Source: Parabacteroides goldsteinii DSM 19448 = WAL 12034
GTDB taxonomy: Bacteria; Bacteroidota; Bacteroidia; Bacteroidales; Tannerellaceae
NCBI RefSeq assembly: GCF_000969835.1
Contig: NZ_KQ033913.1
Location: forward strand, 1,098,501-1,162,500
Reading direction: 5' to 3'
DNA: 64,000 nucleotides
The translations under genes were made by a program, and so were the position numbers. Positions 1 to 64,000 of the stretch are shown here, one piece after another; the stretch's first letter is position 1, and the number at the start of each line of letters is the position of its first letter. A model generated the notes under the pieces. That model was not told where the DNA came from. It saw only the letters and a program-made list of their open reading frames with translations, and ran no database searches.

Positions 1-182
1 TTTTTTTTCTTAGCTGTTGTAAAATTATAAAATGCCCAAAGATAATAGCCAACCGCATTTGTATCTATACAAGTGCTCTCTTTTGTTTTGTCTGAACTCT
101 AAAAAAATCAATTTATTAATGGTTTAAACGGCTCTCTTGAGATAGGGAGCGCAATTTATTTACATATGAAAGATTGCTGTTT

Positions 183-689
183 TTATTTCTTTTTGCGGGT
201 AGCGTAGACTCTTGCGAGTGTAATCCAATCTCCTGCAGGGCTTTTGGCAATACTGCGCCAGGTGAATGAATTATCGGTGATATCGGAGAAAATCCATTTC
301 ATAGCTTTTGAGGTTATTTCAGTGAGGATGATTTCGTCACCTTCCTTGCGTGCTTCGAGACGTGCACATTCTTCGGGGCATCCATAGAATATTTCCCAAA
401 CTTGTCTTTCGATATTGAACAAGCGGATGGTGGTTCCGTAGGCGGCATCGGGCTGAATATCAGTGAGCCGCTCTGCTCTTGAAGGGACAATGAAAACGTC
501 TTGTACGGCCATACCGTCGAGTACCCATGAGAATATCCATTCGCCTTTCATACGGCGTGGGGTGGAGGTATTGAGTCGGTCGTTCCAGTCGAGGTCCCAT
601 TCGCCAATGACTTTTCCGAAGTAATTGAATTCTTCAGGTATTCTCTCATTCTTACATTTGCAAACTAGTGCTTCTTCAAATTCTTTCAT
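183..689 (-). CDS. Conserved hypothetical protein, possibly DUF1579/nitrobindin-like
   Basis: This gene encodes a 168-aa soluble protein with no signal peptide or membrane segment. A Trp-rich, beta-strand-like body (GEWDLDW near residue 29, GEWIFSW near 49) suggests a small lipocalin- or nitrobindin-like barrel of the DUF1579 type, but no catalytic motif stands out and the family assignment is a guess. It lies 61 bp downstream of the broken AraC-family gene on the same strand and may be co-transcribed with it. The function is not recognised. Confidence 0.8.
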   Translation of the reverse strand: MKEFEEALVCKCKNERIPEEFNYFGKVIGEWDLDWNDRLNTSTPRRMKGEWIFSWVLDGMAVQDVFIVPSRAERLTDIQPDAAYGTTIRLFNIERQVWEIFYGCPEECARLEARKEGDEIILTEITSKAMKWIFSDITDNSFTWRSIAKSPAGDWITLARVYATRKKK

Positions 690-750
690 GATCTTCTATT
701 TAATAGTGTTCAAAGGTTATTACTCAGCAAATATAGCAAAAAACAACAAA

Positions 751-1660
751 CTATTCTACCCTCGCATCACGATAACGTGCGGGGGACATGCCGGTGTGAG
801 CTTTTACAAACTTGCCGAAGAAAGATTGGTTGGGGAAGTTGAATTCTTCTGCTATCTCTTTGATGGATTTGTCGGAGTGTTTCAGGCGGTGTTTGATATG
901 CTCGATGGCTGTTTCGTTGATTAGTTCCAAAGGTGTCCTTCCACATGTTTTCTTGACGACTTTCGACAGATATTTGGGGCTGTAAAAGAGCGCATCGGCA
1001 AAATAAGATACCGAACGGTGCATGCCATTGTCTGCCGATAACTTTTCAGCGAATTTCCGGAAAATATAATCAGCCTGTTTAATCCCCTCTTTCGCATGTC
1101 CGACCTCTCCCAGTTCGATGGCTTCTTTGTGGAGAGTTCCCAGCATCTCACAGAAAAGTGCGGAAAACAGATGTTGTATTACTTCTTTATGATAATGATG
1201 AGGATCGTCGTTTATCTTTGCAACGATTAAATCCTTGTAATAAAAAAAAGATTTCATTTTTGTTTTCACCAACGTGCTTTATCGGATTATTATGTATATA
1301 GATGGCCGTATTCCATGTCACTTTCTCCATTTTGAGGACACGTTGCAGGAAGCGGGTGGAGAAACCGGCAAGCCTGATTTTATTCCTGGGACTTAACATA
1401 ATATGGCTGATGATGGTATTGGGAAGGCCAAGTAGCAGGTCGCCATCTTCCAATTGATAAGTTTTGCGGTTTATATCCAGCTGAATGCAGCCTTCCACGC
1501 AAATAGCCAGAAGAAAACAATCTAATCGTACCGTATCATTACCGGTTGGAGCTCCTTCCAGGCTGTTCACTATTGCAAAATCGTCATCTATATAATCGAT
1601 GATGTGCTCGTTGGTCTTAAAGTCTTCTATACTGACAGTTTTGATTTCTTCATTTTCCAT
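751..1660 (-). pseudogene. AraC-family transcriptional regulator, frameshifted
   Basis: Two overlapping minus-strand frames together make one AraC-type regulator of about 302 aa. The upstream frame starts at 1660 and gives the N-terminal cupin-like sensing domain. The downstream frame, ending at 751, gives the two-helix-turn-helix DNA-binding domain (FADALFYSPKYLSKVVKKT, then IKEIAEEFNFPNQSFFGKF). The frames switch at an 8-T run on the coding strand (plus positions 1242-1249). Removing one T restores EIFFYYKDLIVAK in a single frame. This could be a true pseudogene, a slippage-controlled phase switch or a sequencing error. It is divergent from the RND efflux operon, which it probably regulated. 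Confidence 0.8.
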
Positions 1661-1708
1661 ACACTCTATTTTTGTTTTTGCAAATTTGGCGAATAACCGG
1701 ACAACTAA

Positions 1709-1740
1709 GATGTTCTATTTCACTACTTTGATGTTCTGTA
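1709..1740. promoter_or_regulatory. Direct repeat GATGTTCT, candidate AraC-type operator
   Basis: GATGTTCTAT at 1709 and GATGTTCTGT at 1730 lie exactly 21 bp apart, two helical turns. They sit between the divergent AraC-type regulator and the RND efflux operon. AraC-family proteins typically bind direct repeats with this spacing. That this regulator binds here is inference. Confidence 0.5.
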
Positions 1741-1871
1741 TTCCGCATGGGTGTATAAAATTAGCGTAAAAAAGCGATGGTGGGGGAAAATAAGACATCC
1801 TTGGAGAGAAATGGGGCACTATGGCTATGTTCCTTTCGTCTACATTTGTCCCAGTTTTTAATAGCAATAGT

Positions 1872-2975
1872 ATGAATAAAACAAGTAAAAAATGGATACG
1901 GCTGATAGGGATTGTCGGTTGTATGATGTGGATGGCATCCTGTAAACAAGCTCCGGATGCACAGATGAAATCTTCTTATTCAATTATGAAAGTGGCTCCG
2001 GCGGACAAAGAGCTTACTTCTTCTTATTCGGCGACGATACGTGGGCGGCAGGATATCGACATTTATCCTCAGGTATCAGGAACTATCGAGAAACTTTACG
2101 TAACTGAAGGGCAAAAAGTACGTCGTGGGCAAGTGCTGTTCGTTATTGACCAGGTGCCTTACAGGGCAGCTCTCAAAACGGCTACTGCTAACGTGGAAGC
2201 GGCACGTGCCGCACTGGCAACAGCAGAATTGACCTATAACAGTAATAAGGAACTGAATGCTCAGAAGGTCGTTTCGGACTTTAGTCTGCAAACAGCTGAG
2301 AACACTTTCCTCTCTGCCAAAGCACAATTGGCACAGGCCGAAGCGCAGGAACTGAATGCACGCAATAACCTCTCTTATACGGAAGTGAAAAGTCCGTGCG
2401 ATGGTGTTGTGGGCGCATTGCCTTACCGTGCAGGTGCATTGGTGAGCGCGAGTATACCGCAGCCGTTGACGACAGTAAGCGACAATTCCGATATGTATGT
2501 TTATTTTTCCATGACTGAAAACCAGTTGCTGGCCCTGACCCGCGAGCACGGAAGCATGGATGATGCATTGAAGAACATGCCGGAAGTGGAACTGAAGCTG
2601 AACGATAATTCGGTTTACGACAAAAAAGGAATCATAGAATCCATCAGCGGAGTCATCGACCGGCAGACAGGTACGGTGGTGGCACGTGTGGTATTCCCCA
2701 ACGAATCGCGATTGCTTCATAGCGGAGCATCGGGCACGGTAGTGATACCGAGCGTTTATAAAGACTGTATCGTTGTCCCGCAGGGGGCGACTGTCCGGTT
2801 GCAGGATAAGACTGTTGTCTATAAGGTTGTGGACGGCAAGGCTGTCTCCACCCTGATAACCGTAGCCGGTATTAACGACGGGCGCGAATATGTCGTGCTC
2901 GACGGGTTGAAAGCCGGTGATGAAATTGTATCGGAAGGTGCCGGGTTGGTACGCGAAGGTACTGTCGTAAAATAA
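1872..2975 (+). CDS. RND efflux periplasmic adaptor (membrane fusion protein, AcrA/MexA type)
   Basis: This 367-aa lipoprotein is the periplasmic adaptor of a tripartite efflux pump, linking the inner-membrane transporter to the outer-membrane channel. The chosen ATG gives a clean lipoprotein signal with the lipobox Cys at residue 24 (MASCKQ). An earlier ATG at 1821 would add 17 residues in front of the signal and is less likely. A lipoyl/barrel-sandwich segment (YPQVSGTIEKLYVTEGQKVRRG) and its partner half (SPCDGVVGAL) flank an Ala/Gln-rich coiled coil, as in the HlyD/AcrA family. It is first in an operon with the permease 18 bp downstream and the channel gene. The substrates cannot be deduced. 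Confidence 0.95.
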   Translation: MNKTSKKWIRLIGIVGCMMWMASCKQAPDAQMKSSYSIMKVAPADKELTSSYSATIRGRQDIDIYPQVSGTIEKLYVTEGQKVRRGQVLFVIDQVPYRAALKTATANVEAARAALATAELTYNSNKELNAQKVVSDFSLQTAENTFLSAKAQLAQAEAQELNARNNLSYTEVKSPCDGVVGALPYRAGALVSASIPQPLTTVSDNSDMYVYFSMTENQLLALTREHGSMDDALKNMPEVELKLNDNSVYDKKGIIESISGVIDRQTGTVVARVVFPNESRLLHSGASGTVVIPSVYKDCIVVPQGATVRLQDKTVVYKVVDGKAVSTLITVAGINDGREYVVLDGLKAGDEIVSEGAGLVREGTVVK

Positions 2976-2993
2976 AACAAGGAGAAAAAGAAT

Positions 2994-5900
2994 ATGAAAG
3001 GAAACATATTTATAAAACGGCCGGTGATGGCTATCTGTATCTCCGTGCTGATTTTGGTGATAGGGCTTATTTCGCTCTTTACGCTGCCGGTGGAACAGTA
3101 TCCCGACATTGCGCCGCCTACGGTTTATGTAACCGCTTCTTACACGGGAGCCGATGCCGATGCTGTGATGAACAGTGTTGTCATGCCGCTGGAAGAAAGT
3201 ATAAACGGGGTGGAGAACATGATGTATATTACTTCCACTGCTACTAATGCCGGTTCGGCAACTATACAGGTATATTTCAAGCAGGGGACAGACCCGGATA
3301 TGGCAGCTGTCAATGTACAGAACCGTGTATCCAAGGCACAGGGACTTTTGCCGGCGGAGGTAACAAGGATTGGTGTGACTACACAGAAACGCCAGACCAG
3401 CTTCCTGCAAATCGGTGCAATGGTCTGCACCGACGGTCGTTACGACCAGACTTTCCTCGCCAATTATCTGGACATCAATGTTGTTCCCCAAATCAAACGT
3501 ATTGAAGGTGTGGGTGATGTAATGGAATTGGGTGATACATACAGTATGCGTATCTGGTTGCGTCCGGAACGGATGGCGCAGTACGGCCTTGTCCCTTCGG
3601 ACGTGACGGCAGTGCTGGGCGAACAGAATATCGAAGCGCCTACCGGTTCGCTGGGAGAAAATTCGGAGAATGTTTTCCAGTTCACGATGAAGTATCGCGG
3701 ACGTTTGAAAAGCGTGGAAGAGTTTCAGAACACCGTTATCCGTTCGCAGAGCGACGGTTCCGTACTTCGCTTGAAAGATGTGGCTAATGTGGAACTGGGT
3801 ACGTTGACGTACAGTTTCCGTAGCGAGATGGACGGTAAACCGGCTGTTCTTTTCATGATGTTCCAGACAGCAGGTTCCAATGCAACCGCTGTCAACAAAC
3901 AAATAACTGCCCAGATGGAGCAGATGGAGAAGAGCTTACCGGAAGGGACGGAGTTCGTCACGATGATGAGTTCGAACGACTTCCTATTCGCTTCCATACA
4001 TAATGTGGTGGAGACGCTTGTTATTGCCATCATCCTGGTTATCCTGGTGGTGTACTTCTTCCTGCAGGACTTGAAGAGTACGCTTATCCCGTCTATTTCT
4101 ATTATAGTGTCGCTGGTCGGAACATTTGCCTGCCTTGTGGCGGCAGGGTTCAGTCTCAATATCTTGACGCTGTTTGCCTTGGTACTTGCCATCGGAACGG
4201 TGGTAGATGATGCCATTGTGGTGGTCGAGGCGGTGCAGTCGAAGTTCGATGCCGGATATAAGTCGTCTTATCTCGCTACGAAAGATGCGATGGGCGATGT
4301 GACGATGGCTATCGTTTCCTGTACCTGTGTATTTATGGCAGTGTTTATCCCTGTAACATTTATGGGCGGAACGTCGGGTGTGTTCTATACACAGTTCGGT
4401 ATCACGATGGCTACTGCGGTAGGTATCTCCATGATTTCGGCGTTGACTCTTTGCCCGGCTCTGTGTGCCATTATGATGCGTCCGTCGGATGGAACGAAGA
4501 GTGCAACGAGTATCAACGGACGGGTACGTGCGGCTTATAATGCTTCGTTCAATGCTGTGCTGGGTAAATATAAGAAAGGTGTAATGTTCTTTATCCATCA
4601 TCGCTGGATGGTGTGGACTTCGCTGGTGGCTGCCATCGTTCTGCTGGTTTATCTGATGAATACCACTAAGACGGGACTCGTGCCGCAGGAAGACCAGGGC
4701 GTTATTATGGTGAACGTAAGTACTTCGCCGGGAAGCACGCTGGAAGAAACAAACAAGGTAATGAACAAGCTGGAAGATATTTTGAATAATACTCCTGAAA
4801 TAGAACACTATGCCCGTGTTGCCGGATATGGACTTATGTCCGGGCAGGGTACTTCTTACGGAACAATTATCGTTCGCCTGAAAGACTGGAGCGAGCGAAA
4901 AGGGAAGGAGCACAACTCCGATGCCGTGGCTGCACGCCTCAATGCACAGTTCTACGGTATAAAGGAAGCACAGATATTCAGTTTCCAGCCCGCCATGATT
5001 CCGGGGTACGGTATGGGTAATTCCCTTGAACTGAACCTTCAGGACAGAACGGGTGGCGATATGGCTACATTCTATAATTCGTCGATGCAGTTTCTCGGTG
5101 CGCTCAATCAGCGTCCGGAAATAACGATGGCCTATACTTCTTATGCGATGAACTTCCCGCAGATATCGGTAGATGTCGATGCGGCAAAATGTAAACGTGC
5201 AGGTATCTCACCGAGCACCGTACTCGATGCCTTGGGCAGTTATTGCGGTGGCGCTTATATCTCGAACTTCAACCAGTTCGGTAAAGTATACCGCGTAATG
5301 ATGCAGGCTTCGCCCGAATACCGCCTGGACCAGCAGTCTTTGGATAATATGTTCGTGCGTAACGGAGCGGAAATGGCTCCTATCAGCCAGTTCGTGACAT
5401 TGACGGAAGTGCTCGGACCGGAAACGTCCAACCGTTTCAATCTGTATAGCACCATTACAGCGAATGTGAACCCGGCCGAAGGATATTCATCCGGTGAGGT
5501 GCAGAAGGCTATCGAAGAGGTGGCAGCACAGAGTCTGCCGGCAGGATATGGATATGAATACGGCGGTATGGCCCGCGAAGAGGCCGGCAGTAGCGGTGCA
5601 CAGACGGTTTTCATTTATGCTATTTGTATATTCCTTATTTATCTGATTCTGGCTTGTCTTTATGAGAGCTTCCTGGTTCCGTTTGCCGTTATCTTCTCCG
5701 TGCCGTTCGGGTTGATGGGTAGCTTCCTGTTCGCCAAGATATTCGGATTGGAAAATAACATTTACTTGCAGACAGGTGTGATTATGTTGATTGGTTTGCT
5801 GGCAAAGACGGCTATCTTGATTACGGAGTACACCATCGAACGCCGCCGCAAAGGAATGGGGATCGTCGAATCGGCTTATTCAGCCGCACAGGTTCGTCTG

Positions 5901-6176
5901 CGTCCTATCCTGATGACGGTGTTGACGATGATTTTCGGTATGTTGCCGTTGATGTTCTCCAGCGGTGCAGGTGCCAACGGAAACAGTTCGTTGGGTACGG
6001 GTGTCGTTGGCGGTATGGCTGTCGGAACACTGGCGTTGCTGTTTGTGGTTCCGGTATTCTATATCATCTTTGAATATCTACAGGAAAAGATACGTAAACC
6101 GATGGAAGAAGAAGCCGACGTGCAGGTGTTGCTGGAACAGGAGAGAAGTGCAGCCGAACGTGGCGGCGTTGAATAA
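2994..6176 (+). CDS. RND efflux transporter permease (HAE1/AcrB type)
   Basis: This 1060-aa inner-membrane proton/drug antiporter is the pump component of the efflux operon. Its length and layout match the HAE1 family: an N-terminal membrane helix (VMAICISVLILVIGLISLF), two large periplasmic loops and two groups of transmembrane helices. The proton-relay Asp pair is visible in helix 4 as GTVVDDAIVVVEAV. The helix-3/4 region and the C-terminal FGMLPLMFSSGAGANG segment are typical of AcrB/MexB. It lies between the adaptor and outer-membrane factor genes with short gaps (18 bp on each side), so the three are almost certainly co-transcribed. Confidence 0.97.
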   Translation: MKGNIFIKRPVMAICISVLILVIGLISLFTLPVEQYPDIAPPTVYVTASYTGADADAVMNSVVMPLEESINGVENMMYITSTATNAGSATIQVYFKQGTDPDMAAVNVQNRVSKAQGLLPAEVTRIGVTTQKRQTSFLQIGAMVCTDGRYDQTFLANYLDINVVPQIKRIEGVGDVMELGDTYSMRIWLRPERMAQYGLVPSDVTAVLGEQNIEAPTGSLGENSENVFQFTMKYRGRLKSVEEFQNTVIRSQSDGSVLRLKDVANVELGTLTYSFRSEMDGKPAVLFMMFQTAGSNATAVNKQITAQMEQMEKSLPEGTEFVTMMSSNDFLFASIHNVVETLVIAIILVILVVYFFLQDLKSTLIPSISIIVSLVGTFACLVAAGFSLNILTLFALVLAIGTVVDDAIVVVEAVQSKFDAGYKSSYLATKDAMGDVTMAIVSCTCVFMAVFIPVTFMGGTSGVFYTQFGITMATAVGISMISALTLCPALCAIMMRPSDGTKSATSINGRVRAAYNASFNAVLGKYKKGVMFFIHHRWMVWTSLVAAIVLLVYLMNTTKTGLVPQEDQGVIMVNVSTSPGSTLEETNKVMNKLEDILNNTPEIEHYARVAGYGLMSGQGTSYGTIIVRLKDWSERKGKEHNSDAVAARLNAQFYGIKEAQIFSFQPAMIPGYGMGNSLELNLQDRTGGDMATFYNSSMQFLGALNQRPEITMAYTSYAMNFPQISVDVDAAKCKRAGISPSTVLDALGSYCGGAYISNFNQFGKVYRVMMQASPEYRLDQQSLDNMFVRNGAEMAPISQFVTLTEVLGPETSNRFNLYSTITANVNPAEGYSSGEVQKAIEEVAAQSLPAGYGYEYGGMAREEAGSSGAQTVFIYAICIFLIYLILACLYESFLVPFAVIFSVPFGLMGSFLFAKIFGLENNIYLQTGVIMLIGLLAKTAILITEYTIERRRKGMGIVESAYSAAQVRLRPILMTVLTMIFGMLPLMFSSGAGANGNSSLGTGVVGGMAVGTLALLFVVPVFYIIFEYLQEKIRKPMEEEADVQVLLEQERSAAERGGVE

Positions 6177-6194
6177 TCAATAAATAAAAGGAAT

Positions 6195-7556
6195 ATGAAA
6201 AAGATAATTCTGTTAACGACTGTATCTGCCTTGTTAAGCAGTTGCGGCATATACAGCAAATATAAACCCGCTACCACCGTCCCCGACCATCTCTATGGCG
6301 AGGAAGTGGTGGCAGAAGATACCGCCAGCTTCGGTAACATGGAATGGCGTGAACTCTTCACTGACCCGCAGCTGCAACAACTTATCGAACATGGTTTGCA
6401 GAACAACACCGATTACCAGTCGGCCCAACTCCGTGTGGAGCAGGCCGAAGCGACTTTGATGTCTGCAAAACTGGCATTCCTTCCTTCTTTCGCCTTTACG
6501 CCGCAGGGATCTGTGAGTAGTTTCGACGGTCGTAAGGCAACGCAGACTTACTCGTTGCCTATCACCGCCAGCTGGGAACTGGATATCTTCGGACGTATGC
6601 GTAATGCGAAAGAACAAGCTAAAGCACTATTTGCCCAAAGCCGTGACTATCAGCAGGCGGTCCGCACCAAGCTGATAGCCGGTATAGCCAACACCTACTA
6701 TACTTTGCTGATGTTGGACGAGCAGCTTTACATCACGCGCCAGACGGAAGAAGCATGGAAAGAAACCGTTGCTTCCACCCGTGCCCTGATGAAAGCCGGC
6801 TTGTCCAACGAATCAGCCGTATCGCAGATGGAAGCGGCATATTACCAGGTACAGTCCTCCGTGCTGGACCTGAAGGAGCAGATAAACCAGGTGGAAAACA
6901 GTCTCGCCCTTTTGTTGGCTGAGACTCCGCGATATTATGAACGGGGAGAGTTGGGAGTACAACAGTTCCCCGACAATTTCTCCCTCGGTGTTCCCATGCA
7001 GATGCTGGCAAACCGTCCCGATGTCCGTTCGGCCGAAAGGACGCTGGAAGCCGCTTTCTACGGAACCAACCAGGCGCGTTCCGCTTTCTATCCCTCGATA
7101 ACATTGAGCGGTAGCGCGGGATGGACGAACAATGCCGGTTCGATGATTGTAAACCCAGGCAAGTTCCTTGCTTCGGCAGTAGGTTCACTGACACAGCCAC
7201 TGTTTGCCCGTGGGGAGATTATCGCCCAGTACAAGATTACCAAACTGCAACAGGAAGAGGCGGCCCTTGCCTTCCAGCAATCATTGCTGAATGCCGGAAG
7301 CGAGGTAAATGACGCTCTGACTGCTTGCCAAACCAGCCGTGAAAAGAGTTTCTTGCTGGACAAGCAAATCACGTCCCTGGAAGCAGCATTAAAAAGCACT
7401 TCTCTGTTGATGGAGCACGGCACGACCACCTATCTGGAAGTGTTGACCGCCAGGCAGAGTCTGCTCAGCGCACAACTAACCCGTACCGCCAACCGTTTTA
7501 CTGAGATACAAAGCGTGATTAATCTCTACAGGGCTTTGGGGGGCGGAAGAGAATAG
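6195..7556 (+). CDS. RND efflux outer-membrane channel lipoprotein (TolC/OprM, NodT family)
   Basis: This 453-aa outer-membrane factor provides the exit duct of the pump. A lipoprotein signal (SALLSSCGIY, lipid Cys near residue 16) is followed by two homologous TolC-type coiled-coil halves. The family signature is visible in WELDIFGRMRNAKEQAKA and in ANRPDVRSAERTLEAA. The gene closes the three-gene efflux operon 18 bp after the permease. No terminator was seen immediately downstream, where a degraded glycosidase remnant begins. Confidence 0.96.
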   Translation: MKKIILLTTVSALLSSCGIYSKYKPATTVPDHLYGEEVVAEDTASFGNMEWRELFTDPQLQQLIEHGLQNNTDYQSAQLRVEQAEATLMSAKLAFLPSFAFTPQGSVSSFDGRKATQTYSLPITASWELDIFGRMRNAKEQAKALFAQSRDYQQAVRTKLIAGIANTYYTLLMLDEQLYITRQTEEAWKETVASTRALMKAGLSNESAVSQMEAAYYQVQSSVLDLKEQINQVENSLALLLAETPRYYERGELGVQQFPDNFSLGVPMQMLANRPDVRSAERTLEAAFYGTNQARSAFYPSITLSGSAGWTNNAGSMIVNPGKFLASAVGSLTQPLFARGEIIAQYKITKLQQEEAALAFQQSLLNAGSEVNDALTACQTSREKSFLLDKQITSLEAALKSTSLLMEHGTTTYLEVLTARQSLLSAQLTRTANRFTEIQSVINLYRALGGGRE

Positions 7557-7638
7557 CCCACTGTTTTTTATTTTTCGTACAACAAAGGAGGGGTTGCCTG
7601 GAAAGTGATTTTAGGGCAGCCCGTTTTTATGCCTTTCA

Positions 7639-7944
7639 GTGATAAGATTATACAATAATAGTCTCTGCCTGTGGCCCTCGGCCTATACCGATTTTTCGGT
7701 GGCCTCCACTCCCTGGAAAGAGGGGAAAGGAGACCTTGTCCGTTCGGTCGGGAAGAACTCACTGCTGCTCCTGAATCTGCCTCCCGATAAACGCGGTTTG
7801 ATCCACGAAAACGATATTTCTTCCCTGATTCTCCGCTTTGCTCCTGTACGTTGCAATAAGGCCCGGATTATTATAAACGAGGCAAGGGATGTTTCGCAAC
7901 TATCGGAGATAGGCTTTTATAAGGCTTCAGAAGAAGAAATATAA
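7639..7944 (+). pseudogene. Remnant of a GH29 alpha-L-fucosidase C-terminus
   Basis: The reading frame ending at 7944 encodes LLLLNLPPDKRGLIHENDIS, a close match to the GH29 fucosidase segment near the end of the catalytic domain. It then passes abruptly to ARIIINEARDVSQLSEIGFY, which resembles the last strands of the C-terminal beta-sandwich of such enzymes. The catalytic Asp region, the signal peptide and most of the sandwich are missing, and the initiating Met at 7639 is fortuitous. This is therefore a deletion relic, not a working gene. It directly abuts the 147-bp hairpin element. The family call rests on motif recognition alone. Confidence 0.65.
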
Positions 7945-7953
7945 TGTATATAA

Positions 7954-8100
7954 TGCCAGGCTGATTAGCGCGGCAATATTGAAGGTCTACGGCAGTGCCT
8001 CGCTAAATAGTATGGCATTTTTGCAGTTGGAGGAAATGCCTTTTTAAATAAGCCGGCACTATTGTAGGACTCCGAAATTGCCGCGCTAATCAGCCTGGCA
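7954..8100. repeat. 147-bp long imperfect palindrome with perfect 24-bp terminal inverted repeats
   Basis: Positions 7954-7977 and 8077-8100 are exact reverse complements over 24 bp (TGCCAGGCTGATTAGCGCGG plus CAAT). Pairing continues inward imperfectly: the CTACGGCAGTGCC arm pairs with GGCACTATTGTAG, and GGCATTT (8014-8020) pairs with AAATGCC (8034-8040). The whole element can therefore fold into one hairpin. It lies between the fucosidase relic and an AraC-type gene. It could be a MITE-like non-autonomous element, a REP-like palindrome or a structured RNA. No flanking target duplication is obvious. Confidence 0.75.
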
Positions 8101-8177
8101 ATATTTTTATTTGTCCGGACTTGTTTCTCCGCTTTTTATCCCTTATCTTTACCTGCGTAACTTTAAAAGAACAACGC

Positions 8178-8618
8178 ATGAGCCATAAATTTCCTACCAT
8201 ATCGGTCACCAAGCTGTTTGTAAGCATCGACCCTCGTCCGGCAACCGAAGAAGAGCGCTGGATGGGTCTTCCTGCTATTGTTCCCGGTTATTGTCCGAGC
8301 GGCAATACGTTTATCGATCATTTTATGCCGTTGCTTCATGCCGGAGGGGCGCTTCCGGTGGAGTATTATGCCAAGGAACTTGAAGTGAGCGTCTCCGATT
8401 TAAACGGTGCAATAAAGGTGCTGGCCGGTACGTCGGTCGCGAAGTTTATCGAAGACTATTCGCTGGAGATGGCCAAATACATGCTAGCGCATAGTAAATC
8501 TGAAATACGGGCGGTAGCACAACGTTGTGGTTATAGTCCCAGCGGCCTGTTCCGGGTTTTCCGGCGACGCTTTAAGATGTCGCCGGAAGATTGGCGGTGG
8601 AACTATCGTATTTCTTGA
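8178..8618 (+). CDS. Small AraC-type helix-turn-helix protein
   Basis: This 146-aa protein has a C-terminal AraC DNA-binding domain: a first helix-turn-helix around VSVSDLNGAIKVLAGTSVAK and a second at IRAVAQRCGYSPSGLFRVF, ending SPEDWRW. The N-terminal part, about 60 residues, matches no sensor domain I know, so this may be a stand-alone DNA-binding regulator. The ATG at 8178 was preferred over an in-frame start at 8121 because the upstream stretch (FLRFLSLIFTCVTL) looks like translated non-coding sequence. It is convergent with the flavodoxin gene, 10 bp away. Confidence 0.8.
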   Translation: MSHKFPTISVTKLFVSIDPRPATEEERWMGLPAIVPGYCPSGNTFIDHFMPLLHAGGALPVEYYAKELEVSVSDLNGAIKVLAGTSVAKFIEDYSLEMAKYMLAHSKSEIRAVAQRCGYSPSGLFRVFRRRFKMSPEDWRWNYRIS

Positions 8619-8628
8619 CGAGGAACGA

Positions 8629-9171
8629 TCAGCAGTTAAATTCTTCGTCGGAAGAAGGGGCACCCTTCTCAAACTCGGTTTTTAGCTGTCCGACCCATTT
8701 CCGGACTCTTTCATCGGTTTTATCGGACTGGTTCTCTATGTCCAGTATCAATCCGAGGAATTGCCCGTTTTGCAGTGCACCGGATCGGTTGAAATGGTAT
8801 CCTTCCGGCGACGTCCTTCCAACCAGGGTGGCTCCCCGGTCGGTGAAGGCCTTTGCCAGAATGCCGATTCCATCGGCGAAATTGTCCGGATACTTCTTCT
8901 GGTCTCCCAATCCGAAGAGGGCGACTTTCTTGCCGGTCAGGTCGAGACCGGTAAGTTCGGGGAGCGTCTCGTCCCAGTAGGTCGGCAATTCGCCGTCGAA
9001 CCAGGTGGAAGAGCCAGCGATGATATATTCATATGCATTAAACTCCTTTTCTTCAGATTGTTCGACAGGAATGATATCGACGATATCTTCTCCGAACGCT
9101 TCCTTTATCTTTTTGGCGACAGCAGCAGTCTTAGCTGTCGCGGTTCCATAAAATAATCCTATTTTTTTCAT
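8629..9171 (-). CDS. fldA: Flavodoxin (long-chain)
   Basis: This 180-aa cytoplasmic flavodoxin is a FMN-binding low-potential electron carrier. The phosphate-binding loop is at residues 8-14 (YGTATAKT), and the FMN-stacking regions are visible at STWFDGELPTYWD and LGDQKKYPDNF. The length fits the long-chain class. It follows the fused 2-oxoacid dehydrogenase E1 gene by 15 bp on the same strand, so it is probably the last gene of that operon. A functional coupling to oxidative decarboxylation is plausible but is only inferred. Confidence 0.95.
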   Translation of the reverse strand: MKKIGLFYGTATAKTAAVAKKIKEAFGEDIVDIIPVEQSEEKEFNAYEYIIAGSSTWFDGELPTYWDETLPELTGLDLTGKKVALFGLGDQKKYPDNFADGIGILAKAFTDRGATLVGRTSPEGYHFNRSGALQNGQFLGLILDIENQSDKTDERVRKWVGQLKTEFEKGAPSSDEEFNC

Positions 9172-9186
9172 TATTCGTTTGCTTTT

Positions 9187-11220
9187 TTAGTAATCCAACA
9201 ATTCTTTTGCCGCCTTATAAATCTTCTCTTCATTCGGCAGGATTGCCTTTTCGAGTATCGGGTTGAATCCGACGGGGGTGAAGAGGGAGCCGACGCGCTG
9301 TATCGGTGCGTCCAGGTATTGGAACAGTTCGGCGCCAATCATACTGGCAATTTCCGCCCCGAAACCGGAGAAGACCTTGTCTTCATGCACAATCAGGACT
9401 TTGCTTGTCTTTCTGACAGAGTCGAAAATAGTCTCTTTATCTAACGGTATCAGGGAGCGGAGGTCGATAACTTCGACATTCCGGTTATGTTCCCGTTGTA
9501 ACCGTTCGGCAACGTTGAGGCAGAGATGCGTGGTATTACCGTAAGTGATAATGCTCATATCGTCTCCCGGACGGCGGATGCGTGCTTTGCCGAAAGGAAC
9601 CTCGAAGTCATCGGGAACCACGGCCGAGGCTTCCACCGCATTATACAAAGCCTTCGGTTCGAGGAATAGGGTGAACCCTTTCGAACGCATGCTTGTCCGG
9701 AGCAATCCGGCGGCATCATCGGCAAATGAAGGGTAAACGATTCGTGCACCTGGCAAGGTCGTCAGTGCCCCTTCTATCGTTTGCGAATGATACAGGCCGC
9801 CGCCGATGTATCCGCCCGAAGCCAGACGAAGCGTGATGTTGGGCGTGAACTGTCCGTAGCTTCTCCAATATTCATGGGTACATTCCACATACTGCTCGAC
9901 TGCCGGCCAGAAATAGTCGGCAAACTCGGCGCCTTCTATCACGACATGTATTTTGGGGTCGAAACGGCACATGCCGTTGGCCGTGCCGACGATATAGTCT
10001 TCGGCAATCGGAGCGTTGAAGACACGGGCGTCGCCAAACTCCTGCTGCATCCCTTTCGAGATGTTGAAGACGCCGCCTTTTTCTTTATTGGCAATATCCT
10101 GTCCCCAAATGAAGGTGTCTGGATTATACCGGAACTCCGCTTTCAGCGTCTTGTTGATGGCAGTGACCAATGTCTCTTTTTCTCCCTTTTCATCGTGTGG
10201 TATGCCATCTGTATACTTCCGGGGAATATAAGGTTCGGGCAAGACAAAATCAGTAACCGTGGCTGGGTCAGGGTCGGGAGCGGCAAGCGCTTTCCGGTTG
10301 GCTGCGGACAGGTCTTTCTTTGCTTTGTCTTCTATCTCCTTTAACTCTTCTTCGGTGAAACGTTTATAGCGGAGAAGCATGCGGCGGAACTTATACAAAG
10401 GGTCTGCCGCCTTTACATAATTCAGCTCGTTTTCATCGCGGTATAACGTATGTTTGTCTGAGTTCGAATGCGAACCGATACGTACGCAGTTGGCCTGAAC
10501 GATGACCGGCGTACGGTTGAGGGCATACTCTTTGGCCTCCGTCATGGCGTTCATGGAGTCGAAGACGTCTTTGCCGTTGCAATGGATAATCTTCAGGTTC
10601 TTGAACCCCGAGAAGTTGTCGGCAACCTTGCGGTTGGCGGTCTGGTCTTCTTTCGGGACGGAAATGCCATATCCATTATCCTGGATGACGAAAATGACAG
10701 GCAAGCGTTCAGTGCTGGCACCGTTGATTGCTTCGTAGACGAAGCCTTCGGAAGTGGCCGATTCACCGTGGGAAGTGATAGCAACTCCCTTGTGCCCGTA
10801 GTAAACCATGGCACGCCCGACGCCGGCAGCATGCAAATCATGTGTGCCGGTTGCGGAGGATATATTTTCGATGTTCCATTCTGTTTTTGCAAAATGGTTG
10901 GACATGTGGCGGCCTCCGCCTGTCAGGTCGGTCGCCTTGGAGATGCCGTTGAGTATAATTTCTTCGGGAGTCATTCCTGCCGACAGGACGGTGAGCATGT
11001 CGCGGTAATAAGGGAACAGGAAATCTTCTCCCTTTTTGAAAACCTGCCCGACCGCAAGCTGAATCCCATCATGTCCGGCGTAGGGAGCATGATACGACCA
11101 GCCCAGCGATTGCAGCAGGTAGGCAGGGGCCTTTTCGTCGAGAGCCCGGCCGAGTGTCATCAGATAGAACCACTTTTGCAGCGTTTCTTTGTCTGTATTT
11201 TTTATATCGTACTTTTTCAT
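9187..11220 (-). CDS. Fused alpha/beta E1 subunit of a branched-chain-type 2-oxoacid dehydrogenase
   Basis: This 677-aa protein joins the E1-alpha half (residues 1 to about 330) and the E1-beta half (about 350-677) of a thiamine-diphosphate-dependent 2-oxoacid dehydrogenase in one chain. The alpha half carries the TPP/Mg region (HGESATSEGFVYEAINGAS ending DNGYGIS). The beta half shows typical transketolase-C motifs (VLIVHEDKVFSGFGAE). Together with the E2, E3 and lipoate ligase genes upstream, it should form a complete multienzyme complex. The substrate is likely a branched-chain 2-oxoacid, though pyruvate or acetoin cannot be excluded. It lies 18 bp after E2. Confidence 0.92.
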   Translation of the reverse strand: MKKYDIKNTDKETLQKWFYLMTLGRALDEKAPAYLLQSLGWSYHAPYAGHDGIQLAVGQVFKKGEDFLFPYYRDMLTVLSAGMTPEEIILNGISKATDLTGGGRHMSNHFAKTEWNIENISSATGTHDLHAAGVGRAMVYYGHKGVAITSHGESATSEGFVYEAINGASTERLPVIFVIQDNGYGISVPKEDQTANRKVADNFSGFKNLKIIHCNGKDVFDSMNAMTEAKEYALNRTPVIVQANCVRIGSHSNSDKHTLYRDENELNYVKAADPLYKFRRMLLRYKRFTEEELKEIEDKAKKDLSAANRKALAAPDPDPATVTDFVLPEPYIPRKYTDGIPHDEKGEKETLVTAINKTLKAEFRYNPDTFIWGQDIANKEKGGVFNISKGMQQEFGDARVFNAPIAEDYIVGTANGMCRFDPKIHVVIEGAEFADYFWPAVEQYVECTHEYWRSYGQFTPNITLRLASGGYIGGGLYHSQTIEGALTTLPGARIVYPSFADDAAGLLRTSMRSKGFTLFLEPKALYNAVEASAVVPDDFEVPFGKARIRRPGDDMSIITYGNTTHLCLNVAERLQREHNRNVEVIDLRSLIPLDKETIFDSVRKTSKVLIVHEDKVFSGFGAEIASMIGAELFQYLDAPIQRVGSLFTPVGFNPILEKAILPNEEKIYKAAKELLDY

Positions 11221-11238
11221 GTTTAATTGATTTACTTA

Positions 11239-12609
11239 TTAAAGATTCCAGTTTTCCAGATAATCGGCAATGCGGCGGAGGAAAGCACCTCCCAGGGCAC
11301 CGTTGATAAGACGGTGGTCGTATGACAGGGACAGATACATTTTATGCCGGATTCCGATGGTGTCGCCTTCCGGTGTTTCGATGACCGCCGGCTTTTTCTC
11401 TATATAACCGACTCCCAGGATGGCAACCTGTGGTTGGTTGATGATTGGTGTAGCGAACAGGTTCTTGAATGTACCGAAGTTCGTGATTGTGAAGGTGCCT
11501 CCCTGAATATCGTCCGGCGCGAGTTTGTTGTCGCGTGCCTTGTTTGCCAGGGTGTCTATGGCGACAGCCAGGCCATTCAGGTTCAGCTTGTCGGCGTCGC
11601 GAACAACCGGGACAATCAGATTTCCGTCATCCAGCGAGACTGCGATTCCTACATTGATATGTTTCTTCAGAATGATTTGATAGCCATTGACGGAGGCGTT
11701 TACCTGGGGAAATTCGGACAAGGCTTTTGCCGTTGCCTCCGTAATGGCCGGCATATAAGTCAAGCTGATGCCTTCCCGTTTCCGGAATGTCTCCTTGTTG
11801 CGTGAGCGCCATTGAACCAGTTTGGTGACATCCACTTCCACGACAGTTGTCACATGGGGCGATACGTTCTTCGACATAACCATATGGTCGGCGATAATCT
11901 TGCCTACACGGTCCATTTCCATCACCTTGTCTTCGCTGCCGGCTGATACCGGGGCGGAAGATATTACTTGTGAAGCGGGAGCGGAAGATGCCGGACTTGT
12001 CTGTGCCGGTTTGGTCTGTGAAGCCGGAGCCGGTTTACTTTCAGTTACAGTCTGTGAGGCTGGTTGGGATTGCGTTTTCGTTGTCGCACCTTTCTTTCCG
12101 GAGAGATAATCTTTCATATCTTTTTTACTCAGGCGCCCCATATAGCCAGTTCCTGGAATCCGGTCCAGTTCATCCTGCGACAGATTAGCGTCGCGGGCCA
12201 TCTGAAGTACGACGGGTGAATACCATCTTTCGTCTTCTTTGGCGGCCTGTGCTTTAGGGACGGGAGCGGCGGAGGGAACGTTCTTGTCATTTGCCGGTGT
12301 TTCAGCAAATTCTTTTTCGGGAATGGTCGTATGGGCGGCTGTATCATTATCCGTATCATCTTCCGAGCCTTCGAGTCCGATAATGGCAACGGTTGTGCCA
12401 ACCGCAACGGTGTCGCCTTCCTGGAATAATATTTCAAGGACTTTCCCGGCAACGGGAGAGGGGATTTCCGCGCTTACTTTGGCTGTGCTTACTTCAAAGA
12501 GTACGTCGTCCTCATTGATAGAGTCGCCGGTTTTTACAGACCAGGAGATAATCGTTCCTTCTGTAATGCTTTCGCCCAGCTTGGGCATTTTTATTTCAAA
12601 TGTAGCCAT
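11239..12609 (-). CDS. Dihydrolipoamide acyltransferase (E2) of a 2-oxoacid dehydrogenase complex
   Basis: This 456-aa core enzyme accepts the acyl group from E1 on its lipoyl arm and transfers it to CoA. It has one N-terminal lipoyl domain with the modified Lys at residue 44 (EVSTAKVSAE) and an Ala/Pro/Thr-rich linker. A peripheral-subunit-binding domain follows near residues 130-170 (LSQDELDRIPGTGYMGRLS), then a second low-complexity linker and the catalytic domain. The active-site motif reads DHRLINGA, with Asn where many E2s have Asp (DHRxxDG). The gene is followed 18 bp later by E1. Confidence 0.95.
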   Translation of the reverse strand: MATFEIKMPKLGESITEGTIISWSVKTGDSINEDDVLFEVSTAKVSAEIPSPVAGKVLEILFQEGDTVAVGTTVAIIGLEGSEDDTDNDTAAHTTIPEKEFAETPANDKNVPSAAPVPKAQAAKEDERWYSPVVLQMARDANLSQDELDRIPGTGYMGRLSKKDMKDYLSGKKGATTKTQSQPASQTVTESKPAPASQTKPAQTSPASSAPASQVISSAPVSAGSEDKVMEMDRVGKIIADHMVMSKNVSPHVTTVVEVDVTKLVQWRSRNKETFRKREGISLTYMPAITEATAKALSEFPQVNASVNGYQIILKKHINVGIAVSLDDGNLIVPVVRDADKLNLNGLAVAIDTLANKARDNKLAPDDIQGGTFTITNFGTFKNLFATPIINQPQVAILGVGYIEKKPAVIETPEGDTIGIRHKMYLSLSYDHRLINGALGGAFLRRIADYLENWNL

Positions 12610-12647
12610 AATATAATTAACTTTTATCTTTTTGTTTATCGCCGGAT

Positions 12648-12680
12648 GAATAAATCAAACGGACGTGTCCGGGTTTATTC
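12648..12680 (-). terminator. Intercistronic hairpin between lplA and E2
   Basis: GAATAAA (12648-12654) pairs with TTTATTC (12674-12680), and CGGAC (12660-12664) with GTCCG (12667-12671), giving an interrupted hairpin downstream of lplA. There is no clean U-tract, so it may be a weak terminator or a processing site rather than a full stop. Confidence 0.35.
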
Positions 12681-12723
12681 TATTGTTTTAATGGAACAAG
12701 GAAGGGAGGGTGAAAGTTCTATA

Positions 12724-13464
12724 TTACAGGGTGTAAGTATTGAAAATCCAGTTTACGTCTGCATATTTTTTATTCCTTAACAACCGGATTTCTTCCAGGT
12801 CGTGGCAGGTGAATTCGTATGGTTCGCTGGAGGTGTTTTCGTTGGAGAAATAATCGGATAAAGACTGTTTGAATTCGTCGATGGAAACGGAAACAGGCAG
12901 CTTGTCCGCCAGGTTGGTTACCGGGCTTTTTACTGATGGAACGTAATAAGGATGTGCCGTAACTTCCCCGCCGGTATATTCGGGAGAAGGCTGAAGGGCC
13001 CGGTCGAGTATCTCCAAATCTGTGGAGAAAAGGAGCGTGGCATGATGCAGCATTCTCTGTTTATGGATAGCTTGCGCGCTGCCCGAAATTTTCAGGCCGT
13101 CGATTGTCAGCCCCTGCCTTTCGTCGGAACGGGCATGTAGTCCGTAATGTTTCAGAAAGCAGATAATACTTTCGGTAAATACGGAAGAGCGTATCTGATT
13201 GCTGTTTTCGATGAAAGTGAGGTTCAGGTTTCCCATATCGTGATAAACGGCACCGCCACCGGAATAACGGCGTGCCAGCCTGATTCGTTTTTGCCGGGCA
13301 TATTCGATATCCGTTTCTGCCCGTATATTCTGGTATTTGCCGATAACGACAGCCGGTTCATTTTGCCACAGCATGAAGATATCTTCTGAGAAATTCTTTA
13401 GGAGGTATTCTTCTGCGGCAAGATTGAACCAGGCGTCTGTATGGGTGTTATGAATGCAAAGCAT
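12724..13464 (-). CDS. lplA: Lipoate-protein ligase A family protein
   Basis: This 246-aa enzyme attaches lipoate to the lipoyl domain of E2. The family signature RRYSGGGAVYHDMGNLN is clear. The length indicates a catalytic domain without the C-terminal accessory domain of E. coli LplA. The start at 13464 overlaps the stop of the dihydrolipoamide dehydrogenase gene by one base (TAATG), which favours translational coupling. A longer in-frame extension upstream only re-reads that gene. Its place inside the E1-E2-E3 operon points to dedicated lipoylation of this complex. It is separated from E2 by 114 bp that includes a hairpin. Confidence 0.93.
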   Translation of the reverse strand: MLCIHNTHTDAWFNLAAEEYLLKNFSEDIFMLWQNEPAVVIGKYQNIRAETDIEYARQKRIRLARRYSGGGAVYHDMGNLNLTFIENSNQIRSSVFTESIICFLKHYGLHARSDERQGLTIDGLKISGSAQAIHKQRMLHHATLLFSTDLEILDRALQPSPEYTGGEVTAHPYYVPSVKSPVTNLADKLPVSVSIDEFKQSLSDYFSNENTSSEPYEFTCHDLEEIRLLRNKKYADVNWIFNTYTL

Positions 13465-14813
13465 TATAAATATAAGCTTTCGTGGATGACTTCCCCGACT
13501 GTCGGGTGGGGGAAGATGTTCTTTTTGAATTCTTCGGTGGTAAAGCCGTTCCCGATGGCGATGCCGGCTGCGATGATGATTTCGGAAGCCGGATTTCCCA
13601 GAAGGTGGCAACCGATAATACGGTCGTCGGTATCCGTTATTAGTTTGCACAGTCCGGCGAACGATTCGTTCTCGGCCATAAAGCGTCCGGAGTAGGTCAT
13701 CGGTATCTTTACTACATTATATATAATACCGGCAGCCTGTAACTCCTCTTCTGTCTTTCCTACGCCGGCAACTTCCGGATTGGTGTAGACCACGGCCGGG
13801 ACAGCCTTATAACTCATCCGGTCATCGTGTCCCAGTAAGTGGTTGATGGCGACTTCCGCTTCCCGATATGCAGTATGGGCCAGCATGGAAAAGCCGGTGA
13901 TGTCCCCACAGGCATAGACGTTAGGGTGGGAGGTTTGCATGTATTCGTTTACCTTTATGCCGTTTCGGAGAAGTTCGATGCCCAGTGTTTCGATGCCCAG
14001 GTTTTTTGTGTTGGCTTTTCGTCCGACACTGACCAGTATCTTGTTGGCCTCAATTGTCTCAGTCTTTCCGTCCTTTTCCACAATCACGCTGTCGGGTGTG
14101 ACTTCGATGACTTTTGTCTCAAGAAAGAATTCGACGCCCTTTTTGGTATATTCGGACCGCAGCATTGCTGATATCTCTTTATCCATCGTACCGAGTATCT
14201 CGGGCATCATCTCGATAACCTTCACTTTAACCCTCATGCTGTTGAAGAAAGAGGCGAATTCGATTCCGATTACTCCGCCACCGATAATAGCAATCGACCG
14301 GGGAAGTTCTTTCACATCCAGTGCTTCTTTCGAAGTCCAGTAAGCAATCTCCGACAATCCTTTTATCGGTGGAATGACGGTTTCCGAACCGGTACAAAGC
14401 AAGATATTCTTTACCGCAAAAACTTCCTCGCCGCACTGAATCAATATATATCCGTCTTCCTCTCCCCGGATTACAGCTTCTCCCTGTATGATTGTCACGC
14501 CGTTGCCGTTCAGCTTGGCTTTGACACCCAGTGTCAGTTTTTTGACGGTCTTATTTTTACGTGCGATAATTTTGCCCAGGTCGAAGCTCGGGGCATTGTC
14601 TACCTGGATTCCGTATTTGGCGGCGCTCTTTATGCTATCCAGTATTTTGGCTGAATATAATAATGTCTTAGTCGGAATACAGCCTTCGTTCAGGCAAACC
14701 CCGCCAATGGCATTCTTCTCAAAGAGGATTGTTTTTAATCCATTTTCGGCGGCCCGTTCACCGGCTGTATAGCCGGCCGGTCCTCCTCCGATAATGGCTA
14801 TGTCATATTTCAT
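13464..14813 (-). CDS. lpdA: Dihydrolipoamide dehydrogenase (E3)
   Basis: This 449-aa FAD flavoprotein reoxidises the lipoyl arm of E2 with NAD+. The N-terminal FAD motif is GGGPAGYTAGE. The redox-active disulfide is CLNEGC, with Cys at residues 40 and 45, and the NAD motif is GGGVIGIEFASFF. The C-terminal catalytic His lies in HPTVGEVIHE. The start at 14813 gives the canonical N-terminus, but an ATG three codons earlier (14822) is also possible. It overlaps lplA by one base and follows the nitroreductase gene closely, within the same minus-strand operon. Confidence 0.96.
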   Translation of the reverse strand: MKYDIAIIGGGPAGYTAGERAAENGLKTILFEKNAIGGVCLNEGCIPTKTLLYSAKILDSIKSAAKYGIQVDNAPSFDLGKIIARKNKTVKKLTLGVKAKLNGNGVTIIQGEAVIRGEEDGYILIQCGEEVFAVKNILLCTGSETVIPPIKGLSEIAYWTSKEALDVKELPRSIAIIGGGVIGIEFASFFNSMRVKVKVIEMMPEILGTMDKEISAMLRSEYTKKGVEFFLETKVIEVTPDSVIVEKDGKTETIEANKILVSVGRKANTKNLGIETLGIELLRNGIKVNEYMQTSHPNVYACGDITGFSMLAHTAYREAEVAINHLLGHDDRMSYKAVPAVVYTNPEVAGVGKTEEELQAAGIIYNVVKIPMTYSGRFMAENESFAGLCKLITDTDDRIIGCHLLGNPASEIIIAAGIAIGNGFTTEEFKKNIFPHPTVGEVIHESLYL

Positions 14814-14828
14814 AACCTGCAAATTAAA

Positions 14829-15431
14829 TTATTCAAAAGTAAAGAAACGTTCCTGGATGGGATTGAATTCTTTTTCTCCCGGCTTTTGGGTCGGTGTTCC
14901 GAACGGCATTTGTGCGATAAGCTTCCAGTTCGGATTGAGTTTCCATTCATTTTGCACCTTTTCATCGATTAAAGGATTGTAATGTTGAAGGGAAGCGCCT
15001 AAACCGGCATCCTCCAGCATCGTCCAGATAGCGAACTGGTGCATGGCAGAAGTCTGTTGCGACCAGACAGGGAAATTATCCTTGTAGCTGGGAAATGCTT
15101 TCTGCAAATTTTCAACCACTTCCATATCTTCAAAGAACAAGACGATGCCATATCCGCAATCGAAGCTGGTATTTATTTTGGCAAGTGTCTTTTTAAAAGC
15201 TTCTGCCGGAACGATAGCTTTCAATGCTTCTTTGGTGATGTCCCAGAACTTCTTATGATTTTTGCCCAAAAGAAGAACGATTCGTGTCGACTGCGAGTTG
15301 AAGGCAGAAGGTACGTTTTTCACTGCGAATGCGATGAGTTCTTTAATCTCATGGTCCGAAATAGGAGAGTTGTTGGTGATGTTATAGTAGGTTCTCCTGT
15401 GTTCTACTGCTTCTTTAAAGTTTCTAGTCAT
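14829..15431 (-). CDS. Nitroreductase family protein (Frm2/Hbn1-like)
   Basis: This 200-aa FMN-dependent oxidoreductase belongs to the nitroreductase superfamily. The N-terminal RRTYYNITN and NVPSAFNSQSTRIVLLLG segments, and AGLGASLQHYNPLID later, fit the Frm2/Hbn1-like subgroup better than classical NfsB. The ATG at 15431 was chosen because it gives the usual family start. It appears to be the first gene of the 2-oxoacid dehydrogenase operon, ending 15 bp before the E3 start. The physiological substrate is unknown. Confidence 0.88.
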   Translation of the reverse strand: MTRNFKEAVEHRRTYYNITNNSPISDHEIKELIAFAVKNVPSAFNSQSTRIVLLLGKNHKKFWDITKEALKAIVPAEAFKKTLAKINTSFDCGYGIVLFFEDMEVVENLQKAFPSYKDNFPVWSQQTSAMHQFAIWTMLEDAGLGASLQHYNPLIDEKVQNEWKLNPNWKLIAQMPFGTPTQKPGEKEFNPIQERFFTFE

Positions 15432-15565
15432 AATTTTTACGTAAGTATTTATGTTTATTATTATTACTAGAACCAATAAAGTTGTATTTTTGTTGTACGG
15501 AAGCTTGTATGTATTTATAAGTGAAATTTATTGGCGTTTTGTGTGGAATAATCAAAAATAATTTT

Positions 15566-15573
15566 TACCTTTG
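15566..15573 (+). promoter_or_regulatory. Bacteroidota-type -7 element for rpmB operon
   Basis: TACCTTTG matches the Bacteroidota -7 consensus TAnnTTTG, with a TTTG at 15538-15541 as a loosely spaced -33 candidate. It leaves a leader of about 120 nt before rpmB. Confidence 0.7.
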
Positions 15574-15696
15574 CGCCCTGTAAAGAGAGAAACTCTATTA
15601 GAATCTTCGTTCTGATCATGATGCTAGTTCGGAAAGGGAAGACAGATAGCAGGAGTTGTAATTAATTTATTGCGTTAATAAAAAAAGAAGATAGCA

Positions 15697-15936
15697 ATGT
15701 CTAAAATTTGTCAAATTACCGGAAAGAAAGCAATGGTTGGCAACAACGTTTCTCACTCTAAGAGAAGAACGAAACGTAAGTTTGATGTTAACCTGTTTAC
15801 TAAAAAGTTCTACTGGGTAGAACAGGATTGTTGGGTTAGCCTGAATATTTCAGCCGCAGGCTTGCGTACTATCAATAAGCTGGGCTTAGATGCAGCAATT
15901 AAAAAAGCAGCTGAAAAAGGTTATTTAAACGCTTAA
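15697..15936 (+). CDS. rpmB: 50S ribosomal protein L28
   Basis: This 79-aa protein begins [20 protein letters not shown], the typical L28 N-terminus, followed by the conserved KRKFDVNL segment. It belongs to the large ribosomal subunit. It starts a three-gene operon with L33 (18 bp downstream) and a DUF4295 protein, an arrangement common in Bacteroidota. A leader of about 120 nt upstream may hold a regulatory structure. Confidence 0.98.
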
Positions 15937-15954
15937 TTTGGAGGAAAATAAGAA

Positions 15955-16143
15955 ATGGCAAAGAAAGCAAAAGGTAACAGAGTTCAGGTAATCATGGAAT
16001 GTACTGAACACAAAGAAAGTGGTATGCCGGGTACATCCAGATACATCACTACTAAGAATAGAAAAAATACTACTCAGAGATTGGAGTTGATGAAATACAA
16101 CCCGATCCTGAAGAAGATGACTTTACACAAAGAAATTAAGTAA
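15955..16143 (+). CDS. rpmG: 50S ribosomal protein L33
   Basis: This 62-aa large-subunit protein has the L33 pattern [20 protein letters not shown] and [19 protein letters not shown]. It lacks the paired zinc-binding Cys of C+ L33 forms and is therefore a C-minus type. It is the middle gene of the rpmB-rpmG-DUF4295 operon, preceded by a purine-rich stretch (GGAGG at about 15940). Confidence 0.97.
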
Positions 16144-16159
16144 TAGGAGATTTTAAACG

Positions 16160-16312
16160 ATGGCAAAAAAAGCAGTTGCAACATTTAAGAAAGGTGACGG
16201 TCGTACTTACTCAAAAGTAATTAAGATGGTTAAGTCTCCGAAGACTGGTGCTTACATCTTCCAGGAAGAAATGATTCCTAATGAAGCTGTAAAAGATTAT
16301 TTCGCGAAATAA
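16160..16312 (+). CDS. DUF4295 family small basic protein
   Basis: This 50-aa protein (start MAKKAVATFKKGDG, end VKDYFAK) is lysine-rich and follows rpmG by 16 bp. The family is Bacteroidota-specific and almost always sits directly after L28 and L33, which suggests a ribosome-associated role. No function has been assigned to my knowledge. A strong terminator lies 21 bp after the stop. Confidence 0.93.
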   Translation: MAKKAVATFKKGDGRTYSKVIKMVKSPKTGAYIFQEEMIPNEAVKDYFAK

Positions 16313-16333
16313 TCTTTCCTAATAAAGATATAG

Positions 16334-16369
16334 AAAAGAGGTTCTTCGATATGAAGGGCCTCTTTTTTT
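16334..16369 (+). terminator. Rho-independent terminator after the rpmB operon
   Basis: AAAAGAGGTTCTTC pairs with GAAGGGCCTCTTTT across a 5-nt loop, with two G-U pairs, and runs into a 7-T tract. Confidence 0.9.
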
Positions 16370-16428
16370 GTTCTTTCCTTTCTGCTGAAAAGAACATAAA
16401 AGATAGCCTCACTAATCAAATATTTTTT

Positions 16429-16436
16429 TACTTTTG
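16429..16436 (+). promoter_or_regulatory. -7 element for dnaN
   Basis: TACTTTTG matches TAnnTTTG, 72 bp before the dnaN start and after the preceding terminator. No clear -33 element is visible. Confidence 0.6.
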
Positions 16437-16507
16437 TATGGGCGTTTGCGATATGCCCTGACTATATTGTCAAATAATAAAATTAATAATATAAACAATT
16501 AAGAACC

Positions 16508-17632
16508 ATGAGATTTGATGTATCCAGCACTGCGCTGTTATCCCGTTTGCAGTCTATCAGCAAAGTTATTGCGTCTAAGAACTCTTTACCGATCCTCGAC
16601 AGCTTCCTGTTCGACCTTGATGGTAATAAACTGACTATAACAGCTTCGGATGCTGAAACACGTCTGGTTACTTCTGTTGAGGTGATGAATTCAAAAGGTA
16701 CCGGACTTTTCGCTGTTTCTGCCAAGATTCTGCTCGATCCGTTGAAGGAACTGCCGGAACAACCGCTTACTTTTGATATCAATGACGAAAACCTGGAAAT
16801 CTTTATCCATTTCCAGAACGGTAAATATAATTTTATCGGACAGAAAGGGGATACTTATCCACTCCAAAAGCCGTTGAATGATAACGCAATTGCAATCATT
16901 GTGGATTCACAAATGTTGCTGAACGGCATCAGCCGCTCGCTTTTCGCAACTGCCGACGACGAACTTCGTCCGGTGATGAACGGTATCTATTTTGATATCC
17001 ATACAGACGATTTGACGTTTGTCGCATCAGACGGACATAAGCTGGTTCGTTTGCGTAATCTTTCAGTGAAATCACCGGAAAGAGCTTCTTTCATTTTGCC
17101 TAAAAAGCCGGCTAACCTACTGAAGAACCTGCTGGGTAAGGAAACAGAAATGGTTAATATCAAGTTTGATGATAACAATGCTTATGTGAACTGTGCGAAC
17201 TTTGAAATGGTTTGCCGTCTGATCGAAGGCCGTTATCCGAATTATAACAGCGTTATTCCACAGGAAAATCCGTTTAAGGTTACTATTGACCGCATCTCTT
17301 TCCTGAATGCATTGAAACGTGTATCTGTTTTCTCTAATCCGGCAAGCAGCCTGGTTAAATTGCAGTTGAAGGAAAGTGAAATGGTGGTTTCCGCACAGGA
17401 TATCGACTTCTCCACTTCTGCTGAAGAAAAGATTGTTTGCCAGTTTGACGGAACAGAATTGAATATCGGTTTCAAGGCAACTTATCTGATTGAAATATTA
17501 AGTAACATCAATTCGGAAGAAGTAATTCTCGAATTGGCAGACCCCTCACGTGCCGGCTTAATTGTTCCTGCTGAAAACGAAGAGAACGAGGACCAGCTGA
17601 TGCTGCTTATGCCAATGATGTTGAATGACTAA
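16508..17632 (+). CDS. dnaN: DNA polymerase III beta subunit (sliding clamp)
   Basis: This 374-aa protein forms the ring-shaped processivity clamp of the replicative polymerase. Three homologous clamp domains span the chain. Recognisable segments are SKVIASKNSLPILDSF at the N-terminus, FATADDELRPVMNGIYFD in the middle and the C-terminal LMLLMPMML end. It heads a cluster typical of Bacteroidota: dnaN, a DnaQ-like exonuclease 10 bp downstream, then coaBC, DUF4835 and recN. Confidence 0.98.
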   Translation: MRFDVSSTALLSRLQSISKVIASKNSLPILDSFLFDLDGNKLTITASDAETRLVTSVEVMNSKGTGLFAVSAKILLDPLKELPEQPLTFDINDENLEIFIHFQNGKYNFIGQKGDTYPLQKPLNDNAIAIIVDSQMLLNGISRSLFATADDELRPVMNGIYFDIHTDDLTFVASDGHKLVRLRNLSVKSPERASFILPKKPANLLKNLLGKETEMVNIKFDDNNAYVNCANFEMVCRLIEGRYPNYNSVIPQENPFKVTIDRISFLNALKRVSVFSNPASSLVKLQLKESEMVVSAQDIDFSTSAEEKIVCQFDGTELNIGFKATYLIEILSNINSEEVILELADPSRAGLIVPAENEENEDQLMLLMPMMLND

Positions 17633-17642
17633 TAAATAAGAA

Positions 17643-18416
17643 ATGCAATTAAACCTGAAAAACCCGATAGTCTTCTTCGACCTGGAGACTACGGGTATAA
17701 ATATAGTAAAAGACCGTATCGTTGAAATCTCTTTTGTGAAAGTTCACCCTAACGGCAAGGAAGAATCAAAAACGAGACGGATCAATCCGGAAATGCCCAT
17801 TCCACCGGAGTCGACAGCGATTCACGGTATTACGGACGAAGATGTAAAAGATTGCCCGACCTTTAAAGAAATAGCCAAATCGCTGGCGGCACAGATTGAA
17901 GGCTGTGATCTGGCCGGATATAATTCCAACCGTTTTGATATCCCTCTGCTGGCAGAAGAATTCCTTCGTGCCGGGGTAGATATTGATTTGAACAAACGTA
18001 AATTTGTCGATGTGCAGACCATTTTTCATAAGATGGAGCAACGTACATTATCGGCTGCCTATAAGTTTTATTGTGACAAAAGCCTCGAAAATGCTCACAC
18101 GGCAGAGGCTGATACAATGGCGACTTATGAGATTTTGAAAGCTCAGTTAGACCGTTATCCGGACGATTTGCAGAATGATATCGACTTCTTATCCAAATAT
18201 TCCAGTTTTACTAACAATGTCGATTTTGCTGGTCGTATGATCTACAATGAAGATGGTAAAGAGGTCATTAACTTTGGTAAATACAAGGGAAAGTTGGTGG
18301 AAGAAGTTCTGAAAACAGACCCCGGATATTATTCCTGGATTATGAATGGAGACTTCCCGCTGAATACGAAGAAGATTCTTACCGAAATCAAATTGAGAGG
18401 TTTTAATTCGAAATAA
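17643..18416 (+). CDS. DnaQ-like DEDDh 3'-5' exonuclease
   Basis: This 257-aa exonuclease carries the DEDDh motifs: FDLETTG with Asp13 and Glu15, the middle Asp in GYNSNRFDIPLL, and the C-terminal His/Asp pair in AHTAEADTMATYE. A C-terminal segment (FGKYKGKLVEEVLKTDPGYY) resembles the extra module seen in ExoX-like enzymes. It is probably a proofreading or repair exonuclease. Its position 10 bp after dnaN, in a replication and repair operon, supports this. It need not be the polymerase III epsilon subunit itself. Confidence 0.92.
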   Translation: MQLNLKNPIVFFDLETTGINIVKDRIVEISFVKVHPNGKEESKTRRINPEMPIPPESTAIHGITDEDVKDCPTFKEIAKSLAAQIEGCDLAGYNSNRFDIPLLAEEFLRAGVDIDLNKRKFVDVQTIFHKMEQRTLSAAYKFYCDKSLENAHTAEADTMATYEILKAQLDRYPDDLQNDIDFLSKYSSFTNNVDFAGRMIYNEDGKEVINFGKYKGKLVEEVLKTDPGYYSWIMNGDFPLNTKKILTEIKLRGFNSK

Positions 18417-18420
18417 CGCA

Positions 18421-19572
18421 ATGAATAACTTTGAGTTTGCTAATCCTGTAAAAGTTGTATTCGGGAAAGGTACAATTGCACGTTTATCAGCCTTGATTCC
18501 TGCCGGAAGTAGAGTGTTAATGGTCTATGGAGGCGGAAGTATTAAGAAAAACGGAATCTATGACCAGGTGACAAATGCATTGAACGGTTTTGAAGTGACT
18601 GAATTTTCAGGAATCGAAGCCAATCCGCATTATGAAACCTGCATGAAAGCCGTTGATGTCGTTAAAGAGAAAAATATTGATTTCCTGCTGGCAGTAGGAG
18701 GCGGTTCGGTTATAGATGCCACCAAGTTCATTGCCGCAGCTTATTATTATGAAGGCGAACCTTGGGATATTTTATCCAAAGGCGGTGTGATTAAGAAAGC
18801 ATTGCCACTGGGTGTCGTATTGACATTATCGGCTACCGGTTCCGAAATGAATGAGCGTTCTGTTATTTCACGTGCCGAAACCCGTGAGAAACTGAATTTT
18901 GCATCTCCGTTGGTATTTCCGCAGTTTGCAATACTTGATCCGGAAGTAACTTATTCATTACCGGCGAGACAGGTAGCCAATGGTGTTGTCGATTCATTTA
19001 TTCATGTCGTAGAGCAATATCTTACTTATCCGGTTAATGCCAAGGTACAGGATGCTTTTTCCGAAGGACTGATGAAAGTGATCTATGAGGAAGGTCTCAA
19101 GGTGTTGGATAATCCGCATGATTATGATATCCGTGCCAATCTGATGTGGGCCGCTACCAATGCTTTGAACGTATGGATCGGACAAGGGGTTCCTCAGGAT
19201 TGGTCGTCTCACCGTATGGGATATGCACTGACTGCCCAATTCGGCCTGGACCATGCACAGACGTTGGCAATACTTTTGCCGGGCGTTATGACATATATGT
19301 TTAAGGAGAAACAAGTAAAACTGGCCCGTATAGGTGAAGTAGTTTTCGGTATAACCGGCGGAACGGAAGAAGAACGTGCCCGTCAAACAATCACGGCCTG
19401 CGAAGATTTTTTCCGCCGGATGGGGTTGAATACCCGTTTGAGTGAATGTGGCATTACAGAAAACGACTTGGATGCATTGGCTGCTCCTGTGGATAAACAA
19501 GGCTGGCATCTGGGTGAACATCACAATATTGACAGTAAGGTAACGCGCGATATCTTATTGTTGCGTTTATAA
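18421..19572 (+). CDS. Iron-containing alcohol dehydrogenase (butanol dehydrogenase/YqhD-like)
   Basis: This 383-aa group III alcohol dehydrogenase reduces aldehydes with NAD(P)H. The dinucleotide-binding GGGS motifs (MVYGGGSIKKNG, LAVGGGSVIDATKF) and the metal-binding His in VVDSFIHVVEQYLT and FGLDHAQTLAI are present. The BdhA/YqhD subgroup is the best fit. It starts 4 bp after the exonuclease and is thus co-transcribed with dnaN, although it has no obvious link to replication. It is followed by an unusual 22-bp-phased repeat array before coaBC. Confidence 0.93.
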   Translation: MNNFEFANPVKVVFGKGTIARLSALIPAGSRVLMVYGGGSIKKNGIYDQVTNALNGFEVTEFSGIEANPHYETCMKAVDVVKEKNIDFLLAVGGGSVIDATKFIAAAYYYEGEPWDILSKGGVIKKALPLGVVLTLSATGSEMNERSVISRAETREKLNFASPLVFPQFAILDPEVTYSLPARQVANGVVDSFIHVVEQYLTYPVNAKVQDAFSEGLMKVIYEEGLKVLDNPHDYDIRANLMWAATNALNVWIGQGVPQDWSSHRMGYALTAQFGLDHAQTLAILLPGVMTYMFKEKQVKLARIGEVVFGITGGTEEERARQTITACEDFFRRMGLNTRLSECGITENDLDALAAPVDKQGWHLGEHHNIDSKVTRDILLLRL

Positions 19573-19583
19573 GGAAAAAGATA

Positions 19584-19659
19584 CATCCGGGAGGAAAATT
19601 AATTCCATCCGGGAGAAAGTCAAATTTCTCTCGGATGAAACTAAAATCCCTTTCGGATG
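19584..19659. repeat. Four-unit 22-bp-phased dyad array
   Basis: Ten-base units start exactly every 22 bp: CATCCGGGAG at 19584 and 19606, then CTCTCGGATG at 19628 and CTTTCGGATG at 19650. The first two keep one half of the palindrome CATCCGGATG and the last two the other half. The whole array is therefore symmetric about 19621.5. The spacers differ. It fills the gap between the alcohol dehydrogenase and coaBC genes. It could act as protein-binding sites or as an RNA hairpin. Confidence 0.75.
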
Positions 19660-19682
19660 AATATTTATTTGAATGAATAAGA

Positions 19683-20888
19683 ATGATGCTGAAAGGTAAA
19701 CATATCATATTAGGAATTACAGGAAGTATAGCTGCTTATAAAGCTGCTTATATTATCCGTGCATTGGTAAAGAAAGGTGCCGAGGTACAGGTTGTAATAA
19801 CACCTGCTGGGAAAGAGTTTATTACACCGATAACACTCTCTGCCTTAAGTAGTAATCCCGTTATCAGTGAGTTTTTCTCTAACCGCGACGGCTCGTGGCA
19901 CAGCCATGTCGATTTGGGACTGTGGGCAGATGCCATGCTGATTGCTCCGGCAACAGCGTCGACAATCGGCAAGATGGCTAATGGAATAGCCGATAACATG
20001 CTGGTGACAACTTACCTGTCTTGCAAAGCACCCGTTTTCATCGCTCCGGCAATGGACCTGGATATGTTTGCCCATCCTTCTACACAACAGAATCTGGACC
20101 GTCTCCGTTCATTCGGAAACCATATCATCGAACCAGCTGAAGGTGAATTGGCAAGCCATCTGGTAGGTAAAGGCAGGATGGAGGAACCGGATAAGATTAT
20201 AGCTGTTCTGGAAGAGTTTTTCGCTTCCCGCACCGTCCTTGAAAAAAAAAAGATTGTAATAACAGCCGGTCCGACGTACGAAAAGATTGATCCCGTACGT
20301 TTTATAGGTAACTATTCTTCCGGGAAGATGGGATTTGCACTGGCAGAGGCCTGTGCACAGCAAGGGGCCGAAGTTACATTGATAGCCGGCCCGGTATCGT
20401 TGACGACCACGCATCCGAATATACAACGGATTGATGTGGAATCTGCCGAAGAAATGTATCAGGCGGCCATGACGGCTTTTCCCGAAGCGGATGCCGGTAT
20501 ATTATGTGCGGCTGTAGCCGATTATCGTCCGGAGATACAAGCAGACGAAAAGATCAAACGCGAAAGTAAAGGGGAAATGATGCTTCACCTGGTTCCGAAC
20601 AAAGATATTGCTGCCTCCTTAGGGGCAATTAAACGGGAAGGACAGGTTCTGGTCGGTTTTGCTTTGGAGACAAATAACGAAGCAACGAATGCCGAAAGCA
20701 AATTGAAGCGGAAAAATCTCGATTTCATCGTGTTGAACTCGCTTCGTGACGTAGGCGCTGGTTTCCGTTGCGATACCAATAAGATATCCATTATCGACCG
20801 TCAGGGAGAAACAACCGGTTATCCGTTGAAATCAAAACAAGGGGTAGCTGTTGATATCGTAAATAAGTTGGCAACATTATTGAAATGA
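19683..20888 (+). CDS. coaBC: Bifunctional phosphopantothenoylcysteine decarboxylase/phosphopantothenate-cysteine ligase
   Basis: This 401-aa enzyme performs two consecutive steps of coenzyme A synthesis. The N-terminal flavoprotein domain (GITGSIAAYKA) has the catalytic His75 in SHVDLG. The C-terminal ligase domain begins around VITAGPTYEKIDPVRFIGNY with SSGKMGFALAEA. At the position of the E. coli Dfp catalytic Cys158, the sequence reads ELASHLVGKGRM, that is Ser158. The start may be either of two adjacent ATGs. The stop overlaps the DUF4835 gene (ATGA). Confidence 0.97.
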   Translation: MMLKGKHIILGITGSIAAYKAAYIIRALVKKGAEVQVVITPAGKEFITPITLSALSSNPVISEFFSNRDGSWHSHVDLGLWADAMLIAPATASTIGKMANGIADNMLVTTYLSCKAPVFIAPAMDLDMFAHPSTQQNLDRLRSFGNHIIEPAEGELASHLVGKGRMEEPDKIIAVLEEFFASRTVLEKKKIVITAGPTYEKIDPVRFIGNYSSGKMGFALAEACAQQGAEVTLIAGPVSLTTTHPNIQRIDVESAEEMYQAAMTAFPEADAGILCAAVADYRPEIQADEKIKRESKGEMMLHLVPNKDIAASLGAIKREGQVLVGFALETNNEATNAESKLKRKNLDFIVLNSLRDVGAGFRCDTNKISIIDRQGETTGYPLKSKQGVAVDIVNKLATLLK

Positions 20889-21799
20889 AAATGATTAAAA
20901 GACTGTTATTCCTGTTCCTGTTGGGAACTACATCCTTTATCGGTTATGCGCAAGATAGAGCAAACGAGTTTAATGCCCAGGTCAAAATCAACAGTGATAA
21001 GATCCAGGGGACTAATAAGCAGGTATATACTACTTTGCAGGACGCTTTGACTCAGTTTATCAATACCCGGAAATGGACGGATGCAACTTTTGGTATCAAC
21101 GAACGGATTGACTGTACTTTTAATATCATTATCAACGAGGCTACTGATAACAGTTATAAGGCTGAATTGCAGATTCAGGCTAGTCGTCCGGTGTACAACT
21201 CAAGTTATGTAACGACTTTGCTGAATTTCCGTGATACACAATTAGACTTTGATTACACAGAGTTCGAACAGTTGGAATATACGGAGAATACGTTAAACAG
21301 TAACCTGATCGCTACTGTTGTTTTCTATTTATATACGATTCTGGGACTCGATTTCGACAGCTTTTCACCTAGAGGCGGAACAGCTTTTTTCCAACAAGCG
21401 CAACAGGTTGTCACCCTGGCGCAGTCTCAAATGTCGTGGAACGGTTGGAAAGCCTTTGACAGTGACCGTAACCGGCACGCAATAGCAACAGCATTGAATG
21501 AAAATGCTTCGGAAGGATATCGTGACATGTGGTATAATTATCACCGGAAAGGTCTCGATGAAATGGCTGCTAATGTGGATCGTGGACGTACTACGATCTT
21601 GTCTTTATTGCCGACATTGGAGGAATTGAAGAAAACCCGTCCGACATCTGTCCTGTTACAAATGTTTGCCGATTCCAAATTGGATGAAGTTGTTGCCATA
21701 TATTCCAAAGCAACTACGACCGAAAAGCAGGAAGGATACAAAATGCTTTCTAACCTGTATCCGGCAATGACAACCCGTTTGGAGCCACTTAAAAAGTAA
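20885..21799 (+). CDS. DUF4835 family exported protein (PorD-like, type IX secretion associated)
   Basis: This 304-aa protein has an N-terminal signal peptide (LLFLFLLGTTSFIGYAQ). It belongs to DUF4835, whose members are often named PorD for an association with type IX secretion. The naming is from family memory, and no T9SS component is present elsewhere in this window. It overlaps coaBC by four bases and lies 9 bp before recN, the conserved Bacteroidota order. A periplasmic or envelope location is expected. Confidence 0.88.
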   Translation: MKMIKRLLFLFLLGTTSFIGYAQDRANEFNAQVKINSDKIQGTNKQVYTTLQDALTQFINTRKWTDATFGINERIDCTFNIIINEATDNSYKAELQIQASRPVYNSSYVTTLLNFRDTQLDFDYTEFEQLEYTENTLNSNLIATVVFYLYTILGLDFDSFSPRGGTAFFQQAQQVVTLAQSQMSWNGWKAFDSDRNRHAIATALNENASEGYRDMWYNYHRKGLDEMAANVDRGRTTILSLLPTLEELKKTRPTSVLLQMFADSKLDEVVAIYSKATTTEKQEGYKMLSNLYPAMTTRLEPLKK

Positions 21800-21808
21800 A
21801 AGAGAATT

Positions 21809-23473
21809 ATGCTGAGATCTTTATTCATACAGAATTTTGTCTTAATAGATAGTCTGGATATTCAGTTTGATAACGGCTTTTCGGTGATAACCGGTGAAAC
21901 GGGAGCCGGGAAGTCTATTATTTTAGGGGCTTTGTCGCTGGTATTGGGCCAACGGGCCGACGGGAAAAGTATCAAGAGTGGTTCGGATAAATGTGTGATC
22001 GAAGCAACATTTGATGTTTCCAAATATCAACTGGAAGAATTTTTTCATGTGAATGATCTGGAGTATGATCCGGAAATATGTATTCTTCGCAGGGAACTGT
22101 TTGCATCCGGCAAGTCGCGTGCTTTCGTTAACGATTCACCTGTGCCGCTTACCGTCATGAAGGAACTGGGAAGCCGACTGATCGATATACATTCGCAACA
22201 TCAGAACCTGTTGCTCGGAGATAATCGCTTCCAGATGAAGGTAATCGATGTAATGGCGGAAAACGAAATCCTTCTGATCCTGTATCGTAAAGAATACCAG
22301 CGTTATCTCTCTTTGAAACGGGAGTTGAAAGATTTGACGGAGAAGGCTGATCAGAACCGCCAGGAAGAGGATTATATCCGTTTCCAACTGGAACAACTGA
22401 CGGATGCTCATCTGGTTGCCGGTGAACAGGAAGAACTGGAGCAGGAGTTGGAGACATTGTCGCATGCCGAAGATATTAAAGGATCCTTATATAAAATAAC
22501 AGAATTGTTGAATGGCGAAGAGCAGGGAAGCGTACAGCTTATCAAAGAGGCCCTTTCGACCGCCGATTCGTTGGAAAGGTTTTATCCAAAAGCCAGGGAG
22601 ATTGCCGAACGTCTGCGTTCTGCCTATATTGATCTGAACGACCTGGCCTCAGAAACCGATGTTCTTAAAGAAGATGTCGAGTTCAATCCTGAACGTCTCG
22701 AATGGGTGAACGAACGCCTGAACACTTTGTACACATTGGAACAGAAACACCGGGTTCCGACAGTGGAAGAGTTGATTGCCATTCAGGATAAATATACGGA
22801 ACAGCTACATGATATAGACTCTTTCGACGAGCAGATCGAGGGTATAAAAGCCCAGTTGGAAATATCATATCAGGAATTACTTCAGCAGGCCGCTGTTTTG
22901 AGTGAGCAACGTAAGATCGCCTCCAAAGCTATTGCCTCTCAACTGGTAAAAATGGTTATTCCGCTGGGGATGCCGAACGTGAGGTTTGCCATCGGTTTTG
23001 TTACCCGTCCGGAGCCGGAAAGCGATGGAATGGACGATATTCGTTTCCTTTTCTCTGCCAATAAGAGTGGCGAACTGCAACCGGTTGCCCAAACTGCTTC
23101 CGGTGGTGAAATATCCCGTCTTATGTTATGCATCAAGGCAATGATTGCCGGCTTCACAGCTCTTCCCGCTATTATTTTTGATGAAGTGGATACAGGAGTT
23201 TCCGGTGATATCGCCGATAAAATGGGGGATATTATGCAGGATCTGGGTACAAAGATGCAAGTGATAACCATTACCCATTTGCCACAGATTGCTGCGAAAG
23301 GTAAAGATCATTTCTTTGTCTATAAGGAAGATACAACGGAACGTACGATAACCCGCATTAAAAAATTGAATAAAGAAGAACGTGTTAAAGAGGTTGCCCG
23401 CATGTTGAGCGGTGCGTCACTAACCGGCGCTTCGATAGCCAATGCAAAAGAGTTATTGAAAACTAAACGCTGA
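21809..23473 (+). CDS. recN: DNA repair protein RecN
   Basis: This 554-aa SMC-like ATPase acts in double-strand-break repair. Walker A is at residues 29-36 (GETGAGKS), and a long coiled-coil middle carries many Glu/Leu/Lys heptads. The signature TASGGEISRLMLCIKAMI and the Walker B FDEVDTGVSG complete the C-terminal ATPase half. The length is normal for the family. It closes the dnaN-recN gene group. In related genomes rlmB commonly follows closely, but here about 4.4 kb of other genes intervene. Confidence 0.97.
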   Translation: MLRSLFIQNFVLIDSLDIQFDNGFSVITGETGAGKSIILGALSLVLGQRADGKSIKSGSDKCVIEATFDVSKYQLEEFFHVNDLEYDPEICILRRELFASGKSRAFVNDSPVPLTVMKELGSRLIDIHSQHQNLLLGDNRFQMKVIDVMAENEILLILYRKEYQRYLSLKRELKDLTEKADQNRQEEDYIRFQLEQLTDAHLVAGEQEELEQELETLSHAEDIKGSLYKITELLNGEEQGSVQLIKEALSTADSLERFYPKAREIAERLRSAYIDLNDLASETDVLKEDVEFNPERLEWVNERLNTLYTLEQKHRVPTVEELIAIQDKYTEQLHDIDSFDEQIEGIKAQLEISYQELLQQAAVLSEQRKIASKAIASQLVKMVIPLGMPNVRFAIGFVTRPEPESDGMDDIRFLFSANKSGELQPVAQTASGGEISRLMLCIKAMIAGFTALPAIIFDEVDTGVSGDIADKMGDIMQDLGTKMQVITITHLPQIAAKGKDHFFVYKEDTTERTITRIKKLNKEERVKEVARMLSGASLTGASIANAKELLKTKR

Positions 23474-23540
23474 TATGTCTATTAAACCTTTTATATCTAG
23501 AACGGTCATAGATGTAATTACTAACTAAAAATGAACAGTC

Positions 23541-24302
23541 ATGAAACGGATTAGCTTTATATGTTTGTTGATTTTATTGTGCAGTTTGCCGGGACAAGCT
23601 CAGTTTTGGATCAGTTTTGGTTGGAATGAGCCACATTGCCAGAGTTGTCTCTGGATGGAACAGGCCATGCGCCTGAACGGAAGACAGGCCGCCGATTATC
23701 ATAATATCGTACATAAGTACGGTCAGAGAATAGAAAAGGAAGCCCGTAAGCATTACCGCTATTGGGACCAGTCTGCCAAGAAGATATTTAATCTGCGTAT
23801 GGAACGTGACCGTAAGTTGCAACGAGTTCTTTCTCCTTCGCAGTTCCGTCTGTATGTTCGTTTTGTTCGCGAACGTCCGCAGCGTATCCATGATTATCAG
23901 GGATGGTATAATAACCCCCACTATCCGAATTATCGTCCCTCTGATATTTGCTGGCGTTATGAAGACCATTACTGGCATAATCAATGGGAATATTCAAACG
24001 GACGATGGCATGGGCGTTTTGATGACGGTAAGTGGTATCGGGGTAAATACGATCGTCCCAATCATCATGATAACGGACAGTGGCGTCCGGACAACCATAA
24101 TCGTCCCAATAATAACCAGCATTTCAATAAACCGTCCAGACCGGGAAATGATCGGTACGATAAGGATAAAAGACCGGACAACCGGAGAGACCGCGACCGT
24201 GATAGAGACAGGAAAGACAAAGACAGAAAAGAAAAGGATAAAAAGGAAAAAGACAATAAACGGCAGGAAAGTAAACGCTCTGAAGTTTACCGCAGAAGCT
24301 GA
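23541..24302 (+). CDS. Secreted basic protein with low-complexity charged tail, unknown function
   Basis: This 253-aa protein has a signal peptide (FICLLILLCSLPGQAQFW). A helical region of about 100 residues with a repeated HxxxxKxxQ-like pattern follows, then a Trp/Tyr/His/Asn-rich stretch (WYRGKYDRPNHHDNGQWRP). It ends in a highly charged tail of Lys, Asp, Arg and Glu (about residues 205-253). The tail might bind nucleic acid or acidic polymers, but nothing identifies a function. It stands 67 bp after recN and starts the accessory block before rlmB. Confidence 0.8.
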   Translation: MKRISFICLLILLCSLPGQAQFWISFGWNEPHCQSCLWMEQAMRLNGRQAADYHNIVHKYGQRIEKEARKHYRYWDQSAKKIFNLRMERDRKLQRVLSPSQFRLYVRFVRERPQRIHDYQGWYNNPHYPNYRPSDICWRYEDHYWHNQWEYSNGRWHGRFDDGKWYRGKYDRPNHHDNGQWRPDNHNRPNNNQHFNKPSRPGNDRYDKDKRPDNRRDRDRDRDRKDKDRKEKDKKEKDNKRQESKRSEVYRRS

Positions 24303-24323
24303 AAATACTGATTGAACTTTCCG

Positions 24324-24365
24324 GAACATGAGTTTGTTCCTAGTATAAAGAATAAACTCATGTTC
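24324..24365 (+). promoter_or_regulatory. Hairpin enclosing the start codon of the DUF1622 gene
   Basis: GAACATGAGTTTGTTC (24324-24339) pairs with GAATAAACTCATGTTC (24350-24365) over 16 bp with one G-U pair and a 10-nt loop. The ATG of the downstream gene (24360-24362) lies inside the right arm. In RNA this would mask the initiation site. As DNA it could be an operator. Confidence 0.55.
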
Positions 24366-24707
24366 ACGCATTTTCTAAATATTCTGGCTACGGTTATCAG
24401 TGTGGTAAGCCTGCTGATCGTTACTTATGGGGCACTGGTCGCTTTTATCTCTTTTCTGGGAAACGAACTCAAGCGATTTACCGGACAATATTCAACAGTC
24501 AATATCCGTCGGCTGCGAGCGGAATTAGGTACTTATTTATTATTGGGATTGGAGTTGCTGATCGCTTCAGATATTCTTAAAACCGTCTTGGAACCCAGTT
24601 TGGACGAACTGGCTATCCTTGGCGGTATTGTTGTTTTAAGGACCATCCTTTCCGTTTTTCTGAATAAGGAGATTAAAGAGTTGGATAGTGAAAAGGAGGC
24701 CTCATGA
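24360..24707 (+). CDS. DUF1622 family membrane protein
   Basis: This 115-aa protein has three predicted hydrophobic segments (ILATVISVVSLLIVTYGALV, YLLLGLELLIASDILKTVL, LAILGGIVVLRTILSVFL). It matches the DUF1622 pattern of small integral membrane proteins, including the conserved RAELGTYLLLGLELLIA segment. The ATG at 24360 gives the usual family start. A TTG at 24312 would add 16 residues without clear character. The start codon is buried in a strong hairpin. The function is unknown. Confidence 0.85.
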   Translation: MFTHFLNILATVISVVSLLIVTYGALVAFISFLGNELKRFTGQYSTVNIRRLRAELGTYLLLGLELLIASDILKTVLEPSLDELAILGGIVVLRTILSVFLNKEIKELDSEKEAS

Positions 24708-24740
24708 ACTTTCAGGATTAGGATATGTCGTTAAAAATCG

Positions 24741-24748
24741 TACTTTTG
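24741..24748 (+). promoter_or_regulatory. -7 element before the small membrane protein gene
   Basis: TACTTTTG matches TAnnTTTG and lies 22 bp before the ATG at 24770. It supports that start over an in-frame ATG at 24725, which lies upstream of the promoter element. Confidence 0.5.
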
Positions 24749-24769
24749 CATTTCAGTAAAAGTAGACGG

Positions 24770-25180
24770 ATGTTCAGAGTTAATAAGCGGATATTATTAT
24801 TTATAGCAGGTTGCGTATGGATTATAGCCGGAGTCAATATTCTCCGGATCGGAATTCTTACGTGGATGCATGATGCCCATTACTCGGTGTTAAAGGTAGG
24901 AGAAGCAGTTATTGTGTTTCTGTTATTCCTCAATTTTGTGTTTTTACGTTTGTTCAGAAAGCATAGCCGTCGTATTGCCCAAAAAGGAGAAAAGAATTGT
25001 CCTTTCTCTTTCTTTGATGCCAAAGGTTGGATTGTGATGATTTTTATGATCACTTTAGGAGTGGGAATTCGTCATTCCCGTTTATTGCCGGACTCTTTTA
25101 TTTCCGTTTTTTATACAGGTTTGTCATCTGCACTGATCATTACCGGAATATTGTTTCTCATTCGAGGAATAAAGAGTTAA
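24770..25180 (+). CDS. Small four-helix membrane protein, unknown function
   Basis: This 136-aa protein has about four hydrophobic helices (ILLFIAGCVWIIAGVNILRI, VGEAVIVFLLFLNFVFL, WIVMIFMITLGVGI, SALIITGILFLIRG). It has a conserved-looking cytosolic stretch NCPFSFFDAKGW and a likely exposed RHSRLLPDSF loop. I do not recognise the family beyond small Bacteroidota membrane proteins. The start at 24770 is preferred because a -7 promoter element lies between it and an earlier ATG at 24725. Confidence 0.75.
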   Translation: MFRVNKRILLFIAGCVWIIAGVNILRIGILTWMHDAHYSVLKVGEAVIVFLLFLNFVFLRLFRKHSRRIAQKGEKNCPFSFFDAKGWIVMIFMITLGVGIRHSRLLPDSFISVFYTGLSSALIITGILFLIRGIKS

Positions 25181-25379
25181 AAGTTTATATGACGTAATTT
25201 ATTGAATATTAGAATTGTTGGAATGATAATTTTTTTTGTTCTATTTTATATGAATTATAATATTTATTAGTATATTTGTTAACAAGTTTAATGTGCTTAT
25301 TGAAATAATTTTTCTCAAATAGAATTGTTAATTAAATTAGAGTTATTTCCTTTTTTATAACTAATAAATGTATTGTCTT

Positions 25380-25757
25380 ATGAAAAAGTTAATCTTATTC
25401 TTTATGTTATTTTTAGGCATAACTGTTCACGGTTTTGCGCAATATCAATCACATAGTGAGTGTCGTGATCCTGCATGTCTTGGTTTATTGGCTTCTTGTA
25501 GCGTCTCTTTTGTTAATGCGACAGAAGTTACAATATATGTACCCAAGCCACCTGTTGATGTTATTGGCATTAATTCTCCTCTTCCTGTTTTTGATTGGGG
25601 ATATGATGGTAATAGGATTAAAATTGTTCTTAGAAAATCTGTCACAGAAAGTGGTATCGCATTATTAGATATTGTTGTTAATAAGCGGGGAACTGTTGCA
25701 GGGCATGACTATCAATGCTATTATCATGTTGAATTGAATATCACAAAAGCAAACTAA
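25380..25757 (+). CDS. Secreted small protein, unknown function
   Basis: This 125-aa exported protein has a signal peptide (LILFFMLFLGITVHGFAQ) and a Cys-containing mature part (CRDPACLGLLASCS), suggesting a disulfide-stabilised beta domain. The start at 25380 is preferred over an ATG four codons earlier because it gives a Lys-Lys signal start. The region is AT-rich and a 199-bp AT-rich gap precedes it. It ends 3 bp before the broken MG2/plug-like gene and is likely in one transcript with it. Confidence 0.75.
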   Translation: MKKLILFFMLFLGITVHGFAQYQSHSECRDPACLGLLASCSVSFVNATEVTIYVPKPPVDVIGINSPLPVFDWGYDGNRIKIVLRKSVTESGIALLDIVVNKRGTVAGHDYQCYYHVELNITKAN

Positions 25758-25760
25758 AAC

Positions 25761-27699
25761 ATGAAGGGTTTCTGTTATCTACTCTTGGTTTGTATAACAA
25801 ATCTTTTCACTTCGTTTACTTTTTTGCGGAGTGAAAAGATTTTATTGCATACCGATCATTCTGATTACAGACAGGGAGATACTATTTCTTTTTCCGGAAC
25901 CTTACTGGAAGCGACTACTTTAGAACCCTCAACTTATAGTAAATATGTTTATATAGAATTAATAAATAGGGAAGATTCTGTTTTGTGCCGACAGAAATAT
26001 AAGTGTGACTCCGCTTGTTTTAAGGGAGAGTTATTTCTCGAAACAGATTTGCCTTCCGGTAATTATTATCTGCGTGCTTATACTCGTTTGATGCAAAATT
26101 TTTCTCCAACAGCTTTTACCCTAATAACAATACCGGTCGATAACCTATCGACTACCCGGTATAGCGGTAACATTCCCAGCCATGTTTATTTTTACCCTGA
26201 AGGCGGTCATTTGTTATCCGGCAGTTTACAAAATGTAGCTTTTGAAGTAAAAGATGAAAATGGATTGCCGGTACAAACAACTGCTTCTCTGTGCAAAGGC
26301 TCGTCTGATACGGTTTATTCCAATTTGGTTACAGATAGCTATGGGATCGGTTCTTTTTCTTTTATTCCTGATTCTTCGTCTTTATTATATCCGGATAGGG
26401 TCACATCGTTTTCCTTGTCCGTCTGTAACCTCAGTACCTGTGTTGCAATTAAATCAGAACAGGGAACGAATTTGTTATAATATACTTTTCTCCGGTGATG
26501 ATACCGATACCTACTCTTTTATGCTTTTCCACAGGGGAGCGGTCTGTTTGCAACAAAAGATCGATACAGCACATAGAAGTGGTGTTATTCCGTTTACAGA
26601 TTATACGTCGGGGTTGATAGCCGGTATCTTATTGGACAAAAAGAACCGGGTGGTTTCAGAAACATTAATTTATTATGATTCCCGGCGCAGTTCTGCCAAT
26701 CAATTTACAACAGAAGAAAAGGCAGCATTACTTAACAGTGATTTGTCCCGACCCATTCCTGATCTGGCACTTTGTATGGACTCAACGAATAAATTGAGGA
26801 CATATTTGCTAACCAGAAAATGGGGACGCTTTATGTGGCAGGATATATTGCAGGATTCTTATGATTATCTTTATAAACCGGAGGATGTATTGGCTTTATC
26901 AGGATATGTTGAAACAGAATCCGGTCGCCCTCTTAAAAAAGGACATCTGATTGCCATTAATAATGATAAAGGCTTTACTTATGATGCAGATATTCTAAAT
27001 GGACGTTTTGTTATCGGTGTTGATGATTTTAAAGAAGGAGAGAGTTTCTTTTTGCAAGCCTATAATGAGAAAGGGAAAAGTTATGATTATAAGATAATAA
27101 TGGATAATGATACTTTTCCGGGTGTGGTAAATTTGTATAAAGAATTTTCTATGGGCATAAAGGAGCCTGCTTCTTCTGCCTATATTGATTCTTTTTCAAT
27201 CTACCATCTGCCTTCTATCACTGTTACGGCTCGTATAAAGGAAGACATTCCCTCTACAAAAGAATTTTATGGCGTAAATTATTTGGGTGAAAAAGAATTT
27301 GAAAATCCACCGTATCCTAACATAATCCCTTACCTGGAACGAATGATCGGATTTGAAATATGTGAGATTCAGCAGGGAGAAGATGAAAAAATGTCTGTAA
27401 ATGAAAAATATGAGATACGAACGACGCGGGGAGCGGCTTTAATTGGTAATTCAATTACCCGGAATGGGAATACGTTGGTTGTTTTGCTTGACGGATACGT
27501 AGTCGATACAACCTGGGCTTTGGAATCTCTGCATCCTGCGGATATTCGTTCTATCGAAAGACTTACGCCGGCACAGGCATTACGGTATACCTCCTTAGGC
27601 TTTGCCGGAGCGATTCTTATTCGAACAAAAGGCAATGATAAAGTAGAGCCAAAGTCTAAAGGGCTGATATATGCCCCGGGTGGGTTGTCTGATATATAG
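25761..27699 (+). pseudogene. MG2/TonB-plug-like surface protein gene, frameshifted
   Basis: Two overlapping frames make one exported protein of about 645 aa. The first (from 25761) has a signal peptide and a macroglobulin MG2-like region (HTDHSDYRQGDTISFSGTLL, LPSGNYYLRAYTRLM). The second (to 27699) continues with ILFSGDDTDTYSFMLFHRG and ends in a plug-like domain (LHPADIRSIERL, GFAGAILIRTKGN). Frame 1 stops at 26478-26480 in a TA-rich stretch (TTATAATATA). A lost TA dinucleotide would explain the break. Related Bacteroidota proteins are usually intact and longer. It may be a true pseudogene or a sequence error. Confidence 0.72.
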
Positions 27700-27753
27700 C
27701 TTGTTTTTACCCGCTTGCCATAATCAGATGACTGCTGGTTGATATAATATTCT

Positions 27754-27761
27754 TATCTTTG
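27754..27761 (+). promoter_or_regulatory. -7 element for rlmB
   Basis: TATCTTTG matches TAnnTTTG, 80 bp upstream of the rlmB start codon. Confidence 0.55.
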
Positions 27762-27841
27762 CAGTAAAATAAGCATAGATTGTAGTTGTATAGTGGTTAT
27801 ATATTTGCAATTTATATAATAAACTGCTGATAATAAGGAAT

Positions 27842-28594
27842 ATGAAGGAAAACGAAATGGTGTTCGGCATACGTGCCGTAATCGAGGCTATCCAGGCCGA
27901 TAAGGAAATAGATAAAATACTTGTTAAGCGCGAGTTGCAGGGAGAACTTTCCCGTGAATTGTTCGAGGTGCTGAAAGGACGCGATATTCCTGTACAGCGT
28001 GTACCGGCCGAACGTCTTGACCGCCTGACCCGGAAGAATCATCAAGGAGTGATCGCCTTTATTCCGGCTGTTACTTATCAGCGTCTGGAAGATATTATTC
28101 TTTTCGTTTATGAACAGGGAAAGAATCCTTTCATCGTACTTTTGGACGGCATAACCGATGTCCGTAATTTCGGGGCAATTGCCCGTACCTGCGAATGTGC
28201 CGGTGTGGATGCTATTGTTATTCCGGCTAAAGGAAGCGTGACAGTGAATGCGGATGCCATCAAAACATCTGCCGGAGCGTTACATGTATTGCCTGTTTGT
28301 AAAGAGAAAAGCATTGAAGAATCCATTCGTTTTTTACAGGCTAGCGGAGTCAAGGTCTATGCAGCCAGCGAAAAAGCTTATGAGAACTATACTTCTATCA
28401 AATATGACGGTCCGGTTGCTATCGTAATGGGAGCAGAGGATAAAGGAGTTTCTATGGATAACCTGCGAATCTGCGACAGCATGGTGAAAATACCGCAGTT
28501 CGGAACGATCGGTTCCCTGAACGTCTCGGTAGCCAGCTCCATCCTGATTTATGAGGTTGTCCGCCAGCGTATGAATGAAGAACAAAACAACTAA
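27842..28594 (+). CDS. rlmB: 23S rRNA (guanosine-2'-O-)-methyltransferase RlmB (TrmH/SpoU family)
   Basis: This 250-aa SPOUT methyltransferase probably modifies a guanosine of 23S rRNA. The N-terminal substrate-binding part begins NEMVFGIRAVIEAIQ. The knotted SAM-binding domain shows DGITDVRNFGAIARTCECAG, AIVMGAEDKGVS and SLNVSVASSILIYEVVRQ, the three SpoU motifs. It stands just before the RidA gene. RlmB versus another TrmH paralogue cannot be fully separated by eye. Confidence 0.9.
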   Translation: MKENEMVFGIRAVIEAIQADKEIDKILVKRELQGELSRELFEVLKGRDIPVQRVPAERLDRLTRKNHQGVIAFIPAVTYQRLEDIILFVYEQGKNPFIVLLDGITDVRNFGAIARTCECAGVDAIVIPAKGSVTVNADAIKTSAGALHVLPVCKEKSIEESIRFLQASGVKVYAASEKAYENYTSIKYDGPVAIVMGAEDKGVSMDNLRICDSMVKIPQFGTIGSLNVSVASSILIYEVVRQRMNEEQNN

Positions 28595-28607
28595 AAAGAT
28601 AAACACA

Positions 28608-28988
28608 ATGAAAAAAGTTATTGCAACAACAAATGCACCGGCCGCCATCGGTCCTTACAGCCAGGCCATACAAGTAGGAAATATGCTTTTCGCTTCCGGA
28701 CAGCTGGGTATCGATCCGGCAACCGGTAATTTCGTAGAAGGAGCTGTAAAGGAACAGACTGCTCAGGCTTTCAAGAATGTGAAGGCTATCCTGGCAGAAG
28801 TCGGTCTTGATATCAGCGACGTAGTCAAAACTACTGTTTTTCTTGCTGATATGGGGGATTTCGGAGCGATGAACGAAGTATACGCCTCTCAGTTTGAAGG
28901 TGCTTTTCCAGCACGTTCGGCTGTTGCTGTAAAGACTTTGCCGAAGAATGGTTTGGTAGAGATTGAAGTGATCGCTGTAAAGGCTTGA
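28608..28988 (+). CDS. ridA: RidA family reactive-intermediate deaminase
   Basis: This 126-aa protein hydrolyses reactive enamine/imine intermediates such as 2-aminoacrylate. The family features are APAAIGPYSQAIQVGNMLFASGQLG, the catalytic Arg in PARSAVAVKTLPK, and the C-terminal VEIEVIAVKA. The ATG at 28608 gives the standard start and lies 13 bp after the rlmB stop. A strong dyad array/terminator follows. Confidence 0.95.
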   Translation: MKKVIATTNAPAAIGPYSQAIQVGNMLFASGQLGIDPATGNFVEGAVKEQTAQAFKNVKAILAEVGLDISDVVKTTVFLADMGDFGAMNEVYASQFEGAFPARSAVAVKTLPKNGLVEIEVIAVKA

Positions 28989-29002
28989 TAATCACTGTCA
29001 AA

Positions 29003-29090
29003 AAAATAAGGGACTTTTGAAGTTAAAAGTCAGGACTTTCGTTTTTAAAAGTCCTGTCTTAACATTTCAAAAGTCCCTTATTTTTTTTCA
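29003..29090. terminator. Bidirectional terminator built as a 22-bp-phased dyad array
   Basis: AATAAGGGACTTTTGA (29005-29020) pairs with TCAAAAGTCCCTTATT (29067-29082), and CAGGACTTT (29031-29039) with AAAGTCCTG (29048-29056), both centred at 29043.5. AAAAGTC starts at 29025, 29047 and 29069, 22 bp apart, and (G/A)GGACTTT at 29010 and 29032, again 22 bp apart. An 8-T tract follows. It lies between convergent ridA and the TlpA-like gene, so a terminator role in both directions is likely. Confidence 0.8.
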
Positions 29091-29105
29091 GGTAAGTCCG
29101 TATCT

Positions 29106-30668
29106 TTATTCTTGAGTCAGTGACAAACCTACTATTTTGAAACAGGAATCGCAATCACCTTCGATGAAATCGACTGTTTTTGTTCCGGCCGGCAAAGCGG
29201 GAAAGTGCAGTTTAAAGGAATATTCACCTGATTCCGGCATTGTGAAGCGTTCGTCCGGTGTGATGCCGTCTGCTGATGTTAGCGGATAATGAGTACCGTC
29301 TTCTGTTTTCAGGAAAGTATCCTTGCCGATACTTACCCAGTATCCGGGAGAATTAAAGGCTTTCATATGGAAAATCGTTTCAGAACCGGTCAACTCTATT
29401 CTGTTGATCTCTACAGTTTCCGTATTGCTTGATTTTTCAATAGGAAAATCAACAATGGTCGTGTTCCCTTCCTTTTTCACAGACATAACACGGTCTGATT
29501 TGTTTACCCATTTGTTTAGCTTACGTTTAAGTAATCCTTTTCCGTATCCGCTCCAGCTATGCAGAATGATCCCTTCCGGTGAGATAATGACGTAATGAGG
29601 TATTCCTCTTACATTATATTTAGCTGCCAGTCCGCTCATTCCTCCAAAATCATTCAGGTTTACCCATGACATATCTTTCGTTTTAGAAATCTCTTTCCAT
29701 CCTTTTTCTGTGTCTGTGCTCAGACTTATGACAGTTACTTTGTCTTTCCATGTTTCGGATATTTCTTTCATTTCCGGCAAAGCCATCATACAAGGACCAC
29801 AACCGCGGCTCCAAAAATCGACCAGGAGATATTTACCTTTATAGTCGGCCAGATGATGAATATTGCCTTGCAGGTCGTAAAGGTCGGTATCCGCCATTTC
29901 ATCGCCTTCTTTCACTGTAACGGGAGGATAAAGACATACCGTGATTTCCTTACCTGCCTGAGAGTTTTTCTCATTATCGGATAACTTGTTGTATAAAGCA
30001 ATCAAATCTTCCTTATAAGGATAGTTCTCCATGTATTTACTTTGCTTGCATTGGCCTAGCAATTTATCCATCCAGACTGTTCCTTTAGGAGTTTGCTGCA
30101 TTATTTCGATTTCTTTTTGGGAGGAGATCAGTCGTAATGAATCCGTTTTTTTCTGAAGTTCTTTCATTTCATTCCTGATCGCATTCTTTTCTTCTTCGGA
30201 AGGATTGCCCGTCCTTCCTTTGGAGAACAAATCCATTAACTGTATATAGATTTCCTGTTCTTTACTACATTCTTCCCGGCAAGCGTCGGCATACCGGTTT
30301 AAATCCTGCTGTTCCTGGATATCGGCCGATACATTCCATGTTCTGATAAGTTTATTATTACCGGTAACGGTTGTCTCTTTGCCGGGAGCCACCCATACAT
30401 CCAGCCAGGTGTTTGGAAACCCTTTGTCATGGCTGGAGACCATTAATGCTTCGGGAGCATTGTCGACGGTTTCACCTTTGAAGGTAAAACATTCATTGAT
30501 GACCGTATCCTGAGCGATCTGGCTCATGACTTGTCCGTCACTACGATAAAGGACAATCTGGGTACTGTCCTTCAGTCCGGAGATTTTGCCTTTTATCGTG
30601 AATTCGTTTTGTGCTTGTGCAGATATAACGAATATAAGCGATATACCTGCTAAAAGTGCTTTTACCAT
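29106..30668 (-). CDS. TlpA-like thiol-disulfide oxidoreductase with N-terminal DUF4369
   Basis: This 520-aa exported protein has a signal peptide ending near AQAQ, an N-terminal DUF4369 domain (FTIKGKISGLKDSTQIVLY) and a helical middle. A thioredoxin fold has the active site GCGPC within VDFWSRGCGPCMMALPEMKE. A C-terminal beta domain of about 140 residues follows. It probably reduces or isomerises disulfides in the periplasm or at the surface. Bacteroidota carry many paralogues of this architecture. It shares the strand of ygiQ, 75 bp downstream of it. Confidence 0.9.
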   Translation of the reverse strand: MVKALLAGISLIFVISAQAQNEFTIKGKISGLKDSTQIVLYRSDGQVMSQIAQDTVINECFTFKGETVDNAPEALMVSSHDKGFPNTWLDVWVAPGKETTVTGNNKLIRTWNVSADIQEQQDLNRYADACREECSKEQEIYIQLMDLFSKGRTGNPSEEEKNAIRNEMKELQKKTDSLRLISSQKEIEIMQQTPKGTVWMDKLLGQCKQSKYMENYPYKEDLIALYNKLSDNEKNSQAGKEITVCLYPPVTVKEGDEMADTDLYDLQGNIHHLADYKGKYLLVDFWSRGCGPCMMALPEMKEISETWKDKVTVISLSTDTEKGWKEISKTKDMSWVNLNDFGGMSGLAAKYNVRGIPHYVIISPEGIILHSWSGYGKGLLKRKLNKWVNKSDRVMSVKKEGNTTIVDFPIEKSSNTETVEINRIELTGSETIFHMKAFNSPGYWVSIGKDTFLKTEDGTHYPLTSADGITPDERFTMPESGEYSFKLHFPALPAGTKTVDFIEGDCDSCFKIVGLSLTQE

Positions 30669-30743
30669 ATTTATATGAATTAAGTAAATGCAATATTACG
30701 ATTTTTTCGTAATTAACAAGCAGGATAGGTGAAATATTATTGT

Positions 30744-32558
30744 TTACCGGCCGAATAATTTAGTAAGCAGGTCTTTTTTTCCTATTTTTTGTAACGCCTG
30801 GGTTATCTGCCTGCGAAATTCCGGTTTATACCAGAAGAAGAATTGCCGTTGTGCCAGTTTCTGCTCTTTGGTACGGGCTGTATATACTTTTTCTAATGTA
30901 TAAGGATGATAACCTGTGTAATATATTTCCGTAGCCAGTGTCATGGGTGTAGGAGTGAAGTCCTGTACCTGTTCCAGTTGGAAATGCAGTTTCTTTGTTT
31001 CGATTGCCAGTTTCGCCATATCCTCTTCCGTGCAGCCTGGGTGACTGGAAATGAAGTATGGAATTAATTGTTGGTTAAGTCCCTGCTGCTTGTTGATACG
31101 GTCGAATATTTTTTTGAATTGTCCGAATTGATCGAAAGAAGGTTTGCGCATCATTTTCAGAACATTGTCTTCCGTATGTTCGGGAGCCACTTTCAGACGG
31201 CCCGATACATGCCGGGCGATCAACTCTTCCGTGTAGCTCTGAGCCGACTTATTCACGATTTCATCGTCGTAACGGTGCAACAGCAGATCATAACGTACGC
31301 CACTACCGATAAATGAGCGTTTGATCTGTGGCATACTGTCTACTGCTTTATAAATGTCCAGTAACGGAGTATGATCCGCATTCAGATTTTTACAGATGAC
31401 AGGAGAGATGCAGGACGGTTTTTTACATTTGGCACAAATACTCTGATCTTTGCCTTTCATCCGGTACATATTGGCGGAAGGACCTCCCAAATCACTCAGG
31501 TATCCTTTGAAATCTGGCATTTCCGTGATAGCCTTTACTTCTTTCAGGATAGACTCTTTGCTCCGGGAAGCGATGAACTTTCCCTGGTGGGCGGAGATTG
31601 TACAGAATGCACAGCCACCAAAGCATCCCCGGTGCATATTTACTGAAAACTTGATCATCTCGAATGCCGGTATGACTTTTCCCTTATATTTGGGATGCGG
31701 CAAGCGGGTGTAAGGCAGATCGAACGAAGCATCGACTTCGGTTTCCGTCATAGGAGGGAAAGGAGGATTCACTACAATAGTCTGCTTTCCAACCTGCTGA
31801 AGAATACGCGATGCATTATATTTGTTCGATTCTTCTTCGATATGACGGAAGTTTTTAGCCTGTTTTAATTTATCGCGAAGACATTCTTCATGTGAAAAAA
31901 GTACGATGTCATCGGGCTTTATCTCTTCTTTTCCTGTCAGATAAACTGTTTGGCGAATATCTTTTAATGAATTAAAAGATTCTCCGGCCTGTAAGCGGGT
32001 AACCAATTCCTTCATGGGAAGTTCCCCCATACCGTAGATCAGAAGATCGGCCGGACTGTCTGCCAGAATACCCGGCCGGAGTCTGTCCTGCCAGTAATCA
32101 TAATGAGACAGCCTGCGTAAAGAAGCCTCGATTCCACCGAGTACGACCGGTACGTCAGGATAAAGTTCTTTCAGTATTTTGGTATAGACAATGCTGGGAT
32201 AATCCGGGCGCATTCCTGCCCGGCGATCCGGAGTATAGGCATCATCGCTACGTAACCGCTTATTGGCCGTATAATGATTGATCATCGAATCCATCGCTCC
32301 GGGTGAGACTCCGAAGAAGAGGCGGGGAGTTCCCAGTTTCTTAAAATCACGATAATCTCCGCGCCAGTCCGGCTGCGGAACAATAGCCACCCGCAGTCCC
32401 AAGGCTTCCAAGGTACGCCCGATAACGGCAGCACCAAACGAAGGATGATCCACATAGGCATCCCCACTGAAAAGAATTACATCTATATAATCCCATCCAC
32501 GCGCTTCAACTTCTTTCTTGGTGGTGGGCAACCATGCTTCCGGTCTGAATGTTTTCAT
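30744..32558 (-). CDS. YgiQ family radical SAM protein
   Basis: This 604-aa member of the YgiQ (UPF0313) family has the 4Fe-4S cluster motif CFGGCAFC for radical SAM chemistry, preceded by HPKYKGKVIPAFEMIKFSVN. An N-terminal cobalamin-binding-like region carries VILFSGDAYVDHPSFGAAVI. A Cys-rich insert (CAKCKKPSCISPVICKN) is typical of the family. The physiological reaction is unknown. The -7 promoter element ends only 5 bp before the ATG, so the mRNA may be leaderless. Confidence 0.94.
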   Translation of the reverse strand: MKTFRPEAWLPTTKKEVEARGWDYIDVILFSGDAYVDHPSFGAAVIGRTLEALGLRVAIVPQPDWRGDYRDFKKLGTPRLFFGVSPGAMDSMINHYTANKRLRSDDAYTPDRRAGMRPDYPSIVYTKILKELYPDVPVVLGGIEASLRRLSHYDYWQDRLRPGILADSPADLLIYGMGELPMKELVTRLQAGESFNSLKDIRQTVYLTGKEEIKPDDIVLFSHEECLRDKLKQAKNFRHIEEESNKYNASRILQQVGKQTIVVNPPFPPMTETEVDASFDLPYTRLPHPKYKGKVIPAFEMIKFSVNMHRGCFGGCAFCTISAHQGKFIASRSKESILKEVKAITEMPDFKGYLSDLGGPSANMYRMKGKDQSICAKCKKPSCISPVICKNLNADHTPLLDIYKAVDSMPQIKRSFIGSGVRYDLLLHRYDDEIVNKSAQSYTEELIARHVSGRLKVAPEHTEDNVLKMMRKPSFDQFGQFKKIFDRINKQQGLNQQLIPYFISSHPGCTEEDMAKLAIETKKLHFQLEQVQDFTPTPMTLATEIYYTGYHPYTLEKVYTARTKEQKLAQRQFFFWYKPEFRRQITQALQKIGKKDLLTKLFGR

Positions 32559-32562
32559 GTTG

Positions 32563-32570
32563 CAAAGGTA
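32563..32570 (-). promoter_or_regulatory. -7 element abutting the ygiQ start
   Basis: On the minus strand TACCTTTG ends 5 bp before the ygiQ ATG (32558). By Bacteroidota spacing, transcription would begin at or next to the start codon. Confidence 0.55.
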
Positions 32571-32640
32571 GGAATTTGAGCTATAACTTTAGCTTATAGG
32601 GGATAGAATTTAATGATTGGCATATAAGGAAAGGATGTTT

Positions 32641-32648
32641 TACCTTTG
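32641..32648 (+). promoter_or_regulatory. -7 element for malate dehydrogenase
   Basis: TACCTTTG, with a TTG 21 bp upstream (32617-32619), fits the Bacteroidota -33/-7 promoter. It leaves a leader of about 85-90 nt before the mdh start. Confidence 0.65.
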
Positions 32649-32740
32649 TAACCGAAAAGAAAAATATAGGCGAAACGGCAAACATTATCAATAAGATATG
32701 TGTTCTCTTAACAAACACAATTATTAAAAAACAATACAGT

Positions 32741-33742
32741 ATGAAAGCATTAACAGACGAAAAGCTCACTATCGTAGGTGCAGCAGGTATGATCGGTTCT
32801 AACATGGCCCAGACAGCTTTAATGATGGGGTTAACTTCTAATATTTGTCTTTACGACCCTTTTGCTCCGGCTTTGGAAGGTGTTGCAGAAGAAATGTTCC
32901 AGTCCGGATTTGAATATGCAAACATAACTTTTACATCTGATATCAGCGAAGCGCTGAGAGGTGCCAAATATGTTGTTTCATCCGGTGGTGCAGCCCGTAA
33001 AGCCGGTATGACTCGTGAGGACTTATTGAAAGGTAATGCTGAGATTGCTGCTCAGTTCGGAAAGGATCTCCGTGCTAATTGTCCGGATGTAAAACATGTG
33101 GTAGTTATTTTTAATCCGGCCGATATTACCGGATTGATCACATTGCTGTATTCCGGATTGAAACCTTCCCAGGTAAGTACTTTGGCTGCACTTGACAGCA
33201 CCCGTCTGCAAACAGCTTTGGCACAGCACTTCGGAATCCGTCAGAACCTGGTAAAAGGTTGTCGTACTTATGGAGGGCATGGCGAACAGATGGCTGTTTT
33301 TGCTTCTACTGCAACTGTCGACGGTAAACCGTTATTGGATTTGATCGGTACTCCGGAACTCACAGACGAACAATGGGAAGACTTGAAAGTGAAAGTTATA
33401 CAGGGTGGAAAACGTATTATCGAACTTCGCGGTCGTTCTTCTTTCCAGAGTCCGTCTTACCTGTCAATCGAAATGATCCGTGCCGCTATGGGTGGCGAAG
33501 CATTCCGCTGGCCTGCCGGAACATATGTTCACTCCGGTAAATTCGACCATATCATGATGGCTATGGAAACAGAAATCACTAAGGACGGTATTTTCTATAA
33601 AGAAGTAGAAGGAACACCGAAAGAAAATGCAGAACTGGCAGATAGTTATGTTCATCTGAGCAAACTGCGTGATGAAGTGATCAGCATGGGTATTATTCCT
33701 GAAATCCATCTGTGGCATACATTGAATCCGCACATGAAATAA
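32741..33742 (+). CDS. mdh: Malate dehydrogenase
   Basis: This 333-aa NAD-dependent enzyme interconverts malate and oxaloacetate. The Rossmann motif is GAAGMIGSNMAQTA, the substrate/NAD region VVIFNPADITG, and the catalytic His lies in CRTYGGHGEQMAVFAS. It is the divergent Bacteroidota form of the lactate/malate dehydrogenase family. It is monocistronic: divergent from ygiQ, convergent with the S9 peptidase, and followed by a strong terminator. Confidence 0.93.
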   Translation: MKALTDEKLTIVGAAGMIGSNMAQTALMMGLTSNICLYDPFAPALEGVAEEMFQSGFEYANITFTSDISEALRGAKYVVSSGGAARKAGMTREDLLKGNAEIAAQFGKDLRANCPDVKHVVVIFNPADITGLITLLYSGLKPSQVSTLAALDSTRLQTALAQHFGIRQNLVKGCRTYGGHGEQMAVFASTATVDGKPLLDLIGTPELTDEQWEDLKVKVIQGGKRIIELRGRSSFQSPSYLSIEMIRAAMGGEAFRWPAGTYVHSGKFDHIMMAMETEITKDGIFYKEVEGTPKENAELADSYVHLSKLRDEVISMGIIPEIHLWHTLNPHMK

Positions 33743-33769
33743 GCCGTTTCTTATATGTTATATACGAAG

Positions 33770-33809
33770 AAGGGAGCGACCGTTAATCGGCACTCCCTTT
33801 CTTTCTTTG
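33770..33809 (+). terminator. Terminator between mdh and the S9 peptidase gene
   Basis: AAGGGAGCGACCG pairs with CGGCACTCCCTT around ATTAAT-like loop bases, then a T/C-rich tail. It lies between convergent genes and may work in both directions. Confidence 0.75.
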
Positions 33810-33818
33810 CAATTTTAT

Positions 33819-36311
33819 TTATAATGTTCTTTCCGGATACAGGGCATCCCACCATTCCGGTTCATCTTTCAGCCATTTGGCAAACCAGGCAAAGATCGTG
33901 TTCTGCCATTCCAGGCGTTTCTTATAATCAGCTACACCGTGGTTTTCTCCGTCAACCTGGATAAATTCCACTGTCTTGCCGAGTAGTTTCAATGCCAGGA
34001 ACATCTGGATACTTTCTCCAACCGGAACATTTGTATCGGCATTGCCATGCAACAGCAATAACGGAGTTTTGATCTTGTCAGCGTTGAACAACGGACTGTG
34101 TTTAGTGAAGAACTCGGGGTTATTCCAGGGATAAGTTCCGGTATTGGCTACCGAACAGTAACCATATCCCCAATATCCTTCTCCCCAATAACTGCTCAAT
34201 GCACTGATACCGGCATGGCTGACAGCAGCAGCAAATAAATCGGTGCGGGTTTGCAGATATTGTGTCATAAACCCTCCGTAGCTGGCACCTGCACAACCGA
34301 TCTTTTTAGGATTTACAAAGGAATGTTCTTTACAGAACAATTCTGTGCCGCGGATGATTTCATCGGCAGTCGGTTCTCCCCAGGCATTTACGTGGCGGGC
34401 AGCAAATTCTTGTCCGAATCCGGTTGTCCCGCTGGGATTGAGCGTATAGACTACATATCCCTGGGCGGCATACATATGCATGGAGTAGCTGAATTCCAAA
34501 GCACGGTTCGTCGGCGAAGTTCCTCCATAGTAATAGACGATCATCGGGTATTTTTTGTCCGGATCGAAATTAGGTGGCAGGTAATAACGTCCCTGTATGG
34601 TTGTTCCGCCTTCTGCCGTGAAGTTCCAGTCATGAACTTCTCCAAGTTTAACATCTTTCAGTTTTTCAGCAGACAGGTCGTAGATCAGACGGTTCTTTCC
34701 ACTTTTCAGGTCGTAAGCATACAAACGGTTTGCGTTTGAAGTACTTTGTCCGTAATAATACATTACCGGAGCTGTTTCTGCCAATGAGTAATTATAAACG
34801 ACGTCTTCAGAAGCATTGATCTGTTTGATTTTCCCGTTTGCCGGATTACAGGTATAGATACGCAGATAGTCCTGGTCTTCCGTCATCATATAAATCTGAC
34901 CGTCGTATTTGTTCCAGAGTGCACCAGTTACATTCGGATTGAAATCCTTGGTTAGTGCCGTTGCTTTCCGGGTAGCCGGATCATACAGGAACAACTGGCC
35001 GTCGTATGTATTTGAGATTTGTCCTTCCCTGATATTTAAACCGATTCCACCGAAAGCATTTCCCGATCCGCTAACCAGTAATTGTTTTCCGTCGGGAGAG
35101 AAAGTTCCGCCGTTCACATATTTGGCATGTTCCCAAAGGGTATCGACTGCCATCGTTTGCAAGTCGAGTTTGTATAACGAGTTGCTGGAATGAGGTAGAG
35201 ATGTATAATCCGTTTCACTGGTACTGAACAACAGGTAACGGCTATCCGGGCTGACATCATTAATATATGTACTGTTATGTCCGAATGTCAGTTGTTCGTA
35301 TAGTCCGGATTGCAGATCGTAGCGCCAAATGAAATAACGGTTACGGAATCCCGGCAGACGGTCGTTCGGTTCGAGGATACGGAGCATGTCAGGACCATCC
35401 TTCGGACCTTCCTCCTGTATGGTGAAAAGGAGTGTTTTTTCATCCGGGGTAAAATTGAAGCTACCTTCCGGCAGGTTATCTGCCAGTATCTCTTCCTGCA
35501 TGTTGGTCGGATCGACTGTCACCAGTTCCTTTCCATTCATGCCGGTACGGGTGAAATACATTTTATTACTGGTCGGCATCCAGCTGGCACTCATGATAAA
35601 CCCTTTATCCTGCAAAAGGATACGTCCGCTGGCGGCTTCACGCAATTGAGCGTATGATTCGCTTTTTCCACCTTCCAGGCGTGTATAATATTTCACTAAT
35701 ACATATTTGCCGTTGGGGGACAGGCTGACGCCACGAAAGTTTGTTCCTTCCAGAATATCCCGTGAGGTATATCTTTTATCCGGATTAAGTGAAGCAACGA
35801 CTTTCGCTTCTTCCTTACTTTTATAGATTGCCTTTAATGTAGGCGGACAGGTATCGCTGTCGGCTGTCAGGTATTTCACAACCACTTCATACCGGTGCGG
35901 TTCCATTGTCAGTTCAGAAGTTGCACTCACTGGTTTGTTATTTACATACACATCGAAAGAACCGGGTCCGGAAACTTCTAAAGTTCCTTTGGTATAACGG
36001 TCACTGTTCAGATAAAAGGAGAAAAGATGCAGGGCATATCCTTTTTCCGGAGCCTGAAAACTGATTATTCCAGCTGTATCTGCATCCAGAATGGTCGCGC
36101 TGGCGAATGCTTTGTAGAAAGGAACTGTCGATTTCAACAGATTTTTGATCTCGAAAGGTTTTCCGTTTACATTCAGACTGTCTGCCATGATCGGTTTATT
36201 AACCGGAACAGGACCGGTATGCAGAAATTGCATCACTTTTATATCTTCTGCTGCCTGTAGAGTAAAGGCGGAGAGAAGTAATGCAGAAAGTAAATAGGTA
36301 CATTTATTCAT
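33819..36311 (-). CDS. S9 family prolyl oligopeptidase/dipeptidyl-peptidase-like serine peptidase
   Basis: This 830-aa exported peptidase has a signal peptide (LLSALLLSAFTLQAAED), a WD40-like beta-propeller over most of the chain and a C-terminal alpha/beta hydrolase. The nucleophile Ser lies in GASYGGFMT, the Asp in LLHGNADTNVPVGES and the His in GENHGVADY. The family cleaves peptides, often after proline. A periplasmic or surface location is likely. It lies 16 bp upstream of a methyltransferase gene's stop but is transcribed after it on the same strand. Confidence 0.93.
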   Translation of the reverse strand: MNKCTYLLSALLLSAFTLQAAEDIKVMQFLHTGPVPVNKPIMADSLNVNGKPFEIKNLLKSTVPFYKAFASATILDADTAGIISFQAPEKGYALHLFSFYLNSDRYTKGTLEVSGPGSFDVYVNNKPVSATSELTMEPHRYEVVVKYLTADSDTCPPTLKAIYKSKEEAKVVASLNPDKRYTSRDILEGTNFRGVSLSPNGKYVLVKYYTRLEGGKSESYAQLREAASGRILLQDKGFIMSASWMPTSNKMYFTRTGMNGKELVTVDPTNMQEEILADNLPEGSFNFTPDEKTLLFTIQEEGPKDGPDMLRILEPNDRLPGFRNRYFIWRYDLQSGLYEQLTFGHNSTYINDVSPDSRYLLFSTSETDYTSLPHSSNSLYKLDLQTMAVDTLWEHAKYVNGGTFSPDGKQLLVSGSGNAFGGIGLNIREGQISNTYDGQLFLYDPATRKATALTKDFNPNVTGALWNKYDGQIYMMTEDQDYLRIYTCNPANGKIKQINASEDVVYNYSLAETAPVMYYYGQSTSNANRLYAYDLKSGKNRLIYDLSAEKLKDVKLGEVHDWNFTAEGGTTIQGRYYLPPNFDPDKKYPMIVYYYGGTSPTNRALEFSYSMHMYAAQGYVVYTLNPSGTTGFGQEFAARHVNAWGEPTADEIIRGTELFCKEHSFVNPKKIGCAGASYGGFMTQYLQTRTDLFAAAVSHAGISALSSYWGEGYWGYGYCSVANTGTYPWNNPEFFTKHSPLFNADKIKTPLLLLHGNADTNVPVGESIQMFLALKLLGKTVEFIQVDGENHGVADYKKRLEWQNTIFAWFAKWLKDEPEWWDALYPERTL

Positions 36312-36326
36312 GTTATCTTGTATTAA

Positions 36327-36902
36327 TTAATAGCGAATTCCGCTGACCATATAAAGTTCGTCGGTATCTTCCATTGCCTCGATATGAAAATAAGGTTCCA
36401 TTAAGGCGGCAACTTCCCTGGCTGTAGGCAGGCCGAACGATATTTTGTTAGCTTGTTTATTGTGATGTCCGTTTATGTTTTCCCTCCCTTCGCTGTGACA
36501 GATCACAAGTTCGCCTCCCGGGATAAGTAATTCTGCCAGATGGCCGATTACCTTTTCCGGATGTTCGAAATGAGGAAAAACACTATAGGCAATAATAAAA
36601 TCGAACTGTTCGTCTTTCAGTTCCATAACATCTATGCAACGGAAATCGACTATCGGGGTAGCATATTTGTTTTGTGCTGCTTCAATCATCCGTGGCGAAA
36701 TGTCTATTCCTGTGATATGGGCTGGTGAATAAGTTAACAGATACTGTTCGAGTACACCAGTTCCGCATCCGACATCCAATATGCGAAGTCCTTTGTGCAG
36801 AGTGGTCTGTTCCAGTATCTGATTGATTTTTTCTGGTGCATGATAGCAAAGTTCGTCCCAGCGATCTGCTAATGCATCAAAGAAACCGGCTATAACATTC
36901 AT
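36327..36902 (-). CDS. Class I SAM-dependent methyltransferase
   Basis: This 191-aa methyltransferase has motif I LDVGCGTGVLEQYL and motif II-like IDISPRMIEAAQ, with the post-motif FDFIIAYSVFPHFEHPE. The substrate is unknown. The ATG at 36902 overlaps the ispE stop by four bases (ATGA), so translation is probably coupled to ispE. The S9 peptidase gene follows 15 bp later. Confidence 0.88.
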   Translation of the reverse strand: MNVIAGFFDALADRWDELCYHAPEKINQILEQTTLHKGLRILDVGCGTGVLEQYLLTYSPAHITGIDISPRMIEAAQNKYATPIVDFRCIDVMELKDEQFDFIIAYSVFPHFEHPEKVIGHLAELLIPGGELVICHSEGRENINGHHNKQANKISFGLPTAREVAALMEPYFHIEAMEDTDELYMVSGIRY

Positions 36903-37708
36903 GGTAATTGTCCCTCCCATACAAAACAATCGGTGAATTGCTCTTTGAACTGAGTCGGTGCTTCGAACAATCCGAATACGGAGGAACCTGACCCCGACAT
37001 AGAAGCGTAGACAGCTCCTGCCTGATAGAGTGTTTCTTTGATCCGGCCGATAACCGGATGTTTGCTGAAGACGCTTTTTTCGAAATCATTTATCATTAAG
37101 TTTTTCCATTCGGAGACCGGTTTGTTTATAATCTCTTTTAGTGAGATTGCCGGAACTTTTGGAGTAACTAATGAATAGGCTTCCGGAGTGGAAACGGCAA
37201 CATCCGGTTTTATCAGGCAGAAATGATAGCCTTTTAATGATAATTCGACTGGTTCGAATATATTCCCTGTTCCGGTAGCGAATACCGGTGTATTGCGGAT
37301 AAAGAACGGACAGTCAGCACCGATGGAAGCTGCAATTTTTTCCAGTTCGTCTGCGTGGATATCCAGTTTGCAGAAATCATTCAGCAGTTTCAGCATGAAA
37401 GCGGCATCAGCCGATCCTCCACCCAGTCCGGCTCCGAAAGGGATCGCTTTAAGGAGATGGATTTCCAGAGACGGTATTTCATATTGTGTTTTCAGCAGGT
37501 TCAGTGCTTTTATCACAAGGTTTTTTTCCATGGGAGCATCCACCTGTATTCCTGTCTGGGTGAAAGATAGTTTTTCTGCATTCACTATTTCAAGTGCATC
37601 TTTCACAGGGATAGGATAGAACACAGTCTCGATGTTATGATAACCGTCTGTCCGTTTACTAACAACGTTTAGTCCCAAGTTTATTTTGGCATTAGGAAAA
37701 CAAATCAT
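36899..37708 (-). CDS. ispE: 4-diphosphocytidyl-2-C-methyl-D-erythritol kinase
   Basis: This 269-aa GHMP kinase of the MEP isoprenoid pathway phosphorylates CDP-methylerythritol. The N-terminal FPNAKINLGLNVVSKRTDGYH and the ATP-binding PFGAGLGGGSADAAFML are diagnostic, and the C-terminal SGSGSSVFGLF loop is present. It heads a likely operon with the methyltransferase (4-bp overlap). It is preceded by one of the clearest promoters in the window. Confidence 0.96.
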   Translation of the reverse strand: MICFPNAKINLGLNVVSKRTDGYHNIETVFYPIPVKDALEIVNAEKLSFTQTGIQVDAPMEKNLVIKALNLLKTQYEIPSLEIHLLKAIPFGAGLGGGSADAAFMLKLLNDFCKLDIHADELEKIAASIGADCPFFIRNTPVFATGTGNIFEPVELSLKGYHFCLIKPDVAVSTPEAYSLVTPKVPAISLKEIINKPVSEWKNLMINDFEKSVFSKHPVIGRIKETLYQAGAVYASMSGSGSSVFGLFEAPTQFKEQFTDCFVWEGQLP

Positions 37709-37739
37709 AGAATAGATCCTTTAAATTATGTTTTTTAGA

Positions 37740-37771
37740 CAAACGTAGGCAAAATAATTAGGATAAACAAA
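37740..37771 (-). promoter_or_regulatory. Complete -33/-7 promoter for ispE
   Basis: On the minus strand TTTG (37771-37768), a 20-bp spacer and TACGTTTG (37747-37740) fit the Bacteroidota promoter model. A second TACGTTTG overlaps the -33 element and may give an upstream start. Confidence 0.7.
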
Positions 37772-37890
37772 CGTAACGTATAGCTTGTATAATCGAAGCT
37801 GTCATAAATCTAAAGAAAAGAACTTATTTATTTTTCAAATAAATAGTTGTCATGTAATTTATCGGTAACTAACATTTGTTTGAAAATAGC

Positions 37891-37924
37891 AAAAGCGACT
37901 ACCAAATGAATAGTAGTCGCTTTT
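37891..37924 (-). terminator. Terminator after the ECF sigma factor gene
   Basis: AAAAGCGACTAC pairs perfectly with GTAGTCGCTTTT over 12 bp with a 10-nt loop and T-rich continuation on the minus strand. Confidence 0.85.
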
Positions 37925-37951
37925 ATGTTATACTGGGAAAGGGAAGAGGGA

Positions 37952-38461
37952 TTACATATTTTGGAAGTCCTTTAACCTTTTCTGTAATTCTTGACGAGCA
38001 AAGAAGATACGACTCTTCACAGTTCCTAAGGGCACATTTAGTTTTTCTGCTATTTCGTTATACTTATAGCCACTTAAAAACATAGAGAAGGGAACCTTCA
38101 GATCATCGTTCAAGCCGTTGATCGCTTTAGTGATCTCTTTGATTTGATATGCTTTATCCGGTGAATCAAATCCGGAATCATTGACAACATCCAGATTATA
38201 TAAATCTGCACTTGAGTCAACAACTGTCTGTACACGTACAATCTTATGATAATTGTTTATGAAAATATTACGCATGACAGTTAAAACCCATCCTTTGAAA
38301 TTAACGTTGTCAACGAATTTATCCTGATTATCTAGTACCTTTAATGTTGTATCCTGTAGCAAATCCTGAGCATCGTCCCGGTTTGCAGTGAGCATAAGTG
38401 CAAAATTCATCATGTTTTCTTGCAAGCTCAATAATTTTTGTTGAAATTGTATCCCATTCAT
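37952..38461 (-). CDS. ECF-type RNA polymerase sigma factor
   Basis: This 169-aa sigma factor has region 2 (ANRDDAQDLLQDTTLKVLDN, then FKGWVLTVMRNIFINNYHK) and region 4 (MFLSGYKYNEIAEKLNVPLG, then TVKSRIFFARQELQKRL). No anti-sigma gene adjoins it, unlike many ECF loci, and none of the neighbours looks like a dedicated target. It is monocistronic, with its own promoter and terminator. The signal it responds to is unknown. Confidence 0.93.
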   Translation of the reverse strand: MNGIQFQQKLLSLQENMMNFALMLTANRDDAQDLLQDTTLKVLDNQDKFVDNVNFKGWVLTVMRNIFINNYHKIVRVQTVVDSSADLYNLDVVNDSGFDSPDKAYQIKEITKAINGLNDDLKVPFSMFLSGYKYNEIAEKLNVPLGTVKSRIFFARQELQKRLKDFQNM

Positions 38462-38524
38462 ATTACTTACTTTTTGAATGTTTATTGTCGGTTATGTGCT
38501 GTATTTCAATACTGAAGCACAATA

Positions 38525-38532
38525 CAAAAATA
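38525..38532 (-). promoter_or_regulatory. -7 element for the ECF sigma gene
   Basis: Minus-strand TATTTTTG matches TAnnTTTG, 64 bp upstream of the start codon. Confidence 0.5.
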
Positions 38533-38811
38533 TGTAATTTAAATCAATGAAACTAATTCTTTGCATAATATTAATACTTAACACTCAATCTTAATATTTA
38601 TAGGCTAAAAGTGTCTGATACTGAGTAGGATTTACAAGTTTGCAGCTTGTATATGTCTAACATTTACAAGTTCGGTGTTGATTTATTCAACAAGAGATAA
38701 AATAAACCTTGAGCAATCGATACGAATATGGAAAATTGTCGGATAAGAATAGTAGTTATCATTAAAAGAAACAGGAGTTGACCGGATGCAGCTTTTTATA
38801 AATAAAGAGAA

Positions 38812-38845
38812 CGGTGTCAGTAAATCACATAAATTACTGACACCG
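38812..38845 (-). terminator. Terminator after the MFS transporter gene
   Basis: CGGTGTCAGTAA pairs perfectly with TTACTGACACCG (12 bp, 10-nt loop), followed on the minus strand by a T-rich stretch (TTCTCTTTATTTAT). Confidence 0.88.
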
Positions 38846-38878
38846 CTCTCCTTATGATTGTCTTTTTATATAATGAAT

Positions 38879-40315
38879 TTATCTCTGACCTTCACCAATC
38901 ATTTCTTCAGCCAGATATTTATCTGCATCTTTTTGGATATTGGGTAATTCCAAACCGTAACCTTTTATACGGTCTTCTCTTTTCAGGAGATATGAAATGA
39001 GAAGTGCAAGTATACCAAAACAGGTAAAGATAATCATTGGAATGGTATAATCGTAAGTCGGTTTTTCATTGACATAACCGGTTATGCAGTATTTATCGAG
39101 TACTTTACCTATGAGGTAAGGCACACCCATTAATCCCCAGTTTTGTACCCAAAAAATAAGGGCATATGCTGTTCCTAACTTATTTTCCGGAATAATTTTC
39201 GGAACAGAAGGCCACATGGCTGAAGGTACAAGCGAGAAAGCAATTCCTAACAGGATAACCAATGCAAGCGCTATCAACCAATTATCCAGGAATGGTACAG
39301 AGAATGTGAAATGAATGCATACAAGCATGATTGCTCCGATCATCATGATGGTGGCACCTTTTCCTTTCCGGTCGTACAGGTTGCCGAAGAATGGAGTCAG
39401 CAGGATAGTACCAAACGGCAGGATCGAAGGGATGATTCCGGAAAGAGTAGGTTCAATACCGAATTTATTAATCATCAGGCTGGGTGCGTATTTAAGAAAC
39501 GGGAATACGGCGGAATAGAACAATACGCATAAAAGGGCGACATACCAAAAGCCTTTAAGGGTAATAATATCCAGGATATCTTTGGCACGGAAAGGAGCTT
39601 CTTCCTCTTCTTCACCTTCGTCGAGAATTTCCTGATCCCGTTTTTTATCCATTACAACGAATACGATGAATGACAGGAATCCGATGCATAATAAGATTAG
39701 TCCGATAAAAATAGGTATGCTGATAGAATTATTGAAAGCACGGCTCAGAATAGGCGTTATACCGATTGCCAAACCTGTTCCGATACGGGCACACGCCATT
39801 TCAAGTCCCATTGCTAATGCCATTTCTTTACCTTTAAACCATTTGACAATGATTTTCGATACGGTTATACCGGCAATCTCGATGCCTACGCCAAAGAGTG
39901 CATAACCTAAAGAGGCTATGAGTAGAGGATATCCCCATTCGGTTCCGAAAATTGAAACTGTTTCACCACCGAAATCATGAGAGATACCGAACCATTTAAT
40001 GAAAACACCGACCAGCATGATACCAGTGGCCATTAAACCGGTGAAACGTACTCCCATCTTATCAAGGATCATACCACCGAAAATAAGCATTAACAGGAAT
40101 ACATTGAACCAGCCGTATGCACTTGTAAATTTACCGTAGTCATCGCCACTCCATCCAAGGCCGCCGCTCATAACGGGGGTTTGTAATAAATCCTGAAGCG
40201 GAGCCATCATATCCGTGATGAAGTAACCGCAAAGCATTGTAAATGCAACGAGTGCCAAAACCGACCATCGTGCCGTTTTGGATTCGCTCAATTTCATTTG
40301 AATTTGTTTTACCAT
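38879..40315 (-). CDS. Major facilitator superfamily transporter
   Basis: This 478-aa inner-membrane transporter has about 12 hydrophobic helices, for example WSVLALVAFTMLCGYFITD and FNVFLLMLIFGGMILDKMG. It has the MFS loop motif GMILDKMGVRFTG after helix 2, and an acidic central loop (DQEILDEGEEEEEAPF) between the two six-helix halves. The substrate cannot be told from the sequence. It is the downstream gene of folC on the same strand (24 bp). Confidence 0.9.
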   Translation of the reverse strand: MVKQIQMKLSESKTARWSVLALVAFTMLCGYFITDMMAPLQDLLQTPVMSGGLGWSGDDYGKFTSAYGWFNVFLLMLIFGGMILDKMGVRFTGLMATGIMLVGVFIKWFGISHDFGGETVSIFGTEWGYPLLIASLGYALFGVGIEIAGITVSKIIVKWFKGKEMALAMGLEMACARIGTGLAIGITPILSRAFNNSISIPIFIGLILLCIGFLSFIVFVVMDKKRDQEILDEGEEEEEAPFRAKDILDIITLKGFWYVALLCVLFYSAVFPFLKYAPSLMINKFGIEPTLSGIIPSILPFGTILLTPFFGNLYDRKGKGATIMMIGAIMLVCIHFTFSVPFLDNWLIALALVILLGIAFSLVPSAMWPSVPKIIPENKLGTAYALIFWVQNWGLMGVPYLIGKVLDKYCITGYVNEKPTYDYTIPMIIFTCFGILALLISYLLKREDRIKGYGLELPNIQKDADKYLAEEMIGEGQR

Positions 40316-40339
40316 GATATTTGTTTTTATTAAGTTGTA

Positions 40340-41647
40340 TTATTTGTCTTCTTTCATGAAAAGGGGGAGGGCATCGGCTACGATGAATGTGCTTCCTCCG
40401 ATAAAGATCGTATCTTCTTCGCCGGCTCTGGCTAACGCCCGTTCAACAGCAATGGCGACGGAGTCGCATGTGACGCCGCTAAGGCCGTGCATCATACCCA
40501 TGGCGGCAATTTCGGCTGCCGGCATTGCCCGTGGAACGGATGCCTGTGTAAAAAAGTAGAAAGCATCCTGGGGCATCAGGTCCAGCACACCGTTAATATC
40601 TTTGTCGTTTACCATGCCGATGATCATATAAGTATGGTGGGAACGCTTCATTACTTCTTTCAGCTGCATGTTCAGATATTGCCATCCGCCGGTGTTGTGG
40701 CCTGTATCGCATATCACTTTCGGTTTTTTCTGCAAAACCTGCCAGCGTCCCATTAGTCCGGTGAATTCAACGACATGCTCGAATCCTTCGCGTACAGCTT
40801 CCTGAGGTATATCGATTCCCTGAGTGTAAAGCAGATTGAGAGCAGCCAATACGGTTTTGGCATTTCTTACTTGTGCTACTCCGCCCAGTTCACCGAATAG
40901 TTGTCCGTACTCGACGGAATCGAAATACCATTCGCCGGTATCCATCAGATATGATTCGTTTAGCAGGTCTGCCTGTGAAGCAAAATAAACCAGTGTCTCA
41001 TTCCTGTGAGCTGCATCGGCAAATACCTGTGCAACGCTTTGGGTATATATTTCACCTACCAGTGCCGGAACTTTGGGTTTGATGATCCCTGCTTTTTCAA
41101 AGGCGATCTTTTCTACCGTATCGCCCAGGAACTGGGTATGGTCGAGACTGATATTCGTGATAATACTCAGGATAGGAGTGATAATGTTGGTACTGTCCAA
41201 CCGACCGCCCATGCCTACTTCAATAATGGCAAAATCAACTTCTTCAGCACGGAAATAATCGAAAGCCATGGTAGAAGTCAGTTCGAAGAAGGAAGGGTGA
41301 AGTGGTTCGAAAGTGGTGCGATGGCGCTCTACAAAATCTATTACATATTCTTTGGGTATCATTTTACCGTTGACACGGATGCGTTCACGGAAATCGATCA
41401 GGTGGGGAGATGTGAAAAGTCCGACTTTATATCCCGCCTGATGAAGGATCGCTGCCAGTAAATGACTGACGGAACCTTTTCCGTTTGTCCCTGCTACGTG
41501 GATTGTCTTATAGGCTTTATGGGGATTTCCCAGATAGTTGTCCAGTGCAATACTGGTGTCCAGTCCCGGCTTGTAAGCGGATGCTCCGCTGTGTTGAAAT
41601 ACCGGAATGCTTGTATATAGATAGTGAAGCGTTTCTTCGTAAGTCAT
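40340..41647 (-). CDS. folC: Bifunctional folylpolyglutamate synthase/dihydrofolate synthase
   Basis: This 435-aa Mur-ligase-like enzyme adds glutamate to folates. The ATP P-loop is HVAGTNGKGSVSHLLA, the folate-binding region is YKVGLFTSPHLIDFRERI, and the second motif is IIEVGMGGRLDSTNII. The C-terminal domain shows ICDTGHNTGGW. It has its own promoter 23 bp upstream of the ATG, shared with the divergent TSCPD gene, and is followed by the MFS gene. Confidence 0.96.
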   Translation of the reverse strand: MTYEETLHYLYTSIPVFQHSGASAYKPGLDTSIALDNYLGNPHKAYKTIHVAGTNGKGSVSHLLAAILHQAGYKVGLFTSPHLIDFRERIRVNGKMIPKEYVIDFVERHRTTFEPLHPSFFELTSTMAFDYFRAEEVDFAIIEVGMGGRLDSTNIITPILSIITNISLDHTQFLGDTVEKIAFEKAGIIKPKVPALVGEIYTQSVAQVFADAAHRNETLVYFASQADLLNESYLMDTGEWYFDSVEYGQLFGELGGVAQVRNAKTVLAALNLLYTQGIDIPQEAVREGFEHVVEFTGLMGRWQVLQKKPKVICDTGHNTGGWQYLNMQLKEVMKRSHHTYMIIGMVNDKDINGVLDLMPQDAFYFFTQASVPRAMPAAEIAAMGMMHGLSGVTCDSVAIAVERALARAGEEDTIFIGGSTFIVADALPLFMKEDK

Positions 41648-41669
41648 GCTGTTAGTTTTTTATAATTGG

Positions 41670-41677
41670 CAAAAGTA
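41670..41677 (-). promoter_or_regulatory. -7 element for folC
   Basis: Minus-strand TACTTTTG, 23 bp before the folC ATG. It lies 15 bp from the divergent -7 element of the TSCPD gene. Confidence 0.6.
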
Positions 41678-41691
41678 CTTAATTTTATTTA

Positions 41692-41699
41692 TACCTTTG
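41692..41699 (+). promoter_or_regulatory. -7 element for the TSCPD gene
   Basis: TACCTTTG with a TTGG about 23 bp upstream, giving a short leader before the ATG at 41728. Confidence 0.6.
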
Positions 41700-41727
41700 C
41701 ACCCCGTGAATATAAAAGTACAAAGAG

Positions 41728-41982
41728 ATGAGTAAACAACGTATAGCTTACACTCCTATAGGTGGGGTATGTTCTAAAATGATGATTGTTGAGGCTGAAG
41801 ACAATATGATTACCGGAGTTCAGATCGTGGGCGGATGCCAAGGAAACACACAAGGTTTATCAAAATTACTGGTCGGTATGGAAGTACAGGACGCCATACA
41901 ACGATTGGAGGGCATCGATTGCCGTGAACGGGGTACCTCTTGCCCGGACCAACTGGCACAGGCTCTAAAGAAATTGAGTTGA
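41728..41982 (+). CDS. TSCPD domain-containing protein (TIGR03905 type)
   Basis: This 84-aa protein shows the TSCPD signature near its C-terminus (CRERGTSCPDQLAQAL) and GVCSKMMIVEAEDNMITGVQ at the start. The GGCQGNTQGLSKLLVGM stretch is typical of the stand-alone form. This domain otherwise occurs at the end of some ribonucleotide reductases. The function of the stand-alone protein is unknown. It is monocistronic and convergent with the FGE-like gene 30 bp away. Confidence 0.92.
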   Translation: MSKQRIAYTPIGGVCSKMMIVEAEDNMITGVQIVGGCQGNTQGLSKLLVGMEVQDAIQRLEGIDCRERGTSCPDQLAQALKKLS

Positions 41983-42012
41983 ACCCTGCTGCCAGGTTTT
42001 ATTTCCGACGGA

Positions 42013-43767
42013 TTAAGGGATATCTTTCACGATCCTGAATCCGTTGTTGAAATGTTTACTTCCCGGGTAAATATAATAATGACAGGTAGGACGGCAGCTC
42101 GCCCGTTCGTTGAACCAGGTGCCTCCCCGTACGACAGCATATAGTTTGCCATCCTTTTCAAAACTGTCGGAACACCATTCCCATACATTTCCGCTCATAT
42201 CATGGATGCCCAGTTCATTCGGTTTCTTCATGCCGACCGGATGCGGTTTGCCTTCCGAGTTTCCGGCATACCATCCCAGACTGTCGAGTTCCATTCCCCC
42301 GCTGTATAGATGATCGCGTTTACCGTATAATCCGCCGCGGGCAGCGTATTCCCATTCTTCTTCTGTGGGCAGACGTCCGCCCGCCCATTGGCAATAAGCC
42401 TGTGCTCCGTACCAGGTAATATAAATGGCCGGGTGTGCTTCATAACCGTGGATCGGTTTCCCTTGTCCGATGCCCCAGTTACATTCATAATATAAGGGTT
42501 GTCCTGCATCCGGCCCTTCTTTTACCACCTGACTTCCGTAGGCTTTCAAAAAAGCGGCAAACTGGAAATTGGTTATTTCGTATTTGCTGATGGAGAAGCT
42601 TTTAACCGTTACTTTATGGGGTGGATTATTGTCTTCTTTATAGGTCGATCCCATTATAAATGTACTGCCTTTCACTTCAATCATTTCCGGATTGATATTG
42701 GTCGACAGCCATTTGCGAAATTCTATATCTTTTATTCGTTTCCGGGCTTCTTCGCGATCTTCCTCCCTGACATCACTTTCGATGAATTTGTTGAGGTAGG
42801 AGATGGATATGTCGTATGCTTCATCCCCTTTTAGCGGGAGCAGGCGTTCGTACATCGTTGACAGGGCAATATATCCGTCGGTTCGTTCCGGGTCCAGGCG
42901 CACTCCCTGTTCATATAGTTTATATGCTTCTTCCGTATATTTATTGATTTGAATAGCACTGCCGCTTAATGATAGCAGGTTGTCTGCCTGCCGGATACAG
43001 TCATCTGCATAGGGATTGATCTGGTTACTGATGAGGCGGGCGAATTTCGTCTTTTTCATCTCTACCGGGATCAGGCGATAGAACTGACGTAATGAGTCCG
43101 GCGATAACTTTTTCATGATACGGGTAAGGAGGAATTGGCCGGCATATTTGTCCATATTGCTTTCAATAAAGTCAATGCGGATGGAATCGCGTTCCTGCTG
43201 GGCGGCATGTAATTCGATATCGACTTCCAGCTCCTGGCTTCCCCGTACCGGCCTGGGGCTTCCACCGCCGAAGGATAGCTTGAGTGTCTTTTTCTTTTTG
43301 TCATCATCCTTTTTCTTGCCGGTGGCACCCAAGTCGTGCAAAAACATGGAGACGGTGCTGAGACTGTCTATTTTTATATTCAGGTCGTGGGTGTTTTCCA
43401 GATAGACGGCATATCCCATGTGGGTGGCGGCTCCTTTGAAATGTAATCCGTTCGGGAAATCGGATAAGTCGCCTTTGATGAACAGGGTGTCCCGGTCGAT
43501 AAGCAGGTCGCAATAATAGAATTCGTCGTCTATCGTAGTGCATAACCATAAATGTTGAGGAATATCGGGCAGGGTTCCTTTCATGGTGAATTCTCCTTTT
43601 TCGATTCGCATGGAGTTGATGATCCGCTGGTTATCGAATTGTTTCAGAAAGAAGACAGTACCGTCTTTTACGCCTGTTATATGCGCTTGTATTACGTACC
43701 GGTCGTTTGCTGTTAGCCATGAGGTACAGCAGAGAAGTAACAAGCTTATCAGTATTTTCATATTCAT
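42013..43767 (-). CDS. Exported DUF4369 / formylglycine-generating-enzyme-like (SUMF1) protein
   Basis: This 584-aa protein has a signal peptide (LLLCCTSWLTANDRY), an N-terminal DUF4369-like beta domain (YVIQAHITGVKDGTVFFLKQ) and a helical middle with a TPR-like stretch (YKLYEQGVRLDPERTDGYIA). The C-terminal FGE-sulfatase domain has FIMGSTYKEDNNPPHKVTV, GGRLPTEEEWEYAARGG, DMSGNVWEWCSD and FRIVKD. Catalytic copper-binding Cys residues are not assured, so it may be a non-enzymatic homologue. The start overlaps the response-regulator stop by one base (TAATG). Confidence 0.88.
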   Translation of the reverse strand: MNMKILISLLLLCCTSWLTANDRYVIQAHITGVKDGTVFFLKQFDNQRIINSMRIEKGEFTMKGTLPDIPQHLWLCTTIDDEFYYCDLLIDRDTLFIKGDLSDFPNGLHFKGAATHMGYAVYLENTHDLNIKIDSLSTVSMFLHDLGATGKKKDDDKKKKTLKLSFGGGSPRPVRGSQELEVDIELHAAQQERDSIRIDFIESNMDKYAGQFLLTRIMKKLSPDSLRQFYRLIPVEMKKTKFARLISNQINPYADDCIRQADNLLSLSGSAIQINKYTEEAYKLYEQGVRLDPERTDGYIALSTMYERLLPLKGDEAYDISISYLNKFIESDVREEDREEARKRIKDIEFRKWLSTNINPEMIEVKGSTFIMGSTYKEDNNPPHKVTVKSFSISKYEITNFQFAAFLKAYGSQVVKEGPDAGQPLYYECNWGIGQGKPIHGYEAHPAIYITWYGAQAYCQWAGGRLPTEEEWEYAARGGLYGKRDHLYSGGMELDSLGWYAGNSEGKPHPVGMKKPNELGIHDMSGNVWEWCSDSFEKDGKLYAVVRGGTWFNERASCRPTCHYYIYPGSKHFNNGFRIVKDIP

Positions 43768-44450
43768 TAGTCAATGATAAGTTTGTAACCGATTCCCCGT
43801 ACATTCAGTATCTTTATACTGGGATCGTCCGATAGTTTATGACGCAGCTTTGTAATGAAAACATGAAGGCTGCGGGCATTAAAGAAAGAGTCGTCGCCCC
43901 AAAGGTCGAGCAGGACATCTTTCATCGGTAATACATGATCCTTGTTTTCGCAAAGACGTTTGAGTATTTCCGACTCGCGGTTGCTTAACAGTTGCTTTTC
44001 TCCACAATATTGCAGGGTTTGCGTGATGGAGTCGAATGTGTATTGTCCGAGGCTGAAGGTCGACTTTTCTTCTTTACGGACCGTGATCTTATTCAGCAGG
44101 GCTTTGATACGGATGATCAGCTCGGCCATGCCGAAGGGCTTTTTGAGATAATCGTTACCGCCCAGTTCGAAACCTTCGACCACATCATTCGCTGCTGAAC
44201 GGGCCGAAAGGAAAAGGACTGGGATCTGGCTGTCGGTCTTGCGGATATGACGTATCAGGGTGAAACCGTCTATCTTCGGCATCATGATATCTGTTACAAT
44301 GATATCCGGTTTTACTTCTTTGTAAAGAGCCAGGCCTTCTTCGCCGTCGGCAGCCAATACGATGTCGAACTCTTCACCATCCAATGTATCTTTGATGATC
44401 ATTGCAAGGGTCGGTTCGTCTTCAACCAGTAATACTTTTATCTTTGCCAT
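43767..44450 (-). CDS. rprY: OmpR-family response regulator (RprY-like)
   Basis: This 227-aa DNA-binding regulator has a receiver domain with phospho-acceptor Asp54 (IIVTDIMMPKIDG), acidic residues EDE at 10-12, and Lys near 105 (YLKKPFG). A C-terminal winged helix follows (LLSNRESEILKRLCENKDHVL, FNARSLHVFITKLRHKL). It resembles the Bacteroides RprY regulator. The symbol is given by resemblance only. It lies 17 bp after its kinase and is translationally coupled to the FGE-like gene. Confidence 0.9.
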   Translation of the reverse strand: MAKIKVLLVEDEPTLAMIIKDTLDGEEFDIVLAADGEEGLALYKEVKPDIIVTDIMMPKIDGFTLIRHIRKTDSQIPVLFLSARSAANDVVEGFELGGNDYLKKPFGMAELIIRIKALLNKITVRKEEKSTFSLGQYTFDSITQTLQYCGEKQLLSNRESEILKRLCENKDHVLPMKDVLLDLWGDDSFFNARSLHVFITKLRHKLSDDPSIKILNVRGIGYKLIID

Positions 44451-44467
44451 AGTCTTTCTTTTCTTTT

Positions 44468-45916
44468 TCAGTTTTTAAAATGGAGGGTAAATGTGGTTCC
44501 TTTGCCCGGTTGGCTTTTTACAGATACCGATCCTCCGTGTTTGCTCATCATGTCCTTTACGTAATAGAGTCCCAGACCGAATCCTTTTACATTATGCAGG
44601 TTACCGCTGGGTACCCGGTAGAACTTATCGAATATATGTGGCAGGCTGGCTTCACTGATACCGATTCCGTTGTCGGTAACGGAGATACGGATCCCGTTTG
44701 CCTGTGTCTCTGCCTGTATGGAGATATCACAAGGTTTGTCTCCCGAATATTTCACTGCATTATCGATCAGGTTTCCCAACATATTATAGAAATGCGTACG
44801 GTCTGCAAATACTGCAATGTTGTCCGGGATATTTACGGTGAAGTTGACAGGCTTACCGGCCTTCAACTTGTGTTGTTCAATGAGCGGGGGAATGATATCC
44901 GTGATAGGAATCGATTCCTGCTTCAGACGGAATGTATTACGATTCTCTACCGAAAGCGTAAGGATCTGTTCGACCAGGCCGCTTAGCTGGGTCAGTTGTT
45001 CACGGATAATTCCGAGGTATTTCTTTTGTTTCTCGTTGGCGTTGTTGTCGTAATTGAGTAATACGTCGTTGGCCGCGTAAGCAACGGAGATCGGCGTTTT
45101 CAGTTCGTGTGTCATATTGTTGGTGAAGTCCGTTTTCAATTCTTCTACGGTCTTTTGCCGGAGAATAGTATGTATCAGATAGATGAAAGCTATCAGGATC
45201 AGGATCACGAGCAGGAGGGAGGAGATGAGTATTCCTGCCATTTGTTTGAATATCAGTTGAAAAGGAGTTTTTAATGTTAACCGGTAATATTGCTCCGATT
45301 GTGTAGAGATCGGATAGTTGAATTGGGAGGCTTTATCCCAGTTCTCTGTCGCAATAACAGAGTCGGTGGACTGGATGCTCATTACTACCTCCGGCAAGCT
45401 GTCGACCAATTGTACGACTTCCAGCTTGTGAGGTACAAAAATATCATGCTGTTTGAGTTCTATGGAAAGGAGGCTGTCGTATTTATTATAGTTGACTGGC
45501 ATGAGTGAATCTATTTTCATGTGGAGGGCTTGTTGTATTTGCCCTTCCAGGTCGGTAAGCAAACTAAGATATTCATTCAGCGATTTAGATATATCCTCAT
45601 TTTTGAATGGATTCTTATCCGTATGGACGGCAAAAGTATCCATCATCCCTACTTTTTCAGTTTCTTCATCTTCTTCTTTTGAAAAGGTAAAACTTTGACT
45701 TATCTCTCCATGGGTATCTCCTTGGGTTAGTTCGTCGATGCGGATAAATATTTCCTTATAATCAGCCATACGCATAGCTTCCTCTATGTTGCCATTGATT
45801 TGCATCCAGGTCGAGTCATACAATCCTTTCAGCCAGTATCCCTGCGAGAACAACAGCGCCGCTAGTGATATACTGATCAAAGTGGCTATAATCTTGAAGC
45901 TTAATTTTGTTTTCAT
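44468..45916 (-). CDS. rprX: Sensor histidine kinase (RprX-like)
   Basis: This 482-aa membrane kinase has an N-terminal helix (about residues 9-27) and a periplasmic sensor of about 200 residues. A second membrane helix (about 227-249) precedes the H-box with His270 (NNMTHELKTPISVAYAAND). The ATPase domain has N (LGNLIDNAVKYSG), G1 (VTDNGIGISEASLPHIFDKF) and G2 (VKGFGLGLYYVKDMM) boxes. It pairs with the response regulator gene downstream. Its upstream region holds a 21-bp sequence repeated exactly before the barrel gene at 61961. Confidence 0.93.
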   Translation of the reverse strand: MKTKLSFKIIATLISISLAALLFSQGYWLKGLYDSTWMQINGNIEEAMRMADYKEIFIRIDELTQGDTHGEISQSFTFSKEEDEETEKVGMMDTFAVHTDKNPFKNEDISKSLNEYLSLLTDLEGQIQQALHMKIDSLMPVNYNKYDSLLSIELKQHDIFVPHKLEVVQLVDSLPEVVMSIQSTDSVIATENWDKASQFNYPISTQSEQYYRLTLKTPFQLIFKQMAGILISSLLLVILILIAFIYLIHTILRQKTVEELKTDFTNNMTHELKTPISVAYAANDVLLNYDNNANEKQKKYLGIIREQLTQLSGLVEQILTLSVENRNTFRLKQESIPITDIIPPLIEQHKLKAGKPVNFTVNIPDNIAVFADRTHFYNMLGNLIDNAVKYSGDKPCDISIQAETQANGIRISVTDNGIGISEASLPHIFDKFYRVPSGNLHNVKGFGLGLYYVKDMMSKHGGSVSVKSQPGKGTTFTLHFKN

Positions 45917-45938
45917 GTCTAAAATCTCTTCTTTCAGA

Positions 45939-45946
45939 CAAAAGTA
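45939..45946 (-). promoter_or_regulatory. -7 element for the histidine kinase operon
   Basis: Minus-strand TACTTTTG, 23 bp before the kinase start codon. Confidence 0.55.
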
Positions 45947-45975
45947 ATGGATAAGTTTGGGAGTTTCGGGGGTAT

Positions 45976-45996
45976 GATAAGACTAAATAACACTTC
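45976..45996. promoter_or_regulatory. 21-bp element shared with 61865-61885
   Basis: GATAAGACTAAATAACACTT plus C occurs here, about 30 bp upstream of the kinase -7 element, and again exactly at 61865-61885 ahead of an outer-membrane barrel gene. A chance 21-bp identity in 64 kb is unlikely. A shared regulator site, for example for the neighbouring response regulator, is a hypothesis. Confidence 0.5.
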
Positions 45997-46112
45997 TCGG
46001 ATGAGTAGAAAGCCAGTACCAGGATGTGTAAGACCTGATCTATGATAAATGAATATAGTTTCTCTTTCTGAGTGATTTTCCATAAGTCGATGGCGAAATG
46101 TGTTATGAAAAT

Positions 46113-46161
46113 AACAACCTGTTTGGGTTGATTTTTGGAAAACAACCGGAATAGGTTGATT
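46113..46161. repeat. Two tandem 28-bp inverted-repeat units
   Basis: AACAACC-N6-GGTTGATT occurs at 46113-46133 and again at 46141-46161, exactly 28 bp apart and with different centres. Each can form a small hairpin. They lie between mscS and the histidine kinase promoter. Confidence 0.6.
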
Positions 46162-46198
46162 CTTGTTGAAACGATGAATTTAGATATCACTTATTTTT

Positions 46199-46230
46199 AG
46201 GTGCAAGATATTTAAGAGTATCTTGCACCT
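46199..46230 (-). terminator. Perfect hairpin downstream of mscS
   Basis: AGGTGCAAGATA and TATCTTGCACCT form a 12-bp perfect stem with an 8-nt loop just after the mscS stop. There is no U-tract on the mscS strand, so it may be a weak terminator or an mRNA 3'-end stabiliser. Confidence 0.5.
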
Positions 46231-46239
46231 ACTTTGAGT

Positions 46240-47292
46240 TTATTCAATTTCATCTTTCTGTATATAAATCGTTTGGGTCGGGAAGGCAAATTCGAGACCT
46301 GCTTTATTGAAGGAGGATAGTATCTCCATGTTCATGTTGGAAGTTACACCTAATATGTCTCCCTGCTTTTCAATGAAATAAATATACATGATAACCAATG
46401 CTGAATCCGCATAATTTGTGAAAACGGCAGTAGTATCCGAAGGGTTGGAGGATACGTTTTCGACTCTTTCGGGAATGGCTTTCAATATATCCAATGCCTC
46501 TTTCATTTTTTCAGGTGTCGTGTCGTATGTCAGTCCGAGATTTAAAACTACGCGGCGCATCGGTTCGGAAGATATATTGATGATGTTTGCATCAGTGATC
46601 TTATAATTCGGAAAAGTGATGATACGTTTGTCATAGTCCATAATCCTCGTACTTCGGGCACCCACATCGATCACAGTCCCTTCGAAATTGTCTACACGGA
46701 TCGTATCACCTATGTTGAACGGCTTGTCTGTAAAAATAGTGAAAGCGCCGAAAATATTTTTCACCGTATCCTGTGCTGCCAGGGCGAATGCAATACCACC
46801 GATACCCAGCGTACCTAACAGAGCACTGATATTCACCCCGATATTACTCAATGCCATCACAATACCGATGATCCAGACGAGAACAAGTGCTGTTCGTTTG
46901 ATGATCGGCATCATTTTGTGGGTCTGTCCGGTCGATTCTTTTCCCAGGTAGATCTCAAGCAGGCCACCAATCAGGCGGGCAAAGACCCAGGTGATATCCA
47001 GAACGATCAGGATCCGGTAAGCATTGTCGATCGCCTTCACGAAATTGTCCGGATAAACCAGCCGGTGGATCGCGATCCAGATTCCCAACAGCATAACGGC
47101 AAACTTTATGGGTGATTCGAGGGAGTAATAAATAACATTATCCAGATGGTTTGGTGTACGGGTGATGAAAGGCTTAAGCACTTTCCTGCTGAACAACGAG
47201 ATCAGCTTGACAACTACAACAGCTCCTACAATAATAAGGATGGAGATACCCCAGCTTTCCAGCGTATTCCCCCATAATTCATATTCTAACAT
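46240..47292 (-). CDS. MscS family mechanosensitive ion channel
   Basis: This 350-aa inner-membrane channel has N-terminal helices (LESWGISILIIVGAVVVVK) and the pore-lining MscS helix ALLGTLGIGGIAFALAAQDT. The beta domain FNIGDTIRVDNFEGTVIDVG with STRIMDYDKRIITFPNYKI follows, then the C-terminal alpha/beta domain. It probably releases solutes on osmotic downshock. It sits 43 bp downstream of the alpha-amylase gene on the same strand. Confidence 0.95.
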   Translation of the reverse strand: MLEYELWGNTLESWGISILIIVGAVVVVKLISLFSRKVLKPFITRTPNHLDNVIYYSLESPIKFAVMLLGIWIAIHRLVYPDNFVKAIDNAYRILIVLDITWVFARLIGGLLEIYLGKESTGQTHKMMPIIKRTALVLVWIIGIVMALSNIGVNISALLGTLGIGGIAFALAAQDTVKNIFGAFTIFTDKPFNIGDTIRVDNFEGTVIDVGARSTRIMDYDKRIITFPNYKITDANIINISSEPMRRVVLNLGLTYDTTPEKMKEALDILKAIPERVENVSSNPSDTTAVFTNYADSALVIMYIYFIEKQGDILGVTSNMNMEILSSFNKAGLEFAFPTQTIYIQKDEIE

Positions 47293-47335
47293 ATTCTTGT
47301 TTTGTTTTTAGTTTAACATCTTAACCATCTCTTAT

Positions 47336-48778
47336 TTATTTCTTTATCCAAACCGCAATATTGCGGGTAGCAACAGAAAACTCTCCGTTACCTTCTTTAT
47401 CCAGCGTAACTTCTTCCGGGATGCTTCCGGTTATTTCATGCCATATTTCACCCTGATGCTCTTTCCCCAGGCTCATCGTTTTACTACCGGCTTCATCGTT
47501 CGACATTAGGAATACCAGGCCGGAGCCGGGATGTTCTTCATCACCTGTGCGCACAAACCCGACAGTCGACGGATGGTCGAAATAGTCGATCTGATCGCCG
47601 TAGGCGTATTTACGTCTTGCATCCAACAGGATATCGATGATTCGGGTATGAGGAGATTTCTCTCCTTTAATACTGTAGTAGTCACCATAGAACAGGCATG
47701 GATAGCCGTCTTTCATCAGGAAGATCAGTCCGTAAGCTAACGGTTTGAACCAATCCTCGATCTGTGATTCCAGAGAACTTCCGTGTTGCGAATCATGGTT
47801 ATCTACGAAAGTGACGGCTAATTCACAATGATGTTCGACCAAAGTATTTTTGAGAATATTCTGCAGGTCGTAATCTTTTCCTTCCTGTGATGCCTGAAAC
47901 ATATTATAATGTAGGGGCACATCGAACAAGTTGACTTTATGACCGACAGCTTCCACATAGTTGTCCAGCGTTTCCATATCCCCGTTCCAGTATTCGCCGA
48001 CAGCGTAGAAGTCATTGCCTTTCTCGCTTCGTACGGCATCGAGGAACTGGGCGATAAATTGATCTTTCATATGTTTGATAGCATCCAGACGCATACCGTC
48101 GAGGTTCAGTTCGTTGGAGACCCATTTTCCCCATCGGTTCAATTCGGCGATCACTTCCGGATGGTCGAGGTCGAGGTCGTTGCACAGCAGGAAATCGTAA
48201 TTACCATTCTCGCCGTCTACTCCGTCGCTCCATGCTTTCCCTTCACCCTGAATCTGGAAGATGCCGCTACGCTTCTGTGCATCGTCGAAGCCTGTACCGG
48301 AGAAATGATACCAATGCCATTTGAAATCGGAATATTTATCTTTACGACCATGAAAACTGTAACCGGTCCACCCCTGTATCTCGAACGGTTCGCCCAATGC
48401 TTTGTTCCTTTGGTTTGGGTCGACTTCCACAACCATGAACTTTTCGGTGAAGTCGCCGCCTGCTTTATGGTTCAATACCACATCGAGGTAGACTGAAATA
48501 TGATTTTTATGCAGTTCGTCGATCATTTCTTTCAGTTCGTCTTTCGTGCCGTATTTTGTTCGTACGGTTCCTTTCTGTTCAAATTCCCCCAGGTCGTATA
48601 AGTCATAGGTAGCATAGCCTTCATCCTGTTGTTCGTCTGCTTTGTATGCCGGTGGAATCCATACAGCTGTCACACCAATATCATGCAAGTGCGAAGCCTC
48701 TTCCTTTAATTGTTTCCACAGTTTCCCGTCATTGGGGAGATTCCATTCAAAATACTGCATCATTACACCATTTTCCAT
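47336..48778 (-). CDS. Cytoplasmic alpha-amylase (GH13)
   Basis: This 480-aa GH13 amylase lacks a signal peptide and resembles the cytoplasmic AmyA type. Conserved regions are VYLDVVLNHKAGGDFTE, GMRLDAIKHMKDQF (nucleophile Asp), YAVGEYWNGD (acid/base Glu) and VTFVDNHDSQHG (transition-state Asp). It hydrolyses alpha-1,4-glucan or malto-oligosaccharides. It follows the pullulanase gene by 60 bp, forming an intracellular glycogen or maltodextrin breakdown pair. Confidence 0.95.
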   Translation of the reverse strand: MENGVMMQYFEWNLPNDGKLWKQLKEEASHLHDIGVTAVWIPPAYKADEQQDEGYATYDLYDLGEFEQKGTVRTKYGTKDELKEMIDELHKNHISVYLDVVLNHKAGGDFTEKFMVVEVDPNQRNKALGEPFEIQGWTGYSFHGRKDKYSDFKWHWYHFSGTGFDDAQKRSGIFQIQGEGKAWSDGVDGENGNYDFLLCNDLDLDHPEVIAELNRWGKWVSNELNLDGMRLDAIKHMKDQFIAQFLDAVRSEKGNDFYAVGEYWNGDMETLDNYVEAVGHKVNLFDVPLHYNMFQASQEGKDYDLQNILKNTLVEHHCELAVTFVDNHDSQHGSSLESQIEDWFKPLAYGLIFLMKDGYPCLFYGDYYSIKGEKSPHTRIIDILLDARRKYAYGDQIDYFDHPSTVGFVRTGDEEHPGSGLVFLMSNDEAGSKTMSLGKEHQGEIWHEITGSIPEEVTLDKEGNGEFSVATRNIAVWIKK

Positions 48779-48838
48779 AATCTTACTTTTTTTATTTGTT
48801 TTGTATTTTAATTGATTTGATAAAATTCTATGAATCGT

Positions 48839-50806
48839 TTATTGCCGATAGAGTATAAGAGCCGATGAAGCTGCAATCTTTACACTTCCTCCCAGTAAAC
48901 GATCCTTGCCCTCCGGGTCGATCTGTCCGTTGCGGCAAACAACATTCCATTCGCCTTCCGGAATGCCGATCTCTGCTTCATGGCGATTGCCATTGTAAGC
49001 GACAAGGATTTCTTTCCATTCATCGTTATTGGCATATTCGCCCAGCGTATAGGCTATTACTCCCGAATCACCGGTGTCCATAAAACGAAGCCATTGTTGC
49101 AGACCTTCGACTGTGGGAATGCGGAAAGCCGGGTGTGCCTTACGGAGTGCGATCAACCCTCTGATAAAGTCGAATACCTCCCGGTTTTTAGCTTTTAACG
49201 ACCAGTCGATCCGGTTGATGGAATCGGGTGATTTGTAACTGTTTGGTTCCCCTTGTTTATCCTGCATGATCTCTTCACCGCTGCGGATGAAAGGGATTCC
49301 CTGTGCTGTCAGTAACACGGTATGCACTAGTTTGTCGATCGGGATGAGTTCATCCGCCGCATGGTCGCCTTGAACGGATAATTTTAGCTTGTCGACCAGC
49401 GTATAACCGTCGTGGCAGGAGACGAAATTGATCATTTGCGAAGGAGCACCTGCATAAGGAGCATTGCAATAGAGCAATCCGTCATAGTCGATTTGCGGAT
49501 GATCGGTTCCACCGACGATACCATACTTGACCGGTTCGAAATGACCGTTGATATTTCCGGAAGCATAACCGGGCTCCTGTTCGTCGAAGGTACTGCCTTT
49601 CAACCCGTCACGAAATTCATCGTTGAATACGCCGATACCTTCCATCTGCCCGACATTTTCTTTTACTGCCCGTTGTTCGAAGGGGAGGGGCGAGTCGGCT
49701 GCTACCCAGCCTTCGCCGTATACGAAGATGGTCGGATCGATCTCCAGGAGTTCACTTCTCAAGCGGTTCATCGTCTCGATATCATGTATGCCCATCAGGT
49801 CGAAACGGAAGCCGTCGATATGATATTCCCTGGCCCAGAATTTGACCGATTCGATGATATAATGCCTCACCATTTCGCGCTCCGAGGCCGTCTCGTTTCC
49901 GCAACCGGAAGCGTTGGAATAAGAACCGTCGGCGTTTTGCCGGTAAAAATATCCAGGGACAGTCAGGTCGAAATTCGAATGGTCGGTCGATGCCGTGTGG
50001 TTATAGACCACATCGAGTACAATGCGGAAACCGTTTTGATGCAGGCTTTTCACCATCTCTTTAAATTCGCGGATACGGACGACCGGATTGGCCGGATCTG
50101 TAGAATAACTTCCATCGGGAACATTGTAATTCTTAGGGTCATATCCCCAGTTGTAATGATTCTCGTCCAGCTTTGTTTCATCTACAGTGGCAAAATCGAA
50201 CGAAGGCAGGATATGGATATGAGTTACACCGAGCTCTTTCAAATGATCCAAACCGGTAGCTTCTCCTTCGGGAGTTTTTGTCCCTGTCTCCGTCAGAGCC
50301 AGAAACTTCCCTTTATTCTCTATTCCTGAATCAGGCGCAATACTGAAATCCCGGTGATGCAACTCGTAAAGAATAATGTCGGAATACATTTTCAGTTCTG
50401 GTGACCGGTCCGATTCCCAACCTTCCGGATTCGTTTCATTCCAATCGATCACAGCGGCACGGTTCCCATTGATACCGACGGCTTTTGCCCAGATACCGGG
50501 TGTTTCGTTCAACCATTTTCCGTTTTTCTCTATCTGAAAGGTGTAGAAAGAACCTTTCAGGTCACGGTCGATATGGATTCGCCAGGTTCCATAGCCGGCT
50601 TTTTCCATTTCTACCTGTTCTTCCGGGTCGCCTCCCTCACCGGACGCATACAGGTTCAGCCGGACACGGTCTGCAGACGGTGCCCATAAAGTGAAAACAG
50701 ATTGTTCGGGTGTATAAACCAGTTCCAGGTCACTCCCATAATAAGACGGATACTTGTCATACGAATCCAATCGTTCCGTAGACGGATGATCTGTTAAAGT
50801 CTCCAT
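48839..50806 (-). CDS. pulA: Type I pullulanase (GH13 with CBM48)
   Basis: This 655-aa debranching enzyme has an N-terminal CBM48-like domain (VFTLWAPSADRVRLNLYASG). The GH13 core has the pullulanase signature YNWGYDPKNYNVPDGSY. The catalytic regions are VLDVVYNHTAS, GFRFDLMGIHDIETMN (nucleophile), VYGEGW (acid/base) and FVSCHDGYTL. There is no signal peptide, so it should act in the cytoplasm on alpha-1,6 branches, cooperating with the amylase downstream. Confidence 0.95.
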   Translation of the reverse strand: METLTDHPSTERLDSYDKYPSYYGSDLELVYTPEQSVFTLWAPSADRVRLNLYASGEGGDPEEQVEMEKAGYGTWRIHIDRDLKGSFYTFQIEKNGKWLNETPGIWAKAVGINGNRAAVIDWNETNPEGWESDRSPELKMYSDIILYELHHRDFSIAPDSGIENKGKFLALTETGTKTPEGEATGLDHLKELGVTHIHILPSFDFATVDETKLDENHYNWGYDPKNYNVPDGSYSTDPANPVVRIREFKEMVKSLHQNGFRIVLDVVYNHTASTDHSNFDLTVPGYFYRQNADGSYSNASGCGNETASEREMVRHYIIESVKFWAREYHIDGFRFDLMGIHDIETMNRLRSELLEIDPTIFVYGEGWVAADSPLPFEQRAVKENVGQMEGIGVFNDEFRDGLKGSTFDEQEPGYASGNINGHFEPVKYGIVGGTDHPQIDYDGLLYCNAPYAGAPSQMINFVSCHDGYTLVDKLKLSVQGDHAADELIPIDKLVHTVLLTAQGIPFIRSGEEIMQDKQGEPNSYKSPDSINRIDWSLKAKNREVFDFIRGLIALRKAHPAFRIPTVEGLQQWLRFMDTGDSGVIAYTLGEYANNDEWKEILVAYNGNRHEAEIGIPEGEWNVVCRNGQIDPEGKDRLLGGSVKIAASSALILYRQ

Positions 50807-51285
50807 ATATATAAATTTAATATTAATACTGCCTAAACTATACTGTTTTAGCTGAATAGAATCTACTTATTCCCTCGACTTTTTAAAAACAATTGAAAGA
50901 TTAAAATGTCCGGTTCGAAAAGGAGTATTTATGAAAATAAAAAGATTTATTAAGGTAATTTTAGTTGGGCTTAGTCCCGAATTATACCTTACAGTCAGTT
51001 TTTTACTAGTACTATATTATGTCCAGTCAAATAACGATAATCTTGAAGCATCTGATTATCGGGTTTGTTGCAGATGTATTGACAGCTATATACAATTTTA
51101 GACTAATAAAGGCTTGTATGTTTCTGTTTTCGAAAAAGTCGTTAATTAACATAGCTCTATCCAAACCATATTTTTACAGAACCTGTTTTTTCTCGTGTAT
51201 GGTGATAAGTAGAGTTTTTGTCAGGCCTGACGCTCCTACTCGGTGATTTATTTAATTATTTTATTTACATCCTAAATTTTTTATT
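50807..51285. other. Intergenic region between divergent pulA and glsB-like genes
   Basis: This 479-bp AT-rich region has no clear TAnnTTTG element for pulA. It contains one small possible reading frame (50931-51101) and an overlapping weaker one at about 51019-51246. I see no RNA gene. Confidence 0.5.
50931..51101 (+). CDS. Possible 56-aa small membrane peptide
   Basis: An ATG with an unusually good ribosome binding site for this phylum (AAAAGGAG, 6 bp upstream) opens a 56-codon frame. It has a basic start (MKIKRFIKVILVG), a hydrophobic segment (LYLTVSFLLVLYYV) and a Cys-containing tail (YRVCCRCI). It may be a real small protein, the start of a degraded gene, or chance. No family is recognised. 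Confidence 0.3.
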   Translation: MKIKRFIKVILVGLSPELYLTVSFLLVLYYVQSNNDNLEASDYRVCCRCIDSYIQF

Positions 51286-51543
51286 ATGAATTTTATTTGG
51301 TATATTATTATTGGGATCGTTTCCGGATTTCTTGCCGGAAAGATCATGAATGGTGGAGGTTTCGGGCTCCTCATTAATTTGTTGGTGGGAATCATCGGTG
51401 GCGTATTAGGAGGTTGGGTATTCGGCCTGTTAGGTATTGCAACTGCCGGTATCCTGGGCAGTCTTATTACTTCTGTTATAGGGGCTGTCTTACTGCTGTG
51501 GATCGTTTCTTTCTTCAGGAAACCTCACAAAGCAGACATTTAA
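51286..51543 (+). CDS. GlsB/YeaQ/YmgE family stress-response membrane protein
   Basis: This 85-aa membrane protein has three hydrophobic stretches rich in Gly (IIIGIVSGFLAGKIMNGGGF, LLVGIIGGVLGGWVFGLLG, ILGSLITSVIGAVLLLWIVS), the transglycosylase-associated GlsB/YeaQ pattern. Such proteins are associated with envelope stress. It heads a row of plus-strand genes with YtxH, Mn catalase and an outer-membrane protein, suggesting a common stress response. Confidence 0.93.
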   Translation: MNFIWYIIIGIVSGFLAGKIMNGGGFGLLINLLVGIIGGVLGGWVFGLLGIATAGILGSLITSVIGAVLLLWIVSFFRKPHKADI

Positions 51544-51584
51544 TTTATCGTTCTAGTATTAATCGTTTTAAACTTATCAGATTT

Positions 51585-51881
51585 ATGGAAACTAATCATT
51601 CAAAATTTTGGATGGGCCTGGGTTTGGGCTCGATTATCGGTGCAGTTGTCTATCATTTCTCTTGCTCTTCAAGAGGCAAACAACTGAAAGAAAAAGTACG
51701 TCATGTCTTTCATAAGGCCAGTGATAACGCCGAAGAATTAGTGGATGAAGCAAAAGACAAAGCATTGCAAACCGGAACAAAAGTAGCGGATAAGGTAGCC
51801 GACGGTACTTTTAATCTTGCGGAAAAAGCCGATGAGGTGAAGAATAAAGTACATGCTTTTGCAGATAATGCGAAGAAATGA
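51585..51881 (+). CDS. YtxH domain-containing protein
   Basis: This 98-aa protein has an N-terminal membrane segment (FWMGLGLGSIIGAVVYHFSC). A long amphipathic, Lys/Ala/Asp-rich helix with 11-residue-like repeats follows (KASDNAEELVDEAKDKA, VADKVADGTFNLAEKA), as in YtxH and LEA-like stress proteins. It lies 41 bp after the GlsB-like gene and 26 bp before the catalase. Confidence 0.85.
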   Translation: METNHSKFWMGLGLGSIIGAVVYHFSCSSRGKQLKEKVRHVFHKASDNAEELVDEAKDKALQTGTKVADKVADGTFNLAEKADEVKNKVHAFADNAKK

Positions 51882-51907
51882 TAATGTGTAATTTAAAATA
51901 TTGAGTT

Positions 51908-52888
51908 ATGTTTTATCATGTAAAAGATTTGCAATATAACGCCAGAGTATCTGCCCCCGATCCACGTTTTGCACGTTTGTTATTAGAGCAGTTCGGCGGG
52001 TCGAATGGTGAGTTGAAAGCCGCTATGCAGTATTTTGTACAGGCATTCAGTTGCCGTAATCCTTTCCCGGAAAAGTACGATATGCTGATGGATATTGCGA
52101 CTGAAGAGTTGGGTCATTTGGAGATTGTAGGTGCAACCATCCAGATGTTGCTGGGACCGGTCAACGGTGAGATGAAAGATGTGGTCGAGAATATGGAAAT
52201 TAATAAGATGATGAATGGTAGAGCAGCGAAAGAAGATTTTATTCACCAGGCTTATACAAATCCTCATTTCCTGGTTTTGGCCCCCGGTAGCCCGGCGCTG
52301 ACCGACAGTAACGGGAATCCCTGGAGTGCCACTTACGTCACAGCCAATGCCGAACCGACGGTCGATTTACGGTCGAATCTGGCAGCTGAGTCTCGTGCAA
52401 AGATCATGTATGAATATCTTATTCCGTTTACGGATGATCCGTATGTGAAGGAAACTCTCGATTTCCTGATGACCCGTGAAGTTGCCCATTATCAGCAATT
52501 CGAAGCAGCTTTGGATTCTATTAAACCCAATTTCCCGCCGGGTATTTTTCAGACTAACCCGAAATATAGCAATCTGTATTTCGATATGTCGAAGGAGGAA
52601 GAAGCACGCGGACCGTGGAATGAAGGAAGTAGTACCCAGTTGAAAGAGGAGTGGCAATATATCGATAAGCCCCAGGAATATGTTACTTCCACCGACGGGT
52701 TGACTAATGTAACTCCTAAAGGAACCGACCGGACTGAAGAGATGGTAAAAGAGAAGGATGAGAAACTTGCCAAGGAACGGAAGAAAATGATTCTTTCCAA
52801 AACTCCGGCAAAGGATATGCAGTGGAGCCATTATCAGCCTGACGGAAACATGAAGAAGAATTCTAAAACGAATAAACATTCCAACTAG
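51908..52888 (+). CDS. Manganese catalase
   Basis: This 326-aa non-haem catalase decomposes hydrogen peroxide at a di-manganese centre. The expected ligands are visible: Glu35 (GSNGELKAAM), Glu66/67 and His70 (IATEELGHLEI), Glu161 (LAAESRAKI) and His194 (REVAHYQQF). A charged C-terminal tail of about 60 residues follows the ferritin-like core. It stands in the stress gene row and is the main peroxide-detoxifying enzyme recognised here. Confidence 0.95.
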   Translation: MFYHVKDLQYNARVSAPDPRFARLLLEQFGGSNGELKAAMQYFVQAFSCRNPFPEKYDMLMDIATEELGHLEIVGATIQMLLGPVNGEMKDVVENMEINKMMNGRAAKEDFIHQAYTNPHFLVLAPGSPALTDSNGNPWSATYVTANAEPTVDLRSNLAAESRAKIMYEYLIPFTDDPYVKETLDFLMTREVAHYQQFEAALDSIKPNFPPGIFQTNPKYSNLYFDMSKEEEARGPWNEGSSTQLKEEWQYIDKPQEYVTSTDGLTNVTPKGTDRTEEMVKEKDEKLAKERKKMILSKTPAKDMQWSHYQPDGNMKKNSKTNKHSN

Positions 52889-53013
52889 GAAGTCTGAACA
52901 TGTTTAGAATCCGATTACCCTGGATTTCATCTATCGGTTGTCATAAGGTAGCTGGCGGTATGTACCAGGGTGATCTTTTATAGGAATAAGTTTTTTAATT
53001 AAATTGAATGATC

Positions 53014-53520
53014 ATGAAAAAGTTTATAGGTTTAGTTGTCTTATTGACAATCTCATTAAGTTCATTTGCGCAAAAGGGAGATTTCTCATTATTGGGAAAT
53101 TTCGGTTATCAAACCGATTTCAAACGTGTTATGATCGGAGCCCAGGGGCGCTATAACCTGACGAACCATGTACGTCTGGCCCCCGACCTGATGTTTTTCT
53201 TTCCGAAGAATAAGGTGACAGGGTTCGATATCGATGTGAACGCTCATTATGTCTTCAACTTGCATGAAGATAACTTGTCGCTTTATCCGTTAGCCGGTTT
53301 TAATCTACAGAATAATTTCCAGGGCAAACAAACCATCAAGGGGGATGATGGTAAAGAAACTACGCTCGATTCACATAGTTCTACCAATTTCGGGTTTAAC
53401 CTGGGTGCCGGCCTTACCTATAATTTAGATAAACGCAACTTTCTGAATGTCGAGTATAAATATGTATTCGGCAAAGATAACAACTCCGTTATCGCATTTG
53501 GTTGGGGATACCGTTTCTAG
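53014..53520 (+). CDS. Outer-membrane beta-barrel protein, small
   Basis: This 168-aa protein has a signal peptide (FIGLVVLLTISLSSFAQKG) and an 8-strand-like beta barrel with aromatic strand ends. It ends VIAFGWGYRF, the terminal Phe expected for BAM insertion. GYQTDFKRVMIGAQGRYNLT and YVFNLHEDNLSLYPLAGFNL are typical of small OmpA/OmpX-like barrels. An ATG two codons earlier (53008) is also possible. It is in line with the stress genes upstream. Confidence 0.85.
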   Translation: MKKFIGLVVLLTISLSSFAQKGDFSLLGNFGYQTDFKRVMIGAQGRYNLTNHVRLAPDLMFFFPKNKVTGFDIDVNAHYVFNLHEDNLSLYPLAGFNLQNNFQGKQTIKGDDGKETTLDSHSSTNFGFNLGAGLTYNLDKRNFLNVEYKYVFGKDNNSVIAFGWGYRF

Positions 53521-53559
53521 TAAGAAGACAACTATCGTTTTAAACAAATAGAAAAAGTT

Positions 53560-53676
53560 ATGAATAAAATAATTATATCTATGGCGCTTTTAGGCGTCAT
53601 GCAGATTTCTTATGCCCAGGAAAAAGAAGGCTGTATGTTGAATAATCGTATATCTCTAAACCGTAACCTACTCTGA
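53560..53676 (+). pseudogene. Truncated exported-protein gene (38 codons)
   Basis: An ATG after GAAAAAGTT opens a complete signal peptide (MNKIIISMALLGVMQISYAQ). The mature part is only about 18 residues (EKEGCMLNNRISLNRNLL) before TGA. This looks like the 5' end of a secreted or outer-membrane protein gene, perhaps a paralogue of the preceding barrel gene (39 bp upstream), cut off by deletion. A short real peptide cannot be excluded. Confidence 0.5.
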
Positions 53677-53770
53677 AAAAGGGAGTACCTCGATTAATCA
53701 GAGACCTCTTGCAAATTAAGCACTTTTTTAGGGGTACTCACTTGAATTTGATCTGTTATGGGGATCACAC

Positions 53771-53807
53771 AAAAAGGGGAAAGAAATTAAGTTTTCTTCC
53801 CCCTTTT
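53771..53807. terminator. Bidirectional terminator between plus and minus genes
   Basis: AAAAAGGGGAAAGAA pairs with TTCTTCCCCCTTTT around a short loop, with T-tracts on both strands. It separates the barrel-gene group from the minus-strand lipoprotein gene. Confidence 0.75.
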
Positions 53808-53827
53808 ACTTTGGTAATCCGGCGAGA

Positions 53828-54118
53828 TCAGTCGAGTTTTTCTTTTATATCCTTTTTGGTTTTGTCGTAACCCTCCTTGATATTCTTTTTCGCCTCTTGT
53901 GCATTTTCTTTGACATCTTCTTTGGTGTCGTTCCAGGCATCTTTCACTTTGTCAGCCCCTTTGTCGATCTTGTCCGCAGCTTTGTCCATCGCATGGTCGA
54001 CAGATTCTTTGGCATTTTCTACTTTGTGATTTACTTTATCCTGGGTTGTCTTGTTACCGCAGGATGCTAATAGCAGGACGACTGTGCCTGCTATTGCTGC
54101 TAAAACTAACTTTCTCAT
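53828..54118 (-). CDS. Small lipoprotein with LEA/YtxH-like charged helix
   Basis: This 96-aa lipoprotein (lipobox LLLASCGNK, Cys at residue 20) has a mature part that is almost one amphipathic helix with repeated motifs (AMDKAADKIDKGADKVKDAW, TKEDVKENAQEAKKNIKEGY). The composition resembles the YtxH protein at 51585 and LEA-like stress proteins. It is likely an envelope stress lipoprotein. The exact role is unknown. Confidence 0.85.
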   Translation of the reverse strand: MRKLVLAAIAGTVVLLLASCGNKTTQDKVNHKVENAKESVDHAMDKAADKIDKGADKVKDAWNDTKEDVKENAQEAKKNIKEGYDKTKKDIKEKLD

Positions 54119-54205
54119 TTGTTTAATTGGTATTTAATTAATACTAGTTTTTATAAAACAGAACTGATAAGTGGAAAGTTCTGTTTAAGGTCTGAATATT
54201 AACTG

Positions 54206-54781
54206 TTATAAATGTTTTTCGTTCAACAATTCCTCTCTTTTTTCTGTATTGGCTCTGATCATCTTCTTTATAAATCCGGTTAGTTTCATAGCACTGACTT
54301 CATAAAAGCCTATGCGTATAAATATAGCTTTGATTCCGTTTTTCTCATACAGTTTGTCAAAGCGCCAAAACCACGTGGGACGGACGGTGGCTGGTTTATA
54401 ATCCCTGTCTATCAGAAGACGTATAAAATATTGTCCCCTGTAATAGAATTCATCTGCTCTGAGGATTGCGTCCCATTCGATTTCTTCACGTATATCGGAC
54501 ATTTCCGTGATACCGTTTTCTGTCAGAATAATGTAAGGTTTTCTGTCGAAGTAAGTGCCGATACCGAAAATCAGACATAGAACGGACAAGATAATAAAAC
54601 TCCAGCCCACCACATAATAATCGGGATGGTGAAGGAAAAGTTTACCGGCAATTGCCAGTAGCAAACTAACTAAAATAAATAGAATGGCCTTACTTCTGGA
54701 TTTATATATAACTACCTTGTTATCTATACAGGTTTCTGAATCCAATAGTTTCACGGATGACTGTTTTGTGAATGTTTCCAT
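54206..54781 (-). CDS. Membrane protein with PH-like domain (STM3941-like), unknown function
   Basis: This 191-aa protein has two adjacent membrane helices (AILFILVSLLLAIAGKLFL, VVGWSFIILSVLCLIFGIG). A cytosolic beta-rich domain follows (YIILTENGITEMSDIREEIE, WDAILRADEFYYRGQYFI), resembling the small PH-like STM3941 family. The ATG at 54781 is preferred over one four codons earlier. It lies 88 bp upstream of the lipoprotein gene on the same strand. Confidence 0.75.
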   Translation of the reverse strand: METFTKQSSVKLLDSETCIDNKVVIYKSRSKAILFILVSLLLAIAGKLFLHHPDYYVVGWSFIILSVLCLIFGIGTYFDRKPYIILTENGITEMSDIREEIEWDAILRADEFYYRGQYFIRLLIDRDYKPATVRPTWFWRFDKLYEKNGIKAIFIRIGFYEVSAMKLTGFIKKMIRANTEKREELLNEKHL

Positions 54782-54992
54782 ACATATATACATTTAATAT
54801 TAATACAGGTTGAATAAAAAAAATATCAATTGCCAAATAGAATTGACTGGGTGTATAAATTAAACATTACTAATTCTTTATAGGTTCGGATTTTATTCGG
54901 ATTGCTAGCAATAATTAACGAAATGACGATAATTTTTTAGAGAGTTTCGATTATCGTTATTCGCAAAATAGAAAATTGTCATTTTGATAATT

Positions 54993-55045
54993 ATCCCTTA
55001 CATTCCCGGCTCTATTTGGAAACAGGAATGTAGGGGATATTTTTT
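54993..55045 (+). terminator. Orphan plus-strand terminator
   Basis: ATCCCTTACATTCC (54993-55006) pairs with GGAATGTAGGGGAT (55025-55038), with one G-U, and is followed by a 7-T tract. No plus-strand gene ends upstream, since the nearest upstream gene is on the minus strand. It may therefore end a small RNA or an antisense transcript. Confidence 0.65.
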
Positions 55046-55297
55046 TGTGTTTCTGCAAGAGTTAAGGTTTGACGTAGAGATATTTGTAGAAGATAAAATG
55101 TACATTTAAGTAGGTAATAATAAAATCATCGTAATGATTTTAGAGCTAGTGGCAGAAATAAGACAAAACCAGTTACAATCTGTCACCTGAAAACTACCTG
55201 TCCGGAAATACCTTCCAGCCTTATGGAAGGTCTATTACCCCCGTTTTATGAGATAATCACGAAGTAAATTTCCTGATATTTTGTAATGTTAAAAAAA

Positions 55298-55397
55298 TCA
55301 TTGCAATGACCAGTCCGGTTCATTGTGATAAGTACCTGGAGTCATTGTGATGACTTCCACAAGGTATTGTGATGATAGGGAAGAATCATTGCAATGA
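55298..55397. repeat. Five-unit 22-bp-phased palindrome array
   Basis: Twelve-base units start exactly every 22 bp: TCATTGCAATGA (55298), TCATTGTGATAA (55320), TCATTGTGATGA (55342), GTATTGTGATGA (55364) and TCATTGCAATGA (55386). The outer units are perfect palindromes. The 10-bp spacers are unrelated. A further isolated TCATCGTAATGA lies at 55126. The array lies about 180 bp upstream of a truncated tyrosine recombinase gene. Regulator or recombinase binding sites are possible. Confidence 0.8.
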
Positions 55398-55575
55398 ATT
55401 TGTGTAAAGGTGGAAATGAGGGTAGGAAATGATGGTGAAAGATGTGATTTTCTTTCTAAAACATGCTTTTTTAGAGATAGTGCAGTTAGCGAAAACCGCG
55501 AAAACCGAACAATCTGCAAGCCGGGAATGTTTATCTTTATCTTTTTGATTAATAACGATAAAGAAGGAAAAAGTT

Positions 55576-55902
55576 ATGAGAAATAAAGATTTTTGCATAC
55601 TGATGCTCGAGCAGGAAAAGCAGAAGCGCAGTAATGGGGATGAAAGCACGGCCGATTTGTATCGTGCTACCCGAAATCATTTTGCCACATTCGTTCGTGA
55701 GAGAGGAAAGAGCGGGTTGCTGGGGGATGTGACGCAGGATGTTGTGCAGGAGTTTATTCGGTATCTGAAAGGAAAGAAACTGCGTGTAAATTCGGTGAAT
55801 AGTTATATCAGCAACCTGCGTGCGATGTACAACCGTGCCTGCCGAGGTTGGAAAGGGCGGCCTGAGGAACGGCCGTTCGAGGGGATGCAGTTACAACGGT
55901 AA
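55576..55902 (+). pseudogene. Truncated tyrosine recombinase (N-terminal core-binding domain only)
   Basis: This 108-codon frame encodes the SAM-like core-binding domain of a phage-type integrase (STADLYRATRNHFATFVRERG, VNSYISNLRAMYNRACRGW, ending RPFEGMQLQR). The whole catalytic domain with its Arg-His-Arg-Tyr residues is missing. At 55880-55902 the sequence turns into the middle of a BACON-domain gene in another frame. It is therefore a 5' fragment left by a deletion or recombination event. It still has an AAGGAAAAAG-type leader and might be translated. Confidence 0.8.
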
Positions 55903-57656
55903 CCGGCGAGGAACAAAATATTAAAATCGTACAGGAAGGATCGACCTTGAATGTAGGCGGCGCCATTTCGTTGGAGGCCGCTTCCGGTTCGGAAGGTCAA
56001 TCAACATTTACCCTCACAAAGGGACTAAACTGGCGTGCTCTTTTATCCGACGGTTGGCTGAGTTGGGCGTCAGGCGATCTGGCCAACAGCGGTGATGAAG
56101 CTACAGGAGGGGAACAAATCCTAAAAGTCAAAGCGGCTTCCAGTAACCCGTATGCATCAGCACGAACGGGAAGTATAACGGTAGAAGGAGGTGGGTCGGT
56201 CGGCAGTTCAACATATAACGATCTGAAAAAAGAGATATCCGTAGAGCAGACCGGTTCCACGGTCACTTGTCCCACCCAACCGGTAGAAGTAAGTGCGGAG
56301 GGAGCGATCGATGCGTCTTCTCAGTTTACAGCCACTCCCTATTTATCGTGGAAAATAACAGTTTCGGAAGCTGATAACTGGATTGGTCTGACCGGTCAAA
56401 CGACGGGGCAGACCACGACAAATTCTCAAAATGTTGTTTTTAATGTTCCTGTCAATCCCAATTCCGAGGAACGTACGGGTGCAATAATAGTCCGTGTGGG
56501 AGATGAATCCAAAGGGCCGACGGGTAATATAGCCGTTCAGCAGGCGGCTTCATCCTTAACAGTAGATGAAATTCCCACATCTTTGGCTCCGACAGCGGAG
56601 GCTTCGGGTTCTGTCGCTTTTACGGCAACGAAAGGCCTTTCCTACATTATCACTTACCCGGATTGGCTGACCTTTACTGGTGAAACAACAGGTTCTACGA
56701 GTGGAGGCAAACAAACCTTTAACTACAAGACCAATAGCATAAACAAAAACAAAGAGGCACGCAACGGGAATATATCGGTGGCAGCCGGAAACATGGCAAA
56801 GGGAACTGCCATATCACAGGAGGCTTCGGTGTTCAAGGTGGAACCTCGAACGATTGAATTACCAAATACTGCCTCTTCCGCCGAAGCGACAATCACAGGA
56901 ACATCTGGATTGTCATGGGAATTAACGAGAGCAAAAACGGGAGATGAAGCGATAACTACTGTGGTAACTAGCGGAGAATTGACAAGTACTTCCCACACCG
57001 TAACATTTAGTGCCCAAGCAAACGAAGGCGGAGAACGTTCAGCGGATTTTATCCTTGCTGTAACCGGCGGTAATCATTCGGATACGGTTACGGTTAAACA
57101 AGCCAGTGGGTTGAATACGATAACGATAAATCAGGCGGTTGCAGATTCTTATAAAAAATATTACGAAGATTATAGTTCGAGTGCGACAGCTTTGCCTTTT
57201 TATTATGATGGAGGAAATTATGGTTTGTCTGGTCCCTATGGAGGGGACTACAAAGGTAATTCTGATACTTATCTGGTAGATGCTCCTTATACTATAGAGG
57301 TTGAAGCAACACAGAGTAAAAGTCTTAATATGTACACTGCAGCTGCAATAAAAGTTTGTACAGATAAGGGAAAGGGGTGGCGTATTCCGACAATGATTGA
57401 GTTATATGCAATATGGGATATATGCAGGGGAAGTAACTTTGATGCAACTGACGATGAAGCAGCGACATATACATTTGGGGATGGAATGGGAGTTAGAAAT
57501 GCACAAAATGTGGTGGTTCCTTATTGGAGTAGTTCGGTTGGAAAGCCTTATTTTAGTGTACGTTCGGTAATCTATTTTCAAACAGGTAAATTTAATACCA
57601 GTGGTACAACCGGAGAAAAAAATCTATATCCGGTTCGTTGCGTTCGTGAAAAATAA
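55884..57656 (+). pseudogene. 5'-truncated BACON-repeat surface protein with C-terminal Lcl/FISUMP-like domain
   Basis: The open frame from about 55866 encodes about 590 residues with no start codon or signal peptide near its beginning (the first likely codons follow the recombinase fragment). About four BACON/Ig-like repeats are seen (SFTLTKGLNW-type strands, LSWKITVSEADNWIGL, LSYIITYPDWLTFTGE, LSWELTRAKTGDEAI), many ending in QAS or EQTGS. The C-terminus (GWRIPTMIELYAIWDIC, YWSSSVGKPYF, YPVRCVREK) resembles Lcl/FISUMP modules of Bacteroidota surface proteins. It probably was a secreted adhesin-like protein. Confidence 0.75.
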
Positions 57657-57694
57657 GAAGACTTTAAGTTAATCCATAAAAAATAGATGTAATT

Positions 57695-57976
57695 ATGAAC
57701 AAAGCAGATTTTGTCAGCAAACTGGCTGTGGAGATGAATATTTCGCAACAGCAATCACGTCAATTTGTGAAAGCCTTTCAGGTAGTGTTAACAGAAGCAA
57801 TGAAACAGGATAGTCCTGTTATGCTTCAGGGTTTCGGTACTTTTACTCCGTGGTCGCAAAAAGAGCGTATCGGCCGTAATCCCCATACCGGTATCTCTTG
57901 TGCAATACCGGCACGTACGAGTGTCAAGTTTAAACCCGGGAAGTTTTTGCTTAGAGATTTAAACCCATCCAAATAG
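57695..57976 (+). CDS. HU family DNA-binding protein
   Basis: This 93-aa HU/IHF-like protein has ADFVSKLAVEMNISQQQSRQF at the N-terminus, the GFGTFTPWSQKERIGRNPHTG beta-arm base, and SVKFKPGKFLLRDL at the end. It bends DNA and may assist recombination or chromosome structure. It lies 38 bp after the BACON-protein relic and is followed by a strong terminator. Confidence 0.92.
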   Translation: MNKADFVSKLAVEMNISQQQSRQFVKAFQVVLTEAMKQDSPVMLQGFGTFTPWSQKERIGRNPHTGISCAIPARTSVKFKPGKFLLRDLNPSK

Positions 57977-57979
57977 AGA

Positions 57980-58038
57980 GCAGGTGGAGACACAGATGTT
58001 TTTAGCTATTATGTGTCTCCACTTGCTTCTGTTTTTTT
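57980..58038 (+). terminator. Terminator after the HU gene
   Basis: GCAGGTGGAGACACA pairs with TGTGTCTCCACTTGC (15 bp, one G-U) across a 17-nt loop, followed by TTCTG and a 7-T tract. Confidence 0.9.
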
Positions 58039-58078
58039 GATTTCCCTCAATTATTTATTAACGCCTATTAGATATATC

Positions 58079-58564
58079 ATGAAGAAACAAAACAAATTAG
58101 AGGCCTTATTCCCCAACGGAAAAGTGCCGGAAGCGAAGGATTTTAACCGTAGCCTTGACGAAATGTCAAAAGAAGGCCGTAACCATTTACGTGAAAAGAT
58201 TTACAAAATTGCATTTACTGTATGGTCAACTTTACCTAAAAAACATCAGAAGTTCATCGAAGAAGTTATCGTCCATGATCGTCAGTCCTATGTTGACTTT
58301 ATACAACAAAGAACGGTAATGGCCTGTCTGCGTTGTCCGCTTCGTTTTCCTGTTTTGTTTATTCGGATGCTGCATTTGACCGAAGTTGTTGAACGGACTG
58401 CGCAAACCTCTATAAATCATATCGCAATGTCTGTTCTGATTTGTTTTCAGATTTGCGGAAAGATCAGTACGCTGGCCGGGCATATCGGCAAAGGGGAGAT
58501 TGCCTATGAAGAGGTGCTGGTGTTGGCTGGGAAGATGACGGTGGTGGAGTTTTGCGGAGGGTGA
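58079..58564 (+). CDS. Hypothetical protein, unknown function
   Basis: A 161-codon frame from the ATG at 58079 begins MKKQNKLEALFPNGKVPEAK, continues helical and basic (HLREKIYKIAFTVWSTLPKK), and ends with more hydrophobic stretches. I recognise no domain, and the C-terminal half (PLRFPVLFIRMLHL onward) might reflect a frameshift. An earlier in-frame ATG at 58013 would overlap the terminator and is unlikely. Confidence 0.5.
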   Translation: MKKQNKLEALFPNGKVPEAKDFNRSLDEMSKEGRNHLREKIYKIAFTVWSTLPKKHQKFIEEVIVHDRQSYVDFIQQRTVMACLRCPLRFPVLFIRMLHLTEVVERTAQTSINHIAMSVLICFQICGKISTLAGHIGKGEIAYEEVLVLAGKMTVVEFCGG

Positions 58565-58615
58565 GGAGCTATTGAAAAATAAATAATAATACAATCGTAT
58601 ATGCTGGCGGTTTAC

Positions 58616-58648
58616 GATCAGTAATTTGGGTTAGATAATCAGTGATTT
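58616..58648. promoter_or_regulatory. Direct repeat ATCAGTRATTT, 21 bp apart, upstream of flavodoxin
   Basis: GATCAGTAATTT (58616) and AATCAGTGATTT (58637) lie 21 bp apart, just upstream of the -7 element at 58677. The spacing fits an AraC-family operator, and an AraC/GyrI regulator gene lies 3 kb downstream in the same flavin/iron-sulfur cluster. Binding by that protein is inference. Confidence 0.5.
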
Positions 58649-58676
58649 ATATACTTTTATATTGGATACTATTCTG

Positions 58677-58684
58677 TAATTTTG
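58677..58684 (+). promoter_or_regulatory. -7 element for the exported flavodoxin gene
   Basis: TAATTTTG matches TAnnTTTG, 30 bp before the ATG at 58714. Confidence 0.6.
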
Positions 58685-58713
58685 TGTCATAACAATAAAA
58701 ATAAGAATTACAT

Positions 58714-59259
58714 ATGACAACAATGAAAGTTATAGGTATGATTATGGTAGTGATCATGATGTTATGTATCCCCATAAATGCACAGACGCAAAGTGATAAG
58801 ACATTGGTTGCTTATTTTTCGGCAACAGGTACAACGGAGAAAGCAGCAAAGTTGATTGTAGAAGTTACAGGTGGAACGCTCTACGAAATACAACCTGAAA
58901 AAGAATACGTCACTGCTGATTTGGATTGGCATGACAAGTCTTCACGTAGCAGTGTGGAGATGTCAAATGCTAAATCACGTCCTGCGTTAAAATCTAAACC
59001 GGAGAATCTTGCAGATTACGATATCATTTATATAGGTTTCCCTATTTGGTGGAATTCAGCTCCGAGAATCATCAATACTTTTATTGAAAGCGGTGATTTT
59101 GCAGGTAAAATGATTATTCCGTTTGCAACATCGGGGAGCAGCAGTATTTCTAATGCAGAAAAAGAGCTACAGGAAACCTATCCTGATATGAAGTGGCAGA
59201 AGGGCCGACTTCTGAACGGTGCGACGAAGGAAAATATTAAGAAATGGACTAAAAAATAA
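58714..59259 (+). CDS. Exported flavodoxin-family protein
   Basis: This 181-aa flavodoxin has an N-terminal signal-like helix (VIGMIMVVIMMLCIPINAQT), so the FMN domain probably acts outside the cytoplasm. The FMN phosphate loop is YFSATGTTEKAA. The further pattern FPIWWNSAPRIINTFIESGDF and PFATSGSSSISNAEKEL is typical of NAD(P)H-quinone-reductase-like flavodoxins. It starts an operon with a flavin reductase gene 6 bp downstream. The natural electron partner is unknown. Confidence 0.9.
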   Translation: MTTMKVIGMIMVVIMMLCIPINAQTQSDKTLVAYFSATGTTEKAAKLIVEVTGGTLYEIQPEKEYVTADLDWHDKSSRSSVEMSNAKSRPALKSKPENLADYDIIYIGFPIWWNSAPRIINTFIESGDFAGKMIIPFATSGSSSISNAEKELQETYPDMKWQKGRLLNGATKENIKKWTKK

Positions 59260-59265
59260 ATTATC

Positions 59266-59826
59266 ATGAGAAAGAATTTTGGGGCAAAGCCCTTTACTTA
59301 TCCGCAGCCGGTGTTTATTATCGCTGCTTATGATGAAAACGGTACTCCCAATGCTATGAATGCGGCTTGGGGCGGTATCAGCGAGATGCATGAAATTAGT
59401 ATTTGTATTAGTGAGGGACATAAAACGACAGCCAATATACTGAAACGTAAGGCTTTTACCGTGAGTATGGCAGAGGTCGGACAGGTGATAGCCTGTGATT
59501 ATGTGGGTATTGTTTCCGGTAATAAGGTTTCGGATAAATTTGCTCGTGCAGGTTTCCATGCGACTCGTTCGGAGTTTGTGGATGCACCGTTGATTGACGA
59601 ATTATCCGTAGTGTTGGAATGTAAATTGAAAGATTATAATCCTGAAACCTGTATTTTGCGAGGTGAAATAATAAATGTAAGCGTGGATGAACGTGTTCTC
59701 GACGAAAACGGAAAAGTAGATGTATCTAAAGTGTCTCCTATTATATTCGACCCGTTCAATAACGATTACCTGGAAGTGGGTAAAAAGGTTGGTAATGCCT
59801 TTTCGGATGGTAAGAGATTGAAATAA
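59266..59826 (+). CDS. Flavin reductase family protein
   Basis: This 186-aa FMN-binding split-barrel protein has PQPVFIIAAYDENGTPNAMN at the N-terminus, and AWGGISEMHEISICISEGHK and KRKAFTVSMAE as in the flavin-reductase-like domain. It may transfer hydride from NAD(P)H to flavins. It follows the exported flavodoxin by 6 bp, suggesting a shared redox role, although it has no signal peptide itself. Confidence 0.92.
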   Translation: MRKNFGAKPFTYPQPVFIIAAYDENGTPNAMNAAWGGISEMHEISICISEGHKTTANILKRKAFTVSMAEVGQVIACDYVGIVSGNKVSDKFARAGFHATRSEFVDAPLIDELSVVLECKLKDYNPETCILRGEIINVSVDERVLDENGKVDVSKVSPIIFDPFNNDYLEVGKKVGNAFSDGKRLK

Positions 59827-59883
59827 GGAGCAACTTTCGGAGGTTACAATCGGTGAGAATTGTGCTGTAGGAGAGGACAGGGT

Positions 59884-60582
59884 TTAAATATTCCTCTTTA
59901 TATATGTTTGTGTTCTGGGACAATGCACAAGGCATTTCAAACAGGTACTACATCCATGTATGTTAACGATTTCATCTCTTGAAACCGATCTACTCCAAAC
60001 TTTACCTTTAAGGACTTTTCTCTCGCAGATATTGACGCAGGTAATGCAATTACCGCATTTGGGAGATAGAGGTTCATGCAATTCTGTTTTCAGTGGAGCA
60101 TCAGTTAAAACGGTACCGAGACATTGTGCTGCGCCATATTCAGGAGTAATTAGCAGATTGTTTTTCCCAATCCATCCTAATCCGCCAAGTAGTGCAACGG
60201 TTTTATGGGGCAATACTGATTCTTTTGTTTCATAATCGAATACGCCGTCGGCTAATAATCCCGTATCGGATTGCGAAATGGCTTTATAGCCCTTCCCGGT
60301 GATGAACTTGGCCAATTCGTCTGCTATTTCTCCGGCTTTATGTTCGGTTTGCGAATATTCATCATCGTCGAAATTGTAATTATCCGCTATTCGTGCTTGT
60401 ACGTAGTCGGGAATATTAAATACCATTTTAGCATATTCTGCGGTTAGCGGGAGCGCAAAAACAATGGCGGTCGGGAGTTGCCTGTTTTGCTTTTCGTCTA
60501 AATGCGATATATTGACAAAGCGTATCAGTGTTGCTCCTTGATTTTTTAATTTGTTTTCTATCTCTTGGTTTAAGTATTGCAT
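59884..60582 (-). CDS. 4Fe-4S double-cluster protein, epoxyqueuosine-reductase-like
   Basis: This 232-aa protein has a C-terminal pair of ferredoxin motifs (CGNCITCVNIC, CSTCLKCLVHC). The preceding region (LLGGLGWIGKNNLLITPEYG, QCLGTVLTDAPL) matches the QueG-like family. The N-terminal corrinoid-binding part is shortened relative to QueG, so it is probably a different oxidoreductase. It overlaps the AraC/GyrI gene by 13 bp and is translationally linked to it. Confidence 0.88.
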   Translation of the reverse strand: MQYLNQEIENKLKNQGATLIRFVNISHLDEKQNRQLPTAIVFALPLTAEYAKMVFNIPDYVQARIADNYNFDDDEYSQTEHKAGEIADELAKFITGKGYKAISQSDTGLLADGVFDYETKESVLPHKTVALLGGLGWIGKNNLLITPEYGAAQCLGTVLTDAPLKTELHEPLSPKCGNCITCVNICERKVLKGKVWSRSVSRDEIVNIHGCSTCLKCLVHCPRTQTYIKRNI

Positions 60583-61706
60583 GTCTCTTTTTTTGTAATA
60601 GGGATATAAATATCTGTTATAAGCTCCGAAGCCGGAGTTTTTTCGGGAGTGTTGATGTAAGTCTCAAAGGTGAATTGTTCCCGCAGGGTATAATCGCTTG
60701 TCGGCAACCAGTCAAGGTAAATATGGCGGTATACCTTATTTAATTCATGATAAAACCCTTTGAAACGAAAGATTGCATATTCTCCCGTATGAATTTCATA
60801 AACGCCAAAGCCTTTCGGAGCTTCAAATGATTGCGGCAATGTTACCCCAATCATAAAACGGTTTTGTTCTTCTGGCGTGATATACGGATAATCGAGAGTC
60901 AAACTCACGTATTTACATCCTTTTGAAGATAATTCATATTTTTCGGAAAATTGTAGCAACTGCTTCCACAAAACAGAGAAACTATGGATGACATTATTTG
61001 TTCTTTCCAATTTCAAGTATGCGATTCGAATACCAGATATTTTTTCAATACTTGGTTCAATTCGTATCGGATTCTTCCTCTCGGGATTGACGTTTGAATG
61101 CTTTTTACGAAATTCTGGAATGGAACAATTAAAATAACTCTTGAATGCCCTCGAAAATGTGTGCTTGTTCTGATAATTGATTTGATCGAGAAGCTTCGGG
61201 ACACTTACGTCAGTTGTTATTAGCTTAAATGCAATGTACTCTAATCTCAGTCGTTGAATGTACATTCCAATATTTTCGCCACAAACAGCCTTGAAAAGCC
61301 TGCGAAAATAATATTTGGAGATACCTGCAACATGGGATAGTTTGTCGGAATCAAGGTCATCAAACAAATGACGGTTGATATACTCCTGAACTCTTATAAT
61401 CAAATTATATTGCACATGAGCCGTATTGATTTTTTGTTTCCACCTCTTAATATTCGGAAGTCGTTTGGACATTTCCGCTCTCAACTCTTCCGACGTGAGA
61501 TTAACTCCTGTTTCTTTATAATATTCTTCGGGGAACAGCCCCCAAAGATAAATGAGATAATCCATTGAGAAATCATAGAGTTTAACCCCGTTATGCAAAC
61601 AATAGTCGCAATATTCCACATTTTGGTTTGCCTCAAGATTTGTATAATCTATATCTAAAGGTATTCCACATGTTTGGCAATATTTTGTTTCAGCATTGAT
61701 TTTCAT
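60570..61706 (-). CDS. AraC-family regulator with N-terminal zinc ribbon and C-terminal GyrI-like domain
   Basis: This 378-aa protein has a Cys4 zinc-ribbon-like start (C10, C13, C33, C36 in KYCQTCGIPL and YCDYCLHNG). An AraC HTH pair follows (DDLDSDKLSHVAGISKYYFR, VPKLLDQINYQNKHTFSRAF), then a GyrI-like ligand-binding domain (SGIRIAYLKLERTNN, GEYAIFRFKGFYHELNKVYR). The zinc-ribbon/AraC/GyrI combination suggests a regulator sensing small cationic or redox ligands. The ATG at 61706 is preferred over one 19 codons earlier. It is co-transcribed with the iron-sulfur protein gene. Confidence 0.9.
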   Translation of the reverse strand: MKINAETKYCQTCGIPLDIDYTNLEANQNVEYCDYCLHNGVKLYDFSMDYLIYLWGLFPEEYYKETGVNLTSEELRAEMSKRLPNIKRWKQKINTAHVQYNLIIRVQEYINRHLFDDLDSDKLSHVAGISKYYFRRLFKAVCGENIGMYIQRLRLEYIAFKLITTDVSVPKLLDQINYQNKHTFSRAFKSYFNCSIPEFRKKHSNVNPERKNPIRIEPSIEKISGIRIAYLKLERTNNVIHSFSVLWKQLLQFSEKYELSSKGCKYVSLTLDYPYITPEEQNRFMIGVTLPQSFEAPKGFGVYEIHTGEYAIFRFKGFYHELNKVYRHIYLDWLPTSDYTLREQFTFETYINTPEKTPASELITDIYIPITKKETCNT

Positions 61707-61727
61707 AAATATCTTATTATTCAGGTA

Positions 61728-61735
61728 CAAAGTTA
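61728..61735 (-). promoter_or_regulatory. -7 element for the AraC/GyrI gene
   Basis: Minus-strand TAACTTTG matches TAnnTTTG, 22 bp before the start codon. Confidence 0.55.
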
Positions 61736-61864
61736 ACCAATAGATTGTACTAAAGGTTACCATAAATAGCCTTCTTTTAAAAGAAAACAGGGAATACCTT
61801 AATAATCATAGATTAGTCTGTTACCTGTGTTATTATCTGATTCTTCTTTGTTAGGATAGCGGGC

Positions 61865-61885
61865 GATAAGACTAAATAACACTTC
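61865..61885. promoter_or_regulatory. Second copy of the 21-bp element at 45976-45996
   Basis: GATAAGACTAAATAACACTT plus C, exact match to the sequence upstream of the rprX-like kinase promoter. It lies 76 bp before the barrel gene start. Confidence 0.5.
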
Positions 61886-61960
61886 ATAAGCCAACGATAA
61901 CATAGTTTCTTGACATAACCTCTTTTCTTTGCAGTATAGGAACTGATAAAGCAAACGGAT

Positions 61961-64000
61961 ATGAAAAGAATATTTTACTATGTGATACTTATCCTGATTG
62001 GTGGTAACGGGATGATGATGGCTCAGAATGGTTTGATCCATGGGAGAGTGACGGATATGGAAAATAATCCGGTTGACGGCGTAGCCGTTGTTCTCCAGAC
62101 ATTGGATTCGGTTTATGTGGATGCGGTGGTAACGGACAGTCTGGGTAGTTTTAATCTGGACCATGTGGCGGAACAGACATGCCGGCTTTTATTCCAACAT
62201 CTATTATATGAACCATTCCAGTTGGAGATATCCGGGGAAGATGTCGGAACTGTCCGGCTGACTTCTAAAAACTATGAGCTGGATGGCGTGGTTGTTAAGG
62301 CGGAGCGTCCGCAAGTGAAAGTAGAGAACGGGGCTTTGAAATATGATGTTCCTCAATTGATGAAAGATAAATCGGTCAGTAATGCCTTTGAAGTTGTAAA
62401 ACAATTGCCGGGTATTATCGGCGGCTCGGATGAGATACAGTTATTGGGAGCCGGTTCCCCGCAAATCATTCTGAACGGGCAGTTGACAACTATGTCGGTA
62501 GACCAGTTGATAACCATGCTGAAAAGTATCCCTTCTTCACGGGTGAAAAATGTAGAAGTGATGTACAACGCTCCCGCTAAATATAATATCAGAGGCGCGG
62601 TAATCAATGTGATTCTGGACAAGGGGACAACTGACAGCACAGCCTTACAGGGAGAAGTAGGCGTCGATTATCTCCAAAAACATTATGCTTCGGGCAAGGC
62701 ACATGCCAATTTGTTGTATTCGACTCCTGACCTGACCGTAGACTTTCTGGTGAATGGTAATAAAGGACGTTATTTCGAGGGGGAAGATATTATGGCAAGG
62801 CATACCCTGGAAACAGGAGTGACGGAAATCCATCAATTCGGACGAGGAAACGGTCATATAAACAGCGGAGATATCCGATTGGGACTGGACTATAAATTCA
62901 AAAATGAAGATAAGTTGTCGGCAGCCTATTCCTTAGGAGGCAATAGGGTGAAAAAGAACCGGACAGCCAATACCTCCTTTTCTACACCCGAAAAATCTGT
63001 TTCGGAAGAAGAGCGTTTCAGTCGGACTACCGGAGAAGATAAGATTACTCTGCACAATATCCGCTTGCAGTATGACGGTCATAGCGGTGTTACAGCCGGA
63101 ATGGATTTTACCAACTACCATTCGCCTTCTTTCCAGAATTTCCTGGAGAATCGTGGTGAGGAAACGCTGACTGATATGCAGAACAATTCCAAACAGGATA
63201 TTTCACAATGGGCGTTATTTGCCAACCATACACACACTTTTGCCACCGGGTGGACACTGAATTACGGTGTCCACGGTGGTTACACTTCCTCAAAGACCTA
63301 TATCGATTATCTGTATAATAAAGGGGATGGTTACGAACCGGATCCGGATTTACTGGAGAACAATTTGCAGAAAGAATATACAGCCAATGTCTTTGCCGAA
63401 GTATCCAAAAATTTCGGAGAACATTTCTCGGCAACAGCTTCTTTGAAAGGAGAATATTTTAAATCGGATTATACTTCCAACGGCAAGAAATCGACACTTT
63501 GGAATGATTGGACCTTCTTCCCGAATGCCTCGTTGAGTTATCTGTTTACACCGCAGCATATTTTGCAGCTGAACGTGAACAGCAATAAAACATATCCGTC
63601 TTATTGGGAGATTACACCGCAGGCTACACCCATAAACTCTTATTCCGTAGTAATGGGTAATCCGGCTTTGAAGCCTTACCGTTCCTATCAGGGACAGTTG
63701 CTTTATATCCTGAAACAAAAATATACTTTCATGGTTTTTGCCCAGTATGAACCGGATTATTTTGCCCAGTTACCTTATCAGAGTTCAACGGAACTGAAGA
63801 ATGTGTTCCGTTACGAGAATATGGATTATAACCTGGTTGCAGGAGTAGGAGCTGTTATCCCGTTCCGCATCGGTGAATTTATGAACAGCCAGTTTACGGC
63901 ACAGGGCATCCGGATGCAACAGAAGCTGGATCATTTTAATGATATTTCTTTTGATAATAGTAAATACCTGGGGCAGTTCTTCCTGAATAATACATTTACT
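61961..64000 (+). CDS. Outer-membrane beta-barrel protein with carboxypeptidase-regulatory-like and plug domains, 3' end beyond the window
   Basis: The frame is open for 680 codons to the window end. It has a signal peptide (FYYVILILIGGNGMMMAQNG) and a carboxypeptidase-regulatory-like domain (GLIHGRVTDMENNPVDGVAV). A plug-like domain follows (NAFEVVKQLPGIIGGSDEIQ, PQIILNGQLTTMSVDQL, RGAVINVILDKGT), then barrel strands, as in the OMP_b-brl_3 outer-membrane family related to TonB-dependent receptors. Such genes are often linked to two-component systems. It shares an exact 21-bp upstream element with the histidine kinase promoter. The substrate is unknown. Confidence 0.9.
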   Translation, partial: MKRIFYYVILILIGGNGMMMAQNGLIHGRVTDMENNPVDGVAVVLQTLDSVYVDAVVTDSLGSFNLDHVAEQTCRLLFQHLLYEPFQLEISGEDVGTVRLTSKNYELDGVVVKAERPQVKVENGALKYDVPQLMKDKSVSNAFEVVKQLPGIIGGSDEIQLLGAGSPQIILNGQLTTMSVDQLITMLKSIPSSRVKNVEVMYNAPAKYNIRGAVINVILDKGTTDSTALQGEVGVDYLQKHYASGKAHANLLYSTPDLTVDFLVNGNKGRYFEGEDIMARHTLETGVTEIHQFGRGNGHINSGDIRLGLDYKFKNEDKLSAAYSLGGNRVKKNRTANTSFSTPEKSVSEEERFSRTTGEDKITLHNIRLQYDGHSGVTAGMDFTNYHSPSFQNFLENRGEETLTDMQNNSKQDISQWALFANHTHTFATGWTLNYGVHGGYTSSKTYIDYLYNKGDGYEPDPDLLENNLQKEYTANVFAEVSKNFGEHFSATASLKGEYFKSDYTSNGKKSTLWNDWTFFPNASLSYLFTPQHILQLNVNSNKTYPSYWEITPQATPINSYSVVMGNPALKPYRSYQGQLLYILKQKYTFMVFAQYEPDYFAQLPYQSSTELKNVFRYENMDYNLVAGVGAVIPFRIGEFMNSQFTAQGIRMQQKLDHFNDISFDNSKYLGQFFLNNTFT

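Follow-up and report, generated by a model that had tools for sequence, protein, structure and literature searches.

Three intergenic loci of the window (the whole 64-kb stretch of DNA that was analysed) carry arrays of short dyads repeated at 22 bp. We consider it slightly better than an even chance that they are short non-coding intergenic elements of a MITE/REP-like kind in which an 11-bp ladder of half-sites is selected, probably for a protein that binds or recombines DNA. All three arrays were present at the positions given in the original prediction, and the recurring architectural class that it had proposed for them was borne out by the lag statistic and by 22 bp being the commonest period.

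Palindromes recur at 22 bp in Tannerellaceae intergenic DNA

The positions of inverted repeats were analyzed by lag autocorrelation, the check suggested in the original prediction, in 743 intergenic fragments of Tannerellaceae (214 kb, 60 shuffles), and a peak at 22 bp beyond that of the shuffled sequences was observed directly. Palindrome centres lay 22.0 bp apart in 72 pairs, compared with 21.2±4.1 pairs after shuffling (maximum 33), and these pairs were spread over 51 fragments (shuffled, 20.1±3.9). The neighbouring lags remained near the background of 21, with 28 pairs at 21.5 and 21 pairs at 22.5, and the ladder extended over 11, 22, 33, and 44 bp with 81, 72, 56, and 67 pairs, respectively (shuffled, 28.5, 21.2, 21.3, and 19.1). 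A mostly Bacteroidaceae intergenic set exhibited no clear lag-22 peak, its 21 pairs (shuffled, 13.2±3.7; maximum 28) being within the shuffle range. Coding DNA exhibited no consistent peak at 22 (e.g., 30 pairs compared with a mean of 31.0 per lag at 46 Tannerellaceae loci), and its highest lag-22 value was 23 compared with 15.0, in two samples. The window alone, at 64 kb, is not large enough to support this test; it yielded 1 pair at lag 22.0 and 6 pairs at lag 44.0.

A strict chained-palindrome detector, which demands a constant step within an array, identified 37 arrays in the real sequence, whereas one shuffled set yielded none. The periods of these arrays ranged from 20.5 to 23.5 with a mode of 22, and the commonest value, exactly 22.0, was found in 21 of the 37; among the three window loci, only locus 3 passed the detector. 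The presence of both periods among the arrays of P. massiliensis led us to abandon the idea that each species has its own period (21 in one, 22 in another). The few loci in one window are the sole point in favour of selected coincidences, an explanation practically eliminated by the lag-22 peak and the reversed-pattern controls. Neutral minisatellite growth combined with hairpin-templated mutation, in which duplication would fix the period and quasipalindrome correction would keep the arms alike, is an unlikely explanation of the ladders. It agrees with the finding that each detector array keeps one period while periods differ among arrays, given that the detector requires a constant step, but duplication predicts no preference for 22 bp among unrelated cores.

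The loci belong to several families of one geometry

Locus 1 (19582..19660; like loci 2 and 3, not assigned to a strand) comprises four CATCCG/CGGATG half-arrays, two direct and two inverted, spaced 22 bp within each pair. CATCCG occurs at 19584 and 19606, and CGGATG ends at 19637 and 19659, in a nested inverted layout. The array lies approximately 10 bp past the stop codon of an iron-containing alcohol dehydrogenase gene and approximately 22 bp ahead of coaBC (19683..20888, + strand; TIGR00521, 442 bits), and it folds with a z-score of -5.1, as well as which none of 200 shuffles folded. Its core, searched as two units at the correct spacing with up to 3 mismatches, was found 211 times, spread over 15 of 23 genomes, and the reversed-pattern control gave 0; P. 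bouchesdurhonensis had 66 matches at 42 places. Judged by sequence, locus 1 is a member of a dispersed CATCCG/CTTCCG..AGRAA family. A related array was present upstream of coaBC in P. bouchesdurhonensis (L012) and was not found upstream of coaBC at L001-L003.

Locus 2 (29003..29090) is a foldback element with CTTTTG/CAAAAG-type dyads at 22 bp and a long nested hairpin, placed between the convergent ridA (a RidA-family gene upstream of it; 28575..28988, + strand; TIGR00004) and a thioredoxin-like gene on its other side (29106..30668, - strand). Its folding z-score was -12.1, and 0 of 200 shuffles folded as well. Sequence similarity makes it a homologue of the dispersed CTTAACATTTCAAAAG family of approximately 103-bp foldback elements. 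Across 22 genomes, the locus 2 core matched 65 times, in 5 of them (control, 3); P. bouchesdurhonensis accounted for 46 of the matches, P. gordonii for 9, and P. goldsteinii for 7. Some of these matches are not elements; L307 and L319 appear unrelated by context. Twenty P. bouchesdurhonensis copies align across approximately 103 bp with abrupt ends, an observation made directly in this one family, and the end words are AAAGGATATATC and AAAGAGCT(GA/AT)C. The two ends of a copy match at 8.6 of 17 positions on average, less than swapped ends (10.7), although the automatic call of the ends misplaced one of them by approximately 11 bp in 5 of the 20. With this misplacement, a flank match of at least 5 bases, as expected of a target-site duplication, was found in 0 of the 20 copies, and flank matches of 2-4 bases were within the permutation range. 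Loci 1 and 2 contradict the claim that the arrays are not a conventional repeat family, the former through its core matches and the latter through its foldback family.

The same geometry was observed with other words. The ladder GTTTC-N8-GAAAC-N4 (pattern GTTTCN8GAAACN4GTTTC) had 267 matches in 7 of 9 genomes, 116 of them in P. gordonii, and a control count of 0, and an AAAACAY core occurred at 8 places in P. massiliensis. On sequence grounds, these are several families with one common geometry, and their dispersal was observed directly. The proposal of locus-specific cores was not supported: cores recur for loci 1-3, GTTTC, and AAAACAY, and it is mainly the innermost bases and the linkers that are locus specific. 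Identical N8 cores were shared between loci in 85 pairs compared with 24.8±6.8 when two related genomes were taken together, a count that includes orthologous loci; the values were 29 compared with 10.4±4.9 (null maximum 47) in P. gordonii alone and 7 compared with 3.8±2.2 in P. goldsteinii alone. This sharing across loci, with orthologous loci included, is suggestive only, and B. xylanisolvens exhibited no excess. Of the 40 proteins that flank 20 P. gordonii elements, 39 were scanned (all but one, beside L269 and longer than 1,000 aa); no Pfam family was detected in more than 2 of the 39, and no function common to the neighbouring genes emerged. No Rfam family matched at gathering thresholds in the window.

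Half-sites and spacing are retained while inner sequence changes

Locus 3 (55298..55397) comprises five TCATTGYRATGA-type dyads spaced exactly 22 bp apart, with TCATTGTGATGA-type dyad starts at 55298, 55320, 55342, 55364, and 55386. The folding z-scores of its two strands were -3.4 and -5.6, with 1 and 0 of 200 shuffles folding as well. The array is conserved without indels in P. gordonii and P. goldsteinii (orthologous arrays at G002:C2:384779-384878 and G001:C85:16629-16728). Comparison of the window with both species revealed 7 variable columns of 60 in the units and 18 of 40 in the linkers (Fisher p = 2.9e-4), part of this conservation being built in because the orthologues were picked by a two-unit pattern. 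In the flanking 100 bp, 34 of 100 and 33 of 100 columns were variable, and the 78 bp ahead of the gene were as invariant as the units (8 of 78).

This gene encodes a tyrosine recombinase, and its 5' part in the window (55576..55902, + strand; 108 aa) carries a SAM-like DNA-binding domain. It is full length in two relatives (306 aa in P. gordonii), and the similarity of the window stops at 55899. For locus 3 only, an ordinary single-locus operator array, with a regulator (perhaps the recombinase itself) on five phased dyads, is quite improbable; it draws on the array lying upstream of the same recombinase gene in the window, P. gordonii, and P. goldsteinii, and on the low copy number of the type, which (up to 2 mismatches) has a single place in P. 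gordonii and two places in P. goldsteinii, but it leaves unexplained the dispersed families of like geometry beside unrelated genes. In B. xylanisolvens, the locus 3 type is present at five places. The geometry, one inverted centre, and the recombinase gene beside locus 3 may be pointers to ladders as recombinase sites.

Five orthologous pairs of GTTTC arrays from P. goldsteinii and P. gordonii differed at 2 of 160 half-site positions and 20 of 64 inner N4 positions; because the pairs had been selected for carrying this half-site pattern in each genome, their conservation is partly built in. Three pairs with well aligned flanks differed at 0 of 90 half-site, 9 of 36 N4, and 16 of 180 flank positions, and in two of the five the ungapped flanks aligned badly (42 of 60 and 21 of 60). 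Core changes with half-sites and spacing kept were observed at L397/L273, L404/L264, and one unit of L403/L415, as were the presence or absence of arrays between species and, at L395/L276, the inversion of a central unit. The matched slots L392/L272 and L393/L152 hold quite different arrays; matching on both flanks was possible for only 7 of 19 G001 loci.

Some of these changes would also be expected of minisatellite growth: one array has 11 units at L030 and about one at L040, the inverted centre of L395/L276 fits, and a cluster of substitutions between the window and P. gordonii at locus 2 perfects the stem with its length unchanged. Nevertheless, linkers diverge yet units and exact spacing persist, and identical half-sites are used at tens of places. 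The locus 3 columns, the GTTTC orthologues, and the lag test support the view that spacing and half-sites are what is retained.

Evidence at the RNA level

Arrays of RNA hairpins that terminate transcription or stabilize 3' ends, with repeats arising from hairpin duplication, are a possible but doubtful alternative. In its favour, locus 2 lies between convergent genes and folds strongly, and at least 15 of 35 listed ridA slots in relatives hold, by eye, one ordinary hairpin with a T-rich tail. The nested hairpin of locus 2 continues into a T-run on the + strand, but the terminator scan called only an inner stem on the opposite (-) strand at locus 2 and none at locus 1. GTTTC elements lie closer to stop than to start codons, at median distances of 68 bp (n=46) and 164 bp (n=34; nearest start codon at 54 bp), respectively. 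By mechanical ORF calls, 11 of 40 are in convergent, 24 in tandem, and 5 in divergent regions, and the last 5, together with locus 3 in its divergent region, speak against this alternative. The sense strand folds better in 13 of 24 tandem-gene elements, indicating no strand bias, and strand-biased RNA elements were rejected on this basis. Adjacent hairpins, furthermore, have no need of a common half-site sequence.

The N8 core of unit 1 was complementary to that of unit 3 at 4.57 of 8 positions in 14 P. gordonii elements with three units, compared with 2.71 for units 1-2 and 2.56 for random pairs. This complementarity favours hairpins and weakens a reading purely at the level of dsDNA. Over 40 loci, best-pair N8 complementarity was 4.675 compared with 4.09±0.18 in 2000 shuffles, close to their maximum of 4.7, and direct N8 identity was likewise raised (4.8 compared with 4.16±0.18). 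Between different units of B. xylanisolvens, N8 complementarity did not exceed the random level, which, with the 13 of 24 strand result, suggests action on dsDNA rather than RNA.

Discussion

According to the explanation that we prefer, selected MITE/REP-like ladders, a class of short non-coding intergenic elements would be present in Tannerellaceae and some Bacteroides. Their common plan would be half-sites of 5-7 bp in alternating orientation, one per approximately 11 bp, giving a dyad every 22 bp (often 7+4+7+4), and some families, at tens of intergenic places per genome, may behave as non-autonomous units. The ladder would be kept because a dimeric or oligomeric protein, which we infer and did not find, contacts dsDNA at one half-site in each helical turn; alternatively, this protein may pair and recombine such sites. 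Units would be copied and exchanged between loci, and, as at locus 2, the nested hairpin of an element within a transcript would probably also act as a terminator or as a barrier at the 3' end. Against this explanation, the period varies by array, and no cognate protein or transposase was identified.

A more specific and rather speculative form of it takes geometry as the selected feature. Half-sites every helical turn would be read by a DNA-binding protein that co-evolves with them and may be a tyrosine recombinase or related to one; each lineage would have its own half-site word, the inner bases would be exchangeable or invertible cassettes, and recombination of ladders would make and shuffle the locus-specific cores.

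If the preferred explanation is true, Parabacteroides and some Bacteroides carry a dispersed intergenic element that keeps spacing and half-sites while its inner sequence turns over, the array before the tyrosine recombinase gene offers a handle for finding the ladder-reading protein, and the spread of short palindromic elements without evident transposase becomes easier to explain. The best-ranked full-text literature matches, a search that subscription papers were mostly outside, held no prior description in Parabacteroides.

The ladder families share with MITEs that they are dispersed, non-coding, without their own transposase, and, in the copies inspected, intergenic. BrickBuilt, a MITE of Porphyromonas gingivalis and P. 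gulae, is described as intergenic, with 19 dispersed copies, a 23-nt tandem unit, predicted long stem-loops, and usually leader and tail segments with IS5-like ends GAGACCTTTGCA; 22-nt tandem repeats are mentioned there for P. gingivalis W83 (PMC4596501). The likeness comprises the order Bacteroidales, intergenic dispersal, a tandem unit of similar length, and predicted stem-loops, but BrickBuilt units are direct repeats without spacers, whereas ladder elements are dyads with variable, diverging linkers and periods of 20.5-23.5. The ends of the locus 2 family (AAAGAGCT.. and AAAGGATAT.., 20 aligned copies) also differ from the GAGACCTTTGCA given there, which was absent from the window even with 1 mismatch allowed.

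REP/BIME elements with RAYT are short palindromes dispersed between genes and frequently clustered in inverted orientation; they form lineage-specific families, several per genome, and those of the cited paper are marked by an unpaired GTAG or CGTC tag (PMC3733652). Ladder elements share their dispersal, intergenic palindromes, and multiple lineage-specific families. Inspection by eye of the ends of 20 locus 2 family copies and the flanks of 40 GTTTC elements revealed neither GTAG/CGTC nor any constant tag. The Y1 transposase (Y1_Tnp, PF01797, RAYT) was present in 4 of 9 genomes and absent from the element-rich G001 and G005, and RAYT-driven REPs were accordingly not supported.

Intrinsic terminators resemble locus 2 in its terminator slot and T-flanked hairpin, but ladder elements differ from them in internal 22-bp periodicity, fixed-sequence dispersal, and occurrence in divergent regions. 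CRISPR arrays alternate a conserved palindromic repeat with a variable spacer of constant length; the repeat and spacer of the ladders are far shorter, and they form many short arrays rather than few long ones.

Architecture of the intergenic arrays

Locus 1 (19582-19660) occupies the gap between an iron-containing alcohol dehydrogenase gene, which stops approximately 10 bp ahead of it, and coaBC; the window's coaBC shares 95% identity with that of a Parabacteroides MAG. Locus 2 (29003-29090) lies between the convergent ridA and a thioredoxin-like gene, and locus 3 (55298-55397) has a leftward gene on one side and, on the other, a gene fragment pointing right that encodes a SAM-like integrase domain. 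Repeat copies within loci 1 and 2 are stepped by 22 bp, locus 3 comprises five dyads at steps of exactly 22 bp, and all three loci folded better than shuffled sequence. A single TCATCGTAATGA dyad (55126-55137), approximately 170 bp upstream of locus 3 and off its 22-bp register, was mostly kept in P. gordonii and P. goldsteinii.

The arrays follow a plan of 5-7 bp half-sites in alternating orientation, spaced approximately 11 bp apart; the half-site ladders observed were GTTTC-N8-GAAAC-N4, CTTTTG-N4-CAAAAG-N6, AAAACAY-N2-RTGTTTT-N6, and GATCAC-N4-GTGATC-N6. The mean identity between neighbouring units was 0.81 in arms, 0.66 in loops, and 0.56 in linkers, with values of 0.35-0.54 at the dyad centre and approximately 0.45 at mid-linker, as measured with an array detector biased towards arms and loops rather than linkers. 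In a mixed array of two species (L030:20436 and L040:20152), a TATCTTTAGNCTAAAGATA dyad stands in 21-bp register among AAATATCGACGATATTT dyads, suggesting that units from different families can combine in one ladder.

Periodicity in intergenic DNA

Palindrome centres with at least 6 of 8 pairs were analyzed in Tannerellaceae intergenic DNA (743 fragments, 214,318 bp) from the window, 46 Tannerellaceae loci (L001-L046), and three 400-kb genome samples, with sixty dinucleotide shuffles as background; one sampled stretch and one locus overlap by approximately 4.5 kb, and the related species are non-independent. Pairs exceeded the shuffles at lags 11.0 (81 vs 28.5), 22.0 (72 vs 21.2), 33.0 (56 vs 21.3), and 44.0 (67 vs 19.1), and the excess at lag 22.0 persisted at one count per fragment (51 vs 20.1±3.9). 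The lag-22 peak expected by the original prediction was present. In a mostly Bacteroidaceae comparison set (515 fragments from loci L047-L080, of which two were titled Parabacteroides or Tannerellaceae and one Bacteroidales, plus P. vulgatus and B. xylanisolvens samples), lag 22.0 was within the shuffle range (21 vs 13.2±3.7), and coding DNA exhibited no consistent lag peak. A chained-array detector identified 37 arrays in real sequence and 0 in one shuffled set, with periods of 22.0 in 21, 21.0 in 7, 23.0 in 5, and other values within 20.5-23.5 in four; among the three window loci, only locus 3 passed this strict detector.

Sequence families and their distribution

The same prediction had described the cores as locus-specific and suggested that they form no conventional repeat family. 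This was not borne out: the cores of all three loci recur across genomes, with reversed-pattern controls of 0-3. For the locus 1 core (two units, 22-bp spacing, up to 3 mismatches), 15 of 23 genomes yielded 211 matches in total, and the reversed pattern yielded none in any of the 23; P. bouchesdurhonensis accounted for 66 (42 places), P. gordonii for 28, P. goldsteinii for 26, and two further relatives for 30 and 29. The locus 2 core CTTAACATTTCAAAAG (up to 1 mismatch) occurred 46 times in P. bouchesdurhonensis, with 9 matches in P. gordonii, 7 in P. goldsteinii, and 2 and 1 in another two genomes; 17 of 22 genomes had no match, and the reversed control gave 3 in total. Twenty P. bouchesdurhonensis copies of this family were alignable over approximately 103 bp with abrupt ends and no evident target-site duplications; their flanks were mostly unrelated, with a common context in five, two of them identical. 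Five of 23 genomes contained the locus 3 two-unit pattern, against a control of 0; B. xylanisolvens has it at five places, P. goldsteinii at two, and P. gordonii at one.

The pattern GTTTCN8GAAACN4GTTTC matched 267 times, in 7 of 9 genomes (control 0). Each family is patchy and lineage-specific, as indicated by the genome counts per family; for example, the GTTTC pattern occurred in 7 of 296 sampled Bacteroidota genomes, at high copy in two (116 and 84; 4 control matches in total). In the B. xylanisolvens record C1 (5.98 Mb), 6 of 11 GTTTC places are within the final 0.4 Mb or the first 0.3 Mb, a possible chromosomal clustering. Separately, a 46-bp insertion (L009:6803-6848), absent from the 93% identical locus L011, carries a GTAGAGACAGGGCATGCCCCGTCTCT palindrome and appears to be a further small intergenic element of palindromic structure.

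Conservation and turnover

Locus 3 aligned without gaps among the window, P. gordonii, and P. goldsteinii. Variable columns numbered 7 of 60 in units vs 18 of 40 in linkers (p = 2.9e-4), part of this unit conservation being built in because the search for orthologues used a two-unit pattern (up to 2 mismatches). The 100 bp on either side contained 34 and 33 variable columns; there were 8 in the 78 bp preceding the gene, and 49 of 324 within the gene fragment.

For 7 of 19 P. goldsteinii GTTTC loci, both flanks had a counterpart in the available P. gordonii sequence, and the arrays corresponded in five of these slots; the remaining two held quite different arrays. The five pairs differed at 2 of 160 half-site, 20 of 64 inner N4, and 7 of 44 linker positions, and the three with well aligned flanks at 0 of 90 half-site, 9 of 36 N4, and 16 of 180 positions in 30-bp flanks; nearly all compared loci had been picked through the half-site pattern in both genomes. 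Of the five, one pair is nearly identical and another shows a change in one core; in two, most inner cores have changed, and in the fifth the central linker-unit-linker is inverted.

The gap upstream of coaBC is short and array-free in three relatives (L001-L003), approximately 100 bases longer in the window, and occupied by a related array in P. bouchesdurhonensis. At the ridA 3' slot, at least 15 of 35 relatives, as judged by eye, have a simple hairpin, two (L084 and L211) have arrays with other cores, and P. gordonii has a locus 2 homologue; the P. goldsteinii locus 2 element adjoins a thioredoxin-like gene, not ridA. Elsewhere, a 20.5-bp array of 11 units (L030:14609-14814) corresponds to approximately one unit in the 84% identical relative L040, which is a recent expansion or loss.

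Candidate recognition of the half-sites

We favour recognition of half-sites one helical turn apart by a candidate DNA-binding protein acting as a dimer or oligomer, or by a recombinase; the hairpins would be a second property. Three observations point to the DNA level: neither strand is favoured in the folding of tandem GTTTC elements (13 of 24); the gaps holding 40 GTTTC elements are tandem (24), convergent (11), and divergent (5); and in B. xylanisolvens the half-sites are conserved and the cores unpaired. The main rival is an RNA-level function, to which locus 2 especially and the position of GTTTC elements nearer stop than start codons point. In P. gordonii, complementarity between unit 1 and unit 3 cores, at 4.57 of 8 positions vs 2.56 at random (14 elements), argues against the DNA level; it fits a foldback or an inversion history.

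For the favoured half-site recognition, a candidate reader is the tyrosine recombinase encoded beside locus 3, which is full-length in P. gordonii and P. goldsteinii. In the window (55576-55947), this gene stops after codon 108 at 55899, and a reading frame with a BACON domain follows directly. P0002, a separate 108-aa homologue (42 member sequences, 6 contigs), ends at that residue too; the shared end point may reflect a recurrent DNA rearrangement or an assembly artefact.

Comparison with known elements

Among the sources consulted, the nearest described element is BrickBuilt of P. gingivalis, which is similarly intergenic, dispersed, and built on a tandem unit, there of 23 nt (PMC4596501). 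BrickBuilt has direct repeats and IS5-like ends (PMC4596501); neither was found when looked for here. REPs with RAYTs (PMC3733652) are alike in dispersal and symmetry but differ in that the transposase was absent from two element-rich genomes here. The consulted passages of a MITE review (PMC10969869) and a P. gingivalis resequencing paper (PMC5771137) contained no closer match. The ladder elements are dispersed intergenic palindromic elements, a known kind, here with a fixed 11/22-bp ladder.
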